Assembly (NCBI GenBank): GCA_032358255.1
Contig: JAULBX010002002.1
Span: 87,697-151,696 of the forward strand
DNA: 64,000 bases
Source of the DNA: Heterotrichella gracilis
Taxonomy: Eukaryota > Sar > Xanthophyceae > Tribonematales > Xanthonemataceae
Direction of reading: 5' to 3'
Each line of letters opens with the position of its first letter. The first letter of the stretch is position 1. The position numbers and the translations under genes are program-made. A model generated the notes under the pieces. It saw only the letters and a program-made list of their open reading frames with translations. It searched no databases and had not been told where the DNA came from. Below are positions 1 to 64,000 of the stretch, piece by piece.

Positions 1-279
1 TGTTTGTTTTGCTGTTTGTTTGCTTTGCACACTGCATGTCTGCGGAGCGAGCGGTTTTGAAAAAAATGACATGCATGCAATATGATGCCGCCGGGGCCGC
101 ACTGCTTTCGTCCACACTAGTGCATACTAAATACCATTGCACTTGCCACTGTAGGCGCTTTTGGAACATGGCAACCTTCTGGTGAGCAGTGAAGAGACAG
201 GTGAGGTAATTGCCGTTTGAGGATCTCCTCTTTGTTGACTCGCTATTTATTGATCCTCCTCAATATATATCATTATCAG

Positions 280-2028
280 TGTCCGTTTCCTTCCCGATAT
301 TGATCACCCGCATGCTGCAGACTATGTCAACTCCTTTGCTCAACATGCTGCAGTTGTCATTGCACTCAGTGAGTGGCTGGCCAGCAAATCCTTCAGGAGC
401 CCATCAGAGGAGGCTGCTTCGGTGAACGCTCTAGCACGCCTGATTGTGTTCCCTAACCTGTCACCCTCCTTCCTACATGGCTACATCTCCAAGCTAGGAT
501 GGTTTGGCAAAATGAAGGGCAGCAATGACGTATTGTTCACATTGCTGTATGGAAAGGTGAGTAATGTGCGCAGTGTGCCAACGCTGATGATGGGGCAGGC
601 GGGGTGGTGAGCACTAGTGCTCAGCAGCACGATAGTATGAGTATGGCAATGTTGACATAAAACTTGAATATTTCCCTGTCCACTAGCACCTTTGCTATAT
701 GCATGCAATGAGTCGAGGTCTTCTTCTGTAAGACAAGTGAAGCAGGCTGGTGTTGTGAAAGCATTGGATGTCATGCATGGCCATTATACGATGACATTCA
801 TTTTGTTTGCAAATAGCCATTATCTGATAAATAACCACCTTCGTCCAACAGGGTTTGGATGAGTACATGGCGTCCTTTGTGCACTGGAGCGGTTCAGCGT
901 CAGGCCTGTTGCACCCTGGCATCCGGCGGAGGTACACGCAATGCGATGATGAGTCGGGCAAGGAGATCAGCATTGTGTTGGAGGTCCCACTGTCAGATGT
1001 ACTGACTGCTGTAGCTTCCAGCGCCAGCCGCCAGCTGCAGTTCATTTACAGCGACGAAACCTTCCACAAGGGCTTCTGGTTCAAGGTGGCGGTCGCGGCT
1101 TGGAAGGGCGACAAAGGAGAGGCGTATGTGCAGCTGCATGCGCTGAAACCACAGCTCAGGGTGTTAGACGATGTCATCGAGCCTTCGGACAGTGTGATTG
1201 GTGGCTTGACACTGCACATGCAGATGGAGGTCGGAGTGGAAATTTTGCCTCAAGGGCGCGGCAGGTAATCTGTGGGATACGTGGAACCATCTGAAGGCAT
1301 TGGAATTGCATATGCTGAGTGGCAAAGGCCTAGCGCATGGAGTCACTTTTTATGCTAAAGCCTGTGCTTTGTTCAAGCTGTGCGATGCGTATGTAACCGG
1401 CATGTGCTGCTGCCTGAGTACAATGGTATGATATAGCTGAAACATCGCCCTTCCATGGGAATGAACATGATGTATTATTTCTCCGATGCCATACTGGGCC
1501 AGGCAGGGGCCCAGGGGGATAAATACACCATGTTCATCAAAGCCCGGCTTTTATGAAGAAGGTTGGTGGGCTATGATGAATAATGTGCTGCATTGTTTTC
1601 CAACGCCTTTGGTTTGTGGTTTCTGCAGGCAGCAAGCAGGCGCCAGCTCCTCCACAGTTCACACCTTCCACGAAACCCGGCTCTACCCCTTTGACGCCCT
1701 CTGCCCAAGCACCGGCATCTTGGCCCTGGATTTTGACCAGCAGCAGGCACCTTCCCAAACCGCCCCCGATGCCTCAGCCAGCGGCCAAGCGGAGGCGCAC
1801 AGCCAAGCCAGCGCCACGTTAGGGAGGAGGACGCGCAAGCGGGCAGGGTCCGGGGACCGGCCTGGTGCAGCTGCTGAGCACCAGCAGGTGACTGTGTCGC
1901 TGTCTGCAGCGCACCTGGCGTCAGAGGGGCTTGTGAAGGCGGCGTGGAGCATCTGCAGGTTCAACGAGCCGCTGGGGACGGCCGCCTGTGGCAAGGGTAC
2001 CTTTGCACCTGCCGTGCCCACAGAGTAG
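280..2028 (+). CDS. BTB/BACK-like protein, 5' partial
   Basis: Three consecutive exons join cleanly: 280-556, 852-1264 and 1629-2028 (stop TAG), with GT-AG borders and matching phases (0, then 2). The 5' exons are not resolved and may lie left of the window. The first visible exon reads as an alpha-helical stretch (HAADYVNSFAQHAAVV, then ALARLIVFPNLSPSFL) of the kind found in the BACK region after a BTB domain. The middle exon is a beta-rich segment I do not recognise (FIYSDETFHKGFWFKVAV). The C-terminal third is low-complexity Ala/Gln/Ser/Pro with a basic RRTRKRAG patch, possibly a nuclear localisation signal. The exon structure and coding bias make the gene real; the family name is only an impression from helix pattern and could be wrong. 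A BTB protein would usually be a CUL3 adaptor, but no such role is shown here. Confidence 0.6.
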
Positions 2029-2936
2029 TCTGGCGACAGCCTGGTATTACCTGGCTACTAGCAACTGTTTGCTGGCACAATGATGGGCATTTACTTGTCA
2101 TTGGCGTAAGTTAGAACGACTTGCATGCATGATGCCGACTCCAGCCTGAGTTGCGATGACAGCACCCCCTAGAGCGCAAGTTTGTTTCCCAGTCTTTAGC
2201 CTAGCCTTTTTAAACGGTCTAGAATGCAAAGCTCGGCCCCCCGAGCATGGACATGTCGCAGTTGCAATTGCACCATTTTTACAGTGACTGTCCGGCGGGA
2301 CCCGGCACAAGTCGTTGAGTTGGGCCGAGCAATGCTATGTTAATGTCTGTCATTTACATCCCCTAACATCCATCCGCGGCGTAGACTACATCTCAGATTA
2401 GTAATTTCTGTGCCAGCTGGGACATGGTTGCAACCAGAGTGCTGCCTGATGTCTTACAGTGCAGTGCAGTGCAGTGCAGTGCCACTGACATCGGGTGTTC
2501 ACCCACTTGTGTACTTCATGACTGCCTGCCGCAGCAAATAATCCTTCTCAGAGTCGAAAGACATGTAATAGGAAATAAGTAAACAGCCATGGCCATGGGC
2601 AATCAATTGGATACTTTAGGTCTCAGACGGCAGTGATTATCAGAGGTGTACTACAGCTGAGCTTGTCTAGGCAAAACTAGCTGTGTGTTTAAACTGTTTA
2701 ACCCGCTAGCGTTACACCCGCTGGTAACCGACAGCTAGTGAGGGTAGTACCACTGGTAGTATCACTGAGAGCTTAATCAATTGCTTTGAGCCGGCCATGT
2801 CGCCACTGGCTGCAATGCTACATTGATACAGTAATTGCCAAAAGCTTGAAGGTGTTTGGTATAACGCATCAATTAATATTCCCACACACGTGGTAGCCAA
2901 AATGTCTTGTTTCCCAGGCTGAGTGCGCGGTGACTT
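2029..2936. other. Intergenic region between convergent genes
   Basis: About 0.9 kb between the stop of the BTB/BACK-like gene and the stop of the TGD5-like gene on the other strand, so it should hold two 3' UTRs. I see no spliceable exon or RNA gene. The only structure is a short CAGTG tandem repeat near 2457. Confidence 0.6.
2457..2481. repeat. CAGTG pentamer microsatellite
   Basis: Five perfect tandem copies of CAGTG in the 3' intergenic region. Confidence 0.9.
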
Positions 2937-3633
2937 TTAATGACCAGTTGGTGGTGCGATCCCTTTGGTGTTAGGTTGACGCTGTATCCTGCGTACGACG
3001 TTCTGCACGGTCCTCAAAATCCCTGGGCGGTGCGATTTGGCCTCTATGAACTCGGGAGACTCGTCGATCAAGTGGGCTCCTATTGCCGCGCCCCAGCCCC
3101 ACCCAAGGCCTATGCCCACACCACACCCGCCACCTGCATCGCAGATAACTGCTCTCACATACGAAAATGCACAGACAGGGGGGCAGTAGGAGTGGGGTTC
3201 CAACTTGCCACTGAGCAGCAGTTCCGGGGTGCACAGCATGAAGCACACGCAAGCGGCATGGAGATTAGCAGCGTTGTTCAGTGACTGACCTGCACCCATG
3301 CCGAGTATCCCAATAGGAGCTCCTGCAGCAGGCATGGTAAGGTCAGGTACTGTGGCATCAAAGACACTATAGGCACAGCCCAAAAAGTGCAGCAGGGTGT
3401 TCTTACCTCCGAACCCCCAGCCTATCCCAAATCCACAGCCAATGCCTACTCCTGCACAAGAAAATGTTGTGTTCAGCTTACAGTCAAGGCTACGAGAAAG
3501 GTTTTTAAACCAGGCACCGGCGGACAACGATATTTTTGTCCTCAGCTTGTTGCATGCAGATTGAAGGTTATTGGCAGGTGGGCAGAGACTTACCGAATCC
3601 AGCGCCAGAACCGACAAACTCTCTGCCACCCAT
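2937..3633 (-). CDS. TGD5: TGD5-like glycine-rich membrane protein
   Basis: Four short exons on the minus strand, 3594-3633, 3407-3451, 3290-3322 and 2937-3133, give 104 residues; each boundary is GT-AG and the phases fit. The protein starts MGGREFVGSGAGFG and consists mainly of two glycine-rich hydrophobic stretches (GVGIGCGFGIGWGFGG and GGCGVGIGLGWGWGAAIGAH) followed by a polar tail. This pattern and size match plant TGD5, a small glycine-rich protein of the chloroplast envelope involved in moving lipid from the ER to the plastid with the TGD1-4 transporter. The family match is from motif recognition, and the function is inferred from Arabidopsis. The 33-base and 45-base exons explain why no long single reading frame covers the gene. 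It lies head to head with RPB11. Confidence 0.8.
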
Positions 3634-4329
3634 TTTGCACTCCAATCACACAAGTGCTCTGCTTCGCAACTGCTCAAACGAGCGTGGCATCATCAGTTAC
3701 AAAAAATGCATGCATGCATATGTCTGTGCCCAACAGTGCAACTGCCCCCACAAGCACGCAAATTATGGTCGCAGGGTTCTTATCCCACTGCCAATAGCTG
3801 CTGTGTGTGCTCAACAAACTAGCAAAGCTCCGGTGGACAGGTTAATAGTGCCAATGTGCATGTGCATGTGCCCCGTGAGTTCCACCATGCCTGACGACTG
3901 GCAAAGTAGAGGCCACTTGCACTTTTTGAAGTTTACCTCTCACTGTTACTGTAGTTTTTAACTCCTACGTTTACCATCAGCTTGTTGTACGTTCCTTACT
4001 TCTACGAGGCGGGCGCAGTAGTGGTCCTGGACCCAAGTGGTAAAGCTAGATAAAGAGGCAATGCGGAACTCTTGATGTCAACAACTTGTCAACAAGGCGT
4101 TGGCCTGAACTGACTTTGAAGTACATTCGAACCTATACTACCTCTGCCACAAAAGGCCTGGATACCTTGCACAGTTTACGCTACATAGGGTCGCCAGAGG
4201 CACAGCACAGCAGGCAGCCCACCAAGCTTCTCAAGTCAAATCCAGCCGCACCTAGAGATAGCCCATTGTGCCTGTAGAAGGGCCAAACTTGCTGTAAGGC
4301 AGCTTTGGGTGTGCTGTGCCGTGGGCAAC
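3634..4329. promoter_or_regulatory. Bidirectional promoter region, TGD5-like / RPB11
   Basis: About 0.7 kb between two divergent start codons, so it must hold both promoters. It contains a TGCATGCATGCAT palindrome near 3707 and a GTGCATGT repeat near 3855. I could not identify a clear TATA box. Confidence 0.45.
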
Positions 4330-5040
4330 ATGAACCAGCCCGACAGATTTGAGAAGTTTGTTGTGCCTGATGGGGTGAAGAAGTAAGTTTCTGTACTCGC
4401 AGCGCCAGCGCATCACTCGCATACCAACAACACCCTGGTTTGGATCAGAGCCAATAAAAGAGTGCCTGCTGTTTGCCAAGTCTTGCAACGTACTTTTGCA
4501 TATGCATGCATATGGGTCCTGCCCTGCATGTCTCATGCTGATGTGACGTGCACGTGCAGGATCGAAATGGAGAAGGACAAGAAGATACCCAATGCAGCCA
4601 CCTTCACATTGCAACGAGAAGACCACACGGTTGGGAACCTAATCAGAATGTGAGATGACAGACTGCTGCATTGGTTGCCGAGCCTGGTTATGTTGACGCC
4701 CGCGTGCTAACCCACCCGATGGTTGCAGGCAGCTGCACAGAGACAAAAATGTGATTTTCGCTGGGTACCGGATTCCACACCCTTTGGAATACCGCATGAT
4801 TATCAAGGTGATCCAGCTAGCTGCGTATTATGGCTCAACCTGCCCTTCCCCAGGTGGAAGCCCATTGAGAAAATATTGCATTTGCTTCAGGTACAAACCA
4901 ACGGGAAGAAGTCGCCGCAGCAGGCCTTTGAGGATGCACTGAAAGACCTGCTTGGGGAGGTGTCGGATCTGCAGAGCAAGTTCCGAGCGGCAGCAGACAT
5001 CAAGGAGCGAGAGGAGGCAGCAGACGTGGCCATGTTTTAA
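4330..5040 (+). CDS. RPB11: RNA polymerase II subunit RPB11
   Basis: Exons 4330-4382, 4560-4649, 4729-4807 and 4891-5040 join to 123 residues, with all introns GT-AG and in phase. The protein reads [15 protein letters not shown], then [19 protein letters not shown] and [17 protein letters not shown], and ends in a helix ([17 protein letters not shown]). These are the RPB11/RpoA-N-like dimerisation elements; the EDHTxGN and GYxxPHPLE motifs are diagnostic. RPB11 pairs with RPB3 to form the assembly platform of Pol II in the nucleus, like the bacterial alpha dimer. Length fits the family (about 115-120). The third intron is only 83 bases. Start chosen because it gives the conserved N-terminus directly. 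The RPB11 form, not the Pol I/III AC19 form, fits the short acidic-basic N-terminus best. Confidence 0.93.
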
Positions 5041-6722
5041 GACCATGCACCAGTGACTGCATCCTTGTGGTTGGTGTCTTCATACACTTCAACGATCAGC
5101 AACTGAGCTACACCCCTCCTCAGATACACCTGCAAGCGCTCACCACACAGCTCTATGCATGGGTACTTTTCAACTCAAAACTCCCAGTGGGACTGCAGCA
5201 AGGCGGAGGACATCAAAGAAATCATGCATCCACGTACGCGCGGCAAGAGCCACATCAACCTTTCTGTGCGTCAGCCACTTACCAATGGGTCCCAGTCCTG
5301 CAGCGGCATGCTTTGGAGTACACCATGACAAGATTACTGACTCTATTATTGACACATTTGAAATTCATCGTAACGAACCCAGGGATCAGATGCTGATCCT
5401 ACTAGCCATTGGCAAGCCTTGTCCGAGCTGGGCTACAACAGGAAGCCTATCTTGTAACAAATTGCAATTATTGCCAAGTTGTCTTGTGAATTTTTTTTGG
5501 CCATCTGCCATCATGGCAATTTATAACTAATAGTTATTGCCCCAATCCCATTGGACAGCATATGCCTCTGTGTCAGAAGACTAAGGGCGGGTGCTCAGCT
5601 CAGTGAGAAGCCTTAGGGCGGGTGGCCACCGTGGCGCCACATGCTATGCATGCATCCTATACCGTACGGTACGGTAATACTCATGACTCCTGTGATGCAT
5701 CCTGTGAAATTGTTTCTTTGCATCAAAGTACGTCCACATGTACATGATCACCGGATCAGTGATGGCAGTGCAGGGCATAAAATGGCACCAAGGCGGCAAA
5801 TTGCATTGAATGCAGCATAGTACTATTATGCTTATGGTATAATGATTACCGGCTTGCACAGATATTTCTCAGAAGGCTTGCCATAGACTCATGTCATGTC
5901 TCATTGAGTCAAACTCGATTACAACGACACAAAGTAGTTAACCTCGTGACGTTACCATATATTGGCGTAAGAATATCTGAAGCAAAAGGAAAGAAGCGCC
6001 AAAATATTCCAGGCTGCTCACTGGCATTGACAACAACGCATTATTTTGGAACACGTGGCAAGCTGTACAGTACATGCATTCCATGCTAAACAGAAATCAT
6101 ATGCAGCATGGTCCCAGTACATAGGCCATGCGCACAGCCTCAGGCTTGAAGCTGGCCCAGTGCGGCACCGGTATGGAAGAGATACGGTACCCTGAGCCTC
6201 CAGGTAACAGCGCACGCAAGGTTTAGCATGACATTTGTGCATCAGAGGCAAAAAAGACCTACCCTACCCTGAACCCACTCAGGACATTTATTTTCCCTGG
6301 CATGCATGCCCACCACCATACACCCTTGGAGCCTCCAAGTTGGAGGTTTGCTATGTGCCACTGAACATCCTGATAAGGTGCACGCTATGCAAGATAAGCA
6401 GACAAACATTGTAGCTTGTAGCACCTATGGAGTTCAGGGCTACTAGCCTATTAACTATTGAGTTCCAGCTCGACCAATGCGGAGATGTATGCCCGCACGA
6501 CGTCGCCGGTTGCATTCGACCATTCCGACGCAGCGGCACGCCAGCCATTGCCCTAAGGTAGGGTCCATCCACGCTAAGGCTGCATGATCCTGCCATTGTT
6601 GATGCTCTCAGCCACGCGGGTTATTTCTAATCCACCCCTGCACCCCGATCAGCTCCACGCTGCGTTGGCCACCCCAGTGCAGGAGGTGCGCATTATTGAC
6701 GGCTACAGGAGAACCCTAAACC
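5041..6722. other. Intergenic region, convergent 3' ends
   Basis: About 1.7 kb between RPB11 and the 3' end of the SnRK2-type kinase. It contains a perfect TACCGTACGGTA palindrome near 5663 and an unassigned open frame at 5159-5530. I find no gene I can support. Telomere-like CCCTAAACCCTA abuts the kinase stop codon at 6715-6726. Confidence 0.5.
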
Positions 6723-9658
6723 CTACCCCCGCCCCAGCCTGTTGACCTCCTCATCCACCCACTGGTTCACCTTGAGCTGCATCACCCCCCTTGCCACCTC
6801 AATGATGTCGGTGATCTCCTGCTCACTCTGGGAGGTGCGCGGCTCCTTCAGCAGCACCTGAGGAAGCAGCGCAGAGGAAAGATAGAAATATACAACAATA
6901 ATATTTATTATCATTTAGAATATTCAATTGAAAACAAAAGTGGATTGGCAAGGAGCAGTTGGCAGCCGGACAAACAGCGGACCAGGCAGCAGCACCAGAG
7001 ACAAGGGTCACCCTAAAACATGTACCCTAAACAAGGGTCATCATAAACAATAAATCCTAAAGCTGTTGACAGACCAGCAACAGAAGCAGGAACAAGGTCC
7101 GCAACCAAACAGGAAAAGGTCAAGAATAAAAAAGCTAGACCAAGAAGCAAACAAAGGAGAATAAGACGGGAAGGATGCGCACCTTGTCGTTCATCTTGAC
7201 TGCGCCAGCTGGCAGCTCGATGGCAAACCACTCGTGCTGGTAGATCTCTGGGATTGTGATTCGCCTGGAGGGGTCTGGCTCCAGCAGCGATGTGAGCAGG
7301 TCTTTGCACGAGGTGGACAGGGTGGGCAGCAGCTTGAAGCGCCTGCAGGGAAGCCAGGGGGTAAGAGTACTGGTTGCATGCATATTTGCAGCGAGCAAGG
7401 CAGGTTCAATATGCATTTCATTCATTACATGGGATATCCAGCAGGGCGCAAGATTAATTCCACTCATTCCAGCTGGGTATGATGATATGGCTCAAGGAGA
7501 TCAGTATATGTATCCAGCAGGATGCAGAGTGTGACTGTGACGCTGCTGCAAAATTCCTCACCAGGCCCCCCTCAACCCCTACTCTGCCCCCACCCCCTCA
7601 CCTGTTGTGCATGCGCGGCACCATGGCCTGCATGCGCCTCTGGTCATCCAAGCGATGATCCCCCGCCTCCTGAAACGGGTACTTCCCCATGAGCATGACG
7701 TACAGTATCACCCCGCAGGACCACACGTCTGACTTGTGGCCGTCGTAGTTGACGTCGCTCAGGATCTCGGGGGCGATGTACTCTGGGGTGCCCACCACTG
7801 AGTTGGGGACCGAGTCCACGTTGTCGTTCTTGGCATACCCTGTGGTGCGGCACCAGGCCACGCTTAGGGTGTAGGGTTTTCAGTAGGGTTGGGAACAAAG
7901 TTCCAGGTTGCTGCCCTTGCCATGATGCATCATAGTCATGGTAGGGTAAAATTCATGGTAGGGTTGAGATGCGGAGGGTTGATGGGTGAAGGTGGGCAAG
8001 GATATTGGCTTGGTGCGCTGAGCCAAATCACATGAGGTGCACCACAGGGCTACGCACATCTGACAAATCATATGACATTGTCATGGTCAGCTGGTTGCTC
8101 CTCTTTGCTGGGTTACAACTGGATCAAGCGGGTGCGTGTGTGCAAAGTGGGCATGCACATCCATCTGTTGGCGGGGTTGCACTGTGGAGGGATGGGTGGC
8201 GTACCAAAATCGCAAATCTTCATGACGGGGAACTCCAGATTGGAATCAAGGAGCAGGTTCTCCAACTTCACATCCCTGCACACCAGATGAAATGAATTGG
8301 TTGTGATCACAATTATGTAATGATGCTGACCATCACAGCATCACCTCATGCAGGCTGTCATTGTGGATCACAACATTGTAGAGCTCCATAAAAGCAAATG
8401 CAGTACAATCACCCCGCATGCACCACAACCTCACACCAACCAACCGCCTCAGCTCACTGCATCCTGCAAGCTGCTCTCACCTGTTGACGATCCCCCGCTT
8501 GTGACAAAAGTCCATCCCGATAATAAGCTGCTGGAAGAACCAGCGGGCACTGGTCTCAGCCAGTCGCTTCTTGCCGGCCACATACGCAAACAGGTCCCCC
8601 CCTGACGCGTACTCCATCACGATGCCCAAGTGGTCGTCTGTCACAAACACCTCCTTGAAACCGATGATGTGGGGGTGCCTGAAGAGGGGTGGAAAATGGA
8701 GGGAAGTCAGGATTCATGCCTTTGGCGGCTGTTTATCAGATGCAGGTATGAACACATCCCATTCATGGGCTCATGTAACGAAATGCTCGATGCCTTCTGA
8801 TCCATTTTGCCCTCAAAGTGATACATCTCTAGGCAGCATGGGCTGTCCCTGGCGCCACACACCACCTCCCCATTCAAAAGCTCCTTGATGGCATGTGCGA
8901 GGTATTTGCAACCCTGCTACACAGCCCGCCATCTCCTGAAGCACTGCAATGCAGTAGCAGGTGCCATTACCTGCTGCACAGCCGGTGGTTCATGATTTCA
9001 CGATGACGTATTCCAGTGCAGCTTGATGACACATACTAGTGTTTGCAACCCTGCTAGTCAACCTGCCACCTACTGAAGGTGCCCATTACCTGCTGCACAG
9101 CCGGTGGTTCATGATCTCCCGCTGCACGTATCTGGTGATCTGGCTGCCCCGCGGGATGTACTTGACAGCCACCCGCTCATTGGTCTCCACATTCACGTTC
9201 AGCTCCACACGCCCAAAACTCCCCTCATTCAGATACTTGACCTTCTTGTACTTGGCGTAGGGGTTGTTCAGGGGGCGCGGCGGGTGCACCGGCATTTCTG
9301 GCATGGATTCAAAGATGCTGCCCCGGGTGGAAGCCCTCGTTGGAGGTTCAACGCTGTCTGTAGACATGGCAATGGTTGCGGCTGAGGGCATCTCATCCTC
9401 GTTCTCCTCGAAAGGGTTGTACCGATTGTCGTCCCCGGCGCCAGCTGGCGCCATTCCCCCGTGGTGGTCTGGTTGGCTGCTTGGGGTCATCCCCACAGGG
9501 TCTGCGTCTACCAAGCTCATGGCTGCCAGGCGAAGCGACTCCAGGGAGAGGGCCACGGGGCGGGCGGGTGCTGGCCTGAGGACCCCCGGGTCGCTGCCAG
9601 GGCTGTCGTCTTCAAAGGGCGACGGGGAGGAGGGGGCAGGGAGCTGTGCAGCCGCCAT
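6723..9658 (-). CDS. SnRK2-type serine/threonine kinase
   Basis: Six exons, 9090-9658, 8481-8678, 8205-8275, 7602-7839, 7183-7342 and 6723-6857, give 456 residues. Residues 1-136 are a disordered Pro/Ser/Ala-rich extension. The kinase domain runs from about 137: glycine loop [15 protein letters not shown] lysine near 166, DVKLEN catalytic loop near 257, DFG near 277-279 followed by YAK, and [10 protein letters not shown]. The C-terminus holds [14 protein letters not shown], like the regulatory helix of SNF1-related kinase 2, and DFGYxK plus VGTPxYIAPE also point to SnRK2. SnRK2 kinases act in osmotic, ABA-related or sulfur-starvation signalling; which applies here is unknown. Odd points: the loop reads NRD instead of HRD, the N-terminal extension is long for the family, and the stop codon sits inside a telomere-like tract. 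Start is the first ATG after which codon bias is coding-like. Confidence 0.88.
7858..7965. repeat. Telomere-like repeats in a kinase intron
   Basis: Degenerate TTTAGGG-type units (TAGGGTGTAGGGTTTT, GTAGGGTTGGG, GTAGGGT) lie just upstream of the acceptor of the exon that begins at 7839. Confidence 0.6.
8903..9030 (-). repeat. Duplicated exon-1 3' end and donor in SnRK2-type intron 1
   Basis: The end of exon 1 with its donor (real border at 9090) recurs about 119 bases further into the intron, with the copied border at 8971. A run of 30-plus bases is nearly identical. Flanking intron (TTTGCAACCCTGCTA) is duplicated too. Confidence 0.85.
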
Positions 9659-10860
9659 GTCCTTTGGCCTGTTGATGGTGTGCGCGGGGCGAAGGTGTGG
9701 GTACTGTAGGGGTGGTGCAACAAGGGCTATACAAGGCGGGTCAACAGTGCTTTGCAATAAGCGAGAACGGGGGTGGACCAATCCTAGGATAGAGCACAAC
9801 CAAGGAGCATGGCGCAGCAGGTACACATGCAACGTGCACCTTATTACAGTTACAAGCTTCCCCAGAATATGCATCCGAAACCAGAGGTCCCAAGCAGTGC
9901 ACAAACCAGGCGCACTAAGATGGCAGTACAGGACACGCCCTAATCAGTCACTACCAACCCAGCTGCCATGATTTAAAGTTCTACCCCAGGACCTACTTTG
10001 TAGGGGTTCCAAGGCGCTCCTTTTTGCTGCCCACCAGCTTGAAAGAGAACATCCCGGTGTGAGGGCAGCTTCCCCTAGACCTTCTCCCTGCACAGCTGGA
10101 CTACCAAGACCAACCACCTGCATGCAAGCAGGAGCCAGCTTAGTTGTACAGGTGGCCTCTAAGACATAGAGTGAGACAAGTGTTGTGAAGCGGGTTGCTG
10201 GGGGCAAAGGTGACCACCTCGATTACTCCAAGGCTAGCTGCATTTGCCATGGAAGCAGGGCGAACATGCAGTGCCTAACCCAACAGGTTGTCTGCTCTGG
10301 GCAGCAATCGTCGGTGTATGTTTGCAATAAAAGGCCGTCCTACCGTGGTGAAGAGTAGAACCGGGTGTGGGCTCCTATGGCATGGTTGTCATTGACGATG
10401 CCTCACTGAGACGGGCGCAGATATGGCACTGCCCTTTTTGCTGAAGGTCGCCGGCTCACCCTGCCAGTAGATCCAGTGTTTTGTTGTTGGCATCGCGACT
10501 CTTGTTGGACATGCCAACCCAAAAGCACCCCACGATGTGTGCCAGGTCGATCCGTGCCTCTACAGCTATGCAAACATATGCAGTTTTCGCTGGTTGTCAA
10601 CAGTGTGCACTTTAAACCCATAAAATACTCATACGGGTGTTCCCGCGAACCCAAACAGTTTTTTTTTATAAATCACTGGGTTGGTCACTAATCTATCCCT
10701 GTTATGCATGCATGCATTCTTGCAGGGCCCACCTCGCAAACGCTTCCCAGTGTGTACACGGACAAAAAGGACGTTTGCTCTGGCTCCTTGTTACATTTTA
10801 TATCCTGGTTGCAGCAACACCACCACTACGTAACGTTTGCAACACCATTTAAATACACTG
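9659..10860. promoter_or_regulatory. Bidirectional promoter region, SnRK2-type kinase / MYG1
   Basis: About 1.2 kb between divergent start codons. A TTTATAAATC element lies near 10667, roughly 190 bases before the MYG1 start, and a TGCATGCATGCAT palindrome near 10704. No exon is supported here. Confidence 0.4.
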
Positions 10861-13489
10861 ATGCTGCTCGCCCCATATCGAGCTGTTGCCACTCGTGTTT
10901 GTAACCCCACACTAGCAGCCACCGTGCGTCAGACAGCCCTCCGTTCTATGAGCATTGCCGTACAGTCTGCTGCAGCGGACGACTTGAAACGTAAGATGGT
11001 GCGGATAGGCACCCACAACGGCACGTTCCACTGCGATGAGGCACTGGCATGCTTTCTGCTCAAGCGGACCCCAACATACAAAGATGCGTCCATCGTGAGG
11101 ACCAGGGACCCAAAGCTGCTCCAGGAGCTTGAAGTCGTGGTCGACGTGGGGGGCGCATATGACCCAAGTGAGTCCTCCTGACATCTAGAGTCCGAATGGT
11201 GTTGGGCATGTGGCGGCTCAGAACGATACGAACGGACGGGTCTCTGCCTGCCTGGCGAAGTTACAATCCCCACAGTTGCGAGTACAAGCTGCCTTGTTGT
11301 TCTGGGGCTCTGTCAGACGTTGCATCTGTGGAGTTGTCGTTCCCCACTGTTGACACTGACTGACTGACACCCTGTTCTGGCCCAGGTACTTTCCGGTTTG
11401 ACCACCACCAACGGGAGTTCCAGGACAACTTTGGCAACGGTAGGACCCTCGGGACTGGCAACTGCATCACTGGCTGCTGTTAGCTAGCAACAAACTTCCA
11501 CAGGCATGCACATGCCGCTATGTCCAGCTATGCATACCCAAAGGACAATGCATTCCTGCCACTTCTGGTGCAAATGCTATGCCCCACCCATGTTTCAAGA
11601 CACTTTTGCCACGCATCCCTAAGTGCATGCCTGCCACTGCACCTTTGCATAACATGGCACTGTGGATGCACCTGCCACTGAACTTTTTGCCTGGCAACCC
11701 ACAGGGTTCAAGACGCGCCTGTCTAGCGCGGGACTGGTCTACAAGCACTTTGGCGCGGGCATCGTGGGCGATGTCATGGGCCTGCCCGCTGACCACCCCG
11801 ACGTGAAGACGGTGTACATGGCGGTGTACAAGAACTTCATGGAGGCGATCGATGCGATCGACAACGGTGCGAATGGTCACATGGGTCTCTTTAGGGCTGC
11901 GTTTACACCCCCTAGCCCCCATCCACTGCTGGTGTGGATACCTTGTCCATGGCTTTCACTTGCAGCGGTGCCTGGCGCTGATCCTTGCCCAGCATTGGCT
12001 GCTGCAGCATGGCGCAACGCCTGCACAGCGTCTCCCCAACACTCCACAGCATCATTCGCCACATCATGCACGCGTCCCTGCCAGGTGTCAACCAGTGGGA
12101 TGCCGAGGGCCCGCCCAAGTACGTGAACAGCACGCACCTGTCTGCGCGCGTGGGCGCGCTCAACCCCAAGTGGAACGAGGAGGACAGCGACGAGGTGCTG
12201 TACACGCAGTTCCTCAAGGCGGTGGAGCTCACAGGGGCGGAGTTCATGGAGAGCGTGGCCTACTTTGCCAAGGTGCGCCAGGGTAAATTGGGTGAAATTG
12301 AAATGGGTACCAGGGTAAAAATGGTGGGTCCGACATGCAAATGGTCGGTGTGGAGGATCAGTCCATGATGAGTAATGACCACCTGGGGATGGTTTGGGAA
12401 TAATTGATCGGCCTGTGATCATTGCCCATCTCTGCAAGTGTAAGTATGAACTCCTGGGCGCCATGCAAACAGTTGTGGACGAAGTTCATAGCGAGCAGTA
12501 GCTACTTCTCAAAGGTGCGCCAGGGGGCTAAGGGGACAGTGCGCCGACGATCAGCTGGGAATCAGCTGATGGTCAACATTGCTCACAGCTTGCACAAACC
12601 TACAGCCCATCACCGCAGAGCATGCACAGGCGTATGCATGAGACAGTAAATAATATGGCATATATTATCTGACGTACTATTTTGTGGCACAGGTGTGGCT
12701 GCCTGCGCGCACCTACGTCCAGGAGTCCCTTGCGCAGCGCTTTGATGCGGATCCCAGCGGTGCCATCATGCGCCTGGTGCACTACTGCCCATGGAAGGAG
12801 CACCTGTATGAGCTGGAGGAGGAGATGGGCATCAAGGGGCAGATAATATACTGCCTGTACGAGGTAGGGTGGTAGGGTTTAGAAGTTAGGGTTTAGGTCA
12901 AGTTAGTGTGCAGCGTTGCCTGTAAAAGTTAGGGCGTGTGTGGGTTGATTGGGACACCGCTGAGTGGATCGTGTGGCAATGGTCGGTGCATGTCGGGTGG
13001 ATGATTGATGGCGCGTGATCGGTGCGTGCATCCCATGTGATTGAAATGGAATAAGACTGGCATGGTGTGGGCCATGAGGTCGCGGCATGCAGGTTTTGAG
13101 TGGGCACGCGGCGCAGCTTGCATGTTGCAAGTACATTTAAAAAGAAAAAGTGTGTGTTTCTGGGGTCCCGTTCAACGCCAGCAGCCACATGCCATAGCAG
13201 TTGGCAACTTCGCCCCACCCCGATCCCGCCCTAAATTCCACTCCCGTGCCTGTTGCAGGATGGGCGCGAGAAGAAGTGGCGCGTGCAGGCGGTGTCTGCA
13301 TCCGCGGGCAGCTTTGAGAGCCGCAAGGGGTTGAAGAAGGAGTGGAGGGGAATCAGGGACCAGGACCTGTCTGACCTCGCGGGCATCCCAGGCTGCGTGT
13401 TTGTGCACGCGTCGGGGTTCATCGGGGGCAATGCAACCTATGAGGGCGCGCTGGAGATGGCGCGCCAGTCCCTGGCCGCGGCGGAGTGA
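10861..13489 (+). CDS. MYG1: MYG1 family metal-dependent exonuclease
   Basis: Exons 10861-11167, 11386-11439, 11705-11866, 12085-12272, 12693-12863 and 13259-13489 join to 370 residues. Motif GTHNGTFHCDEALACFLL at about 50-67 and FDHHQREF near 106-113 are the metal-binding signatures of MYG1 (UPF0160), a DHH-related phosphoesterase that in yeast and mammals acts as a 3'-5' RNA exonuclease in nucleolus and mitochondria. The C-terminal GVSGxxD-type segment is represented by VFVHASGFIGG and EGALEMARQSL. The first 45 residues (MLLAPYRAVATRVCN, basic and Ala/Arg-rich) look like a mitochondrial presequence; an internal Met at 30 or 46 could give a nuclear form without it. Length matches the family (human about 376). 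Intron 4 contains a decayed copy of the exon-4 end. Confidence 0.94.
12465..12530 (+). repeat. Decayed duplicate of MYG1 exon-4 3' end
   Basis: The stretch ending AAAG at 12513 followed by GTGCGCCAGGG matches the real exon-4 end (AAG at 12272, then GTGCGCCAGGG), 241 bases downstream within intron 4. Upstream bases align (GAAGTTCATAGCGAGC against GGAGTTCATGGAGAGC), but the copy holds an in-frame stop. Confidence 0.75.
12864..12900. repeat. Telomere-like repeats at MYG1 exon-5 donor
   Basis: GTAGGGTGGTAGGGTTTAG and GTTAGGGTTTAGG start exactly at the donor site, so the donor GT is the first base pair of a TTTAGGG-like tract. Confidence 0.7.
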
Positions 13490-14440
13490 CGGACACTCAT
13501 TGGGGCTGTGGGTGTGGACGTGGGGGGTTGTGCGGGAGAGATGGTGTTCGCTGGAGGTGCCATGCCATCTTGAATTTGCAGGCTGATGCATGCGGATGGG
13601 TGGATGGTATCTGCTCCAACTTCTGCTGATGCAGAAAGTAGTCAGGTGATTCTATCGAACGCTCTGCCAATAAATGGACTGACAAATGGTTTTCCGCATT
13701 CGCAAGCTGGCTGTTGCTGGGTGCATGAACATCTCTGTGATTATACAGCATGGGCAGCTGGGTCCATGTGCGAGCCCACTTCTGTTTTAACTTATCTGAG
13801 CGCATTTTTGTACTGACGTGCTTGAGGCGGGGACGGTGGTGGCCAGCTGCAAGCATTGCTAGGTGCATGGGACATAATTTTGGAAAATTCATCCAGTTTT
13901 TGGCGGATGTCACTGAGCCGGGGCTGTTGTCAAAGCAACTGTCCCAAAAATGGAACTTGCACCAACGCCACAAACCATAGGTTTATCACTGCTGTTTACT
14001 CTGTGCGTTTATCATGGTGTGTCGGTGGCAATTGATCATGGCCATGCCTCAATTGCACAGCATTGATCTGTAGCCACTGTAAACTTCTGGCACACTGTAC
14101 TGTACCTTACTGGCGCTGTGGGCAGGCTGGCTGGTTCACCTTGGCCTCTTGGCATGGCTTCAGCCTGGCTACCAAAATGGTAGTGGGACCTCCCCGTTAT
14201 CGTGTTATTGCGTCTTCCGGTGCTGCAGTTGCAGACCGGTTTTTGTGCAGCGAAAACGAGCAATATCTGATGCTTGAAAGCACCGTTTGTTGTACAAGTG
14301 GAAACGTGCTGGGAGACTGTGCTCATCACCGCGTGTTAGCCTGTCGCCGTGCCCATCCATGCAGCCTTGTCGCTGAAAGTGGCGGGGTTCCGATTTCGTG
14401 CAACCCATCCAAAAGCAGTGGCAGCACATTGGGGTACACG
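13490..14440. other. Intergenic region, MYG1 3' / LysM gene 5'
   Basis: No exon or RNA gene is apparent. An open frame runs upstream from the LysM start to 14063, but its composition is unlike the coding part and I treat it as 5' UTR or chance. Confidence 0.5.
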
Positions 14441-15055
14441 ATGGCTCAGCAGGTCTCCCTCCTGAGGGGCCAACCGGTCCTCTCAAGACCGCAGCTGTGC
14501 AAATCACGGCCAGCACGGGGCCAGCTGCAGGTCTCGTCCCACTTCACAGTGAGACCCTACACCCTGAGAACCGGCGACACCTTGGAGAGCATTGCCCACA
14601 AGCGAGGCCTGCAGGTGGAGGAGCTCACGGCCCTCAACCTGGTGACCAAGCCCGAGAACATCAAGGAGGGCGTTACGATCATGCTCCCAGCGGGCAAGCT
14701 GTCGTCCAGAGACAAGGAGATCCTGTCTGGAGTGGGCCCCGGCACCTACCGGGCCTACCCGGTGCGCAAGGGCGAGTCTGTTGAGGACATCATCTCCAAG
14801 CGGGGTATCAAGCGGGAGGAGCTTGCGGTGCTGAACCCCGGGATCAACCTTGAGAAGCTCCCAGAAAACGTGGTGCTGAAGCTGCCAGCGGGGAAGTACA
14901 CTGTGCGTGAGAGGGAGATGATGACTGGCAGTGGCCTGGTGCCTGCAGAGTTCTTCCAGTCCGGCAACAACTTCAGCCTGGTGTTTGTGGCGGGGGTGGT
15001 CATCGGCGCGGGTGTGTCTGCTCTCTGGGTGAGGAACCACAGGCAGGCCGATTGA
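14441..15055 (+). CDS. LysM-repeat membrane protein, probably plastid
   Basis: A single exon of 204 residues. The N-terminus (MAQQVSLLRGQPVLSRPQLC, basic, Ser/Arg-rich, no acidic residues for 35 positions) resembles a chloroplast transit peptide. Two LysM repeats follow: RPYTLRTGDTLESIAHKRGL at about 38-57 with IMLPAGK, and YPVRKGESVEDIISKRGI at about 106-123 with LKLPAGKYTV. Near the C-terminus FSLVFVAGVVIGAGVSALWV (about 178-197) is a single membrane span with a short basic tail. LysM modules bind N-acetylglucosamine polymers such as peptidoglycan or chitin; in plastids they may bind relics of the envelope wall or simply anchor the protein. The start Met is chosen because coding-like composition and the transit peptide begin there. 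It is intronless, unlike its neighbours. No specific function is known to me. Confidence 0.85.
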   Translation: MAQQVSLLRGQPVLSRPQLCKSRPARGQLQVSSHFTVRPYTLRTGDTLESIAHKRGLQVEELTALNLVTKPENIKEGVTIMLPAGKLSSRDKEILSGVGPGTYRAYPVRKGESVEDIISKRGIKREELAVLNPGINLEKLPENVVLKLPAGKYTVREREMMTGSGLVPAEFFQSGNNFSLVFVAGVVIGAGVSALWVRNHRQAD

Positions 15056-15929
15056 GCGCTGGGTGAACAGCTTGTGATCTTCTTGTGGGCACTCTATGGG
15101 GCCTAAAGTCACATATTTGTAGAATTTTCAAGCACTGCTGCTGTATTTCAGTTGGTGCATTTTTTGTAGGAGAGTTTGTCCAGCAAGGTGCAGAGCATCC
15201 TCTGCTAGCTCGTCTGGCGTTGCCAATCGGTGATAAGAACCATTACACCATCCCCGCTCCACATGCCTCACATGTCACATACGCTGATGGCCTTTGATGG
15301 AGGAACCTATGAGCAATAGCCTTGCAGATCCTCAGAGATTTGCATCATAGCAACAGGCAGTCAAGTGTCACATCCTTTGCCACTGCTACACCCCACAATT
15401 ACGCACATACCTTTCTGGCTGTGTAACGAACATGTCTCGCCACCTCACTGCCCTCTTGTCGGCCTGAGTCATAGAGTCTGTGCAGCAAACTCTGCTTGTA
15501 TGGTACTGCACCTTGTTTGTGTGTGTGACGAGTCCACACTGGGCACCCAATAAGGGGTCTACATTGTGGACTGTCAGGGGGTTCAAATGCATGCATATAA
15601 AAGAAGGTAAAAACGGGTAATGCACCCATCTGCATGCATGTGCGTATTACTGATGTTCTGTTATTCTGTTATCACTGGTGTGATACTACCGTAATACAGT
15701 GGTTACCCTATTCACCACTGACGCTGGGTGGCACCTGTATGCGCTATGCACGAGTTGCAAACTGGAGTTGGTCTCAGAGTCATAATCTAGTGTTGCCACC
15801 GCAATGCATGCTTGAAAGATTGCCACACATACTGTTTTGATAGCTACCAGCTTGACGGCAACCCCCCACTTGAGGTTGTCCTGAAAACAAAAATACAACT
15901 GGTACTCTGTGCTAGGGTGGTCATCAAAG
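15056..15929. other. Intergenic region upstream of SAM50
   Basis: Between two same-strand genes; holds the LysM 3' UTR and the SAM50 promoter. AT-richer than the genes and without a supported exon. A TGCATGCAT motif recurs (15589, 15634). Confidence 0.5.
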
Positions 15930-18900
15930 ATGACCGAACAGCAACAAGATGCATCGCACGATGAGTCTCAAGCACGGTATGAGGTGCTCCTGGAAGGGCT
16001 GAGGCACAAGCCGCTGCGCGTGAGCAGCATCACTGTCGAAGGTCTCAACCGCACCAAGGAGTATATCGTGCAAAGGGAGCTGCGCCGTGGGCTGGGCGAT
16101 GCGGAGACCCTGGAGGAGATCAAGGATGCCGCATTGGAGGCGTTCCAGCGGCTGCACTCACTGGGCATATTCAACGCCGTGAACGTCACCGTTGATGAGG
16201 ATGAGATGGTGGGTGCTTGGTTTTGCAGCACCATAGTGGTTATGATTTATAGAGCATGCATGCATGCTGACAGGTGTTGGTGCAATGCAGGGCAACCCTG
16301 ATGCCTGCAACATACACATCCGCTGCGCAGAGAAGGGGCCTGTGAGTCTGCACACGGGGACATACGTCCAGGGCACCGAAGGTGGGTCACAGCCCTGTGT
16401 GGCGTGGGGCTGGGTGGACAGGATGTGACGCCCTCCTTGCCTCTACCTTGTTAACGGACAGGCTGCATATATGTGTACTCTTCCACCTACTCAGGCCAGA
16501 AAGCGTTCAACTGTTGTCACTACCCACAAGGGCGCCGCTCTGCCTCTGGACACCATCCCAACACCATGCATGGAGGCAGATTAATGGGGTGGCTGCTTCG
16601 CCCCTAAACCCTAAACTCCCTGTCATATGCCCGTGGCCTATCCCAAGAAGCGAAGCCCGAGGATGGCTTGGCTCAGATTGTCCGTCCCCACCCGTTCCTT
16701 GCCACAATCCCATCTCCATCCACATGCGCCATGCAGATTAGGGGCGGCAGCTCTGCTACCTGCCGTTTGGTTGTGAACTCCCACCAAAGAGGCGCCCACA
16801 GATGGTGCTGTTGACCATGTAGAATCCTCCTCGGTGTTGATCAAGTACATTTTCCCTTGATTGGTCGTGTACACTTTCTGTGCAGGCAGCTTGGAGATGA
16901 CGGTCAACGTGTCCAACCTGCTGGGCCGAGCTGAGAAGGTGTCGGCCAACGTGGAGTATGGCAGCTCAAGCAGCAATGAGTACAGCATCGGATTGAGCAA
17001 ACCGCACCTCAAGGGCCTGGCGCTCGACCTGGACGTCAAGGGGTTCCAGACCTACAAGAGCTGCCAGCAACAGTCCTCGTATGTGGAGCGGTTGCGAGGC
17101 GGGACGGTGGGCGTCACAACGTAAGCCACAGCTCTATGCCAGGCGGATCATGGCACTTACATGCTGCTGCAGCTCTCCCAAGGGTGCATCGGTTGCACCA
17201 TACCATGGCGCTGCACACCGTACGCAGCCCTAAGGGGGCACGGGGGACTAACAGTCTGAGGATGCATTGCTACCTGCATTCTGTCCCATAGTATACCACG
17301 CCATCAAGTCCACATGCTATGCAGCTGCACGGGGAGCCAGAAGGGGGGATAAATCACTCGGGGAATGCATTAGCAAGGCGGGCCCTCCCTCACAGGCCCT
17401 GAACCCCAACCCCTAAACCCTTAACCCTATATCCTCACAGGGAGGTTGGCAGGCACTGCTTGGCCTACGAGCTGGGCTTGCGCTCCCTCACAGACCCCTA
17501 CCCCTAAACCCTAAACCCTACATTCTCACAGGGACGATGGCAGACACTCCTTGGCCTACGAGCTGGGCTGGCGGTCCCTGACTGACCCTACCCACATGGC
17601 CTCAAACTCCATCCGGCAGCAGTTTGGGCACAGCCTCAAGTCATCGCTGCGCCACATCTTCACATTCCATGTGCCGCCGCCGGTGGACCACCCAGGGGCG
17701 TATCTATGTGGCGGGAGGTACGTGCGGCTGGGCTCGTTTTCGTCATTTTTGCATCCATGTCAGCAGTACAGCCCGATTAGTAGTCAGCCATGCTCATGCA
17801 TTGTGTCCTGGCAATGAATTTATACCATTTGTGGGGGTGACTGAGGTGATGTGGAGTGGTGTGCTGTGGAATTGGGTGATAGTGCAACCACGCAAGGCAT
17901 CCACGTGATCTGCCTCACCACCACCAAACAGCACACACAGGGCCAGGGCAAACACCTTGCCATAGTGCTGGTCAGGGTTGGTGCACATGCCAGGAGCCGC
18001 CAACGAGGTCCCAACACAAGCATTGCCCTCACACCCCACCGCACCACCCCGCCGCACTCCTACATCCCACTGGCCCAACCCACCGCACTCCCACACCCCG
18101 CAGGCTCACCACCGAGCTATTAGGCCTGGCCCCCGGCTCCCACCTGCAGCGCGCAGTGCGGAGCCATGTGCACAGCCAACTGGACATTCCCCTCACACGG
18201 GGAACCCTCCTCGCCCTCGGTGTTGACCTGGGTGTCATACTCCCCTTGGGGGTTGGCCTGGCCTCGGCCCAAACCAACGTCAGCGACAGGTTCTTCCTGG
18301 GAGGCGCGGGCAGCTTGCGGGGATTCGGGCAGCGGGGGATAGGCCCCACGGATGCGCGGCGCAGGTCGATGCCGACAGCTGGCGGAGTGGGGATCGAGCC
18401 GGGGACCTCTGCCCCTGTGGCATCCACCAGCAGCGAGGTAAGGGGTGGACAGGTCGATGTGGTGCATGCGCCGCATCCACCCTGTGACCTGGTGATGCCC
18501 TGGCATCAGTGCAGGCTGCATTTTGTCCTCAGCAATCCCCCGTGATTGCATCTTGTCTGGATCGTGATTTCATTGTGTATCATGTCCTGCTATTGCACCC
18601 TGCAGCCGCGCATAGGCTCCCATCAGTACTGCAACTTCCACGCACTGACAGCCATCGTACATGTTCCATCACAACACTCGTTTTCACCTTGTGCGTCAAG
18701 CTGCAAAGTCCTGTGCACCAACTGACGCCACCCCTTCCGCCCTTGCCACAGGCCCCGCCCGATCCCCTTACCCCCCGCGTCACCGGGCCCGTCAAGCGTG
18801 ATGCCTTGGGAGGTGACCTCAGCCTTGCTGTCATGGCTGCGCTGCGATTTGACATCCCGCACTCGGCCTTCCAATCGCTGGGCATCCAGGGCCACGTGTT

Positions 18901-19363
18901 TGCCAACGGGGGCAACCTAATGGGCCTGGCGGGCAAGGCGCAACCGATCAAGGAGCGAGCACAGGTGAGTGCCTTGCCTTGCCTGCCTTGGTGCTTTGCT
19001 ACTGCGTGGCATGTGGTGAGACGGTGTGTTGCGAGGTGTTGCGGGGCTTGGTTGGCCGGCAGAATGTACCTGTGAATGGGTGTGAAGGCACTTTGTGCGT
19101 TCAAAGTGGGTGTAATTAGGCACAAAGTGCGTGCGACACACACTGGCAACATGCCCCCTTCCTTGCTTGCTTCCTGACCCCCCCTTGCCCTCACTTTGTC
19201 GCAGGAGTTTGTAAACACCTTCCGGTGGAGTGTGGGCGTGGGCCTGGTGTGGGCCACGGGGCTTGGCAATCTGGAGGTGAACGTGTGCAGGGTGCTGGCA
19301 GCACAGGAGCACGACAAGCTGCGCACAGGCCTACAAGTGGGGTTTACGCCAAAACCCTACTAG
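15930..19363 (+). CDS. SAM50: SAM50/Tob55 outer-membrane beta-barrel assembly protein
   Basis: Exons 15930-16208, 16291-16381, 16886-17120, 17532-17717, 18104-18437, 18752-18964 and 19205-19363 give 498 residues, all GT-AG and in phase. One POTRA domain occupies about 20-125 (VSSITVEGLNRTKEYIVQRE, then LHSLGIFNAVNVTVDED). The rest is a 16-strand Omp85 barrel with the hallmark LRGF in loop 6 (GGAGSLRGFGQRGIGPT, near 331-347). It should insert beta-barrel proteins into the mitochondrial outer membrane. A single POTRA and no plastid transit peptide favour SAM50 over TOC75/OEP80. The C-terminus LRTGLQVGF resembles the last beta strand, but the tail TPKPY and the stop codon are encoded by a telomere-like palindrome. 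Intron 3 carries a pseudo-copy of the exon-4 start. Confidence 0.9.
17399..17531 (+). repeat. Pseudo-exon copy of SAM50 exon 4 between telomere-like tracts
   Basis: An acceptor CTCACAG at 17440 is followed by a copy of the first ~65 bases of exon 4 (real start 17532, 91 bases on). It keeps the reading frame (HCLAYELGLRSLTDPYP) up to a TAA formed by the flanking CCCTAAA tract. Tracts of CCCTAAACCC-type units lie on both sides (17409-17430 and 17501-17520). Confidence 0.88.
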
Positions 19364-19412
19364 GGTTTTGTGGAGTGCCTGTTGGCGTCACGCACAAATC
19401 CTACTAGGGTTT
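19349..19412. repeat. Palindromic telomere-like repeat at SAM50 stop codon
   Basis: CAAAACCCTA-C-TAGGGTTTTG is a perfect inverted repeat with a one-base spacer that contains the SAM50 stop codon. About 40 bases downstream is a diverged second copy (CAAATCCTACTAGGGTTTG). Confidence 0.85.
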
Positions 19413-20428
19413 GAGGTCTGCAGCGGAGCTCCACAGACCCCGGCGCCTTTCTTTCATAGAGTATTTGGCAGGCAGTGGTTGCGCTTCCCAGGCGGGGGGA
19501 CCACTTATGCGCTTACTATAACATAAGGGGCTGAGGCTTGGCTTGTTGGCGTGTGGGGGTTTGTGCGTGTCTGGCCTACACACATATATGCAACTAGCTA
19601 GTGCTTGGACTGATGGCGGCAAGGTTAGCAGGCATGTTGCGGCAGCTGGTGGCTTTGAGGATGCAGCCCTTATTCCTTATGTGCAGAAGAGCTGTGGTGT
19701 GCTTTATGTGTTGCAGATGTGTATTGACATTTCACCTCCCTGGTAGTGTGGTGGTGGAAGGCGCAATGCAGGCCACATGACCAAGGGCTAGTTCAGCCTG
19801 AACCCCCAACAGCGTTGCACTCCTTGGTCCATGCAAACAGGTTGCTGCCAGTGTCGCTGTTATACATTTTGAGCCACATTGCGCAAAAATTGCCTTCTTC
19901 GTGTGCGTCACCAGCCCCCCTTGTGGCTGGTCGGTGCCCTGGTGCGAGCCAGTGGCCCCTGAACTCCGCCTTTGTGCGTCCCCTTTCTTCTTCTGGCGCC
20001 GGGTCATGGCAGTGGCATCCTGCTATTCTTCGCCCGCAAATACGGGCCTCCACAATTGTGAACTTGCACAATCTGTTCAACAGCTGCTTGGTTTGGCCCT
20101 GTTAAGAGTCCACCTATATGTGCCCTTGCAAGCACCGATTTCCCTCCACTGCGGCCTCCCTCCACTCCACTGGAGCCAGTGGAAGGTCCCAGCTCCTGCC
20201 AAGGGCTGAAATTTCAAGTGCCTTGCCTCGAGGAACCTCCTTTTTTATTGCGTGACTTAAAGCTTGAACCAAAGGCTTCGGACCATATAAACCGCTGTCA
20301 AGGGTGTTTGTACAGTGTATAGGCGAGGCAAATGCGGTAAGCAGCCTTGGAAGTGACGCTGCTTTGCGGGGGGTTGCCTGAATCACAGGCTCTTGCGTTG
20401 CGTTGCGGTGCTTCCACCTAGGGTCAAG
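19364..20428. other. Intergenic region, SAM50 / dehydratase
   Basis: Tandem same-strand spacer of about 1.1 kb. No exon is supported. A segment at 19952-19983 recurs at 24914-24945, the other side of the dehydratase gene. Confidence 0.5.
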
Positions 20429-23400
20429 ATGCTGCAAGCGATTACCAAGGCCGGCTGGCCTGCACCAAAGCAGGTAACACGAAATTCCACCTGCTATTTG
20501 TTAGAAGGTTGTAGCCCGCCTAGCCTGCGCCAATGTGCTGTTGGGCGTATGCATGCACTGCATGCATGCATGTGCAACCTTGCGCAGGCAACACCTAGCT
20601 CTCACGGCTCCAGTGCACAGCCATGGCAGGAATTTTTTTTTATTAGCGTTGCTAAAAATGGTATGTCGATAGTTAAGTGTCATGCTCTGACCAAACGGCA
20701 AGGTGGGCACCGTCCCTCGCATGCCGCTGTCTACCTTGGATGCACCCACCACACCTGGCTGCAGTCACACACCAGCCTGCGTCGGCAACCCCTGACATGG
20801 CACTACTCTCCCTGCCCAAAACCCCTCTCGCGCTTCTCACCCTGTGCGCCGCGCCAGGACCTACACCCCATGGTGGTGGAAACCCTAAAGGCGCTGGATA
20901 GGGTTTACCCCGGTGTGCGGGAGACCCCCCTGCTGGCCTCCTCCTGGCTGTCCCAGCAGACCAAGGGAAAGGTGTACCTCAAGATGGAGAATGACCAGGT
21001 AGGGATGGAAGTGCTTGATTGGGAGCCCCTTGGGACTGTGTTCTGCCTCAAAATTTGAGGGCACCCTAGCCCCTCAACCCTCAACCCTTCTGGCGTGAAA
21101 TACTTGATTTGGATCGTGTTCTGCCACAACAATTGGAAGCTGTGCTGTGATAACCCAAAATTGTATCTCGCTATATTGCGGGCACCTGCCACAAGATAAC
21201 ATTTACCAGGGTATATCAGAGCGAGCACCTGCTGACAACGCATGTGTCTCAGACACCTGCACCAGAAGGCAGCATGGCGAGTGCACAATTGTTTTCTACG
21301 GCAAAACGCATAATTTAAAGGGTAATGGGTACAATTTTTTCCACGACATTCCCGTGTTACCCTTGCTACAGGTCACAGGCTCCTTCAAGGCCCGCGGCGC
21401 CATGCACAAGGCGCTGTCGCTCAGCGATGACCAGCTGGCGGCAGGCATAGTCACCTGCTCCACAGGCAACCACGCGCTGGGAGTGGTGCACGCATGCGCC
21501 CAGGTCAACAAGGCTAGGTGGGTCTTATCCAGGGAATGGAAGTACGCCAGTCTGCAAGGTCGGAATTCAGGGAGGTGTGCATGCCATACCGTAACTAGGG
21601 CTGCGCATACCCTAGTCAAGGTTCAGGGAGGTGTGCATACCCTACCCAGGCAAAGTCACGTGTCCCTGGCAACCATGCACTGAGGGTGGTGCACGCATGC
21701 GCCCAGGTCAACACCGCAAGGTGGGTTCTGCCCAGGGTGTGTGCATACCCTAACTAGGGTCAAGGGCATGCACACCCTAATCACATCTCATGTTCTGACT
21801 GTGCTCAATAGGGTGCAAACTGTCACCAAACTAATGATCTGATCCAACAACAATCCCAGGCTGATCTTGCACCGATCCAACTAAACTTGCACCCATCTAA
21901 CTGATCCGCCCTGATCCGGCTATGATTGCAGGGAGGCCACCCACCCCCCCGTGCAGTGTGCGGTGTACGTCCCCCTGGGCATCAGCGCGGCCAAGGCCTC
22001 CAAGCTGGCGGCTGCAGGCGCTGACGTGGTGCAGTTTGCCACCGACTGCGTGGACACAGAGACTGAGGCCAGGCGGGTGGCGGGAGAGCGGGGTGCGGTG
22101 TACATCAGCCCTTACAATGACATACAGGTGGGTGTGGCCTGAAAAATAGGTTACGTTTGCATCCCTCACCCACTCCCACCCACCCCGCCCACGCATACAC
22201 ACACTCCCCGCACCCACTTATTCACCTACAGCTCCTATGATGGCCTGTGGGGGAATGTGGATTAGAAACTACACTGGGTTGGGGCCTACAAAATTACGGT
22301 GCATCAGTCCCTTCTTGATCTGTCGGTGGGTGGGAGTTGATGAGCAGACTGGATCGGGTTCGTCGAGTGGCATTGGATGGGCAAGTGAATAGAGGTTGGC
22401 TTGAATCTTGGTGCAATGCACGGTATAATTGCAGGCCCTTGCTCATCCAAGCCGCACCTTACCAGCACAAGGAGGGCAATCGAACCAACATGTAGAGAAA
22501 GGCATACTTGCTGGCTATGTTGGATTGCTGTGCACATCTAATGCAACGCCCTGCAGCACATCCGCGTGGGTGGGGCATCACAAGCACTCCACATCCTCCT
22601 GGCAGTACCCTAGGCAAGGTTTTCCCTGTGCGCCACTTCCCCGCAGGTTGCGGGAGGGCAGGGCACCATTGCTGCAGAGCTGTTGGCTCGCCTGGGGCCC
22701 GGTGCGCTGCACGAGGTGTATGTCGCAGCGGGAGGAGGCGGGCTCATCTCAGGTACGCATGCGTGCAGTATGACACTTTACCCAGCCATTGATGCCTTCT
22801 CAGATGTAATAGCGAATATTGGATGTGTGTGGAGCGCACGTCTTCCTCACCACATGAGGGGGGTTTCTGAGCCACCCTGTGAGAAACGATGTCTTTCTAA
22901 CCACACACGCCCTATCCAGGCATCGCCGCTTTCCTCAAGTCTGTGGACCCGTCCATTCGGGTCGTGGGCTGCCAGCCACTCGCTAGCCACGTGATGCAGC
23001 TGTCAGTGGAAGCAGGGCGAATAGTGGATGGGCCTACACTGGACACGCTATCAGATGGCACTGCAGGTGGGGTTAGGATTTTAGGTGGGGTTTAGGCAGG
23101 GTGCATAGTGGACGCACCCTCATTGGAAATGCTATCAGATGGATACTGCAGGTGAGGTCAAGGCTGGCGCTGGGTTCAGGGGTTGGAGATCTTAAAACCC
23201 TAATGCAATGGCTGGATCTGGGTGGGTGGGTGTCACCACCACACCAATGATGAAGTGGATAACAAAGGCTGTGTGGACCATGCGCTGCCTGGGTGTGTAG
23301 ATGTACTAGTAGCTGGCAATGGGTGCTGCTAACCTGTTTGGATGACAGGCTGCATGTATCCCAACAGCCAATGTATTCTGGTCCTGAGGGATACATGTGG

Positions 23401-24442
23401 CTATTGGCACTATGTGTAGTTGCCCATCTTCCGGTGGGCAGCGCTGTGCAGGTGTGGTACATGCATGCATGCACGGGAATCATGTGGTTGTTGCACACCA
23501 TGCCACCGTTGCCCACCATCACCAACTGCAAGCAACTAGCACCTGGAGTGCCCTCCCGCATGGCCATCAGCTCGTCCACATGCAGTTGCACCACATGTGC
23601 AGGGTGAAGGGTTTAAATTTTACGGTTATAGCCCGTGCGCAAGCAGCTGCACTACATGTGACCCCCACCATATGGTTGTGAACCGCTCTCAGCCTGTCTG
23701 TTTTTGCCTGAAATGGCATTGAAATGCCCGCGATTGCATTACTCCACCACAATGATAACGCAAAAGCAAGGATGCCTTGCTTGTGATAGATACATGTCGC
23801 CGGCACGGGTCATGCAATCTACTGAAAGAGCACATGATTTCCACACTGACACCTGTTTACGGTTTTTGGTTGATGCCCATGTGTGCATGTTGGATGTGTG
23901 CAGGTGGCATCGAGGAGGGGTCTGTCACCCTTGATCCCTGCACCCGCTTTGTGGACGAGTGGGTGCTGGTGGGAGAGCAGGCAATCGCGGCGGCCATGGT
24001 GGGCGTGTGGCGGGAGCAGGGGGTGTGGGTGGAAGGTGCGCTGCAGGGGCTGGGGGTCACCATGCTGAAATGTACACCATACTTGATGAGGTTGATAAAT
24101 ATGGGTCATAAATCTTGTAAGACTGTGAGCCTTACATATTTAAAAAAAAAACGCTATGGCCTCAGTTTCTAGTGTGCATTGCTGAGAGGGAAATGGCTTG
24201 GCAAATCCCCTAAAATGAATTGAATTTTTGCTGTTTGCTGTTTGGCCAAATGCGCAGGGTCTGCTGGCGTGGGCATTGCCGCTCTGCTCCAGGTGGCGGG
24301 AGGCTCATCAGGAGACCGGCTAGCGGGGCGGGGGGCTGTGGTGGTGTGCTGTGGGGGCAATGTGTCACCTGCCACCACGCAGCTGGCGCAGCAGCTGGCG
24401 GGAGTGGGAGATGGTCAGGCAGGCCCACCGAATGGGCAATGA
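20429..24442 (+). CDS. PLP-dependent threonine/serine dehydratase
   Basis: Eight exons, 20429-20473, 20858-20998, 21372-21517, 21932-22127, 22647-22752, 22920-23066, 23904-24035 and 24258-24442, encode 365 residues. It is a fold-type II PLP enzyme: the Schiff-base lysine is in GSFKARGA (Lys about 68), STGNHALGVV follows as the substrate loop, AAGGGGLIS (about 203-211) cradles the cofactor phosphate, and VVCCGGNVS is the C-terminal cofactor-ring motif. No ACT regulatory domain is present, so it resembles serine racemase or catabolic threonine dehydratase more than the isoleucine-pathway enzyme, which is longer. No obvious transit peptide, so cytosolic action is likely. Intron 1 is a multiple of three and open. 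Introns 3 and 6 contain duplicated exon ends. The exact substrate (threonine, serine or 3-hydroxyaspartate) cannot be read from the sequence. Confidence 0.92.
21658..21735 (+). repeat. Copy of dehydratase exon-3 3' end in intron 3
   Basis: A near-identical repeat of the exon-3 end and donor, offset 203 bases (real border 21517, copy 21720). It still reads GNHALRVVHACAQVNTA in the gene's frame and keeps a good GTGGGT donor. Around it GTGTGCATACCCTA units are repeated several times. Confidence 0.88.
23102..23160 (+). repeat. Copy of dehydratase exon-6 3' end in intron 6
   Basis: Exon-6 end and donor recur 85 bases downstream (real border 23066, copy 23151), with one inserted base. Between them lies TTTTAGGTGGGGTTTAGG, telomere-like. 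Confidence 0.85.
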
Positions 24443-25462
24443 TACGCAATCAGGTTTGACTGATCATCAGCACCTGCAAGCTGCACCTGCCACCTGGTTA
24501 CCCAGTTGGACTCCTTTGAAAGCCATACAGCAGTCACTGTGACACTGTGCTGCATGCACTCAGCACAGGCTGCAGAATGGAAGCCCCCTTGCAGTTCCAA
24601 TTGGCTACCTTGGTAGTTCCAAGTGCGATCTTTGAACAAATCTGGTGCCTGAATGATTGACCCTTCCATCGTTGTATATGATGATCATAGCGTGCCCAAA
24701 CTGTGCACATTGGTCAAATATTAGAAAATAGCCTATACTTTTGATATGTGGCACATTCAACGATAGATATCATCATCATGTAAACATGGTCCATCTGGCA
24801 GTGTCAGCGGCACTGACTGCACTCTGACAAGTGTGCCATTACTTGAAAATAAAATTTAGTTGTTACACTGTCTGCAAGGCTCCGAGTGGTGTCCAACATA
24901 TGGATGCTTCATTGTGGCCCCTAAACTCCGCCTTTGCACGTCCCATTCTTTCTCATTGTAACCCTGGATCACTAGCATCGATATCTTTGGCAAACCCCAG
25001 AATCTGATAATGGAAATGCGCACATGCCACATTAAAAACTGTCGCTGATGTATGACACCCCCGATTCCCATGTACTCCAGCTACTAGCGTCTGACTTTGG
25101 TACTGAACTTTAAGGCCTCTCTACCACCTTACACTGTGGGTGCTACATAATCTATAGAGACAAAATTGAATGCAGAAACTGGTATCCAGTGGAACAGCAG
25201 CTCCAACCCCATGCTGCCATGGACGATGCTGGTGGGGCGATTGCACATGGTTTTAAGTCAAAAGTATTTTTTGCTTCTTGTCCAGATGAAGCAATAAGCA
25301 TGGCTGCCGCGGTGTGCGCAAACCAACCACCCCCGCCACGGGCTGGCTCTCGCAGCTCAGGGCCAACCCTAGTGCTGGTCCTATCAAAGCCCTAGCAAAA
25401 CCCTTGGTTTCCCACTTCCTCCAGAGCGCTGCGCCTCACTGAACTGTGGTACTGGAAGGAGT
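24443..25462. other. Intergenic region, convergent dehydratase / Whirly
   Basis: About 1 kb holding two 3' UTRs. No exon is supported. Contains the second copy (24914-24945) of the repeat also found at 19952. Confidence 0.5.
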
Positions 25463-27971
25463 TCAGAACGGCGGCTGGCCGCTGTAGCCGCCCATGGCTC
25501 CCATCCCGCTCTTCTTAGAAAAGGATGGTTCTGCCTCAAACAGCTCGTCGAATCCCAGAAGCTTGGGGATCAGGTACTGCACATTGGAAAATGATTAAAA
25601 ATGTAGGTGTGAGAACGAGAAATGAAATGAAATGTAGGTATACAAGCAATTTTACAGGGGTGTCATTTGTCATCCCAGCAGCTTGAGGAACAGGTGGGAG
25701 ATGATCCAAAATGTGATTGCGGCTTTGGTGTAATTTAAACATGGTTTTATACGCTGTAGGGTCTCGTTCCAAAGTGAACGAGGGTGCATGGCAATCAAAA
25801 TAGGGTCCTGGGTTTAGGAAATAGGCGGCAGCAATGGTCCTCCTCCTTACCTGGCAGAGGGTCACAAAGGTCTGGTATTCCCCCCCAGTCAGGAACACAG
25901 AGGCCTTCTTCTCGGCCCCACCGCTCCTCTGCACCAAGAAACACTTGTTGGTGTCATGGGTGTGTCGGGGCCAGTGCATACGATGATGTGTGGAAGGCCC
26001 ATCCATGCAGTTATTAGAAGCATACTCCTAGGCTGGCTAATGTCACCATTTACCCATAATCAATCATATCAGGGGACTATGACAGTCCTCTTCTAGTCCC
26101 CAAGGCCATATGTAGGTTTGTGGGCGTGCCACATGGGGTGTGGATGCCAGATGGATGCCTGTGTGGGTGCTGGAACAGGCGTACCTCCACCAAGTTGATA
26201 TAGTACATGCGCGCTCCAGACTTGTCTTGCGCAGGGTTGATGGCAAGGTTCTTCACCACGGTACCCTCCTGCCTGCAGACCAATAGTGGACATAAGGGTT
26301 TAGGGTTTAGGGTTTAGGGTCTAGGGTTGATGGCAAGGTTCTTCACCACGGTACCCTCCTGCCTGGAGACCAGCAGTAGACACTTGGGTTTAGGGTGTAG
26401 GGTCTAGGATTGATCGCGAGGTCCTTCACCACGATACCCTCCTGCATGCAGACCAAGAGGGGGGATTTGTAAATCAGTACATCCATCAGAAAGCCAGGGG
26501 TGTTCATCCTACAAACCAGGAAAGGGTAGGGCAACTAGCATTAGGTGATTCATGCTGGCCCCCCGGTATTGGACCTGTTTCATACTCTCCCTGAACCTGT
26601 ATTGCTTATGCTGTATCATGGAACGCGATCTCTGTGGGTGTGGGTGTGATTTCTGAATACAGCCCCCCTATTGGACCCCTGGTCATGTGCAGCGGACCTG
26701 CCCCTCAAGCTGGTTTCGCCACTAGGATTTTGCCGCACTCATGCCTTCCTGCCTATCATCTGGGAATTTTGCAGGAGCACAGCAGCAAAAAGATAGCATA
26801 GCTTGTGGGACAGATGGCCGGGTGTGAGATATTTAGGGTGTGGGGTTTATTCACGTACGGTGAGCCCTTGTTGGGGTCGTGGACGAATACCACGTTCACA
26901 TCCTTGTTGGCGATGATTTGGCCCAGCTCAGTCGCACTCAGGCCAAACGTCTGGGGGCAGAAAGCACAGGAAACATGTCAGATATTTTTTGATGACATGT
27001 ACCTGTATAATAAGGGTTACATAGGGAGTTGTGGTGCAACACAAACGAGTTGGAGATGCACCAAAACATGCCTGGCCCCGTTCACGCCAAACCTGCTACA
27101 CACAGAATGGCATGGCGCAGGGGCAGTACCCAATGCTTTCCGCCATTTACAGGGAACAGCACCAGCAGGCAGTGGAGGACCATAGGGGAGCGCACCATTT
27201 TCTCGGCCCAGTTGTAGTACTGATCCCCTTGTCCCAGCGCAAACTCCAGCAGCACGATGCCATCACGGTCGACTGTCATGCCCCCCTCGGGCCTCCGGTT
27301 CCAGGAGGGCTTTATCACTTTGAAGCACATGGCGGCGCGGCCCTGCAGGTGGGTACCCGATCCATGGTCAGGGGGGGGACCAGGATGAGGAGTTGGGGAG
27401 GGCACAGGGTGAGGGGTGAGAGGGCGGGGCGGGTGATAGGGTCTAGTCTTGACAAGGCTAGGGTTTCAGGAGACCTAGAACAGCGCTCAAACGGGGTCAA
27501 GCCAACCAGTCAGGGAATCTGGGATAGATGTCACGGTCTTTCAGGTTACTGTTTCCTTGTCCTGTGCCGGTGCACGTATACAGCGGGGCAGGGCCAATCT
27601 AGGTTTTGTGATGCATGCATATGACTTGTCCGCTGTACGGTAATGCAGCAAACCGTCTGTGGATCAACTGTTGGTACAGGTAAGCCAACTGGTGGTCCTA
27701 AGAAAACCCTATGCGTGACCTTGTAGACCCTCCAGGCGGCGAATATGGGCTCGTTCCTTCGGCTGTCGTCGGTGCTCGCCTCGGTGTAGTTGCGAGTAGT
27801 TTGAAAAGAAGCGGACGCCTGCCCTCTGGAACCCCACGCGGGAATCCTGGCTGCCTGGGAAAGCCAGTGGCACGGGATGGACGTCGACAACGGCTTGCTG
27901 GGTTTCAAGAGGGCACTGGCGCAAGCCCGCACCAAGGGCTGTGTGCGCAACATGTTGCCCAGCTGCAGCAC
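25463..27971 (-). CDS. WHY: Whirly single-stranded DNA-binding protein
   Basis: Six exons, 27720-27971, 27196-27342, 26859-26950, 26185-26272, 25851-25928 and 25463-25576, join to 256 residues. After an Arg/Ser/Ala-rich organelle-targeting N-terminus of about 70 residues comes the Whirly fold: YKGRAAMCFKVIKPSW (a variant of the KGKAAL motif, about 83-98), DRDGIVLLEFALGQ, FGLSATELGQII, VVFVHDPNKGS, and the autoregulatory acidic-aromatic end FDELFEAEPSF. Whirlies form 24-mers on ssDNA and protect plastid and mitochondrial genomes from microhomology-mediated rearrangement; in the nucleus they can act as transcription factors. Length is typical. The alternative Met at residue 7 would barely change targeting. 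Intron 3 contains two extra copies of the exon-4 start with telomere-like spacers. It lies head to head with endosulfine. Confidence 0.93.
26290..26460 (-). repeat. Array of Whirly exon-4 5' ends with telomere-like spacers
   Basis: Two additional copies of the acceptor plus first ~40 bases of exon 4 lie upstream of the real one (real border 26272, copies near 26362 and 26444; spacing 90 and about 82). Both keep the frame (VVKNLAINPRP and VVKDLAINPRP). TTTAGGGTTTAGGG units separate them. Confidence 0.9.
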
Positions 27972-28330
27972 TGGTTGTTACGGAGTACAGCTCCTGCCGT
28001 TGTATATAAGAATTGTTCCTGCCTGGCAATATAGCAGGCGAGCAGCCTTGGCGCAACCACTTTTTGTACTGTAAGCTTGGTCGCATGCATTCGACGGTCA
28101 GTGCAAAATATGGCGGGAAACCCCAGTTTCGTGCCCGTTTGACTGTCACAGCTCCCACAGTCCATGCATATATACCGGAGTTTGGGCAGAAGTGCGAGAA
28201 GCACCTCTCAGCAGCTAGTGATTCAGTGTTTCCCGTTAAAAAAGGGTCAGCAAAGGGCACGGGCTGAGCTGGACCGGCATGGCCAGGATCCTCAGGGAGT
28301 CAAGCTTGACTGGCACACCCACGGACCACA
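27972..28330. promoter_or_regulatory. Compact bidirectional promoter, Whirly / endosulfine
   Basis: Only 359 bases separate divergent start codons. TATA-like elements lie near 28000 (TGTATATAAG) and 28168 (CATATATACC). Both transcripts must start within this stretch. Confidence 0.5.
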
Positions 28331-28891
28331 ATGGCAACACAACCGCCACCCTCCGTAAGTGCAAACGTTGTAACGTTGCGTGAATGCAAAAATATATGTT
28401 TACAAAGCCAGGTGTGCAGTATGCAACCCAGGCACGCTGCTTTGCAGGCACAACTCAAAGACCCCAAATCAATTGAACGGGAACAGGAGGCCTTGCTACG
28501 GGCCAAGTACGGAAACTTGAAGCCCAAGAAGAAGTTGATCCCCAAGGTGTGTTTGTAACGCTGCTGTGATGGCGTGCACCCCTTGGCAACCGTGGGTCGG
28601 AGTGTGCAGATACAGACTGGTGGTGGTGTGCAAGGTTCCGAGACCTGTTGACAGGTCCACAGTTGCTGGTGTATCTTGTTGTCGACATAAAAATAACCAG
28701 TGCACGTTTTGGCGCAGGAGCACAAGTACTTTGACTCAGCAGACTGGGCATTGGAAAAGCAAGGAGTAAAAACAGAGCAAGCTGCATTGTCAGACATACA
28801 GGAAGGGTTGGAGCCAAGGGTAGACCCAATGGTGGTTCCACCCCGCCGAATAAGCCACTTGGGGGAAGGGGACGATATTGTCACGAAGTAA
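28331..28891 (+). CDS. Endosulfine (ENSA/ARPP19) family PP2A inhibitor
   Basis: Exons 28331-28354, 28448-28546 and 28718-28891 give 98 residues. The protein reads KYGNLKPKKKLIPK, then HKYFDSADWALEKQG (about 43-57), matching the plant endosulfine form; Ser48 in FDSADW is the expected target of Greatwall-type kinase. Phosphorylated endosulfine inhibits PP2A-B55 and so controls entry into mitosis and quiescence. The C-terminal 40 residues are acidic and unconserved. The first exon encodes only eight residues (MATQPPPS). An upstream in-frame ATG exists in another frame (MARILRESS) but does not connect to the conserved part, so I prefer 28331. Confidence 0.9.
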
Positions 28892-30241
28892 TAGAATCCA
28901 GCCATCACTGGCAACGTCACAGCACTGTCGACGGCAGTGGAGACCCAAGCGCTGCAACCATATCCAGCGGTGCAATGCAACTGCCTTGGGCAACACAACG
29001 CGCTTCATAGCAACAGTGCTTTACAGAGCTGTGTCAGTATCTGCAGCTACCCTTTCCAAACTCTAGGGAACTGACTTTGGGGGACTGGGCACGATTATTA
29101 TCACTACTTTTGGCAACCGCATGTACCCAGCTCAACACGTATTGCACTGGAAAATTTTCCAGCAATAAGCAGTCCGGCACTGATAGCTGAAAATCAGCCA
29201 CTGCTGGTAATCTGTAGGATGACTTGGTGTATGTGAATAGTGGTGCTTTTATCATATGCGAGCTGGCCAGTGACACGCCATGTTATCAGCCGGTGCTGTT
29301 GTAACAGACCAGTTGACAAAGTTGAGCGGCAAGTTTAATAGTGCTGTTGAGGCACGTCAAATTTAGCTGCAACTGTGAAGGTTGAGTCCATATCACTATT
29401 GTAACACAGCGCATTGCCGTAAAGGGTACTTGTAAACAGTCTCTGCTGTGTAGCGCTGCAAGTGGCCAGGAACCACTGAAGGTCAGGCAGGATAAGTGCA
29501 GCACGACCTAACATTCCCATACTTGGGAGTTGCAAGGGACGGTTGCATACAACGTCTGGTTCAAATGTTGCCAACGTTGCCCAAGTGTGGGGCAAATGAT
29601 GACGCAGTGACAGCAAACGCATGTATAAAGAAAAAACAGCGGTTGTCAGAGTGGCCTATTGGCTACAACAGTGAGTTCATGGTGCACGTCAATCTTTGGG
29701 CAGTCTGTGACCAACAGGCCCCTCAGTGGTCGCTGCGGTGCTCTTGTGCTGGTCAAGGGGCAACACCCGCCGCACGGATGCTGGCAACGCCACCCCTGCT
29801 TTGTGGATGGGTTGCATGTAGCGCGGGATGTTGCTGCCTGTGCTGTCACCCGTCTGCTCATCAGGTGCAGCGTGGTGCTGAGCAGCCACATTCTGCTGCT
29901 GCTGACTGCGTCCCGGAGGGTGCAATATGAGCAGGTCCTCCCTCGAAGTGCTTCGCCCCAGCTGGCCCCTGTTGCCCGCAGACTTGTGCCCCTGCCTCAA
30001 CTGGTGCGCGCTGTGCGGCCGCCATGGCTGCGGGGGTTGCGCGCCGCCGCCATTCCAACCCATGCTACTCTGGACCTCACGCCCATGCCCGGGCTGATGG
30101 TGGACAGGACTGGCGGCTGCATGGCACGCAACCGATTCCTCTGCGTGCACCGCAGCATGTGAGAGGGACCGCAGCCTGCACTTGTACCACTCCAGGCCGT
30201 GCGCATGCTGCCGCTCATGCTGCTGCGCCTGGTGACCGCCA
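28892..30241. other. Intergenic region, convergent endosulfine / PP2C
   Basis: AT-richer to about 29650, then GC-rich to the PP2C stop. The GC-rich part stays open on the minus strand from 30516 to 29689 in the frame that an alternative PP2C acceptor would use. A plus-strand frame at 29659-30162 is also open. Neither shows a domain I recognise. Confidence 0.45.
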
Positions 30242-33048
30242 TCAGCTTCCCTGGGTTTCATCGGGGGCCTCGGGCAGGCTGTCCGTTGAGAGCTTGTCTG
30301 AGTAGCTTCTGCGGGCGGCGCTGAGGGCTGTTTTGAGCACCGAGGGATCGACGCCTGAGCCAACATTGCGGCTGCCGGTGGTGTATGAGCTGCTGCGGCT
30401 TGGATCGAGACTGCAAAGAATGGGGAGCAATCATGCGCATGATACCACGATACATAGGCAAGCACCCATCCTGCAAGTGCGCACGGCCCATGTCCAGGGT
30501 ACCAAGTATCGCACAACCTGTTATGATATCAAATCAGCAGCAGCACACTGCCTCAGGTTAGCCAGCGCACCACACCCGCTAACCTTGTGTCCAACACCCT
30601 GGCAGGCACCACAAAGTCAGCAACACCCCGCATGCCAGCCCATTTACCTTGGGACTGTTTCAAAGTCGTGGAATCGCCTGCTTGGGCGGCGGTTGAGCGT
30701 GGAGCCGCTGAGCTTGCTTGCGTTGCGCTGCTGGTAGGAGCTGCAGGGGGTGAAGCGCTGTGCACATCAAAAAACACACCACGTGTCATGCTCGTGCAGC
30801 TGTAGGGAGTCTCACGCACAGGCAGCGAAGCACCAACTGGTGATTGCCCGCTCCTTGCTGATCCCATGGTTGTGGTGTAGGTGGATGGTTGAAGTGGTAG
30901 TGGATTGGGATGCAGCAAAGGCTGAGCAGTGTCAACACAGTCACATTCAAGAACACAGGCATGCAAAAGCATGTGCAACGTCGCATCAGGGCCAGGCAAT
31001 GCAGGCAATGCCGCCCATCGACAATGATTGCCTGCAGGGTCTTGGTAGCGTGCACACACCTGAGCGCCTCTTCGTCCACCTCGCCCGACTGTTCTTGGAA
31101 CTCAATGATGACGACGGTGATGTCATCAGTGCGGGGTTCATGTTTGAGCCACAACTGGTACGCCTCGTCAACAATTATTTGAGATGCAAGTGCCAGGTCA
31201 CCAACCCTTGCTATCTGCACACAGATAAGCGCAAAATTTGCATCAAGAGCCTGCCATAGAGGTTTGACATGCATCTGACACACAGCCATGACAGTGGACG
31301 GCATGCACCATGAAGCAGGATTGGCGCCAGCGATGTTTGCAGGCGGGCACTTACGATGTCAACCACTTGCTGGCTGCTCATGAATTCGAAGACCCCGTCG
31401 GATGCGATGATGGCATACGGCGCATATGTGCCGTTCACCTCCAGATCAAACATTTCTGGCTCAGCTGACACGCCGATTGACTCAGCCACTGCAGATGCGT
31501 GACCAAGAAATCAGAAATTATGCAGCACCCAGCATGATCGGCATGGATGGAGTGGCTCCCTTCATGCATTCACCATACCAAGCCATTTGGCATTTACAGG
31601 TGGTTATAAAAAATACTTTTGCAATCTGCCACTTGCCTGCATCGCCTAGACTCCGCGTGAAGGCGGTCCCAGGATAGGCCCCATCGGGTGCCCACAGGCG
31701 AGGTGGATCATCCGTGTCTTCGTCAAATTCGCTCCAGCATTTCACATTGGGGTCCTGCACAAAGAGCACAGGGACATGCAGCTTATGTCATGTCAGATTG
31801 GAAAGCTGTCCCCGTTCTCAGGGCCACATGGGCTGCCCTAATTACAAACACTTGAGCAGCAAGCTCACTCAGAAATTGTGCAGGAAATGCCAGGGCAGAC
31901 TTGAGTGGCGCAAGCTGGCGCAAGGCTGATTGCTGAAATGGCTGTACTGGCTGCTGCAGTGCATGCAGGTGGATGCCTGGACACATGCAAAATGCTAGAC
32001 TGTCTGCTGCGCAAGCAGAGGCACCGCGCTACGACTAGCAGTACCTTGATCCCGTTGAGCTGGTCCAGCGTCATCACCCGCGCCCCTGCTTTCATCACTC
32101 TCTCACACTCATCAGGCCTACACAGCACAGAGCACAAGCTCACTCGCAGAACCACGGTGCATGGCGCCTGCAGTGCAGTGCAGCACTTGGCAACCTGCAG
32201 ACCACCTGCATGCCGGAAAGGGGTTCACCTGAACGGAGTTTGGTCGCGTGTCAAGTCCTTCGCAACTAGCTTGCCTTGCTTCGTCATTACTGCTAGAACA
32301 GCCCTAGAGTCACCCACGTTTGCTGCATGGAGCTCACGCCCGTTCAGCACCAGGATGCAACCTGTGGTGCCGCTCAGATCATCATCGATCTGAGATGAGT
32401 GCAATAGCTTGTTGGTGAACTCCAAAGACCTCTCCAGAGCTGCTGCTGTGTTGGTGACCGACTCCTCCATCTCAAAGAAGCAGTCTGCCACCTGCAGCAG
32501 CAAGTGGGTTGCCTGGCTTAGTCATCGCCACTGGGTGTGCTGCTGTTTGCACGCGTCCGTGTGTCCTAAAGGTTCAGGGCAATAAAGGATGATGAAACAA
32601 AACATAACTTCCCTTTCCCTATTCCTGTTGCCTTCTTGAGGCTTACTCAGGCTGCAAAGGGTTTGGCAGTTTGCACCAGAGCCCAGCTTACCTTGTGCTT
32701 GCAGAACTCGCTGCATTGTGCACCCCATTCCCCGTGCCCGTCAAAAACGCCAAAGAAGACGAGCTCCTTTCCTGGCCTGACAGCATACTTTATACAGTAC
32801 GTGTCCTGGTTGGTCCTGTCTGGCGAATCAGGGTAAAAACCTCGCTGGCATCTGTAGGCATACGAGATGCTGTACTTTGAGTTTGGCAGTTCCAGCACGT
32901 TTGTCCCAGCGACGAGCCCGGTTTCCCTGTTGGTCTGGTGTGAAAACTGGGCTAGGTTTGACTGTGACTCTCTGCCCAGAACCGTTGCCCGCCTCTGCGA
33001 AACTCGCTGGTAAGAATCGCCCTTCTGCGATGAGGGCCCGCAGCCCAT
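30242..33048 (-). CDS. PP2C-family protein phosphatase, N-myristoylated type
   Basis: Eight exons, 32692-33048, 32229-32491, 32045-32117, 31637-31754, 31355-31488, 31060-31214, 30648-30740 and 30242-30410, give 453 residues. MGCGPSSQ is a myristoylation/palmitoylation start, so membrane association is likely. PPM motifs appear in order: [23 protein letters not shown] (DGHG 103-106), [58 protein letters not shown] and [12 protein letters not shown]. These place Mn/Mg-binding aspartates normally, so it should be active on phospho-Ser/Thr. The C-terminal 90 residues are Ser/Arg-rich and unconserved. Intron 4 has a GC-AG border (GCAAGT donor), which the conserved LGDAVAES junction requires. A second acceptor 17 bases upstream of exon 7 would change the C-terminus. 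Confidence 0.92.
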
Positions 33049-33830
33049 CTGCCCAACTGTCGTGACACAGCTAGGGGCAGGCCAGATGTAAACACTGTTT
33101 TAGATCCAGTGCCGATGTAGTGTCTCGCGGTGTCAAGTTATAGAAGTTATCCGTACAGTTAACTCGAGTCCCAGCCGGACATGCATGTCATTCAGGGTTT
33201 CAACATGGGCGATCTAAAACGCAGAGTATTTCCACTCAGGCAACGGCTAGGACTATTTATGTAAACAGCGTACAAGCGTATTTTGCCCAATTGCGTGCGT
33301 TGCGTTTGCTTGCAGAGATTAAGTGGGCCTGTATTAATACTCTGCCCAGACTCTGCCCTGGAAAAGTGGCAAGGACAAGGACACGGCACCACCTGGATAT
33401 ACATACTATCAATATAGGGTTTGGCAGTGGTATGAACGAACAGACGTACTCATAAATTCTCCGCTAAAGCTCTTAGTAATAGTCGCCTGCTATAGGCGAG
33501 TTATACTAAGTAGAAACCTACGACTTTGCATCATCTGTATTGACAGGGACTGCCCTTCCCTCCTTGTAGAGCTGGCAGGGTGTTTTCCAGCAGCCACCTG
33601 AGGTTGACTTTGAACGACATAATCTTTCTTGGTCTCAAGGACCGACTTGTTGTTCTGCGAGCCCAGCGTTCCTTGCCCTATAGCGACTTATATGCATGCA
33701 TACATATATGTGTCGCTGGGTTTGTCAAAGTTAAAGCGCTTGGTGCGCTCGTGATAGAGCAAACTAATAGACTCTTCAAGACACTGGGTTGCCTGGTTTC
33801 GCTTCAACCCTGTCCTGGCGCTGCTTGCCA
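33049..33830. promoter_or_regulatory. Bidirectional promoter region, PP2C / CRIPT
   Basis: About 0.8 kb between divergent starts, AT-richer than the genes. No clear TATA box; a TGCATGCATACATATATG stretch lies at about 33692. Confidence 0.4.
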
Positions 33831-34285
33831 ATGGTGTGCGACAAGTGCGAAAAGCAGCTCAGTAAGGTGGGTGCATACAGTTTGCCAGGCCTGGTGCTAT
33901 CCCTGCATAGCTGTTGGCTTTGTGGACTCTAATATATATATCCACACTGCGTACACAGGGAGCACTGCCAGACAAGTGGAAGGATGGCGCCAGTAACACA
34001 ATGGAAAGTGGAGGGCGGAAAGTGAACGAGAACAAACTGCTATCAAAGAAAAAGAGGTAATAAATCTTGCGCTCTGCCAGTCCATGCACGACCCCACTGG
34101 CAGGTCCATAAGGGGTGCATATTTCATGCAGGTGGGCTCCATATGCAACCAAGTGTAGTGTGTGCAAACAACAGCTCCACCAACAAGCCATCTATTGCCA
34201 AAATTGCGCGTACGCCAAGGGAGTGTGTGCAATGTGCGGGAAGCAAATACTTGACACAAGCAAGTACAAGCAGTCGGCCGCGTGA
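33831..34285 (+). CDS. CRIPT: CRIPT, cysteine-rich splicing-associated protein
   Basis: Exons 33831-33866, 33959-34056 and 34132-34285 give 95 residues. MVCDKCEKQLSK opens with a CxxC pair, then DKWKDGASNTMESGGRKVNE, the conserved CRIPT block, then four further cysteines in CSVCKQQL, YCQNCAYAKGVCAMCGK, ending KQILDTSKYKQS. The CxxC pairs form zinc sites. CRIPT was named for PDZ binding in animals, but it is conserved in all eukaryotes, and is associated with the minor spliceosome; in an alga a splicing role is the more likely one (inference). The animal PDZ-binding tail is not present in the usual form. Length matches the family (about 101). Confidence 0.95.
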
Positions 34286-35164
34286 GCTCACTAGTTGGTC
34301 AATACAAGCAGGTTTGCCTTGAAGGCTTCAGTCATATGGGTAACATTCGCACGTTGGTCACTCTGGTACCGTACCCCACCTGCTGCAGCAAAACACCTGC
34401 CAGTATGGTCCCCTGGTGTTTGGCGGGCGAGCCAGTTGAAGTTGACGTCCTTTCAGTTTTGGTGTTGTTGGCATTTTACCCTATTGGGTGGTTTAGGCTG
34501 CCTAATACCCAGTTCAGCGTCATGTTGCTTGTTCCAGTTATACTGAACTATCCATCCACCACCCTGGCAGTATTTTGTGTGGCGATGGGTTAATCCAGCA
34601 TGCAACATCCAGCAAGTGGGACCACCCTTGATCCTCCTTCAAGAGAGGCTGTAAGGTGAACCCTTTCTTCATACCCTGCCAGCCCCATCAGCAGGCCGCA
34701 TAGGCGTTCAACAGCGTCCCCGACAACGCATGTGTGCACACCATGCAAATCACCGTTTGCCCTGGTTGCAAGTGTGGCCTCAACGCACTTGAAGCTCTGT
34801 AACATACCGATGGTTATCATCACCAATTGCAAATGGGTATCGATGCATGAACCCAGCGAAAGGCTATTGCACCTGTGCAGAGCTCCCAATGCCTCCTTTA
34901 GCAGGAGGGTGCAATGGGTGCTGCAGGCAGCCCCTGCACCTGTCCCCGCAGCCCCCGCACCACCAGGCAGCGCGGTGATGTGTGTGCGCATGAGGTACAG
35001 TAGGACGGGAACATGCGGCGTGTTGCCAGTACAGCTGTCCCCAAGACCTGCTCATTGGGCACCCGCCAGTGGCACAATGTACTGGCTGGTTACTGTGACT
35101 GTCAGCGGATCAGATAGTTACAGCGTGGTGTTTTGAACGCGTAGCAGGTCGTGAGACGACCAGC
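34286..35164. other. Intergenic region, convergent CRIPT / eL42
   Basis: About 0.9 kb holding two 3' UTRs. I see no exon, RNA gene or obvious repeat. Confidence 0.5.
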
Positions 35165-36083
35165 CTAGTACATGCCACCCTTGGCCTTCTTGTCACCACC
35201 AATCTCGAAGTGCTTGCAGCGCTGCACACACAAACAGCACAGTCAGCAGTGGACAGCAAGATGATGTACATGTCAGCCCTGGCTTCCGCAGACTTGAGCA
35301 GCGATGCGGAGCGCAGTGCGCCATCCTGTGCAACATGGGTGCAGAGCAACCCCAACAAAATGGCATTCGCACCTTCAGCCCGTGCATGTGCACTGCCTTG
35401 CATACTTGGCACTGCAACCTCAACACAATCTTCTTGGTGGTCTTGGCCTGTAAGTGTACCATTCAGTTAGCCCTGGTTGAGCGCAACAGGATGGATACCC
35501 TCATATGCGCTTGCAGATTTTGCCCCAGTATTATCTCGCGAGATGCAGGGGGGCTCCCTCCAACAGGGTTATTGATGCAAGTAATGACCATCAACATTGC
35601 ACATAACGATGCAAAGGCTGTGTGCACTGGTTCAGAGGAGCAATATGCAAGCTGGGTTGCCCCTTACCTTCTTGTGGAAGACAGGCTTTGTCTGACCACC
35701 ATATCCTGACTGCTTGCGGTCATACCGCCTCTTGCCTGTGATGGAGCACAATTCCCAGTCATGTAACGGCACTGGAATAACAAAACCCACGGGTGGTTGA
35801 ACACCCTGCCCTTTCATCCATGCCCAAACCCTGCGTACCTTGGGCATACAGACTGGCTTTGCCAGTCTTGTACTGGGTGACCTTGTGCACTGTGTGCTTT
35901 TTGCAGTTCTTGTTCTTGCAGAACGCCTTCTTGGTCTTCGGGACGTTCACCTACGAGTGATGGCACAGTTAGAAGACGATACCCCCCCCCGGAGACGATG
36001 AAGTGCAGATGCATTGTGCTGGACGGCCGCCAGGATGGTAGCATGCGGGTTGCAGGTCCGGAACAGGCGCGCATGCTCACCAT
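35165..36083 (-). CDS. RPL36A: 60S ribosomal protein eL42 (L36a/L44)
   Basis: Exons 36081-36083, 35839-35950, 35668-35735, 35373-35447 and 35165-35221 encode 104 residues. The first coding exon is just the ATG, followed by a GTGAGC donor; the next exon resumes [16 protein letters not shown]. The protein carries [37 protein letters not shown] and [15 protein letters not shown], all diagnostic for eL42, with two CxxC zinc pairs. It sits near the ribosomal E site, where the GYGGQTKP loop is the cycloheximide-sensitivity region; the residue after GGQTK is Pro, the usual sensitive state. Intron right after ATG is common among ribosomal protein genes and may carry an expression enhancer. It is head to head with AGM1. 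Confidence 0.96.
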
Positions 36084-36907
36084 CTTGCCGAGTTTCCCCA
36101 CGCTCTCGTGGCAACACAGCCCCGTCGGCGGCTGTCTACTGAAAAGAGGGCGATGCACGCTGCAGAGCCCCAACTTTCAGTAAAGCAGCAAAACCTATTT
36201 TTCCGCCGCACTCAAGGGGAGCTGTTTAATAACGTCAAACGGGCTGACTGCGGAATATGTTTACATGCATGGAAGGCTTGCATTCATACTATAAGCAAGC
36301 ACAGGAGCGAATCTCTTTTCCAAACTTGTAGCTCTTCAGCTGTTTGTCTACGTTGTGCAGGGGATCGGTGCCAGTGGCGTTCAGCGGCATCAGGTCCATG
36401 CCATGTGCGCCAACCCACTCAGACTCTAGCTTGTTGCAGCACCCTCGCACCTAAGAAGGGGGTAGTCCCTAGAAACATTCTAGATATATGTTGAAGCTTG
36501 AACGTCCAAGAAGTGCAGTAAGCTGCTTGGATTGAACCTGCAGGCTGAACAATTGGGCACATTCCAATCAGATGCGGGGCTGAGCACAAATCAAGCGCTA
36601 GCCAAGATACTTGACACACGTAAGCACCCTCTACTAACAAGTTCAAAAAGCATAGTGCACCAACGACGGCGGTGTGGGCACGTTCAGTGCAACACGACAC
36701 CTGGTTTGCTCAAAGGGTGAAGTTCTTATTGCTGTGTAGACTGGTGAGTGTTGAGTCACCAACCAGATCAACCTGTGGATTGCATGGCTTAAGCTATGCT
36801 CTTAGATCTAAATCCCTTAGTCATGCGGAACCTGTTGACCAGCGCCACGCCTAATCATGCCTATGTCACTCCAAACCCGCAGGACGTGACACCACAGCAT
36901 ACCTAGC
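36084..36907. promoter_or_regulatory. Bidirectional promoter region, eL42 / AGM1
   Basis: About 0.8 kb between divergent starts. No exon is supported; part is 5' UTR of eL42. Confidence 0.4.
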
Positions 36908-39548
36908 ATGGAGCGCTTGAAGCAGTCAATACTAGTGGGTTCCTCCAAGTTCCCCAAACCAGACTCCTTTGTACCAACATATGGTACTGCGGGATTTAGG
37001 GCGGATGGCGCCTTGCTTGCGTCCACCCTGTACAGGTAATTACCCTGAGCATGGGGTTTAGGGGTTAGGGTTTATGGTGGGATCAAGCAGGGAGTGTGCT
37101 TTGTGTGAGGTGCTGACTTGCTGTACCGATACAGGTGCGGCTTGCTGATGGCCGCCAGGTCTGTCAAGACAGGCCTGACGACGGGCATTGTCGTCACAGC
37201 GTCACACAACCCTGAGAACGACAACGGGGTCAAGCTTGTTGACCCCAGCGGGGAGATGCTCAGCCAGGACTGGGAGGTCTACGCTGATGAGTTGGCCGCA
37301 GCAAGCACAGACGATGCGGTGTATGCATCGCTCATGAAGCTTGTAAACGAGGAGAAAATCCCTGGCGGTAAGTACCACAAGCCCTAGGAAACTTTGTACG
37401 GCCACACCTCCTCTGCGCACTCGAATTCACTAGCCACTGTGCCTGTAGGACATGGGAAAGTGCTATTGGCCAGGGATACCCGGCCCAGTGGGGTTGCACT
37501 GCTGCGTGCAGCCACCGCTGGCATTGAGGCATTGCAAGCTACCGCTGAGGATTGTGGAGTGCTGACAACTCCCCAACTCCACTGGATGGTTCGAGAAAGA
37601 AATGCTGGTCGGCCAAGCACAGAAACTGACTACGTTGACTGCTTGTGCAGCAATTTCTTGGAAATCCTTGGGTCAAATGGGCAGTCGAACGAAGTAAGTA
37701 AGCATCTCTTGGCCTCCCTGTGAATGGCCCATTGCTGTTCTACTGGATTTTTTTTGTCACTTTCTGTTGAATCAAAATACTTATAAGTAAAACACAGATC
37801 CATATTAAATTTAGATTTTGCGGTCACGCTTTTTCCACAGGCATTGGTGGTGGATTGTGCAAATGGTGTTGGCGCTGCCAAGTTGCAGGAGATAGGAAAG
37901 CGTTTGGATGCCGTGGCTACATTCGACCTGCGCAACACAGGTGTGAACATTGCTCATTGTTGCTCACCCGAACATTACTCCCCCCAGAGGAGGCAATTGT
38001 TTCCTTTTTTGTTCATGCACAGCCGGTTTAGCAGCCAATCTTGCACCTGCGGCGCCAAACAGTTTGGTCCTCGCGCTCGTTATATTGGTGATCTTCCGCC
38101 ATCGGAGGTCTTGTTGGGTTAGGTCAGCCCATGTGATCCTAGGCCCCTGCACCGTACCAAACACATGCATGTTACGCTTTTTTCTACTGACCGACTTTGG
38201 TCGTGCTGCAGGTGATGGTGTTCTCAATGGCTTATGCGGGGCAGACCATGTGCAGAAAGAGCGGGAAATGCCTGTGGATTTCGCCGCGGTGCCGGATGGG
38301 AGCAGGTGTGCTAGCATCGATGGAGATGCCGACAGGCTTGTGTATTTCACAAATCAAGGAGAGTCATTTTGCTTGTTAGATGGGGACAAGACAGCTGCCT
38401 TGATAGCAATGCTGATGATTGAACTTGTGGATCAGCTGCCCAACAGAAATGACATCCAGGTAGGCATTGATCTCAAGTTTCTGTTGAGATTTGTTCACCT
38501 TACTTTGGCATGCTCCAATAGCACGCTTACCTGGCATGTGTCTTATTTACAGGTTGGAATAGTGCAGACAGCCTATGCAAATGGCAGCAGCACTACCTTC
38601 ATGCGGGACAGCCTTTGCTGCTGCACTGAGGTGACCCCCACCGGTGTGAAGCATCTTCATGCATCGGCACACAAGTTTGATATTGGGGTGTATTTTGAAG
38701 CCAACGGCCACGGCACAGTTCTGTTCAAGGAAGCCTTTGTTGAAAGCCTCAAACAGGTGCGCGCTTGCGCATGCACCTATTTCAATGCGCCCATACACAT
38801 GGCACATGTGGCTGATCTGCAAGCAGGATCAACGTTACACATTGTCGCATTGCTGCCATGCTTATTGGTGGGGTCAACATGACACATGGGCACGTTGCTG
38901 CCATGCTTATTGGTGGTTATGCCCCCAGGACACATCTGCTGCTGCACACCAGCTGCTGTGCCTGTCGAGGCTGATCAACCAAGCGGTAGGGGACGCGCTG
39001 TCAATCCTTTTGCTGGTTGAGGCGGCACTGCGGAGGAAGAGCTGGGGGTTGATGGAATGGGCCAGCCTGTACCAGGATTTGCCGTCCAGACAGCGCAAAG
39101 TGACGGTTGCGGACCGGGGAGTCATCAAAACCACCGATGCAGAGCGCAGGGTTTGTGAGCCACAGGCCCTGCAGCCACTCATTGACGTTGAGGTCGCCAA
39201 GTACCAGTCAGGTGAGGGGTCCACTGATACCGATAGGTCACGGCACAGCATGTCGCATTACAGCAATGGATGCATTTAATTTCACTGCACGAGACCCTGA
39301 ATGCTGCGTATCAAAAAAGCGGTGTACAGCTTTTGCATGAAGCATGCTCATGATGTTGCATCATCAATGCATGCTGTTGACTGTACCACTGTGAACATGC
39401 AGGAAGGGCATTTGTGAGGCCATCAGGGACAGAGGACATTGTGCGAGTGTATGCTGAAGCGGCGACCCAAGCCGATGCAGATGCGCTTGCGCATGCTGTA
39501 TGTTGCCTCGTGCATGCCACTTGTGGGGGAGTGGGGACTGCGCCTTAA
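36908..39548 (+). CDS. AGM1: Phosphoacetylglucosamine mutase
   Basis: Eight exons, 36908-37035, 37135-37367, 37449-37693, 37841-37940, 38212-38459, 38553-38756, 38929-39211 and 39403-39548, encode 528 residues (family about 540). The enzyme converts GlcNAc-6-phosphate to GlcNAc-1-phosphate for UDP-GlcNAc, needed for N-glycans and GPI anchors in the cytosol-ER pathway. All four mutase motifs are present: phosphoserine loop TASHNP (Ser about 66), metal loop DGDADR (272-277), sugar loop EANGHG (367-372) and phosphate loop [15 protein letters not shown] (from 486). The [14 protein letters not shown] context separates AGM1 from phosphoglucomutases. Intron 6 holds a short tandem repeat. One segment, [11 protein letters not shown], differs from relatives but keeps alignment length. 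Confidence 0.95.
38831..38918 (+). repeat. 45-bp tandem duplication in AGM1 intron 6
   Basis: Two copies, each ending GCTGCCATGCTTATTGGTGG, lie side by side just before the exon-7 acceptor. The unit is intronic and does not include an exon junction. Confidence 0.85.
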
Positions 39549-40807
39549 AGTGCTGTTGCAAAGAGGGGTCAGCGCTGTGGTCTCGTGGTGGTTGGCATAT
39601 GCATTTTCATTCAGTTCGCCATTGTACTATATTATACCTGCTTATTGTGAATGTCCCCTGCCACTGTCCTCATCTGCATCCATGGCGCCATGGCTGTGAT
39701 TGTCTTGAGGCGCCTTTGAAGGGATGCACACAGTGTCATCTGCCTGGTACACACTTACACTAGATGAGCCCACCTGAGTCCATAGCTATTCATGTATACA
39801 GGTTATAAACACAGCATACACAAACGAACACATTTAAACACAACCGGATTGAACGCTGTAGACATTGATGAGAGGTTGAGGGTCACGGTATGAACATTTT
39901 CCCGCTTTTCACCCTAAAGGTCGACCGAAGTCAGTGATCTCTAAGTAGCTGTGGATTTACACTCTTGCGGGATGCTGGGGAGTGGTTCAGTTGTGCGGGC
40001 TGCAGAGTGGCACAGGTTTTGGATGCAGCAACGCCTGCCAATGATTGCTGCCAACGGTGCTGCAATGTGGTATCTTCAATACAATAGTTCGTCTTGTCAA
40101 TCCATGGCGCTTGCCTTCTGCGTATTGAGTCAATTATCATAAAAACTAGTTGCAGTGTGCAACTGTGCCCACATTAGCATGCGAAGTGCAGGATTGCGCC
40201 TAGCAACGGTTGGATTTGCTTTTGGTTGTTGGTTACCTTACAAGATAAATCAGTTCTTTCTGCATCAGCAACCCTGCCTGCTGACCCTCCGACTTTGACG
40301 AGCAACTGGTTGCACAGGTTTGCTCCAAAGCATGTCACCGCATGTCACTGGCTCATCTTGCAAAATAGCAAAAAGCAAAAAGTGATCGAACGCTGCTAGA
40401 ATCGAACTGCTTTCGGAGAAAGAAACCGCTGCACATCGCTCCACTGATGTTCCTATGTGTATTTGTTGTGGACTATATGTTCGGGTCCTCCTGTCACCCT
40501 CCTGTCACCCAGTAGTGTCAACCCTCGATTAACCCTAATTTTGTATGCATGCATATGCTTTTGCCTGCACCCCAAATACGAACAACTGGTCGCCACACTG
40601 CACCGCCGCTACTTTGCCTGAAGCAAGTGCTGCGCTCCCCAAAACCTTGTGACCCTACGTCCCGTACGGAACCCACCTCGAGTTTGACAAACCACACCCT
40701 GATTAGGGTTGGCCTACATATGCATGCATTGCACTCCCACGACCACGAAGGTCTAGACCACGAGGCCAAGCTTGATTCCAACGTTGTCAGCTATGATCAG
40801 CGGATGC
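39549..40807. other. Intergenic region, AGM1 / DUF4336
   Basis: Same-strand spacer of 1.26 kb. It contains a tRNA-like stretch on the minus strand near 40375-40470 that does not fold into a full cloverleaf, and possible upstream ATGs for the next gene. Nothing else is apparent. Confidence 0.45.
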
Positions 40808-42647
40808 ATGCAGTCACGCACAGCCCATGGGGTGGCTGCAGTCCGCAACCCCCTCTCAAGTGCGCCTTGGAGGACACCAGTTTTGCCTGAAAGATCTGGA
40901 AACCGTCCCTTGTCAAGACTCCACTCACCTAAGAAGGTAAATATGCATCTAGTTTTTGGCAAGGATTGCCGATGCCAGCCTCCCATGCAGCAGGTCATAG
41001 CTAGTTTACCACGTTCACAGGCAACCTCTCGGGGGCAGACTCGAGCATGTCGACACCAGACTACAAGCCAGCTGACCGGCTCTGGAACCTATGAAAAGAC
41101 TTGGTCCAACCCCACCGGTATGCTCCTCGCTTTCGGGTTTCATCACGCAAACCTACAGGCCCAGCTATCATCCGCACTTGTGCAAACCCACCGGAACCCA
41201 CTGGGGGCAATTGACGCGCACTGTGCCCTGACCTCAGGCTCAATCCTGCTGCAACTGGATAACAACCTGTGGGCTGTGGAGAGGCCTTTTGTGTGGAACA
41301 ACATCGATGTTGGAGGCAGGATGGCTGTTGTGCGCCTCGGTGACGGGACGCTGTGGGTGCACAGCCCTGTGAACCTGGATGAGCATCTGAAGAAGGTAAT
41401 GCCCCAACCAAACTTTTTGCCATCATGGACAAGACATGATGTCTTCATCAAACACACGGATCAATTATATATCAGCATGCAGCCATGCAGCCACGATGGT
41501 TGCGCAGCAGCACAGTGCAAGACACGGGCAGTGCACGAGAGCGTGGGTGGGCACCTGCCAAGTTGCACAGGGTTCACAACCATGATGCCCACCACAGTGG
41601 TAACGGTGTCAAATTGTTCAATTTCATAGGCGCTGGCTGAACTGGGGCCGGTGCGGCACGTTGTGAGCCCCAACTACGAGCACGTGAAGTATGCCCAGCA
41701 GTGGATCGAGGCGTACCCGGATGCCACCAGCTGGGCATGCCCTGGGCTCATGGAGTCCAAGCCTGACATTGAGTTCAAGGCAACAGTCCCAGACCCAACA
41801 GAAACACATGGTTCAGCAGGTATGTGTGCTGCGCAAGGGATTCAAGCATTTCATAGCTGCCTCATGGCTACGTTTTTGCTCACAAATGGTCATGTTGCAT
41901 ACTGGTGCTATGAATGACTGATTGCATCTCTTGGAGGGGTTCAACAGCTCTTCCAGGTGTGGGATGGCATTTATTCCAGCCTGGCTCCCCACCCGTTACA
42001 ATTGTGCGTGATTCCTTGCAGGTCCATGGCAAGGAGAGGTGGAGGCCACGTGGCTGGATTTTGAGCGCAACCCCTTCACCGGGAAGCCCTTCTTCAACGA
42101 GGTGGTGTTTTTCCACAGGGAGAGCAAAACCCTGGTGGTCACTGATGCCTACTGGAATTACCCTTCAAAGGGTGTGCCGGGGCAGACATGGCTTTGGAAG
42201 CAGGGCATGGACCGGGTGTACCTACCGTTCTACCTCAATCTGATGATAAAAGACAAAGGTAGGACGCATGCGGCATGAAGGGCATGTCTGAGATTAGGGT
42301 CACAAGTAATGTGTGGGCTCAGCCGTCTTTGAACCAATACCCCAAAATGCACTTCCAGCAAGAATTGCCATGGTGGTCAGTTGTGACTACCGTAGTAAAT
42401 TTTTACTTCCGTTTTAAATAATTCAAAATAAACACACGTTGACACACAATGTGTACCACTGGTGACTCTATGGCGAGGGTGGGGCACCTGACCACCATGT
42501 GCACATGCTGCTGCAGGGCGGTTCCAGCAGGCAATCAAGCAGGTTCTGGATTGGCCATGGACGCGAATCCTTCCATGCCATGGATCCGTTGTTGAGGCAG
42601 GAGCCAAGCAGCAGCTGGCGGCGCACCTCCACATGGAAGCAGCTTGA
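40808..42647 (+). CDS. DUF4336 protein, probably chloroplast
   Basis: Exons 40808-40936, 41021-41117, 41238-41395, 41630-41819, 42022-42258 and 42517-42647 give 313 residues. Residues 1-60 are Ser/Arg/Thr-rich without acidic residues at the start (MQSRTAHGVAAVRNPLSSAP), a plausible chloroplast transit peptide. The core contains WAVERPFVWNNIDVGGRMAV, LWVHSPVNLDEHLKKAL, VRHVVSPNYEHVKYAQQW, ATWLDFERNPFTG and LPCHGSVV, the pattern of DUF4336, a metallo-beta-lactamase-like fold family in plants, algae and cyanobacteria with no assigned reaction. The HSP, SPNYEH and PCHG positions are where metal ligands sit in related folds (inference). In-frame ATGs at 40772 and 40793 are alternative starts. Confidence 0.85.
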
Positions 42648-43915
42648 GCATCCTGGTGGGCCAGGACCACCAGATTACCATACCGTATCTACCGCAGGAG
42701 GTGCAGCTTGATGATGGCTCTGAAATAGGTTTTGACAAGTACAGAGGTCATCCCAGTGACAGCAGGGTCAGAAATGCATCAACAATAGCCGCACAGCATT
42801 GTATTTTAGTGGAAGACGATAGTAACGTATCAAGAAAGGAAGGAAGGTGACGCTTCATTGAGAGTCTGACTCAGCTATTGAATTGTGAACAGGAAGGCTT
42901 TAGTTTTGCGCACTACCTATCATAGGATAATCCGCACAGAATTATATGCTTGTGGGTTTCTTCGGCTGTTGGCATGGTCGCGGTCACCGATAGCCACTGG
43001 AATCCCGGATTGAATCCGATTGAATCCATGGATATGGTCAAATTGAATATCATCTTTTGACACAGTGACTGTGACAGTCATGACAGTGTCAAAGTAGCTT
43101 GAATCAATCAACTCTGAAATAAAGGCTTTACAGAGCAAATGGAGCACCGTCATCACTGATTCATCATGGATACTGAGCAATGTTGTCTTTTTTTAAATCC
43201 TAACTGGTGCCACGCCGTGACAATAACTGCTGCAAAATTGATGCAATTTGCTGCCAAGTTAACCAGAGCATAATCATTGATGATACATCAGATGAATATT
43301 CTTCTCAATTTGAATGACAAAACAAGAAACAATTTCTACACGCCTGCCAATCCCACAGCAGTGACGATACCATGACAACGTTATTGCAGCGCATCCATGT
43401 CAAAAGGAAAGTGCCCGCAACCATTCCAGTAACAACATCCCATGTTGCCAGGCATTACTTGCCGGGCATACTATTAGTTAGACAATCCATGCTTGGCCCG
43501 GTGTCTGCTGATATCAGTCGGTACAGTGCCCATGACAGGGTCTACCACCCTTTGAATTGCTGCATGCAAAAAACGCACATATTGCTGGTGCTGCCTTAAC
43601 CATAGCCCTTCTAGACAGCACCAAATACCATGCCACATACGCTATATGCTTGTATGTGGGATGCCATCATGCCCCATGGTGCTACAAGCGTGGCTGTTAG
43701 GATCCTGCTGGCTCTTCCCATCCACACCGCACCAAGGCTATTGCGCCATGAGAGCACCAGCGCTTGAGACGACGTACTGGCGAGCCGCAAAAAGGAAAAA
43801 CCTGCCTGCAGTACTGTGCGCTCCACAAGCAAAACTGGACACTCCCGCATGGCCTGCCACAGGCTTCCTACTGATTAATGTTGCGCTGCCCATCCAGTAG
43901 CTTGAAGCAAGCCGC
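42648..43915. other. Intergenic region, convergent DUF4336 / RPE
   Basis: About 1.3 kb, AT-rich. Contains an imperfect nested inverted repeat at 43054-43095. No exon is supported. Confidence 0.5.
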
Positions 43916-46766
43916 TTAAGCAGACACCAGCACCTTCTTGGCAGCCTTGATCCCTTGGATGGCTGCAAGAAGAACGATGGGTAAACAAAAGGGATATTTC
44001 TTGAAGCCAACATGCAACTGACAACTTGTGACGAGGTCTGCGGTGTTCAAAAGACCTATTGCACAGGCGATATGGATGGTCTGACACCAAGATGACCACC
44101 AACCCCAGCACATGCATGCTCCCACAAGTGACACAGCTGCATGGAGTATGGCACCGTGAGCATGGCATGGCACCCAAATCCTACTTCTTTTCTGAAGCAT
44201 GGCGTAACAGAGTAACCTTTCCTATAGCAGCACATGGTGGGGCGCCGCCAAAACCCACAAGTTGCAACAGATTGTCAGCATCCCTTCCACACGGGGACAC
44301 ACGGAGTCAAGCCCCCTGACAAACCCTTTTGTGCAGGTGATACACACTCAATAAAACCCCCGCAAACCTCTATGATAACCCCCTTGGTAATGAAAACCCC
44401 TCGTGCATGTGGTACACACCTGCGGCATAGCCCTCTGGTGCGTTGAAGACGGCTGAGCCGGCCACGATGGCGTTGGCACCGGCCTCAATCACCAGGTGTG
44501 CGTTGGCTGGGCCCACACCGCCGTCCACCTCAATCCATGGGTTCACGCCCTGCAGGAAACCAGGGCATATTCAAGAATGGCGTACAGATTCAGTAATGGG
44601 GTGCAAGCAGTGTCAGAACAGCCTTCCCTGGTGCCATGTTTGCCATGCTGAGTGCTATAGCCTGCTACAAACATCTTACTCTAAGATGACTAAACCATGG
44701 CATGCATACATCCAGGGCAATGTGCAGGGCAGTAACCATGGTCCCCACTGCCTATGTAATGCAGAGCCATATGTGTGGGCGCATGCGATACGCAGTGCAA
44801 GCCAACTTTGCTGTTGTTTGCTCTTTCCAGCCCAGATCGTTTGCCGTTCCTGACAAAGCGAGTGCAAGACACAGCCGCTGCCCCAATGAACCAACCTGCT
44901 TGCCACAACCGCACACTGTTTCACTCCCTGACAGTCACCATCAGCCAGGCGTAATTCCCATGCACTGTGTGACAGTACTCCACAAAACGCCTGTTTTCGC
45001 TTTGCTTACCCTCTCATTGCACATCTGCTTGAGCTGCCTGATCTTCTCCACCTGGCTCATGATGAACTTCTGGCCACCGAAGCCGGGATTAACGCTCATG
45101 ATGAGCACCAGGTCAACAAAGCCCAGCACGTACTCAATCTGGGCCAGGGATGTGGCGGGGTTGAGCACCACTCCGGCCTTGATGCCGTGGTCCTTGATCT
45201 GCAAGCAAGGCGGAAACGCACGTTCAAGTACTGGCGCACCAGGATGGGGTGGCATGGCGATGCGCAGCAACGCTGGCTGCGTATCTGCATTATTGGGCTG
45301 TGATCCCACTGACGAGCATAATACAACCGTTCGGGCGCTTTGGTCACTCAAGCAGTTGCTGGGTGGGGGTCCCTGGTGGGTGCCAATGCTGTACCGCCAC
45401 AGCAGGCCACATTGAGATGAGGTGAGTGCACGGCTTTCAAATCAAGCAGTGCGCAGTCTAGCAACGTACTCCTAATACCAGGCGTGGGTATTACCAGGCC
45501 ACTGCAAGAATGCTGCTGCGGCAAGGATCGCCCCACAGCGCAGGAAACCTTGTCACTCAGCCGGGCGGCGGCATGACAAGCAACAGAAGATGATAATGAT
45601 AAACTATCACTGAAAAATAACAGACATTTGATATTATCGTACACTGGGCTGCTGAATGACCAGTACCACTGGAAAAAACCAGGACTCCTAATGAAAACTC
45701 TTGGTTCATAGCTTATCCCCCAAGTACAACACCCCTGTAGCAAGCACATGGTAGTGTGGCGCAGTTGGTTACCTGGTTGACCACCCTGTCCAAGTGGATG
45801 GTGGAGGACTGCTCAGCGTGCACCGAGATGATGTCAGCACCAGCCTTCACAAAGTCAGCGATGCGCAGGTCGGGCTCCACAATCATCTGCCACACGCGAA
45901 ACAGCGCCACAAGTTAGGTGCGGTGCAAGCAATATTGGCCAGGTATAGGGCATGGTGTCAACTAGGTGTGTGAAATACATGCGTTTCAGCAATGCAGCCA
46001 AATAACAAGTCAGTCCTATATGCCTTGCACCAACCAGCCAGTCCTAGCACTGCTTATACCACCTCGGCACCAGCGCTTTCAGTGCAGCTACAATGCAAAG
46101 CGAGGACAACTGGGCGAGGTGTGAATGGAACGTCCTATTACGAGTGAAAGCACAGCCCTGTTGAAAGCCTGCCGAAAGTGTAAACCTGTTGTGGGCTCTG
46201 GGTAAGGGCGCACTACTTACCAGATGGCAATCCAGTGGCTTGTCAGTCACTGGACGCAGGGCATCCACAATCAGGGGGCCGATGGTGATGTTGGGCACAA
46301 AGCGGCCGTCCATGACATCAATGTGGATCCAGTCCGCCCCAGCCTCGTCAACGGCCTTGACCTGCAGCCACGTACCACCACAGGTAAACTATCTGCACCT
46401 AGTAGGGTCATGTTGCCATGCTGTTCCCCAATCCCGGTGGAAGGTTCTCCCAACTTCTCTCCCGAGAAGCAAAACAGTTGCGCATATACCAAACAAGCTC
46501 AGGCCCTGCGGTATGGTGGAGCCAATCCGACAGCGGAAGCCACTGTCGAGAGTAATGTGCTGATTTACCTGCTCGCCCAACTTGGCAAAGTTGGCAGACA
46601 GGATGGAAGGCGACACGATGATGTCATCCTTTGAGAAGCGGTCCACGCGGCTGGCGTGCACCTGCACGGCGGCCCGCCTGCCCGCGTTCAGCTTCTGTGG
46701 GGCAGCGATGCGCTGCGCGAAGCTGGTCTTGCTGCTCAGGGCACTTGAGGCTGCGAAGGCGGCCAT
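43916..46766 (-). CDS. RPE: Ribulose-5-phosphate 3-epimerase, chloroplast
   Basis: Six exons, 46569-46766, 46221-46361, 45773-45886, 45010-45198, 44420-44549 and 43916-43962, encode 272 residues. The first ~45 ([20 protein letters not shown]) are a chloroplast transit peptide. The TIM barrel has [31 protein letters not shown] (metal ligands His79 and Asp81), [22 protein letters not shown] (phosphate loop 189-194) and [13 protein letters not shown]. The enzyme interconverts ribulose-5-phosphate and xylulose-5-phosphate in the Calvin and pentose phosphate cycles. All active-site residues look intact. A TATATA element lies at 46879, about 113 bases before the start codon. Confidence 0.96.
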
Positions 46767-47719
46767 GGTGAGCGGCGGTGTGTGCGGGAACCCACGGGGA
46801 ACTATATGCAGCAGATGAGGGAAACTGAGGCTGCAACGTGGGTGGGAATTGGTGGGGTGATGGCGCACTGAAGCGTCCTATATACGAGCCAGGAAGGTTT
46901 TCGAGGCGTGCAAAGGAAGATCTTGCGGTGGGCGAGGGGCGACAGGCATGCGAGTTTCTGCAGATCATTCCCTCGACCCTAGTGTAGGGTCTTGGCCGTA
47001 ACAAAACCCTAACCCATTATTTTGGTAGGGTTTTGTGCAGGTCTTGGGGGTCTTGGCTGACCCTTAGTGGCAAGCCTAACCTACTGTGATGGGCAGAAGC
47101 TGGGTCTAACGTGCATCTTTCCATCTACAGTCACTCTGAGGTCCTAGGTTGGAGGAACACACTAAGGTCAACCATCATAATGGTCATGGTAACCCCTTCA
47201 AGGGATACCCGGCATGGCACGCTTAAGACCTCAGTGCATTGAGGAAGAAGAAAGGAAAACTGTGGATTTACAAGCATGCAAAGCACAGTATAAGGACAGC
47301 CAAAGGGCACACACCCAGGGCACCCAGAACAGCCATGCGATCCAAGGGTCTGCACCCAGCGTAGTTACAACTGCATCACAAGGCAGATACTGCCAATTCT
47401 TGTGTAGGCCTTTGGTACAAAACTGGCGGAACGCCTGTGTACATCAATGAAGCCATATATGCTACAGCTGGTAAACACAAGCATGGGCCACAAATGTGGT
47501 AGGCTTATTATTAACATGAAGGTAGTGTTAGCACTACGGTATTACACAGGTATCAAAAGTTCTTATAAAAACCCACCCCAACAATAGTAGTTCTGCAGTA
47601 AATGCCTGGGTGTTGACTGGTATGCAAAGCTAATGTACTTATGCTTTGTGGCTATTACTAATGCTTTGTGTATGGATAGCTACAGTTCCTGAAGGGGCTA
47701 CAGCCCCAGGCATGCGCAG
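46767..47719. promoter_or_regulatory. RPE promoter and P450 3' region
   Basis: Same-strand (minus) spacer. A TATATA at 46879-46884 is a plausible RPE TATA box. Around 46980-47035 two inverted telomere-like segments (TAGGGTCTTGG and AAAACCCTAACCC, then TTGGTAGGGTTTTG) could pair. No exon is supported. Confidence 0.5.
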
Positions 47720-50700
47720 TTATCCCCTGGGGACCAGCAGTACATCAACTCGGGATGGGCGGAGCGTTATTCGTGGACCAGGCTCCGGGAAACCCATCCC
47801 CAGTGGGCGCCTCATCTCGAATCGTTGTAGCGCCAGGGCTACCACAAGCACAGTCTCCATCATGGCAAACCCTACAGAAGGGCATAGAAGGCGCACTTTA
47901 CACGATAGCCAGCATGGTTGTGGCGGCCAGGGGTGACGTTGGCAACAAGCATGCGCACGCGGAAACATCTGATGAACACAAAACCTTACTAATGATAACT
48001 TGCAGCGCGATGCGTACTCTAAGCAAGAGGCTACGAATTAACAGCCATGGTTCACACATTGTAATGACGACACTGATCCCATGCCACAGTAGTTGACTCC
48101 ACCATGCATTTCAAGCCCACACTGCCTGTACAGAATTGACCCTGAACAAATAGCACAGCGCGGCGCACACAATCCCCACAAACGGCGCACACAATCCCCA
48201 CAAATGGCGCACACAAGGGGCTGCCAACATGCATATATACCCGCGCACCTGTGCCGATGCAATTCCTAGGTCCCGCCCCAAAGGGGATGTACGCCCCATT
48301 CGGACCCATGCCGGAAAATGCCCCCATTGCCAGTCCCCCCGGTGCTGACGCAGCATCTATTTCCAGCCACCGGCCAGGGTTGAAATTCAGCGGGTCCTGC
48401 CACATGTCGGGATCTCGATGCAGCAGAAAGGGACTGACCAGTGCCGTGGTGCCAGCTGGCAAGTCAAACCCTGCTAGGGTAATTGGGGCCTGGGCACACC
48501 TGCCCACCAGGTATGCGGGGGGCATGAGGCGCAGGCTCTCGCAGATGACTGCATCAAGGTAGGGCAACCTCCTGCAGTAGGTGAATCAAAGTACATCATC
48601 CTCTTTCAAATCTAGAAACAAAGGCAATAGGGTATGTAACATATTGCAGGACGAATGCATTCCAGCAGAATGCAGCCCGATCAGCACTCTGTCCTACGTG
48701 CCTTGCGCCAGCCCTGTCATGAAATTGGTCACATAATCAGCTATGGAAACCTTACAGCCGGAAGAGCAGCTACCCAAACCCCGCCATGCCGTACCCTAAC
48801 CCTCTACGCCGTACCCTAAACCCTATCCTCCGTACCCAAAGTCAGCGGCGGCTGGCGCCCGCCCCTGCAGCACCCGCTGCACCTCCTCCGCTGCCGGCTG
48901 CTGCACCAGGGGGTGGTGCGATAGGAAAGCAGTGACCCACCCCATGAGGATGGCACTAGTCTCCTGCCCCGCCACCAGTAGGGTCATGAGCTCATCGCGC
49001 AGCGGGCGGTCTGCCATGCCCTGGCCATCGTCGTCCACGGCAAGGATGAGGTTGTCTAATAGGTCCTGCAGATGGGGTTAACGTGGGGTTGACAGTATAC
49101 CATTGCGTTAAACCATCATTCATTTCTGTCTCGAGGGTGGTCAAGGTTTAGGGATGAGGGCATGAGCTCGTCTTGCAGCAGACGGTCTGTCATGCCCTGA
49201 GCATTGTTGTCGGTGGCGAGGATGAGGGTTGTCTAACAGGTCCTGCGAGAAGGGGTGGGGTGTCAAGATGATTTTTATGGCGGTGTGTGTGGAACCATCT
49301 TGTGGTGTGAGAGGGGCGTAGGTGTAACGCCGCACCAATAGTTCACGCAAACCAACACCCCTCTATTTGGATCTCCACGTCATTGCTGTAAATTTGCAGT
49401 GCATACCACCATGACCTCAGACCACCAAAAAAGTATCCGACCACTTCACCCTGGACATAGCTCTTGCAAGATGACTTCAGCACATCAGCACAGGCACCCC
49501 ATGCATCAACCAGGCAACTAACACAACACAGATGCAACCATAATGCAACCAGAATGCAACCAGAATGCAACCAGCAAGCCATTGTTGCAGCCATTCAACA
49601 GCGCCTCACCTGTGCAGGCCGAGGGTTTTGCTCCAGCTCCGCCCTGCGCTTGCGAATGAGCCCATACACCACGCCATCTAGGCGAGCCACAGCTGCTGCG
49701 TACTGCAGGTTTTCTGGGGTTGGGACCCACTCGGGCAGCGCCAGCAGGGTGGCAGAGCGCTGGGCAAAGAACTCGAACGCCTGCCGGATAGCATCTGCAG
49801 ATGGGGCCGTGTGGCGGTGCCATGTCAGCAGGTCCACAATAAACCCTAAACCCTAGACCATGAGAGACAGTCCGGTGGAGCAGGGCCGCTCCACCACAGC
49901 AGCAGGTGCCTATGCCACACCACCGTGCATGTGATTTTGTGCCAGTCTAGCAGGGTGCCACGTCAGCACCCCTGCCCCACCTGCCACCCCTCGCGCCCGC
50001 TGCCCTCCCATAAGCTCTAAACCCTAAACCCATAAACCGTAAACCCTGAGCCCTATGCCATAAGCCCTAAACCATGAACCTTAAACCCTAAATCCCAATC
50101 CCACCTGCCACCCCTCACCCTGCTGGCCTCCTATGCTTCTGCCCCCAAACCCACCTGCCACCCCCCGCGCCTGCTGCCCTCCCATGCCGCTGCCCCCAAA
50201 CAGCGCATCCACAGTGATCTCAAGAGTGAGCTCGTTGTAATCAGCGTACACATCCCGCAGGCCCCCCTGGCGCCAGGTGTGCGTCATCAAGGACTCCCCA
50301 TTGGCTACCATGGCCTGCGTACACATGGGGTTGCCAGTGATACTGTTATTGTCCAGGGTTTGGGTTTTTTTGTAGCGCTGTCATCTTTGTTGTGTATAAG
50401 GCTTTGCCAGCACGTACACATGGCATTGCTATTACTCTCGATTCAGGGTTTGTTGGCGGCAAACCTTAGCAACCTGTTTGGCCCTCGTGGCCTGCAAGGC
50501 CCTAACCCTTAAACAGGGACAGGTCAGTCATTTATTAGAGTTTTGCCCTTAGACTTGGCCACCATAGTGTTGGTGCCAATGAGTTCCACGGCCAGCAGCA
50601 CCCCTATCCACCCAGTAAGCGGGATCACAATGACATACCAAAAAGCCTTCCATTCTAATGTAGCAGGAAAGGGCTTCTGCGTGCATCCTTTTGAACAGGC

Positions 50701-52094
50701 TTAGTGTGTGGATAGAGGGGCAGCTCGCGTCAACCCTGCCTATAGGCACCACAGCATAGCACAGCGCACAGGGCAGTCATGCACAATGGTCGGAACCATT
50801 GCCGTAACCCGGTTTGCCCATCTGTAAAAACATACTAAAACGGCTCCACAGACTCTACAGGAAAACAAACAAAAACCCTTTGTGCCAAAAGAACGTGTGT
50901 TAAAACCAGTTAAACAAAATAAACAATAATAGGTTGCATGGCCCACCTGTGCATATGCAGCCACCGCAGCCCTTCGGAACGCCGGTGTGGAGAGGCGCCG
51001 CTGGCGCTTCCACAGCTCGCCATCGCTGATCAGTAGACCACTCCCTGCCAGCTGACTCCCAGGAAAGAAAGCGGTGCCCTCCTGCCGTGCCACATCAGAA
51101 ATTGACACCAGCACAGCACTCCATGCACTCCATGCATAATGGCAACGAAGTGGATGGCAAGCAATGGCATGCACGCGGTTGCTGCCACCGATGCTATATA
51201 TATTGTCACATAATAACGTGCTGTGGAGAATATTCAGGTAAAACCCCACCTTGACAAAGGTTACACAATCCGTTATGACATAAATAAATTGTCACATATA
51301 CATGTCTTATATAAGTGAATATTCCAGGTGAAACCCCACCTTGACAAAGGTTGCAGCATCGGTTATGAGCACCTGTCGCGCCACTTCAGGGTCTGACACC
51401 AGCACCACCCTCTCACCCCCCAGCAGCAGCCCCACCACCTTGCCATGGCAGCTGGTGAGCTCCTGCAAAAACCCTAGAGGGTTTTGAAGCAGCTGCACCG
51501 CCACGTCGCCTTGGGGACCTGCCACAGAAAAAACACACTGCGTGACATTCCCATCGTCCTGATATGCAGTTTGCGATTGCGGATGCCTAACAGGCAGAGC
51601 AGGATGGCAGCTTGGTTCACCATGGCATGGTAGGGTGCACAGATGCGGGCCATCGCTGCACTGGGGTACGCGCTAAGAGGGCCGCAGTCTCCCATGATAC
51701 GTGGAAAAAACCTGGTACAACCTGTGTATTGGCCAACTTGCACGCATACGTCAACTCATTACACCTGTCAATATGCATGCATGCATGTGGCTGCCCTCTC
51801 ACCAGGAGGGAAGTTGGGTGGAGGCGGTGTGACAAGCCGCTGTAGTCGCACGAATACGCCATCAAGGGCTGTAGTAACGGCTGCAAGCCCGTCCGCCGGT
51901 GGCAGAATGCCCTGAACCGTACTTTGAGCACTGGCTAGCCAGGACGGGAACTGTGGCTGGCCACTGGTCGACTCTGAACCAGAACCCCGGTTGCAGCATA
52001 CTGATACCCTTGGCTCACGGGTTCTTTTGTTTTGATGGCGCTGGATGTTCCTGGGGCTTTGCCATGGTGGCCCGAGCGCTCCGGTGTGAAGCAT
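47720..52094 (-). CDS. Cytochrome P450, probably plastid-targeted
   Basis: Eight exons, 51803-52094, 51340-51518, 50947-51081, 50155-50314, 49610-49794, 48836-49065, 48249-48571 and 47720-47871, give 551 residues. All P450 signatures are present: WKRQRRLSTPAFRR (C helix), AGQETSA (I helix, about 349), ESLRLMPPAYLVGR (ExxR near 405-408), FNPGRWLE (PERF region) and the haem loop YIPFGAGPRNCIGTGFAMME with ligand Cys near 498. The N-terminus is Arg/Ser/Gln-rich without a membrane anchor, suggesting a plastid transit peptide. Overall it resembles the CYP97 clan (carotenoid hydroxylases) and related algal P450s, but substrate cannot be assigned. Three introns carry duplicated exon ends. An alternative upstream start exists but is non-ATG. 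Confidence 0.92.
48785..48840. repeat. Telomere-like tract at P450 exon-6 donor
   Basis: GCCGTACCCTAA units repeat twice, and the third, CTCCGTACCCAAA, is the real exon-6 donor, so the donor itself looks like one repeat unit. Confidence 0.7.
49158..49255 (-). repeat. Copy of P450 exon-6 5' end in intron 5
   Basis: About 95 bases matching the exon-6 start and its acceptor (real border 49065) occur 177 bases upstream in the gene (copied border 49242). The copy has a one-base insertion that shifts the frame and an altered acceptor (CTCGCAG). Confidence 0.9.
49532..49574. repeat. 11-bp minisatellite in P450 intron 5
   Basis: Four tandem copies of an ATGCAACCAGA-like unit. Confidence 0.85.
49975..50150 (-). 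repeat. Two extra copies of P450 exon-4 3' end plus telomere-like tract
   Basis: Exon-4 end and donor (real border 50155) recur at 50105 and 49981. Between the two copies lies a run of degenerate CCCTAAA units from about 50015 to 50095. Confidence 0.88.
51230..51285 (-). repeat. Copy of P450 exon-2 3' end in intron 2
   Basis: The last ~40 bases of exon 2 and its donor (real border 51340) recur 90 bases downstream in the gene (copied border 51250), including the shared AACCCCACCTTGACAAAGGT run. Confidence 0.9.
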
Positions 52095-53187
52095 GTCAGG
52101 CAGTGTAACTGATGCCAAAAATGCAGTGTTGGTCTGAGGCTAAAAGCCACTGTGACAGGGACTTGTCATTGGCAGGTAAGCGGTGGGCAATGCATATGCT
52201 GTCTGAGTCAAGTTAATACAATATAAATACTTTGTTATTACAATATGCATGCATTGCCAATACTTTGGGTCACCCACTGGGCAGCTCAGCTCAGCGGCGC
52301 CGGCCCACTGCATGCATGCATACTTAGAACCGCGGCGGCTCTAAGTGTGCTTGCAATTTAAACGCGTATACTATAGTCCCGGTGAGGACTCGGTATGGAT
52401 CCAATTGTCATGCGTGCTTACATGCCCTCCCGGACGGGGCATCAAGCTTGTGCTTTGGTTGTACCCTTCCAGACTCTGCTTGCTATTTTCTTGGGTTAAC
52501 GTTTTTTTCCTTGGGTTGAACTGTTGATGTGTTCATAATGCAAGCCCTGGCCGGAAAGAACAGGCTAATGTCAATATTGGATTAAATGCCATGCAGCATG
52601 CTCTCCATTTTGCGGGTAGGCGCCAATCCAGTGACATCATGGCATTGGAATTGACGCTGAATCAACACTTCCTTGAAACGGCACAACATGGGTTCCTGGC
52701 GTACCATAAGTGATGTAATGTAATCAAATGTTGGAGCCATGTGGCAACCTACGAGGTCACTGTCCATCTGCCCTGACTTTGACTAGCAGCATACATGAAT
52801 GGAAATGTGCTACCACCGTATCATGTGAAATTATTTGAAATATGTTAAGTGTGTAACATGCCTCACAGATTGATGCGTAAATCACAATTCAATTGACCCC
52901 ACGACAAGCTCACAATTGTTAAGCGCAGTTGCTGGTCATGATTGCCCAAGGCGTTGTGGTGCGTGGGGTCAGCCAATCAATCATCTACTGGTGTCGTGGA
53001 AGGATGCCACCGACCATGAAATTTATTTCTAAAGGGCTGCAAACAGGCAAAACGACAGCAGTGAAACCCAGTTCACACTTATAGCACAATTGGCGCTGCA
53101 AAATCTATGGAGCGTCCACTCAATAGCTAGTCCCCTCACCCACACTCTCCGCACACCTACATGCTGAGATGCAAGAATACAGAGAGG
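52095..53187. other. P450 promoter and FkbM 3' region
   Basis: Same-strand (minus) spacer of 1.1 kb, AT-rich. Contains two ATGCATGCAT palindromes (about 52247 and 52309). No exon is supported. Confidence 0.45.
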
Positions 53188-54461
53188 TCATACGCACTTT
53201 GGCTGCGCATGCTTGGCCACCCACAGCAGGTTGCACTGCGCGTTCTGCGCCCACCTGCACGCCGCAAGGATCTGGCGTGGGTCAAGGCCGGCGTTAAACT
53301 TCTCCACCCGCTGGCTGATGTCTGCCTTTGACAACTGCTTCCGCTGGCTCCCCACCAAATGGACCTCCAGCAGCGTGTGGGTCGCAGCCAGGCTCTTCAT
53401 GATGGCTGCATAGCTGACAGCCTGGCCCTTCACCCTGGCAGATACCTCCAGGTAGACCATGTACACCGTGCAGTTGGATATGAGCCCCTGCGCGCCCCGC
53501 AGCGCCATCGGCTCAAACCCCTCGATGTCCACTTTCAGGGCAAGCACGTCCCTAAAGCTGCCCTCAAAGTGCGCATCGATGGTGGTCACCGGCGTCGCCA
53601 CTGAGTTGAGGAACTTGGCTTCCGCCTCCTGGTGCAGACGGGCTGAGCCTGGGTTTGTGTTCCAAAGCAGGTGTGCGGACCCCACCTGGTTGGACACCGC
53701 TTTGGGGACTACGTGCAGCCTGCCGCAGAACCCGCTGTTGACTGCTATGGACTGGCACAGCCGCATCTGGTTGGCTGGGTTGGGCTCAAACGCATACACT
53801 GTGTGGCCCATGGCGGCTGCGAACAGGGAGAACCAGCCAATGTTGGCGCCGATGTCGATCACTGCACCTGGGGGTTTGTCCTTGAGGAACCTGAAACAAA
53901 AAATATATCGGGTCATTAACAAAACAAACCCTTGTAAACGCATTTCCTAAACCTGTGAGTCGTGAGTATTCGTTGAATTTTGTAGCATCTTTATTGAAAA
54001 GCATTGGAACGTACGCAAAGCACTTCTGGAATACGTTTGACCCTAAACCCTAAACCTTTGAGGTACCTTTCTGCAGCCTCGGTGAGCTCCGACTCGTAGT
54101 ACAGCCCAGTTTCCTTGATGCTCCATCGGTAGCGGTCGAAGGCTTTGTCGTGCAGCGACACCACAAAGCTGGGCGTGGTTTTGGAGGTCACCAGCGCCAC
54201 CACGGCAAACCCTTGCTGGGTGGGTGTGGGGAGGGCGGCGATGAAGGGGCATGCTGCTGTCAAGTATTGAATTGCTGGCTGGCTGGTGCCCGGTGGCTGT
54301 TCTATAGCTGCTCTCACAGTGTTCCGGTCGAGGTTGCTGAACACGCCACACATTGGGCCATCCTCTGCAGCTGAGGCCTGCGCTGGAAGCACCCACAGCA
54401 CCCACCAGCACAGAACCGAGGCTGAGACTTGCAGCGACCTCCAACCCAATGGGCTGCACAT
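53188..54461 (-). CDS. FkbM-family methyltransferase, secretory
   Basis: Two exons, 54067-54461 and 53188-53890, give 365 residues. The N-terminus MCSPLGWRSLQVSASVLCWW runs into VLWVLPAQASAA, a signal peptide or anchor. After a ~100-residue family-specific region comes the Rossmann methyltransferase: AVIDIGANIGWFSLFAAAMG (SAM loop, about 141-160), VYAFEPNPANQMRL and LALKVDIEGFEPMALRGAQG, the order seen in FkbM domains. FkbM enzymes methylate hydroxyls on small molecules or sugars; in algae many secretory members probably act on glycans in the Golgi (inference). The acceptor is unknown. Exon 1 ends at a donor that runs into a telomere-like tract (CCCTAAACCCTAAACC at about 54040). Confidence 0.88.
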
Positions 54462-55802
54462 GGTCCAGCTTTGTGGGGCCGTGGTGGTGACAACTGTTGG
54501 GCACCGGCACCCCTGGGCACTGCACGGCAGCAGCAAGTGATGTGGGTACTGGAGTTTGTTGGAGTCAATAGGGTTGGTGAGAATCGTGGGTGAATGCACT
54601 GGGCCAGCAAGGTTATCAACCATCTGGGTATCCTTGGAAAGCCCAGTTAGCTGCTGTACAAAATACGAAAACGGTGCTATAAACTGACTGAAGCATGTGA
54701 AAGGGATGACACTGGCACGGTCAACAATCTACGGTGGTTTTATCCATCCGTTGTGGAACAGTGTGAGAAGCAGTGGTTTTCGCCCAAAATGTCACAAGTG
54801 TTGGAGGGGAAACTCCCAGGGCTAACCGATACAGCTTGCTTCGCACGTCCGCGCATATGCATGCATGCATCTGGTTACATACATTAATTTCCTGATTGCA
54901 CACCTGCTTTTTATCGCCCCTGATTAGCCATGTTTCCAGCCATTCCTGATGTCCATGTGGCAGATAAATTGGGACAACTAACTTCGCAAGATGCTACTTT
55001 GCGAACTCATAACTGGGTTGCTGATGGTCGATGGACAAGTGCCCACTGAACCGCGTGTAACTTTCTTGTCTTGTTATTGCTTTCACGCATTTTCTCGGAG
55101 AAGATTTGAGGCAGATCCACGCAAACAACCTGTTACTGAAGGTGGAACTGCTTACTGTTCAAGAGGTGGAAAGGTGGGGATTTGGGGAAGTGAGATTCTG
55201 GCAACTTGGAATTTGTGCGACTTGCACCCAACCCCCAAGCCCACAGAAGCCCCCCTAGCAATCTTGGGGGCAAAAACAAACAAACCAGGGTGCCTGAGAA
55301 CCACACGGATATGCCGAGCATCCTGGCGCACGACCCAGCAAAAAAACCACTGGCTGCGAAACTGCACATGGGCTTTAGCTGCTAGTATCTGGCATTCAGG
55401 GGGACTGGCAGACTGGTACCATATGGATGGGGTTCCAGGTCAAGCACAGTGCTCAAATGACAGTCCTTCAGCAAATATGTAAAAGCGAACCATGCAACAG
55501 GAATGGGGCAAAAATTGACTGATCGGTTTACCCTAGAACCTAAGGAGATGGCGTTTCTAGGCGTGAATTTGCAACTGATTAGGGTTTTTAACGGACGGAT
55601 TACCCAAAACCTGATGAAATGGCCATTCCCGGCGTAAGTTGCAAGGGATGGCATCAAAGCTGAAACGGCGAAAAAAGAACAATCCGCAAAATGACAGCAG
55701 CATCAAACGCCCCCCCAGGTAGGCACCCTACCACATGCCCAGGGGCTTCTAAAACATCAAAACCCTTACAGCGTAGTGTCCCAAAGCACCCAGAAACCGC
55801 GG
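54462..55802. other. FkbM promoter and LAMMER 3' region
   Basis: Same-strand (minus) spacer of 1.3 kb. A plus-strand frame is open at 54991-55482 but shows no domain. Two diverged copies of a ~55-base unit lie at 55526-55581 and 55597-55655. Confidence 0.45.
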
Positions 55803-58800
55803 TCAGGAATTGGTTTCCTTCTTTTCTTGGGACCGCGATCGCGATTTTTCACCCCCGGCGGCTTCCCGGGGAGGCAAGGGGGACTGCTGGCGAGCAGGGG
55901 AGGGAGGCGCCTGGTGGTGACCCGGTGACCCTCGCCCGTTCTCCTCCCCTCGTTCCGTTCCCTCCCCAGTGACAAAGGGGTGCTTGAGCCCCTCCCTTGC
56001 AGTCAAGCGCTGCTCCGGGTCGTAGGTGAGCAGCCTGGCAAATGGGAGGGGGGAAGGGCGTCGGTATTGGTGGTCATGGGATCAATGGTGATGGTGTGTA
56101 GGGTGACCAGGACCCTAAATAGCGCATGGTGGACGATGGGGGTAGGTGCAGGGTACAGAAACCCTCAAAGGCTGAACACTTGGGTTGCAATCGTGGCGAA
56201 GGGTTGCTCAAGTTTGCACCCTTGCAGCTTGGCGCTGCTCCGGGTAGTAGGTTAGCAGCATGGCAGTGGGGAGGGGAGAAACAGGGACTTCAGGAGTTGC
56301 AATGGGGTCGTGGAAGACGGTGTGCTGCATGCTGCTTAACAGTCTCACGGTGTTCCCTGGTTCAAACCCCTGTTTCACGCCCCAGGTAACACCTCAACAG
56401 AGCCACTTCCACCCAAGGCCACATCCTGCCCACGTAGTACAACCTCTGCTCGTGAGCTGTCATGCAATGGCAAGCTGGTACCCACCTGCTGATGCAATCC
56501 GCCAGCGACTCCAGCCTGGCCTGCACCCCAAACCCTACACCCCAAACCCTACACCCCAAACCCTACACCCCTAATCCTGCACCCAAACCCTACACCCAAA
56601 CCCGCATCACCCACCTGCAAATGAGGTCCTCCAGCTCCTCCAGCCTACCCTAAACCCTAAACCCCGATCCCCGAACATTGCGCCCCTAAAATGCGTTTGA
56701 GGTCTGCTAGCTCCTCACCCCATTCCTAAACCCTACATCCCCAAACCCTACACCCTAGCCACCCACCTACGGAAGAGGTCTGCCAGCTCCCCCAGCCTAC
56801 CCTGCACCCTATCCTCTACACCCCCAAACCCTACACCCTCATCCTAAACCCTAAACCCTATACCCTAACCCTAACAGCCCACCTGCGTACGAGGTCCGCC
56901 AGCTCCTCCAGCCTTTCCTGCACCGACACGTCAGCCTGGTCCCTGAGCATGCGCCTGATGTCGCGCAGCCTGCCCACCGCCTTGAGGCTGTTCTTGGAGG
57001 GGGCGCCCTCGGGCCAGTTGAGCACGTGCCTGCGGGATGAGTGGGATCGCGCTGAAACATGCATGAGGGAAACTGTTTGAAATGGAAAAGGGTTCTTAGA
57101 GAAATTTACAGTATTGAATTAAATTTACAGTACATGATAAAATCCGTGCTTGTAATATACATTATATAGTTGACCATATGACTGCGTGGCAAACTGGGGT
57201 CAAAGCTTGAATGCACACCTTACTGATTCTGGACTAGGTCTAGCAGAAATGAGGTGTATGTGGCTGCATGAAAAGTGAAACGAGCTACCCCCAAAATATA
57301 TGATGAACCCTACTGTGAGGCTCCTCAAAGAGTTCAAAACCCTGCCGTAGGGTCTGCGCCCACCCCTGCCTGCTTACCTCTGAGACACTTTTAGACTATA
57401 AAGAACCCTACCAATGATAGGGTACCATAGGTTTTACAATTTACCCTGCCTGCTTACCTCCGAGGCACAAAGTACTTTGCCGCCTGCTTGCCCGCCCTGC
57501 GCGCTATGTGCGTGGGGATGGGCCCCAGCGCAGCCTCCATCATGGCCAGGTGCTCAAGGTTGTCGTGGGTCTGGAACAGGGCATCGCCTAGGGGGAAAGC
57601 GGGGGAGGGAGGGGAGGGATCAGGTGCATGCACAAGGGGGATGATGCATCAGCTATATGCTCAAGAGGCGGGGGAGGGGGTGAAGTGTGGCACCCATGCC
57701 GCCCACCACCCACCACCCGCCATCCACCAATCCCCAATCACACCGCCACCCATTCATGTGCTCATATAGCCAGGGTATTGCCCTGCTTTCAACCCGTTGC
57801 TTGTGGCATCCACCAACCACCACCACCACCCACCGCACCCGCCACCCACCTGTTGCCAGCTCCATGATGATGCAGCCTATGCTCCACAGGTCGCAGGGGT
57901 AGCTCCAGCCCATGCCCAGGATGACCTCGGGTGCGCGGTAGTGGCGGGTGGACACAATGGTGGAGTGGTACTGGTCGTCGAATGTGGCTGAACCAAAGTC
58001 AATGACTTTGATGGCCCCCGTGCGGGGCACGCGGCGGCCGACCCTGCGGGACAAAAGGGTTGGTTGGGTTGGGTGAGGTGGGTGGGGTGGGTGGGAGGGT
58101 GGGCTGGAGAGGGAGCCAGTGGCAAACGCCCCATGCGCCACCCTTCCCTTGATGTGTGTGGACACGGTTTATGTAGGACTGGGTGTAGAATGTGGCTGAG
58201 CCAAATTCAATGACCTTAATGGCGCCGATGCCAGGTATCCGGCGGCCGGCCCTGCGGGGTAAGCAGGGGGCCGGTTTCAGAAGGTGGAGGGGAAGATGCA
58301 AGGGGGAAGGAGGGGTGGTGAGCAAGGGCACAAGGCGGCACCCCTGGAAAGGGGTGTGTGGATTGGGGTGTGTGAGGAGGGGGGCAGGGGGGAGATTGTT
58401 GATAATGAACGGTAAGGAGGGGAGGGGGGGGGGGCACTAGATTTAAGCACGCAGTGTCTCGAGGTTTGGATCTGTGCGGATGAGGATGGGCGTGTGCAAG
58501 TACCCTGCACTAGGACCAGCGTTTAGGGTTTTTTGCACCCACCTTGACCCCGGCGGCGGCGTCCGCTTCTCGTAATCCGAGCTGGCCAGCAGGATATTCT
58601 CTGGCTTCAGATCCGTGTGGATGAGGGTGAGTTCGTGCAGGTAGGCCACGCTCTCCAGCAGCTGCTTGGCAAATGCGCGCACGTTGTCCAGGTTGAAGGG
58701 CCGGTAGCTGTTCTTGCGCAGCAGGTCAAACAGGCTGGGCCCTAGCCGCTCAAACACCTGCAAGGGTTCAAAGTTAGGGTCAGGGGCTAGGGTAAGGTTT

Positions 58801-61255
58801 TAGGACGTCAGACAGGCTGGGCCTCTAGCCGCTCAAACACCTGCCAGGGATGGAGCAGGGATGGGAGGAGGATTTGAGAGAAAAGCGGCGGGTGCGTCAG
58901 GTGAGGGGTTTTGCACCTGAGCCCTGCAACCATGCACGGCCAATGGCCACCTGGCAGTGCGTTAGGATTTTTTGAGTGTGGCTGTATGCTAGCTGTGGGC
59001 GCGCATTGACAGCATGTGGCCGCATGCGGATTTGCGTTGGCGACTGATGTGGCATGTGCATATACGCATACATGCACATCTGCCTAGTATATGAGCTAGT
59101 AATGTACGAGTGTGTGATAAAGGCATATGTTCATCTGCATTATACTTGTGTCGCGTGATGAAAAGGATTGACGTGTGCCCACATAGAAGGATTAGCATGC
59201 GCTAACTAATATATGCATGTGAATAGAACCAACGCCTAATGATCAGCGCTGTGGCATGTTGGGGAGGCATGTGGCCAAGTGACCAATGTGCCGCGTACCA
59301 TGCAGACGTGCCCCCGGTAGTCAAACCACGTCTGAAGGGCGACGCAGTGCCTGCAGGTGGAGAATGAGGGAGGGGTAAGCCACGCCATGCGCCAGAGGAT
59401 GTGCGCATGCATCTTGGTATAAAGTTGAGGGCTCAAGGATACGTGCATGCATCTTGGTCTAGGGTATTAGGTTTGGGGCTCAAGGGTGAGTGCATGCATC
59501 TGCTCCGTTGCACCAGCCATGCCTATCGGAGAGTGGGTACTAGCGGTGCACAGGCAGGGCTCAAGGGTGTGCCGGTGGTGTTATAGGCTGCACTCCTTAC
59601 TAACAAGCCAATACAACGCCCAATCGACAAAGTGCAACAAGATTTGAGTGTGGTCAAAGAGTTTGTCATTCCACCTACCACGTTCCCTCCATGTCGTTCT
59701 TCTCAAGGGTGTTGAGCACCTCCAGCTGCGGCCAAGGGGAAGTAACGGTCGGTGCAGTGAGGGGAATTGACAGTGCAGGGGCAGGAGGACTAGAATAGAA
59801 CTATGCTAGTCCCAGTGAGTGCAGGGGGAATACTAAATGACCATTCACAGGGGTCAAATATGGTGCACAGCATGCCACCGCCGAGGTGGGTGGCGCAGAC
59901 TTTCTCAAACATGACTGGTAAGTCAGCTGTGCAACCCCTCCATGGAAACCCTTTCAAGGGCCTCAGGCGCTAGCCGGCCGCGTGCCGGCGGCGGCCACCC
60001 ACCTCGATCATGGCCGCATCCCGGTACTTTTGGACGTTGCGCACGATCTTGATGGCCACATAGCTCTTCTTCTTGCGGTCCCAGCACTCCAACACCCTAC
60101 CAAACGTCCCTGCGCATGGCACCATGGAGGGTCTTAGGGTTTGAGGGTTTAGGGTTTTTATCACCCACCAAACGCTTCTGCCCAAGGGTGGCTTTTAGGG
60201 TTGCGGGTTCCAGCGCTCTAGCGCCCAACCGATATCCTTGAGGCAAAGGGGTCCTGGCAAGGAATGTCCTGGGCGGCCACATGCACATACAACATGGCGC
60301 GGCACGTGAGGGCGGGCATGCATGCCTAATGTTTTTACGCAGTGCTGGCTGATTTATAGGGAGGCTTGCACTGTGGAAGCTGCACCAAGGCTGGCGGCCA
60401 CCCCGTCTGCGTAAGCAAGCGTGCCGTGCGCCAGGGGCCCATGTTAGGCATGGACTGCAAAGCCGCGCTACGTGTGTGTCGTGCAAAGGCTGCAGATCCC
60501 TATCCCATGACGTGCAGCTCGCTGCTGACGCTGGTATGGCAAAAGAGCTGTATTCCTTGCAGATAAGACCCCAGACATATAGCTGACAGCCTTGGCTGGC
60601 AACAGTGGATGTTTGGTGGCATACGCCTCAAGTAGCCTGTAACTACACACACCTTCTCCCATCTTGCTGAGGATCTTGTCTGCAAAGTGACAAGTTGAAG
60701 GGTTAAGGTGGGTTTGGTGGGCAGGCCTCACACAGCAGCAACCCAGAGATCAACCCCACTTACATCGAGGCGTCAGGTTCTCTCCGAGTTGGAAAACGTA
60801 GTGTCCGTCCTGTAACGCCAACCAACCAGTCAGTCACGCCCAAAAGCTGCATCGTGACTACATACGCAAGCATAGACAGCTGGTCACACGGGCGCTTTTC
60901 AAACTTTTCGTACGATATCATCCAGCCGTCGGGGAGGCGAAGGGCGGTCAATGCAGTATAGCGACTGGGCTCGGATGGGCCGTGGTACGCCCGGCCGACG
61001 TATGCTGTCTCGAACAGGCTCCTCATCTTCGAGCTGCGAGCGTGGGTGGTGGTGTTAGTCACATGCATGTTGTGGGTTAGTTTTTTGCATGCATGCATTG
61101 GGGCGTACCTTGATAGCTTTGGCGGCCCTGCTGGCGCGCAGGTGCGACTCGGAGGTCCGCCTCCGTTTCTTGTTCTTTTGGACGTCTGTGAAGCTCACGT
61201 CTTTGCTAAAGCTGCCCTCCTTGCTTCGCCTCGAAGCGCTGATTGACGTACTCAT
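55803..61255 (-). CDS. AFC: LAMMER/CLK dual-specificity kinase
   Basis: Twelve exons, 61109-61255, 60914-61033, 60764-60809, 60653-60679, 60003-60109, 59679-59725, 59299-59350, 58543-58757, 57850-58043, 57458-57587, 56883-57029 and 55803-56034, give 487 residues. After a basic Ser/Arg-rich N-terminus with KKRRR comes [20 protein letters not shown], the typical LAMMER lead-in, then [18 protein letters not shown] lysine near 134, HTDLKPEN (229-236), DFGSATF (from 269), STRHYRAPE and EHLAMME (330-336), the signature that names the family. All catalytic residues are intact. These kinases phosphorylate SR splicing factors in the nucleus. The C-terminus is Arg/Ser/Pro-rich (SRSRSQEKK). Exon 4 is only 27 bases. 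Introns 7, 8, 10 and 11 carry copies of neighbouring exon ends. Confidence 0.95.
56218..56270 (-). repeat. Copy of LAMMER exon-12 5' end in intron 11
   Basis: About 45 bases matching the start of exon 12 (real border 56034) recur 225 bases upstream in the gene (copied border near 56259). Confidence 0.85.
56480..56882 (-). repeat. Array of LAMMER exon-11 3' ends in telomere-like DNA
   Basis: Four diverged copies of the exon-11 end (real border 56883) lie near 56486, 56615, 56692 and 56767. Three retain a recognisable donor (plus-strand CCCACCT). CCCTAAACCCTACACC-type repeats fill the spaces between them. Confidence 0.88.
58153..58262 (-). pseudogene. Pseudo-copy of LAMMER exon-9 5' half in intron 8
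   Basis: About 110 bases match the start of exon 9 (real border 58043) 208 bases upstream in the gene (copied border 58251), with acceptor CCCGCAG retained. It reads [20 protein letters not shown], so the catalytic DFG aspartate is glutamate in the copy. The copy lacks the exon-9 remainder and its donor. Confidence 0.88.
58804..58850 (-). repeat. Copy of LAMMER exon-8 5' end in intron 7
   Basis: The acceptor and first ~35 bases of exon 8 (real border 58757) recur 83 bases upstream in the gene (copied border 58840), with a one-base insertion. TTAGGGTCAGGGGCTAGGG lies between. Confidence 0.85.
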
Positions 61256-61575
61256 GTTCCCGTGTTCACATTTTTAACCGGCCAACCACGACAGTGCATG
61301 CGTCCAGCTAGTGACAGAGACGTAGAGGACAGCGACATCAGGAGCGCAACACTGTTGCAGTTTGTTGCAATCTGTGGCAAGTTTTGGGCAAGTTTTCGAC
61401 TGGCCGCCAAGATCGGCGGGAACGGCGGCGGCGGGGTAGGCGGCAAACTATAAAAAAGACCTATATTCCAGTGAAAGGGTCTCGTACCTATATCATTGGT
61501 CTCACATATGTACCCTGCCAGTGTATACACTTGTATGCTATCCAGTCTTGGAAGTGAACCTTGAACAACGCCGTA
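61256..61575. promoter_or_regulatory. Compact bidirectional promoter, LAMMER kinase / GGH
   Basis: Only 320 bases separate divergent start codons. A TATAAAAA box lies at 61450-61457, about 120 bases before the GGH start and in its orientation. Confidence 0.6.
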
Positions 61576-63551
61576 ATGAAGCTGCTACTTGGCGCCGCTT
61601 GCCTCCTAGTCTGCACGTTATGCATCTGTGCGGGAGAGGGCAACAACACTGAGTTAAATGAGTTTCCTATCGTAGGCCTTCTCACGCAGTACTGCTCGGA
61701 AGAAGACACCTCATGGTGCCCCAAAGGTCACTCCTACGTACCGGCATCGTATGTGAAGCTGCTGGAGTCTGGTGGGGCCAGGGTGATACCAGTACTGCAC
61801 GACATGCCTGAACACGAGGTGGGGCCTGACGTAGCCCCAGAAGGGTTACTGAACAAAGCTAGCGTCTTAGACTTTGCATAGCTATGTATGTGCACCTGTT
61901 GATCTGCCTGGGAAAGGGAGCAGCGGAGCGGTTTGTCCCGGTTGTTCATCGGGTGCATGCATGCATCGTGCCGCTGACTCAGCACGTTGTTTACGAACAC
62001 AAATACTGAGGTGCAGGCAGGCACTCTTGAGCATGAGACGCCTGTGAACTGCAATATCCTTCTACAGTAGTAACTGCAGTCTCAGATTCTCAGTGGCGCG
62101 CTAGGCAGGCCTCGTGGGTCATCACCAGTTGCACATCCAGCTGGCTTGATAGGGGTGAACTTGGTAGAACGTGTACTGGTGCCTAGTGTGTGGTGTTGAG
62201 GTTTTGACCCAGTCAGTACTGTTGCTGTTCCAGGGGCAGTAAGTTGAGAGTGGTAACCCCTGCATTCGCTTAGGCATGTACCTCACTACCCAGGTTGCGC
62301 ACTGCCTCGCAAGTGCTCAACAGCCACTCGCCGCTGCAAACCAGCTTGGCATCCGCTTCGTATTTGGTGTACCAAATTGCAATCTCCATGGAGTACACGG
62401 TACCACCTGGCCGCACACCCTTGTGGCAGGTGATCGTCAACCCTAACTTGTAAACCCGAAACCCTTAACCCCAAACACGCCCTTGCTGCAGGTGAAGCGG
62501 CGCTTTGACGCAATGAACGGGTTTCTGATCCCCGGTGGCGATGTGGACCTATCCCCGGGCCACCCCTGGTTCGATCAGTCCAGCAGGATTTTTGACCTGG
62601 CGGTGGCGGCAAACGACCGTGGGGATTTCTTCCCGCTCATGGGGATTTGCCTAGGGTTTGAGACCCTGGCGGTGAAAGTGGCAGGTACAAAGGAGAAGGG
62701 GGGTGGGCACTGGGGCTCCTTCAGGGATTAGGTCTGATGGTTGCGATAGAGGATTAGGGTACAGACCAGGAGGTTTGTGGCACCTTGGGACACCAACAGT
62801 AAACACTGTGCGTTATGGTACACAAGTGTTCTACTGCAGTGAATTGTTATTTACCCTGTTACAAACGGTGCCGTAGTGTGCATTGACCATTATTCTATCA
62901 TGCATGTCGTTAGTGCATACACTGATGCTCTGCACACCACTCCTGACCATAATTTTTCACATATGACATGGATATCTGTCATAACACATTCCAACTGCAT
63001 CTCAAGTACCATGCATGTTGTTTATATGTACACATGTTTCCCGGCCCTCAGGTGGAGAGACAAGTATCCTGGGCGATTATCAAGCCTCCGACACGGCTGC
63101 CCCACTATTATATACTTCTGATGCGTGGACCTCGCGCCTCTTCAAGCGCATGGACCCCGCAGTAGGTAGGGAGGATTGTATAGGAATGGATGGTAGGATT
63201 CGTGGCTAAAAGCAACCCAAAGGATAGTCAAGTGCGTGCATGCCAAGGGCAGACGTGTTTGCCCCAGGTTTCAATTTTTATTGGTCCCATGGAGGTTGCA
63301 TGGGACCAATGAAAATCAAATATGCTGTTTTCGAGGCAGTTGCTGGCACTCGAGCGCATGCGCGCTCATGCAATCCCTCACCCTCTTCCCCTTAAACCCC
63401 ACCCCTTTGCCCCACAGTGGAGTCGCTGGGAAGGGAGCCGCTGGCACGCGAGTCCCACATCCATGGCCTGGCTACTGACCAGTTCTTCCAGAACCAGCGC
63501 CTGAAGGAGTTCTTCCGGGTGCTGTCGCTCAGCATAGACAAAGTGGGGGAG
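61576..63551 (+). CDS. GGH: Gamma-glutamyl hydrolase, 3' end not found
   Basis: Four exons, 61576-61818, 62492-62684, 63052-63165 and 63418-63551, are in phase and give 228 residues without a stop; the gene should continue. MKLLLGAACLLVCTLCICAG is a signal peptide, as expected for a vacuolar or secreted enzyme. Then PIVGLLTQYC, SYVPASYVKLLESGGARVIP, FDAMNGFLIPGGDVDL and FPLMGICLGFETLAV (nucleophile Cys about 134) follow the class-I glutamine amidotransferase-like GGH pattern. The enzyme removes polyglutamate tails from folates. The final part with the catalytic His (VQWHPE in relatives) is missing from the window: the next 350 bases are intron-like and then a reverse-transcriptase fragment begins. 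Either the last exon lies beyond 64000 or the gene is truncated. Confidence 0.88.
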
Positions 63552-63650
63552 GTGAGTGGCAGGTCACATGGGAGACCCTAGGCCCTAGGGGATGGGCTGA
63601 AGATGATGTGGCCAGGATGGGGCCATTGTAATTTAGGATTCGAAAGTAAA

Positions 63651-63686
63651 ACCAAACCCTAAACCCTGAACATTAAACCCTACAAA
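63651..63686. repeat. Telomere-like repeats after GGH exon 4
   Basis: CCAAACCCTAAACCCTGAA and ATTAAACCCTACA, degenerate CCCTAAA units in the putative intron. Confidence 0.75.
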
Positions 63687-63900
63687 CTGGGCATCCAAAG
63701 TTTTCCGACATTATTGTAAAATTTAAAAGGTGCTACCGTATCCCTCAGCAGCATAATGTCGGGAGGTGAGTTGCCAGCCATCTGTGAGACCCCATGTGGG
63801 ATGCATGTGCCCATGTGATTGCACCCATGTCCTTCACAAGCCGCTGACGAGTATTCATCTTTGACGTGCCAGCTTCCTCCCCGACCCCAACCCCTTCTTA

Positions 63901-64000
63901 TTTTCCAGGATGTATGTCTCCACCAAAATGCCGGGTTTTTAGTGCAGTGGTGCTGACAACCCTTTTATATGGGGCTGACAGCTGGGCTATTAGGCAGCCT
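63901..64000 (+). mobile_element. Non-LTR retrotransposon reverse-transcriptase fragment
   Basis: The last ~60 bases read CRVFSAVVLTTLLYGADSW then AIRQP, matching the conserved end of LINE-type reverse transcriptases (AVVLxTLLYGAExW). The preceding MYVSTK matches the same domain but in another frame; one base too many in an AAAA run separates them. It is therefore a decayed fragment, at least near its visible end, and continues past the window edge. Confidence 0.75.

Follow-up and report, generated by a model that had tools for sequence, protein, structure and literature searches.

Exon-end copies in the window

Introns of seven genes in the stretch of Heterotrichella gracilis DNA analysed here (the window: 64,000 nucleotides, C22:87697-151696 of a 68.5-Mb genome in 903 contigs) contain extra copies of the adjoining exon end together with its splice site. 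How do such copies arise, and are they peculiar to this locus? The sequence-only reading had placed them in at least twelve introns of the seven genes; we count 13, all in the genes it named: one each in the genes for a SnRK2-like kinase, MYG1, SAM50 and Whirly, two in a PALP dehydratase gene, three in a cytochrome P450 gene and four in that of a LAMMER-like kinase (Table 1). This count comprises the introns called above threshold, with one split LAMMER intron merged, and three sub-threshold introns that are clear by eye (MYG1 12235/12477, P450 51317/51228 and LAMMER 57444/57364). The sequence-only reading's upper figure of four extra copies per intron is compatible with a LAMMER intron that has three or four.

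The expected Pfam families are recovered for eight hand-corrected proteins. Matches run near end-to-end for both kinase domains and for MYG1, PALP and Whirly, and span positions 20-339 of 462 for the P450. Pfam grades both kinases as protein kinase, the subfamily names SnRK2 and LAMMER coming from the sequence-only reading. Among the 120 best matches listed for the MYG1 protein, the closest are from green algae (best 70%; Parachlorella kessleri 68%, Myrmecia bisecta 67%). We take the source to be a trebouxiophyte green alga. A further fragment, at 51081-51121, matches the P450 exon part 51372-51412 (76% identity) and lies just before the acceptor of the next exon, separate from the main copy.

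Table 1. Junctions and their copies in the window. "Used" denotes the exon-proximal splice site, which is presumed to be the one spliced.
Feature	Positions	Strand	Basis or match
SnRK2-like kinase exon end and used donor (exon 9090-9658)	9022..9131	-	self-comparison, gene model, Pfam
SnRK2-like kinase junction copy, intron 8679-9089	8884..9011	-	72% over 129 bp, lag 138; exon part 90%
MYG1 exon end and used donor (exon end 12272)	12235..12283	+	self-comparison, Pfam
MYG1 junction copy in intron	12477..12525	+	80%, 39 bits; below threshold
SAM50 used acceptor and exon start (exon from 17532) with preceding telomere-like tract	17494..17584	+	self-comparison
SAM50 tandem copy of 91-bp unit	17403..17493	+	87%
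PALP dehydratase exon end and used donor (exon end 21517)	21442..21534	+	self-comparison, Pfam
PALP dehydratase copy of 21517 junction	21647..21737	+	83% over 93 bp, lag 205
PALP dehydratase exon end and used donor (exon end 23066)	23012..23073	+	self-comparison
PALP dehydratase copy of 23066 junction	23096..23158	+	79%, lag 84
Whirly used acceptor and exon start (exon 26185-26272) with telomere-like tract	26233..26318	-	self-comparison, Pfam
Whirly, two further unit copies	26323..26491	-	90% and 64%, spacing 90 and 83
P450 used acceptor and exon start (exon 48836-49065)	48982..49078	-	self-comparison, Pfam
P450 copy of 49065 acceptor junction	49158..49256	-	81% over 99 bp, lag 176
P450 exon end and used donor (exon 50155-50314)	50143..50185	-	self-comparison
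P450, two copies of 50155 donor junction (49969-50011, 50100-50134), telomere-like tract between	49969..50134	-	self-comparison
P450 exon end and used donor (exon 51340-51518)	51317..51368	-	self-comparison, gene model
P450 copy of 51340 donor junction	51228..51278	-	88%, lag 89
LAMMER-like kinase used acceptor and exon start (exon 55803-56034)	55994..56055	-	self-comparison, Pfam
LAMMER-like kinase copy of 56034 acceptor junction	56219..56280	-	82%, lag 225
LAMMER-like kinase exon end and used donor (exon 56883-57029) with telomere-like tract	56850..56924	-	self-comparison
LAMMER-like kinase, three or four copies of 56883 donor junction with telomere-like tracts	56481..56808	-	repeat family (56527, 56582, 56734), by eye
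LAMMER-like kinase exon end and used donor (exon 57458-57587)	57444..57468	-	self-comparison
LAMMER-like kinase copy of 57458 donor junction	57364..57388	-	92% over 25 bp, lag 80, 37 bits; below threshold
LAMMER-like kinase used acceptor and exon start (exon 57850-58043)	57970..58050	-	self-comparison
LAMMER-like kinase copy of 58043 acceptor junction	58178..58258	-	80%, lag 208
LAMMER-like kinase used acceptor and exon start (exon 58543-58757)	58725..58766	-	self-comparison
LAMMER-like kinase copy of 58757 acceptor junction	58807..58849	-	93%, lag 82

Frequency across the genome

The sample covers 274 kb of the 68.5 Mb: the window and 21 ten-kb stretches, 22 in all (labels such as L010, L014, L021 and L024 denote sampled stretches outside the window). 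Genes were modelled with a simple self-trained gene finder, trained on those 22 stretches, and its predictions yield 248 introns. Left out before counting were L009 (all N), L004, L025 and L027 (36-37% GC), exons scoring <6 and introns outside 40-1500 bp. Those three stretches of 36-37% GC, among 25 sampled, may be foreign to the alga. Three model faults are kept in the counts: the LAMMER copy at 56486-56534 is called an exon, so that intron 56035-56882 is counted as two; the lag at L015 6568 exceeds the length of its own intron; and the Whirly intron as modelled (26273-27162) engulfs an exon. Comparable faults are likely elsewhere in the sample.

Self-alignment of introns against their flanking exons, across the whole genome and with shuffled-intron controls, was put forward as a check with the earlier claim. 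In the 248 predicted introns of our sample, such a comparison finds the adjoining exon end copied inside 44 (18%). The 3' end of the upstream exon is copied in the downstream intron in 27/247 cases, against 1/191 for the intron on the exon's other side, and the 5' end of the downstream exon is copied in the upstream intron in 22/247, against 0/191. Reverse-complemented exon ends have no match in introns among 494 comparisons (one at a lower score), and exon ends compared with length-matched introns of other genes match once in 2,470. The copies are real and genome-wide rather than specific to the window: the gene-finder count above threshold is 11/61 introns in the window and 33/187 in the other 21 stretches, ten of which bear copies. 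The density that the sequence-only reading had judged far above chance in this window is indeed above chance, but it is not local.

Self-comparison of the window at >=35 bits gives 20 direct-repeat pairs at a lag of <500 bp, none at 500-2000 bp, two at 2000-5000 bp and six farther apart, while inverted matches at the same level number one near (a palindrome) and nine far. Across the 25 sampled stretches and the window, direct pairs at <500 bp outnumber those at 500-2000 bp by 113 to 3. Long imperfect palindromes occur at L007:5914-6101 (187 bp) and at 63274-63316 of the window (43 bp).

Assembly errors might be suspected where one pair of 98.8% identity (L010 5804/6020) abuts a run of N. Such errors would yield near-identical copies, whereas the copies differ by 0-22% in a continuous spread and occur in other stretches as well as in the window, and we give this explanation almost no credence. 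The L010 pair, at L010:5804-6104, may represent a tandem array that was collapsed in assembly.

At least one junction copy is present in 19 of the 48 sampled genes. Since these copies are of spread ages, rates, sizes, decay and splice-site competition become measurable within one genome. The load is uneven among genes: nine of 14 introns carry copies in one OSCA/CSC1-like channel gene and none of the 8 to 11 introns in four others. The channel gene (L021:1-8973, minus strand; Pfam RSN1_7TM) has copies far above other genes.

Structure of the copies

The 49 scored copies of the window and sample comprise 27 donor-side and 22 acceptor-side copies. Their identity to the source is 78-100%, in a continuous spread. 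Lags range from 50 to 442 bp, so that the clustering of offsets between 50 and 250 bases, as claimed from the window, describes the 43/49 at <=250 bp but not the upper end of the range. Lags are evenly distributed with respect to multiples of three (15, 16 and 18 copies in the three classes). Ten of the 49 bunch at 116-121 bp, which may be chance.

Copying does not stop at the splice site but continues into the intron; in 43/49 the intron extension outdoes all of 15 shuffles. The copied piece is on this ground genomic DNA. RNA-mediated copying of exon ends alone was also considered and is disfavoured by the same run-on. Junction-spanning tandem duplication, the process named in the sequence-only reading, agrees both with this extension and with the position of the copies on their own side of the exon. 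The cleanest form is an array in L014 of two 221-bp units that are 97% identical. This array (L014:8328-8833) precedes an exon start and is the youngest long array in the sample; its exon fragment may be part of a CYFIP/PIR121-like gene. In one L021 intron the exon end is accompanied by four further copies, as counted by eye.

GT or AG is retained in 35/49 copies (GT in 18/27, AG in 17/22), and the splice score of the copy equals or exceeds that of the used site for 11/27 donors and 4/22 acceptors. Selection against decoy sites is no more than a possible reading of these retention and score figures. Splicing that preserves the frame requires that the site be intact, that the lag be a multiple of three and that the frame stay open, and would be possible for 2/49 copies (L019 3467 and L021 5945). 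Judged from sequence, the exon-proximal site is probably the spliced one, because protein function would depend on it where so few copies can be spliced in frame. The earlier reading had stated it as a strict rule that exon 3' ends are copied downstream of the used donor and exon 5' ends upstream of the used acceptor. Copies do lie beside their own junction and not across the exon from it, which is the informative part, but the rule is largely tautological, because a copy is counted only if it is intronic and frame-breaking products are lost.

The retained dinucleotides and the two copies usable in frame are what might be expected if the copies were functional, as alternative exons or decoy splice sites. 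The other 47 would break the frame, meet a stop or have no site, and an insertion or deletion at the copied MYG1 junction is present in none of 60 aligned homologues; a functional role is very improbable.

As modelled, all 49 copies sit within longer introns; median intron length is 470 bp where copies are present and 305 bp where they are absent. Under the tandem genomic duplication model of intron gain, the duplications would themselves create new introns, and in potato, according to the passages cited here, a duplication that crosses an intron-exon boundary did make one (PMC4974935). No intron consisting of the duplicated unit was seen among our 49 copies, and the median of 470 bp stands against lags of mostly 50-250 bp. 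Intron gain by this route is a highly unlikely account of the copies; of the gain and growth proposed from the window, what stands is the growth of existing introns.

Position of local repeats relative to genes

Local repeat pairs fall into 76 clusters. Classed by best pair, 56 join exonic and non-coding sequence, 14 are intron-only, three lie outside genes, two are both-exonic and one is mixed; a looser classing by all pairs per cluster gives 65 junction, six intron-only, two intergenic, two both-exonic and one mixed. Random placement yields a mean of 21.2 junction clusters anywhere (maximum 31 in 400 trials) or 30.3 within genes (maximum 43), against the 56 observed, and 6.6-12 both-exonic clusters, against two.

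A junction copy should by our argument stay recognisable about twice as long as others, because its exon half is conserved. When this twofold recognisability is allowed for, the junction share among junction and intron-only clusters has p 0.09, and among young pairs 10/14 are at junctions where 52% are expected (p 0.19). Targeting of junctions and their easier detection are both possible explanations of the excess.

Telomere-type repeats beside the copies

Contigs C70 and C140 start with (CCCTAAA)n, and the genome contains 209 internal or terminal 28-mer matches to this repeat. The alga's own telomere repeat occurs in runs inside chromosomes, as it does in telomeric insertion at repaired breaks. 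Telomere 7-mers cover 3.2% of intron bases, 0.9% of other non-coding bases and 0.35% of exon bases. They are found between copies in 33/49 spacers, where the expectation is 23% from intron pieces of equal length and 17% from introns without copies; 16/49 spacers have none. Tracts are present in 40/44 introns with copies and 85/204 without, a comparison confounded by the greater length of copy-bearing introns. In two L024 introns the arrangement is clean: the exon end is followed by 9-19 bp of intron and then by about 20 bp of telomere repeat, after which the exon end recurs. The association with telomere repeats was absent from the text of the sequence-only reading.

Among 31 resolvable joints (filler of >=15 bp), the repeat is in the filler alone in 17, in the outer flank alone in six, in both in four and in neither in four (p 0.035); the 17:6 excess is modest and comes from a test chosen post hoc. 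A simpler comparison of spacer with outer flank gives 14:5 (p 0.064) and, for young copies, 8:1 (p 0.039), values to be read in the light of several tests having been picked after data inspection, as applies to any p near 0.04 here. Telomere 7-mers are sparser in joint filler (8%) than in the parts that were duplicated together (16% and 12%), which argues that many tracts preceded the duplication. Tract position within the spacer is unbiased toward the joint (19/33). The tracts were either re-duplicated from earlier rounds or are older than the duplications.

A mobile element or introner inserted at junctions with long target-site duplications would fit the recurrence of telomere-type words between copies. 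By eye, however, the 49 spacers have no common body beyond those words, and the units differ in length, so that such an origin has little probability.

The main rival to the explanation we prefer is that the telomere-like tracts near intron ends came first. They would serve there as short homologies or as fragile sites, at which slippage or unequal exchange duplicates the stretch holding the splice site, the tract being merely carried along. This rival is consistent with tract density being highest in the co-duplicated parts and well above that of introns overall, with the tracts in many introns that bear no copies, and with exon breakpoints lying <=10 bp from a telomere-like 6-mer in 3/49 copies, SAM50 and Whirly among them, against 0.7 expected (p 0.036). 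The other 46 exon breakpoints have no telomere-like word, filler alone exceeds outer flank alone, and 16/49 spacers are free of tracts. We consider slippage between tracts possible but rather doubtful.

Proposed repair of staggered breaks, and related systems

We lean towards recurrent short tandem duplication across junctions by repair of staggered breaks, with telomeric filler often added or carried along. At a staggered or paired-nick break, both ends would be filled in and rejoined, doubling the stretch between the nicks. Often the joint would also gain telomeric repeats, whether made by telomerase or captured, or inherit them from earlier rounds. Duplications inside exons would usually break the frame and be lost, whereas those spanning a junction could persist because the exon-proximal splice site still yields an intact protein. 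The distal copy would then decay inside the lengthened intron, and the cycle could be repeated. Both the break-repair route and any role of telomerase or fill-in enzymes are what we infer from this pattern. Because exon-end copies usually have telomere-type repeats nearby, the pattern suggests that introns keep growing through error-prone repair of broken DNA, with the proteins left intact.

In favour of break repair are the restriction of copies to their own junction, the direct and short-range pairs, the run-on into the intron, the few both-exonic clusters and the tracts in filler. Counting against it are the denser tracts in co-duplicated parts, their unbiased position in spacers and the spacers without tracts. 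Further, the alignable part covers <60% of the lag in 19/49 copies, more loss than would be predicted for a simple tandem unit whose exon part is about 90% identical.

Tandem duplication is already known as an intron source, with cases cited from Drosophila (PMC2891723) and a potato RdRp gene (PMC4974935) and in a review (PMC3443670), whose cited passages call the mechanisms of intron gain elusive, with few unambiguous events per route. The present copies resemble those cases, as far as the cited passages describe them, in being short tandem duplications in genes with splice sites within the unit, the potato unit also crossing an intron-exon boundary (PMC4974935). There, new introns are described case by case, whereas here existing introns are lengthened, 44 of 248 in the sample, with telomere-type repeats.

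Mammalian telomeric insertions at breaks likewise place telomere repeats beside direct duplications; the cited passages report target duplications at 4.5-16% of loci and ascribe them to staggered breaks (PMC2246262, PMC7215372). In those passages duplication is confined to that fraction and the sites look random, whereas here it is common, repeated and at exon-intron junctions. Where breaks have 3' overhangs, fill-in by CST-guided Pol alpha-primase is described as producing tandem duplications (PMC8355091). These are also short and direct rather than inverted, and involve a telomere fill-in complex at breaks. They differ in being experimental, obtained by Cas9 nicking in cells of mouse and human (one assay had 43-bp overhangs), and the passages cited here describe no telomeric filler (PMC8355091).

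In published work screened by title and the start of the abstract, with most subscription journals outside the coverage, we found no genome-wide account of exon-end copies with telomeric tracts in introns. The novelty lies in how common the duplications are, in their recurrence over several rounds and in the telomeric tracts that accompany them. A causal telomere link would tie a telomere repair pathway to gene architecture.

Orientation of telomere-type tracts

Telomere 7-mers are most frequent 20-40 bp in from each end of the 248 predicted introns. Spacer tracts are C-rich on the coding strand in 14/15 acceptor-side copies and 9/18 donor-side copies, and the ratio of C-rich to G-rich tracts is 40:6 in the last 60 bp of introns against 28:30 in the first 60 bp. 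Because CCCTAAC looks like a branch point followed by pyrimidines, splicing probably filters tract orientation at acceptors. The many sites with this acceptor bias are material for testing such a filter. We put forward tentatively a wider conjecture: telomerase and C-strand fill-in may routinely repair staggered genic breaks in this algal lineage and so be a main engine of intron growth, with splicing as a filter that would tolerate C-rich tracts, resembling a branch point and pyrimidines, before acceptors and both orientations after donors. We hold this to be possible but less than probable.

Counts across the whole genome, with TGCAGG and CAGGTG as splice-site stand-ins that include non-splice occurrences, give the following for 13-base tracts: within 3-30 bp before TGCAGG, 631 are C-rich and 336 G-rich, and after CAGGTG, 465 are C-rich and 538 G-rich. 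Among the first 100 places listed for these searches, repeated units recur at one locus, for example on C23 (72994, 73106 and 73218), C75 (85518, 85699 and 85805) and C27 (109930 and 110050), and these are independent of both the 274-kb sample and the gene finder.
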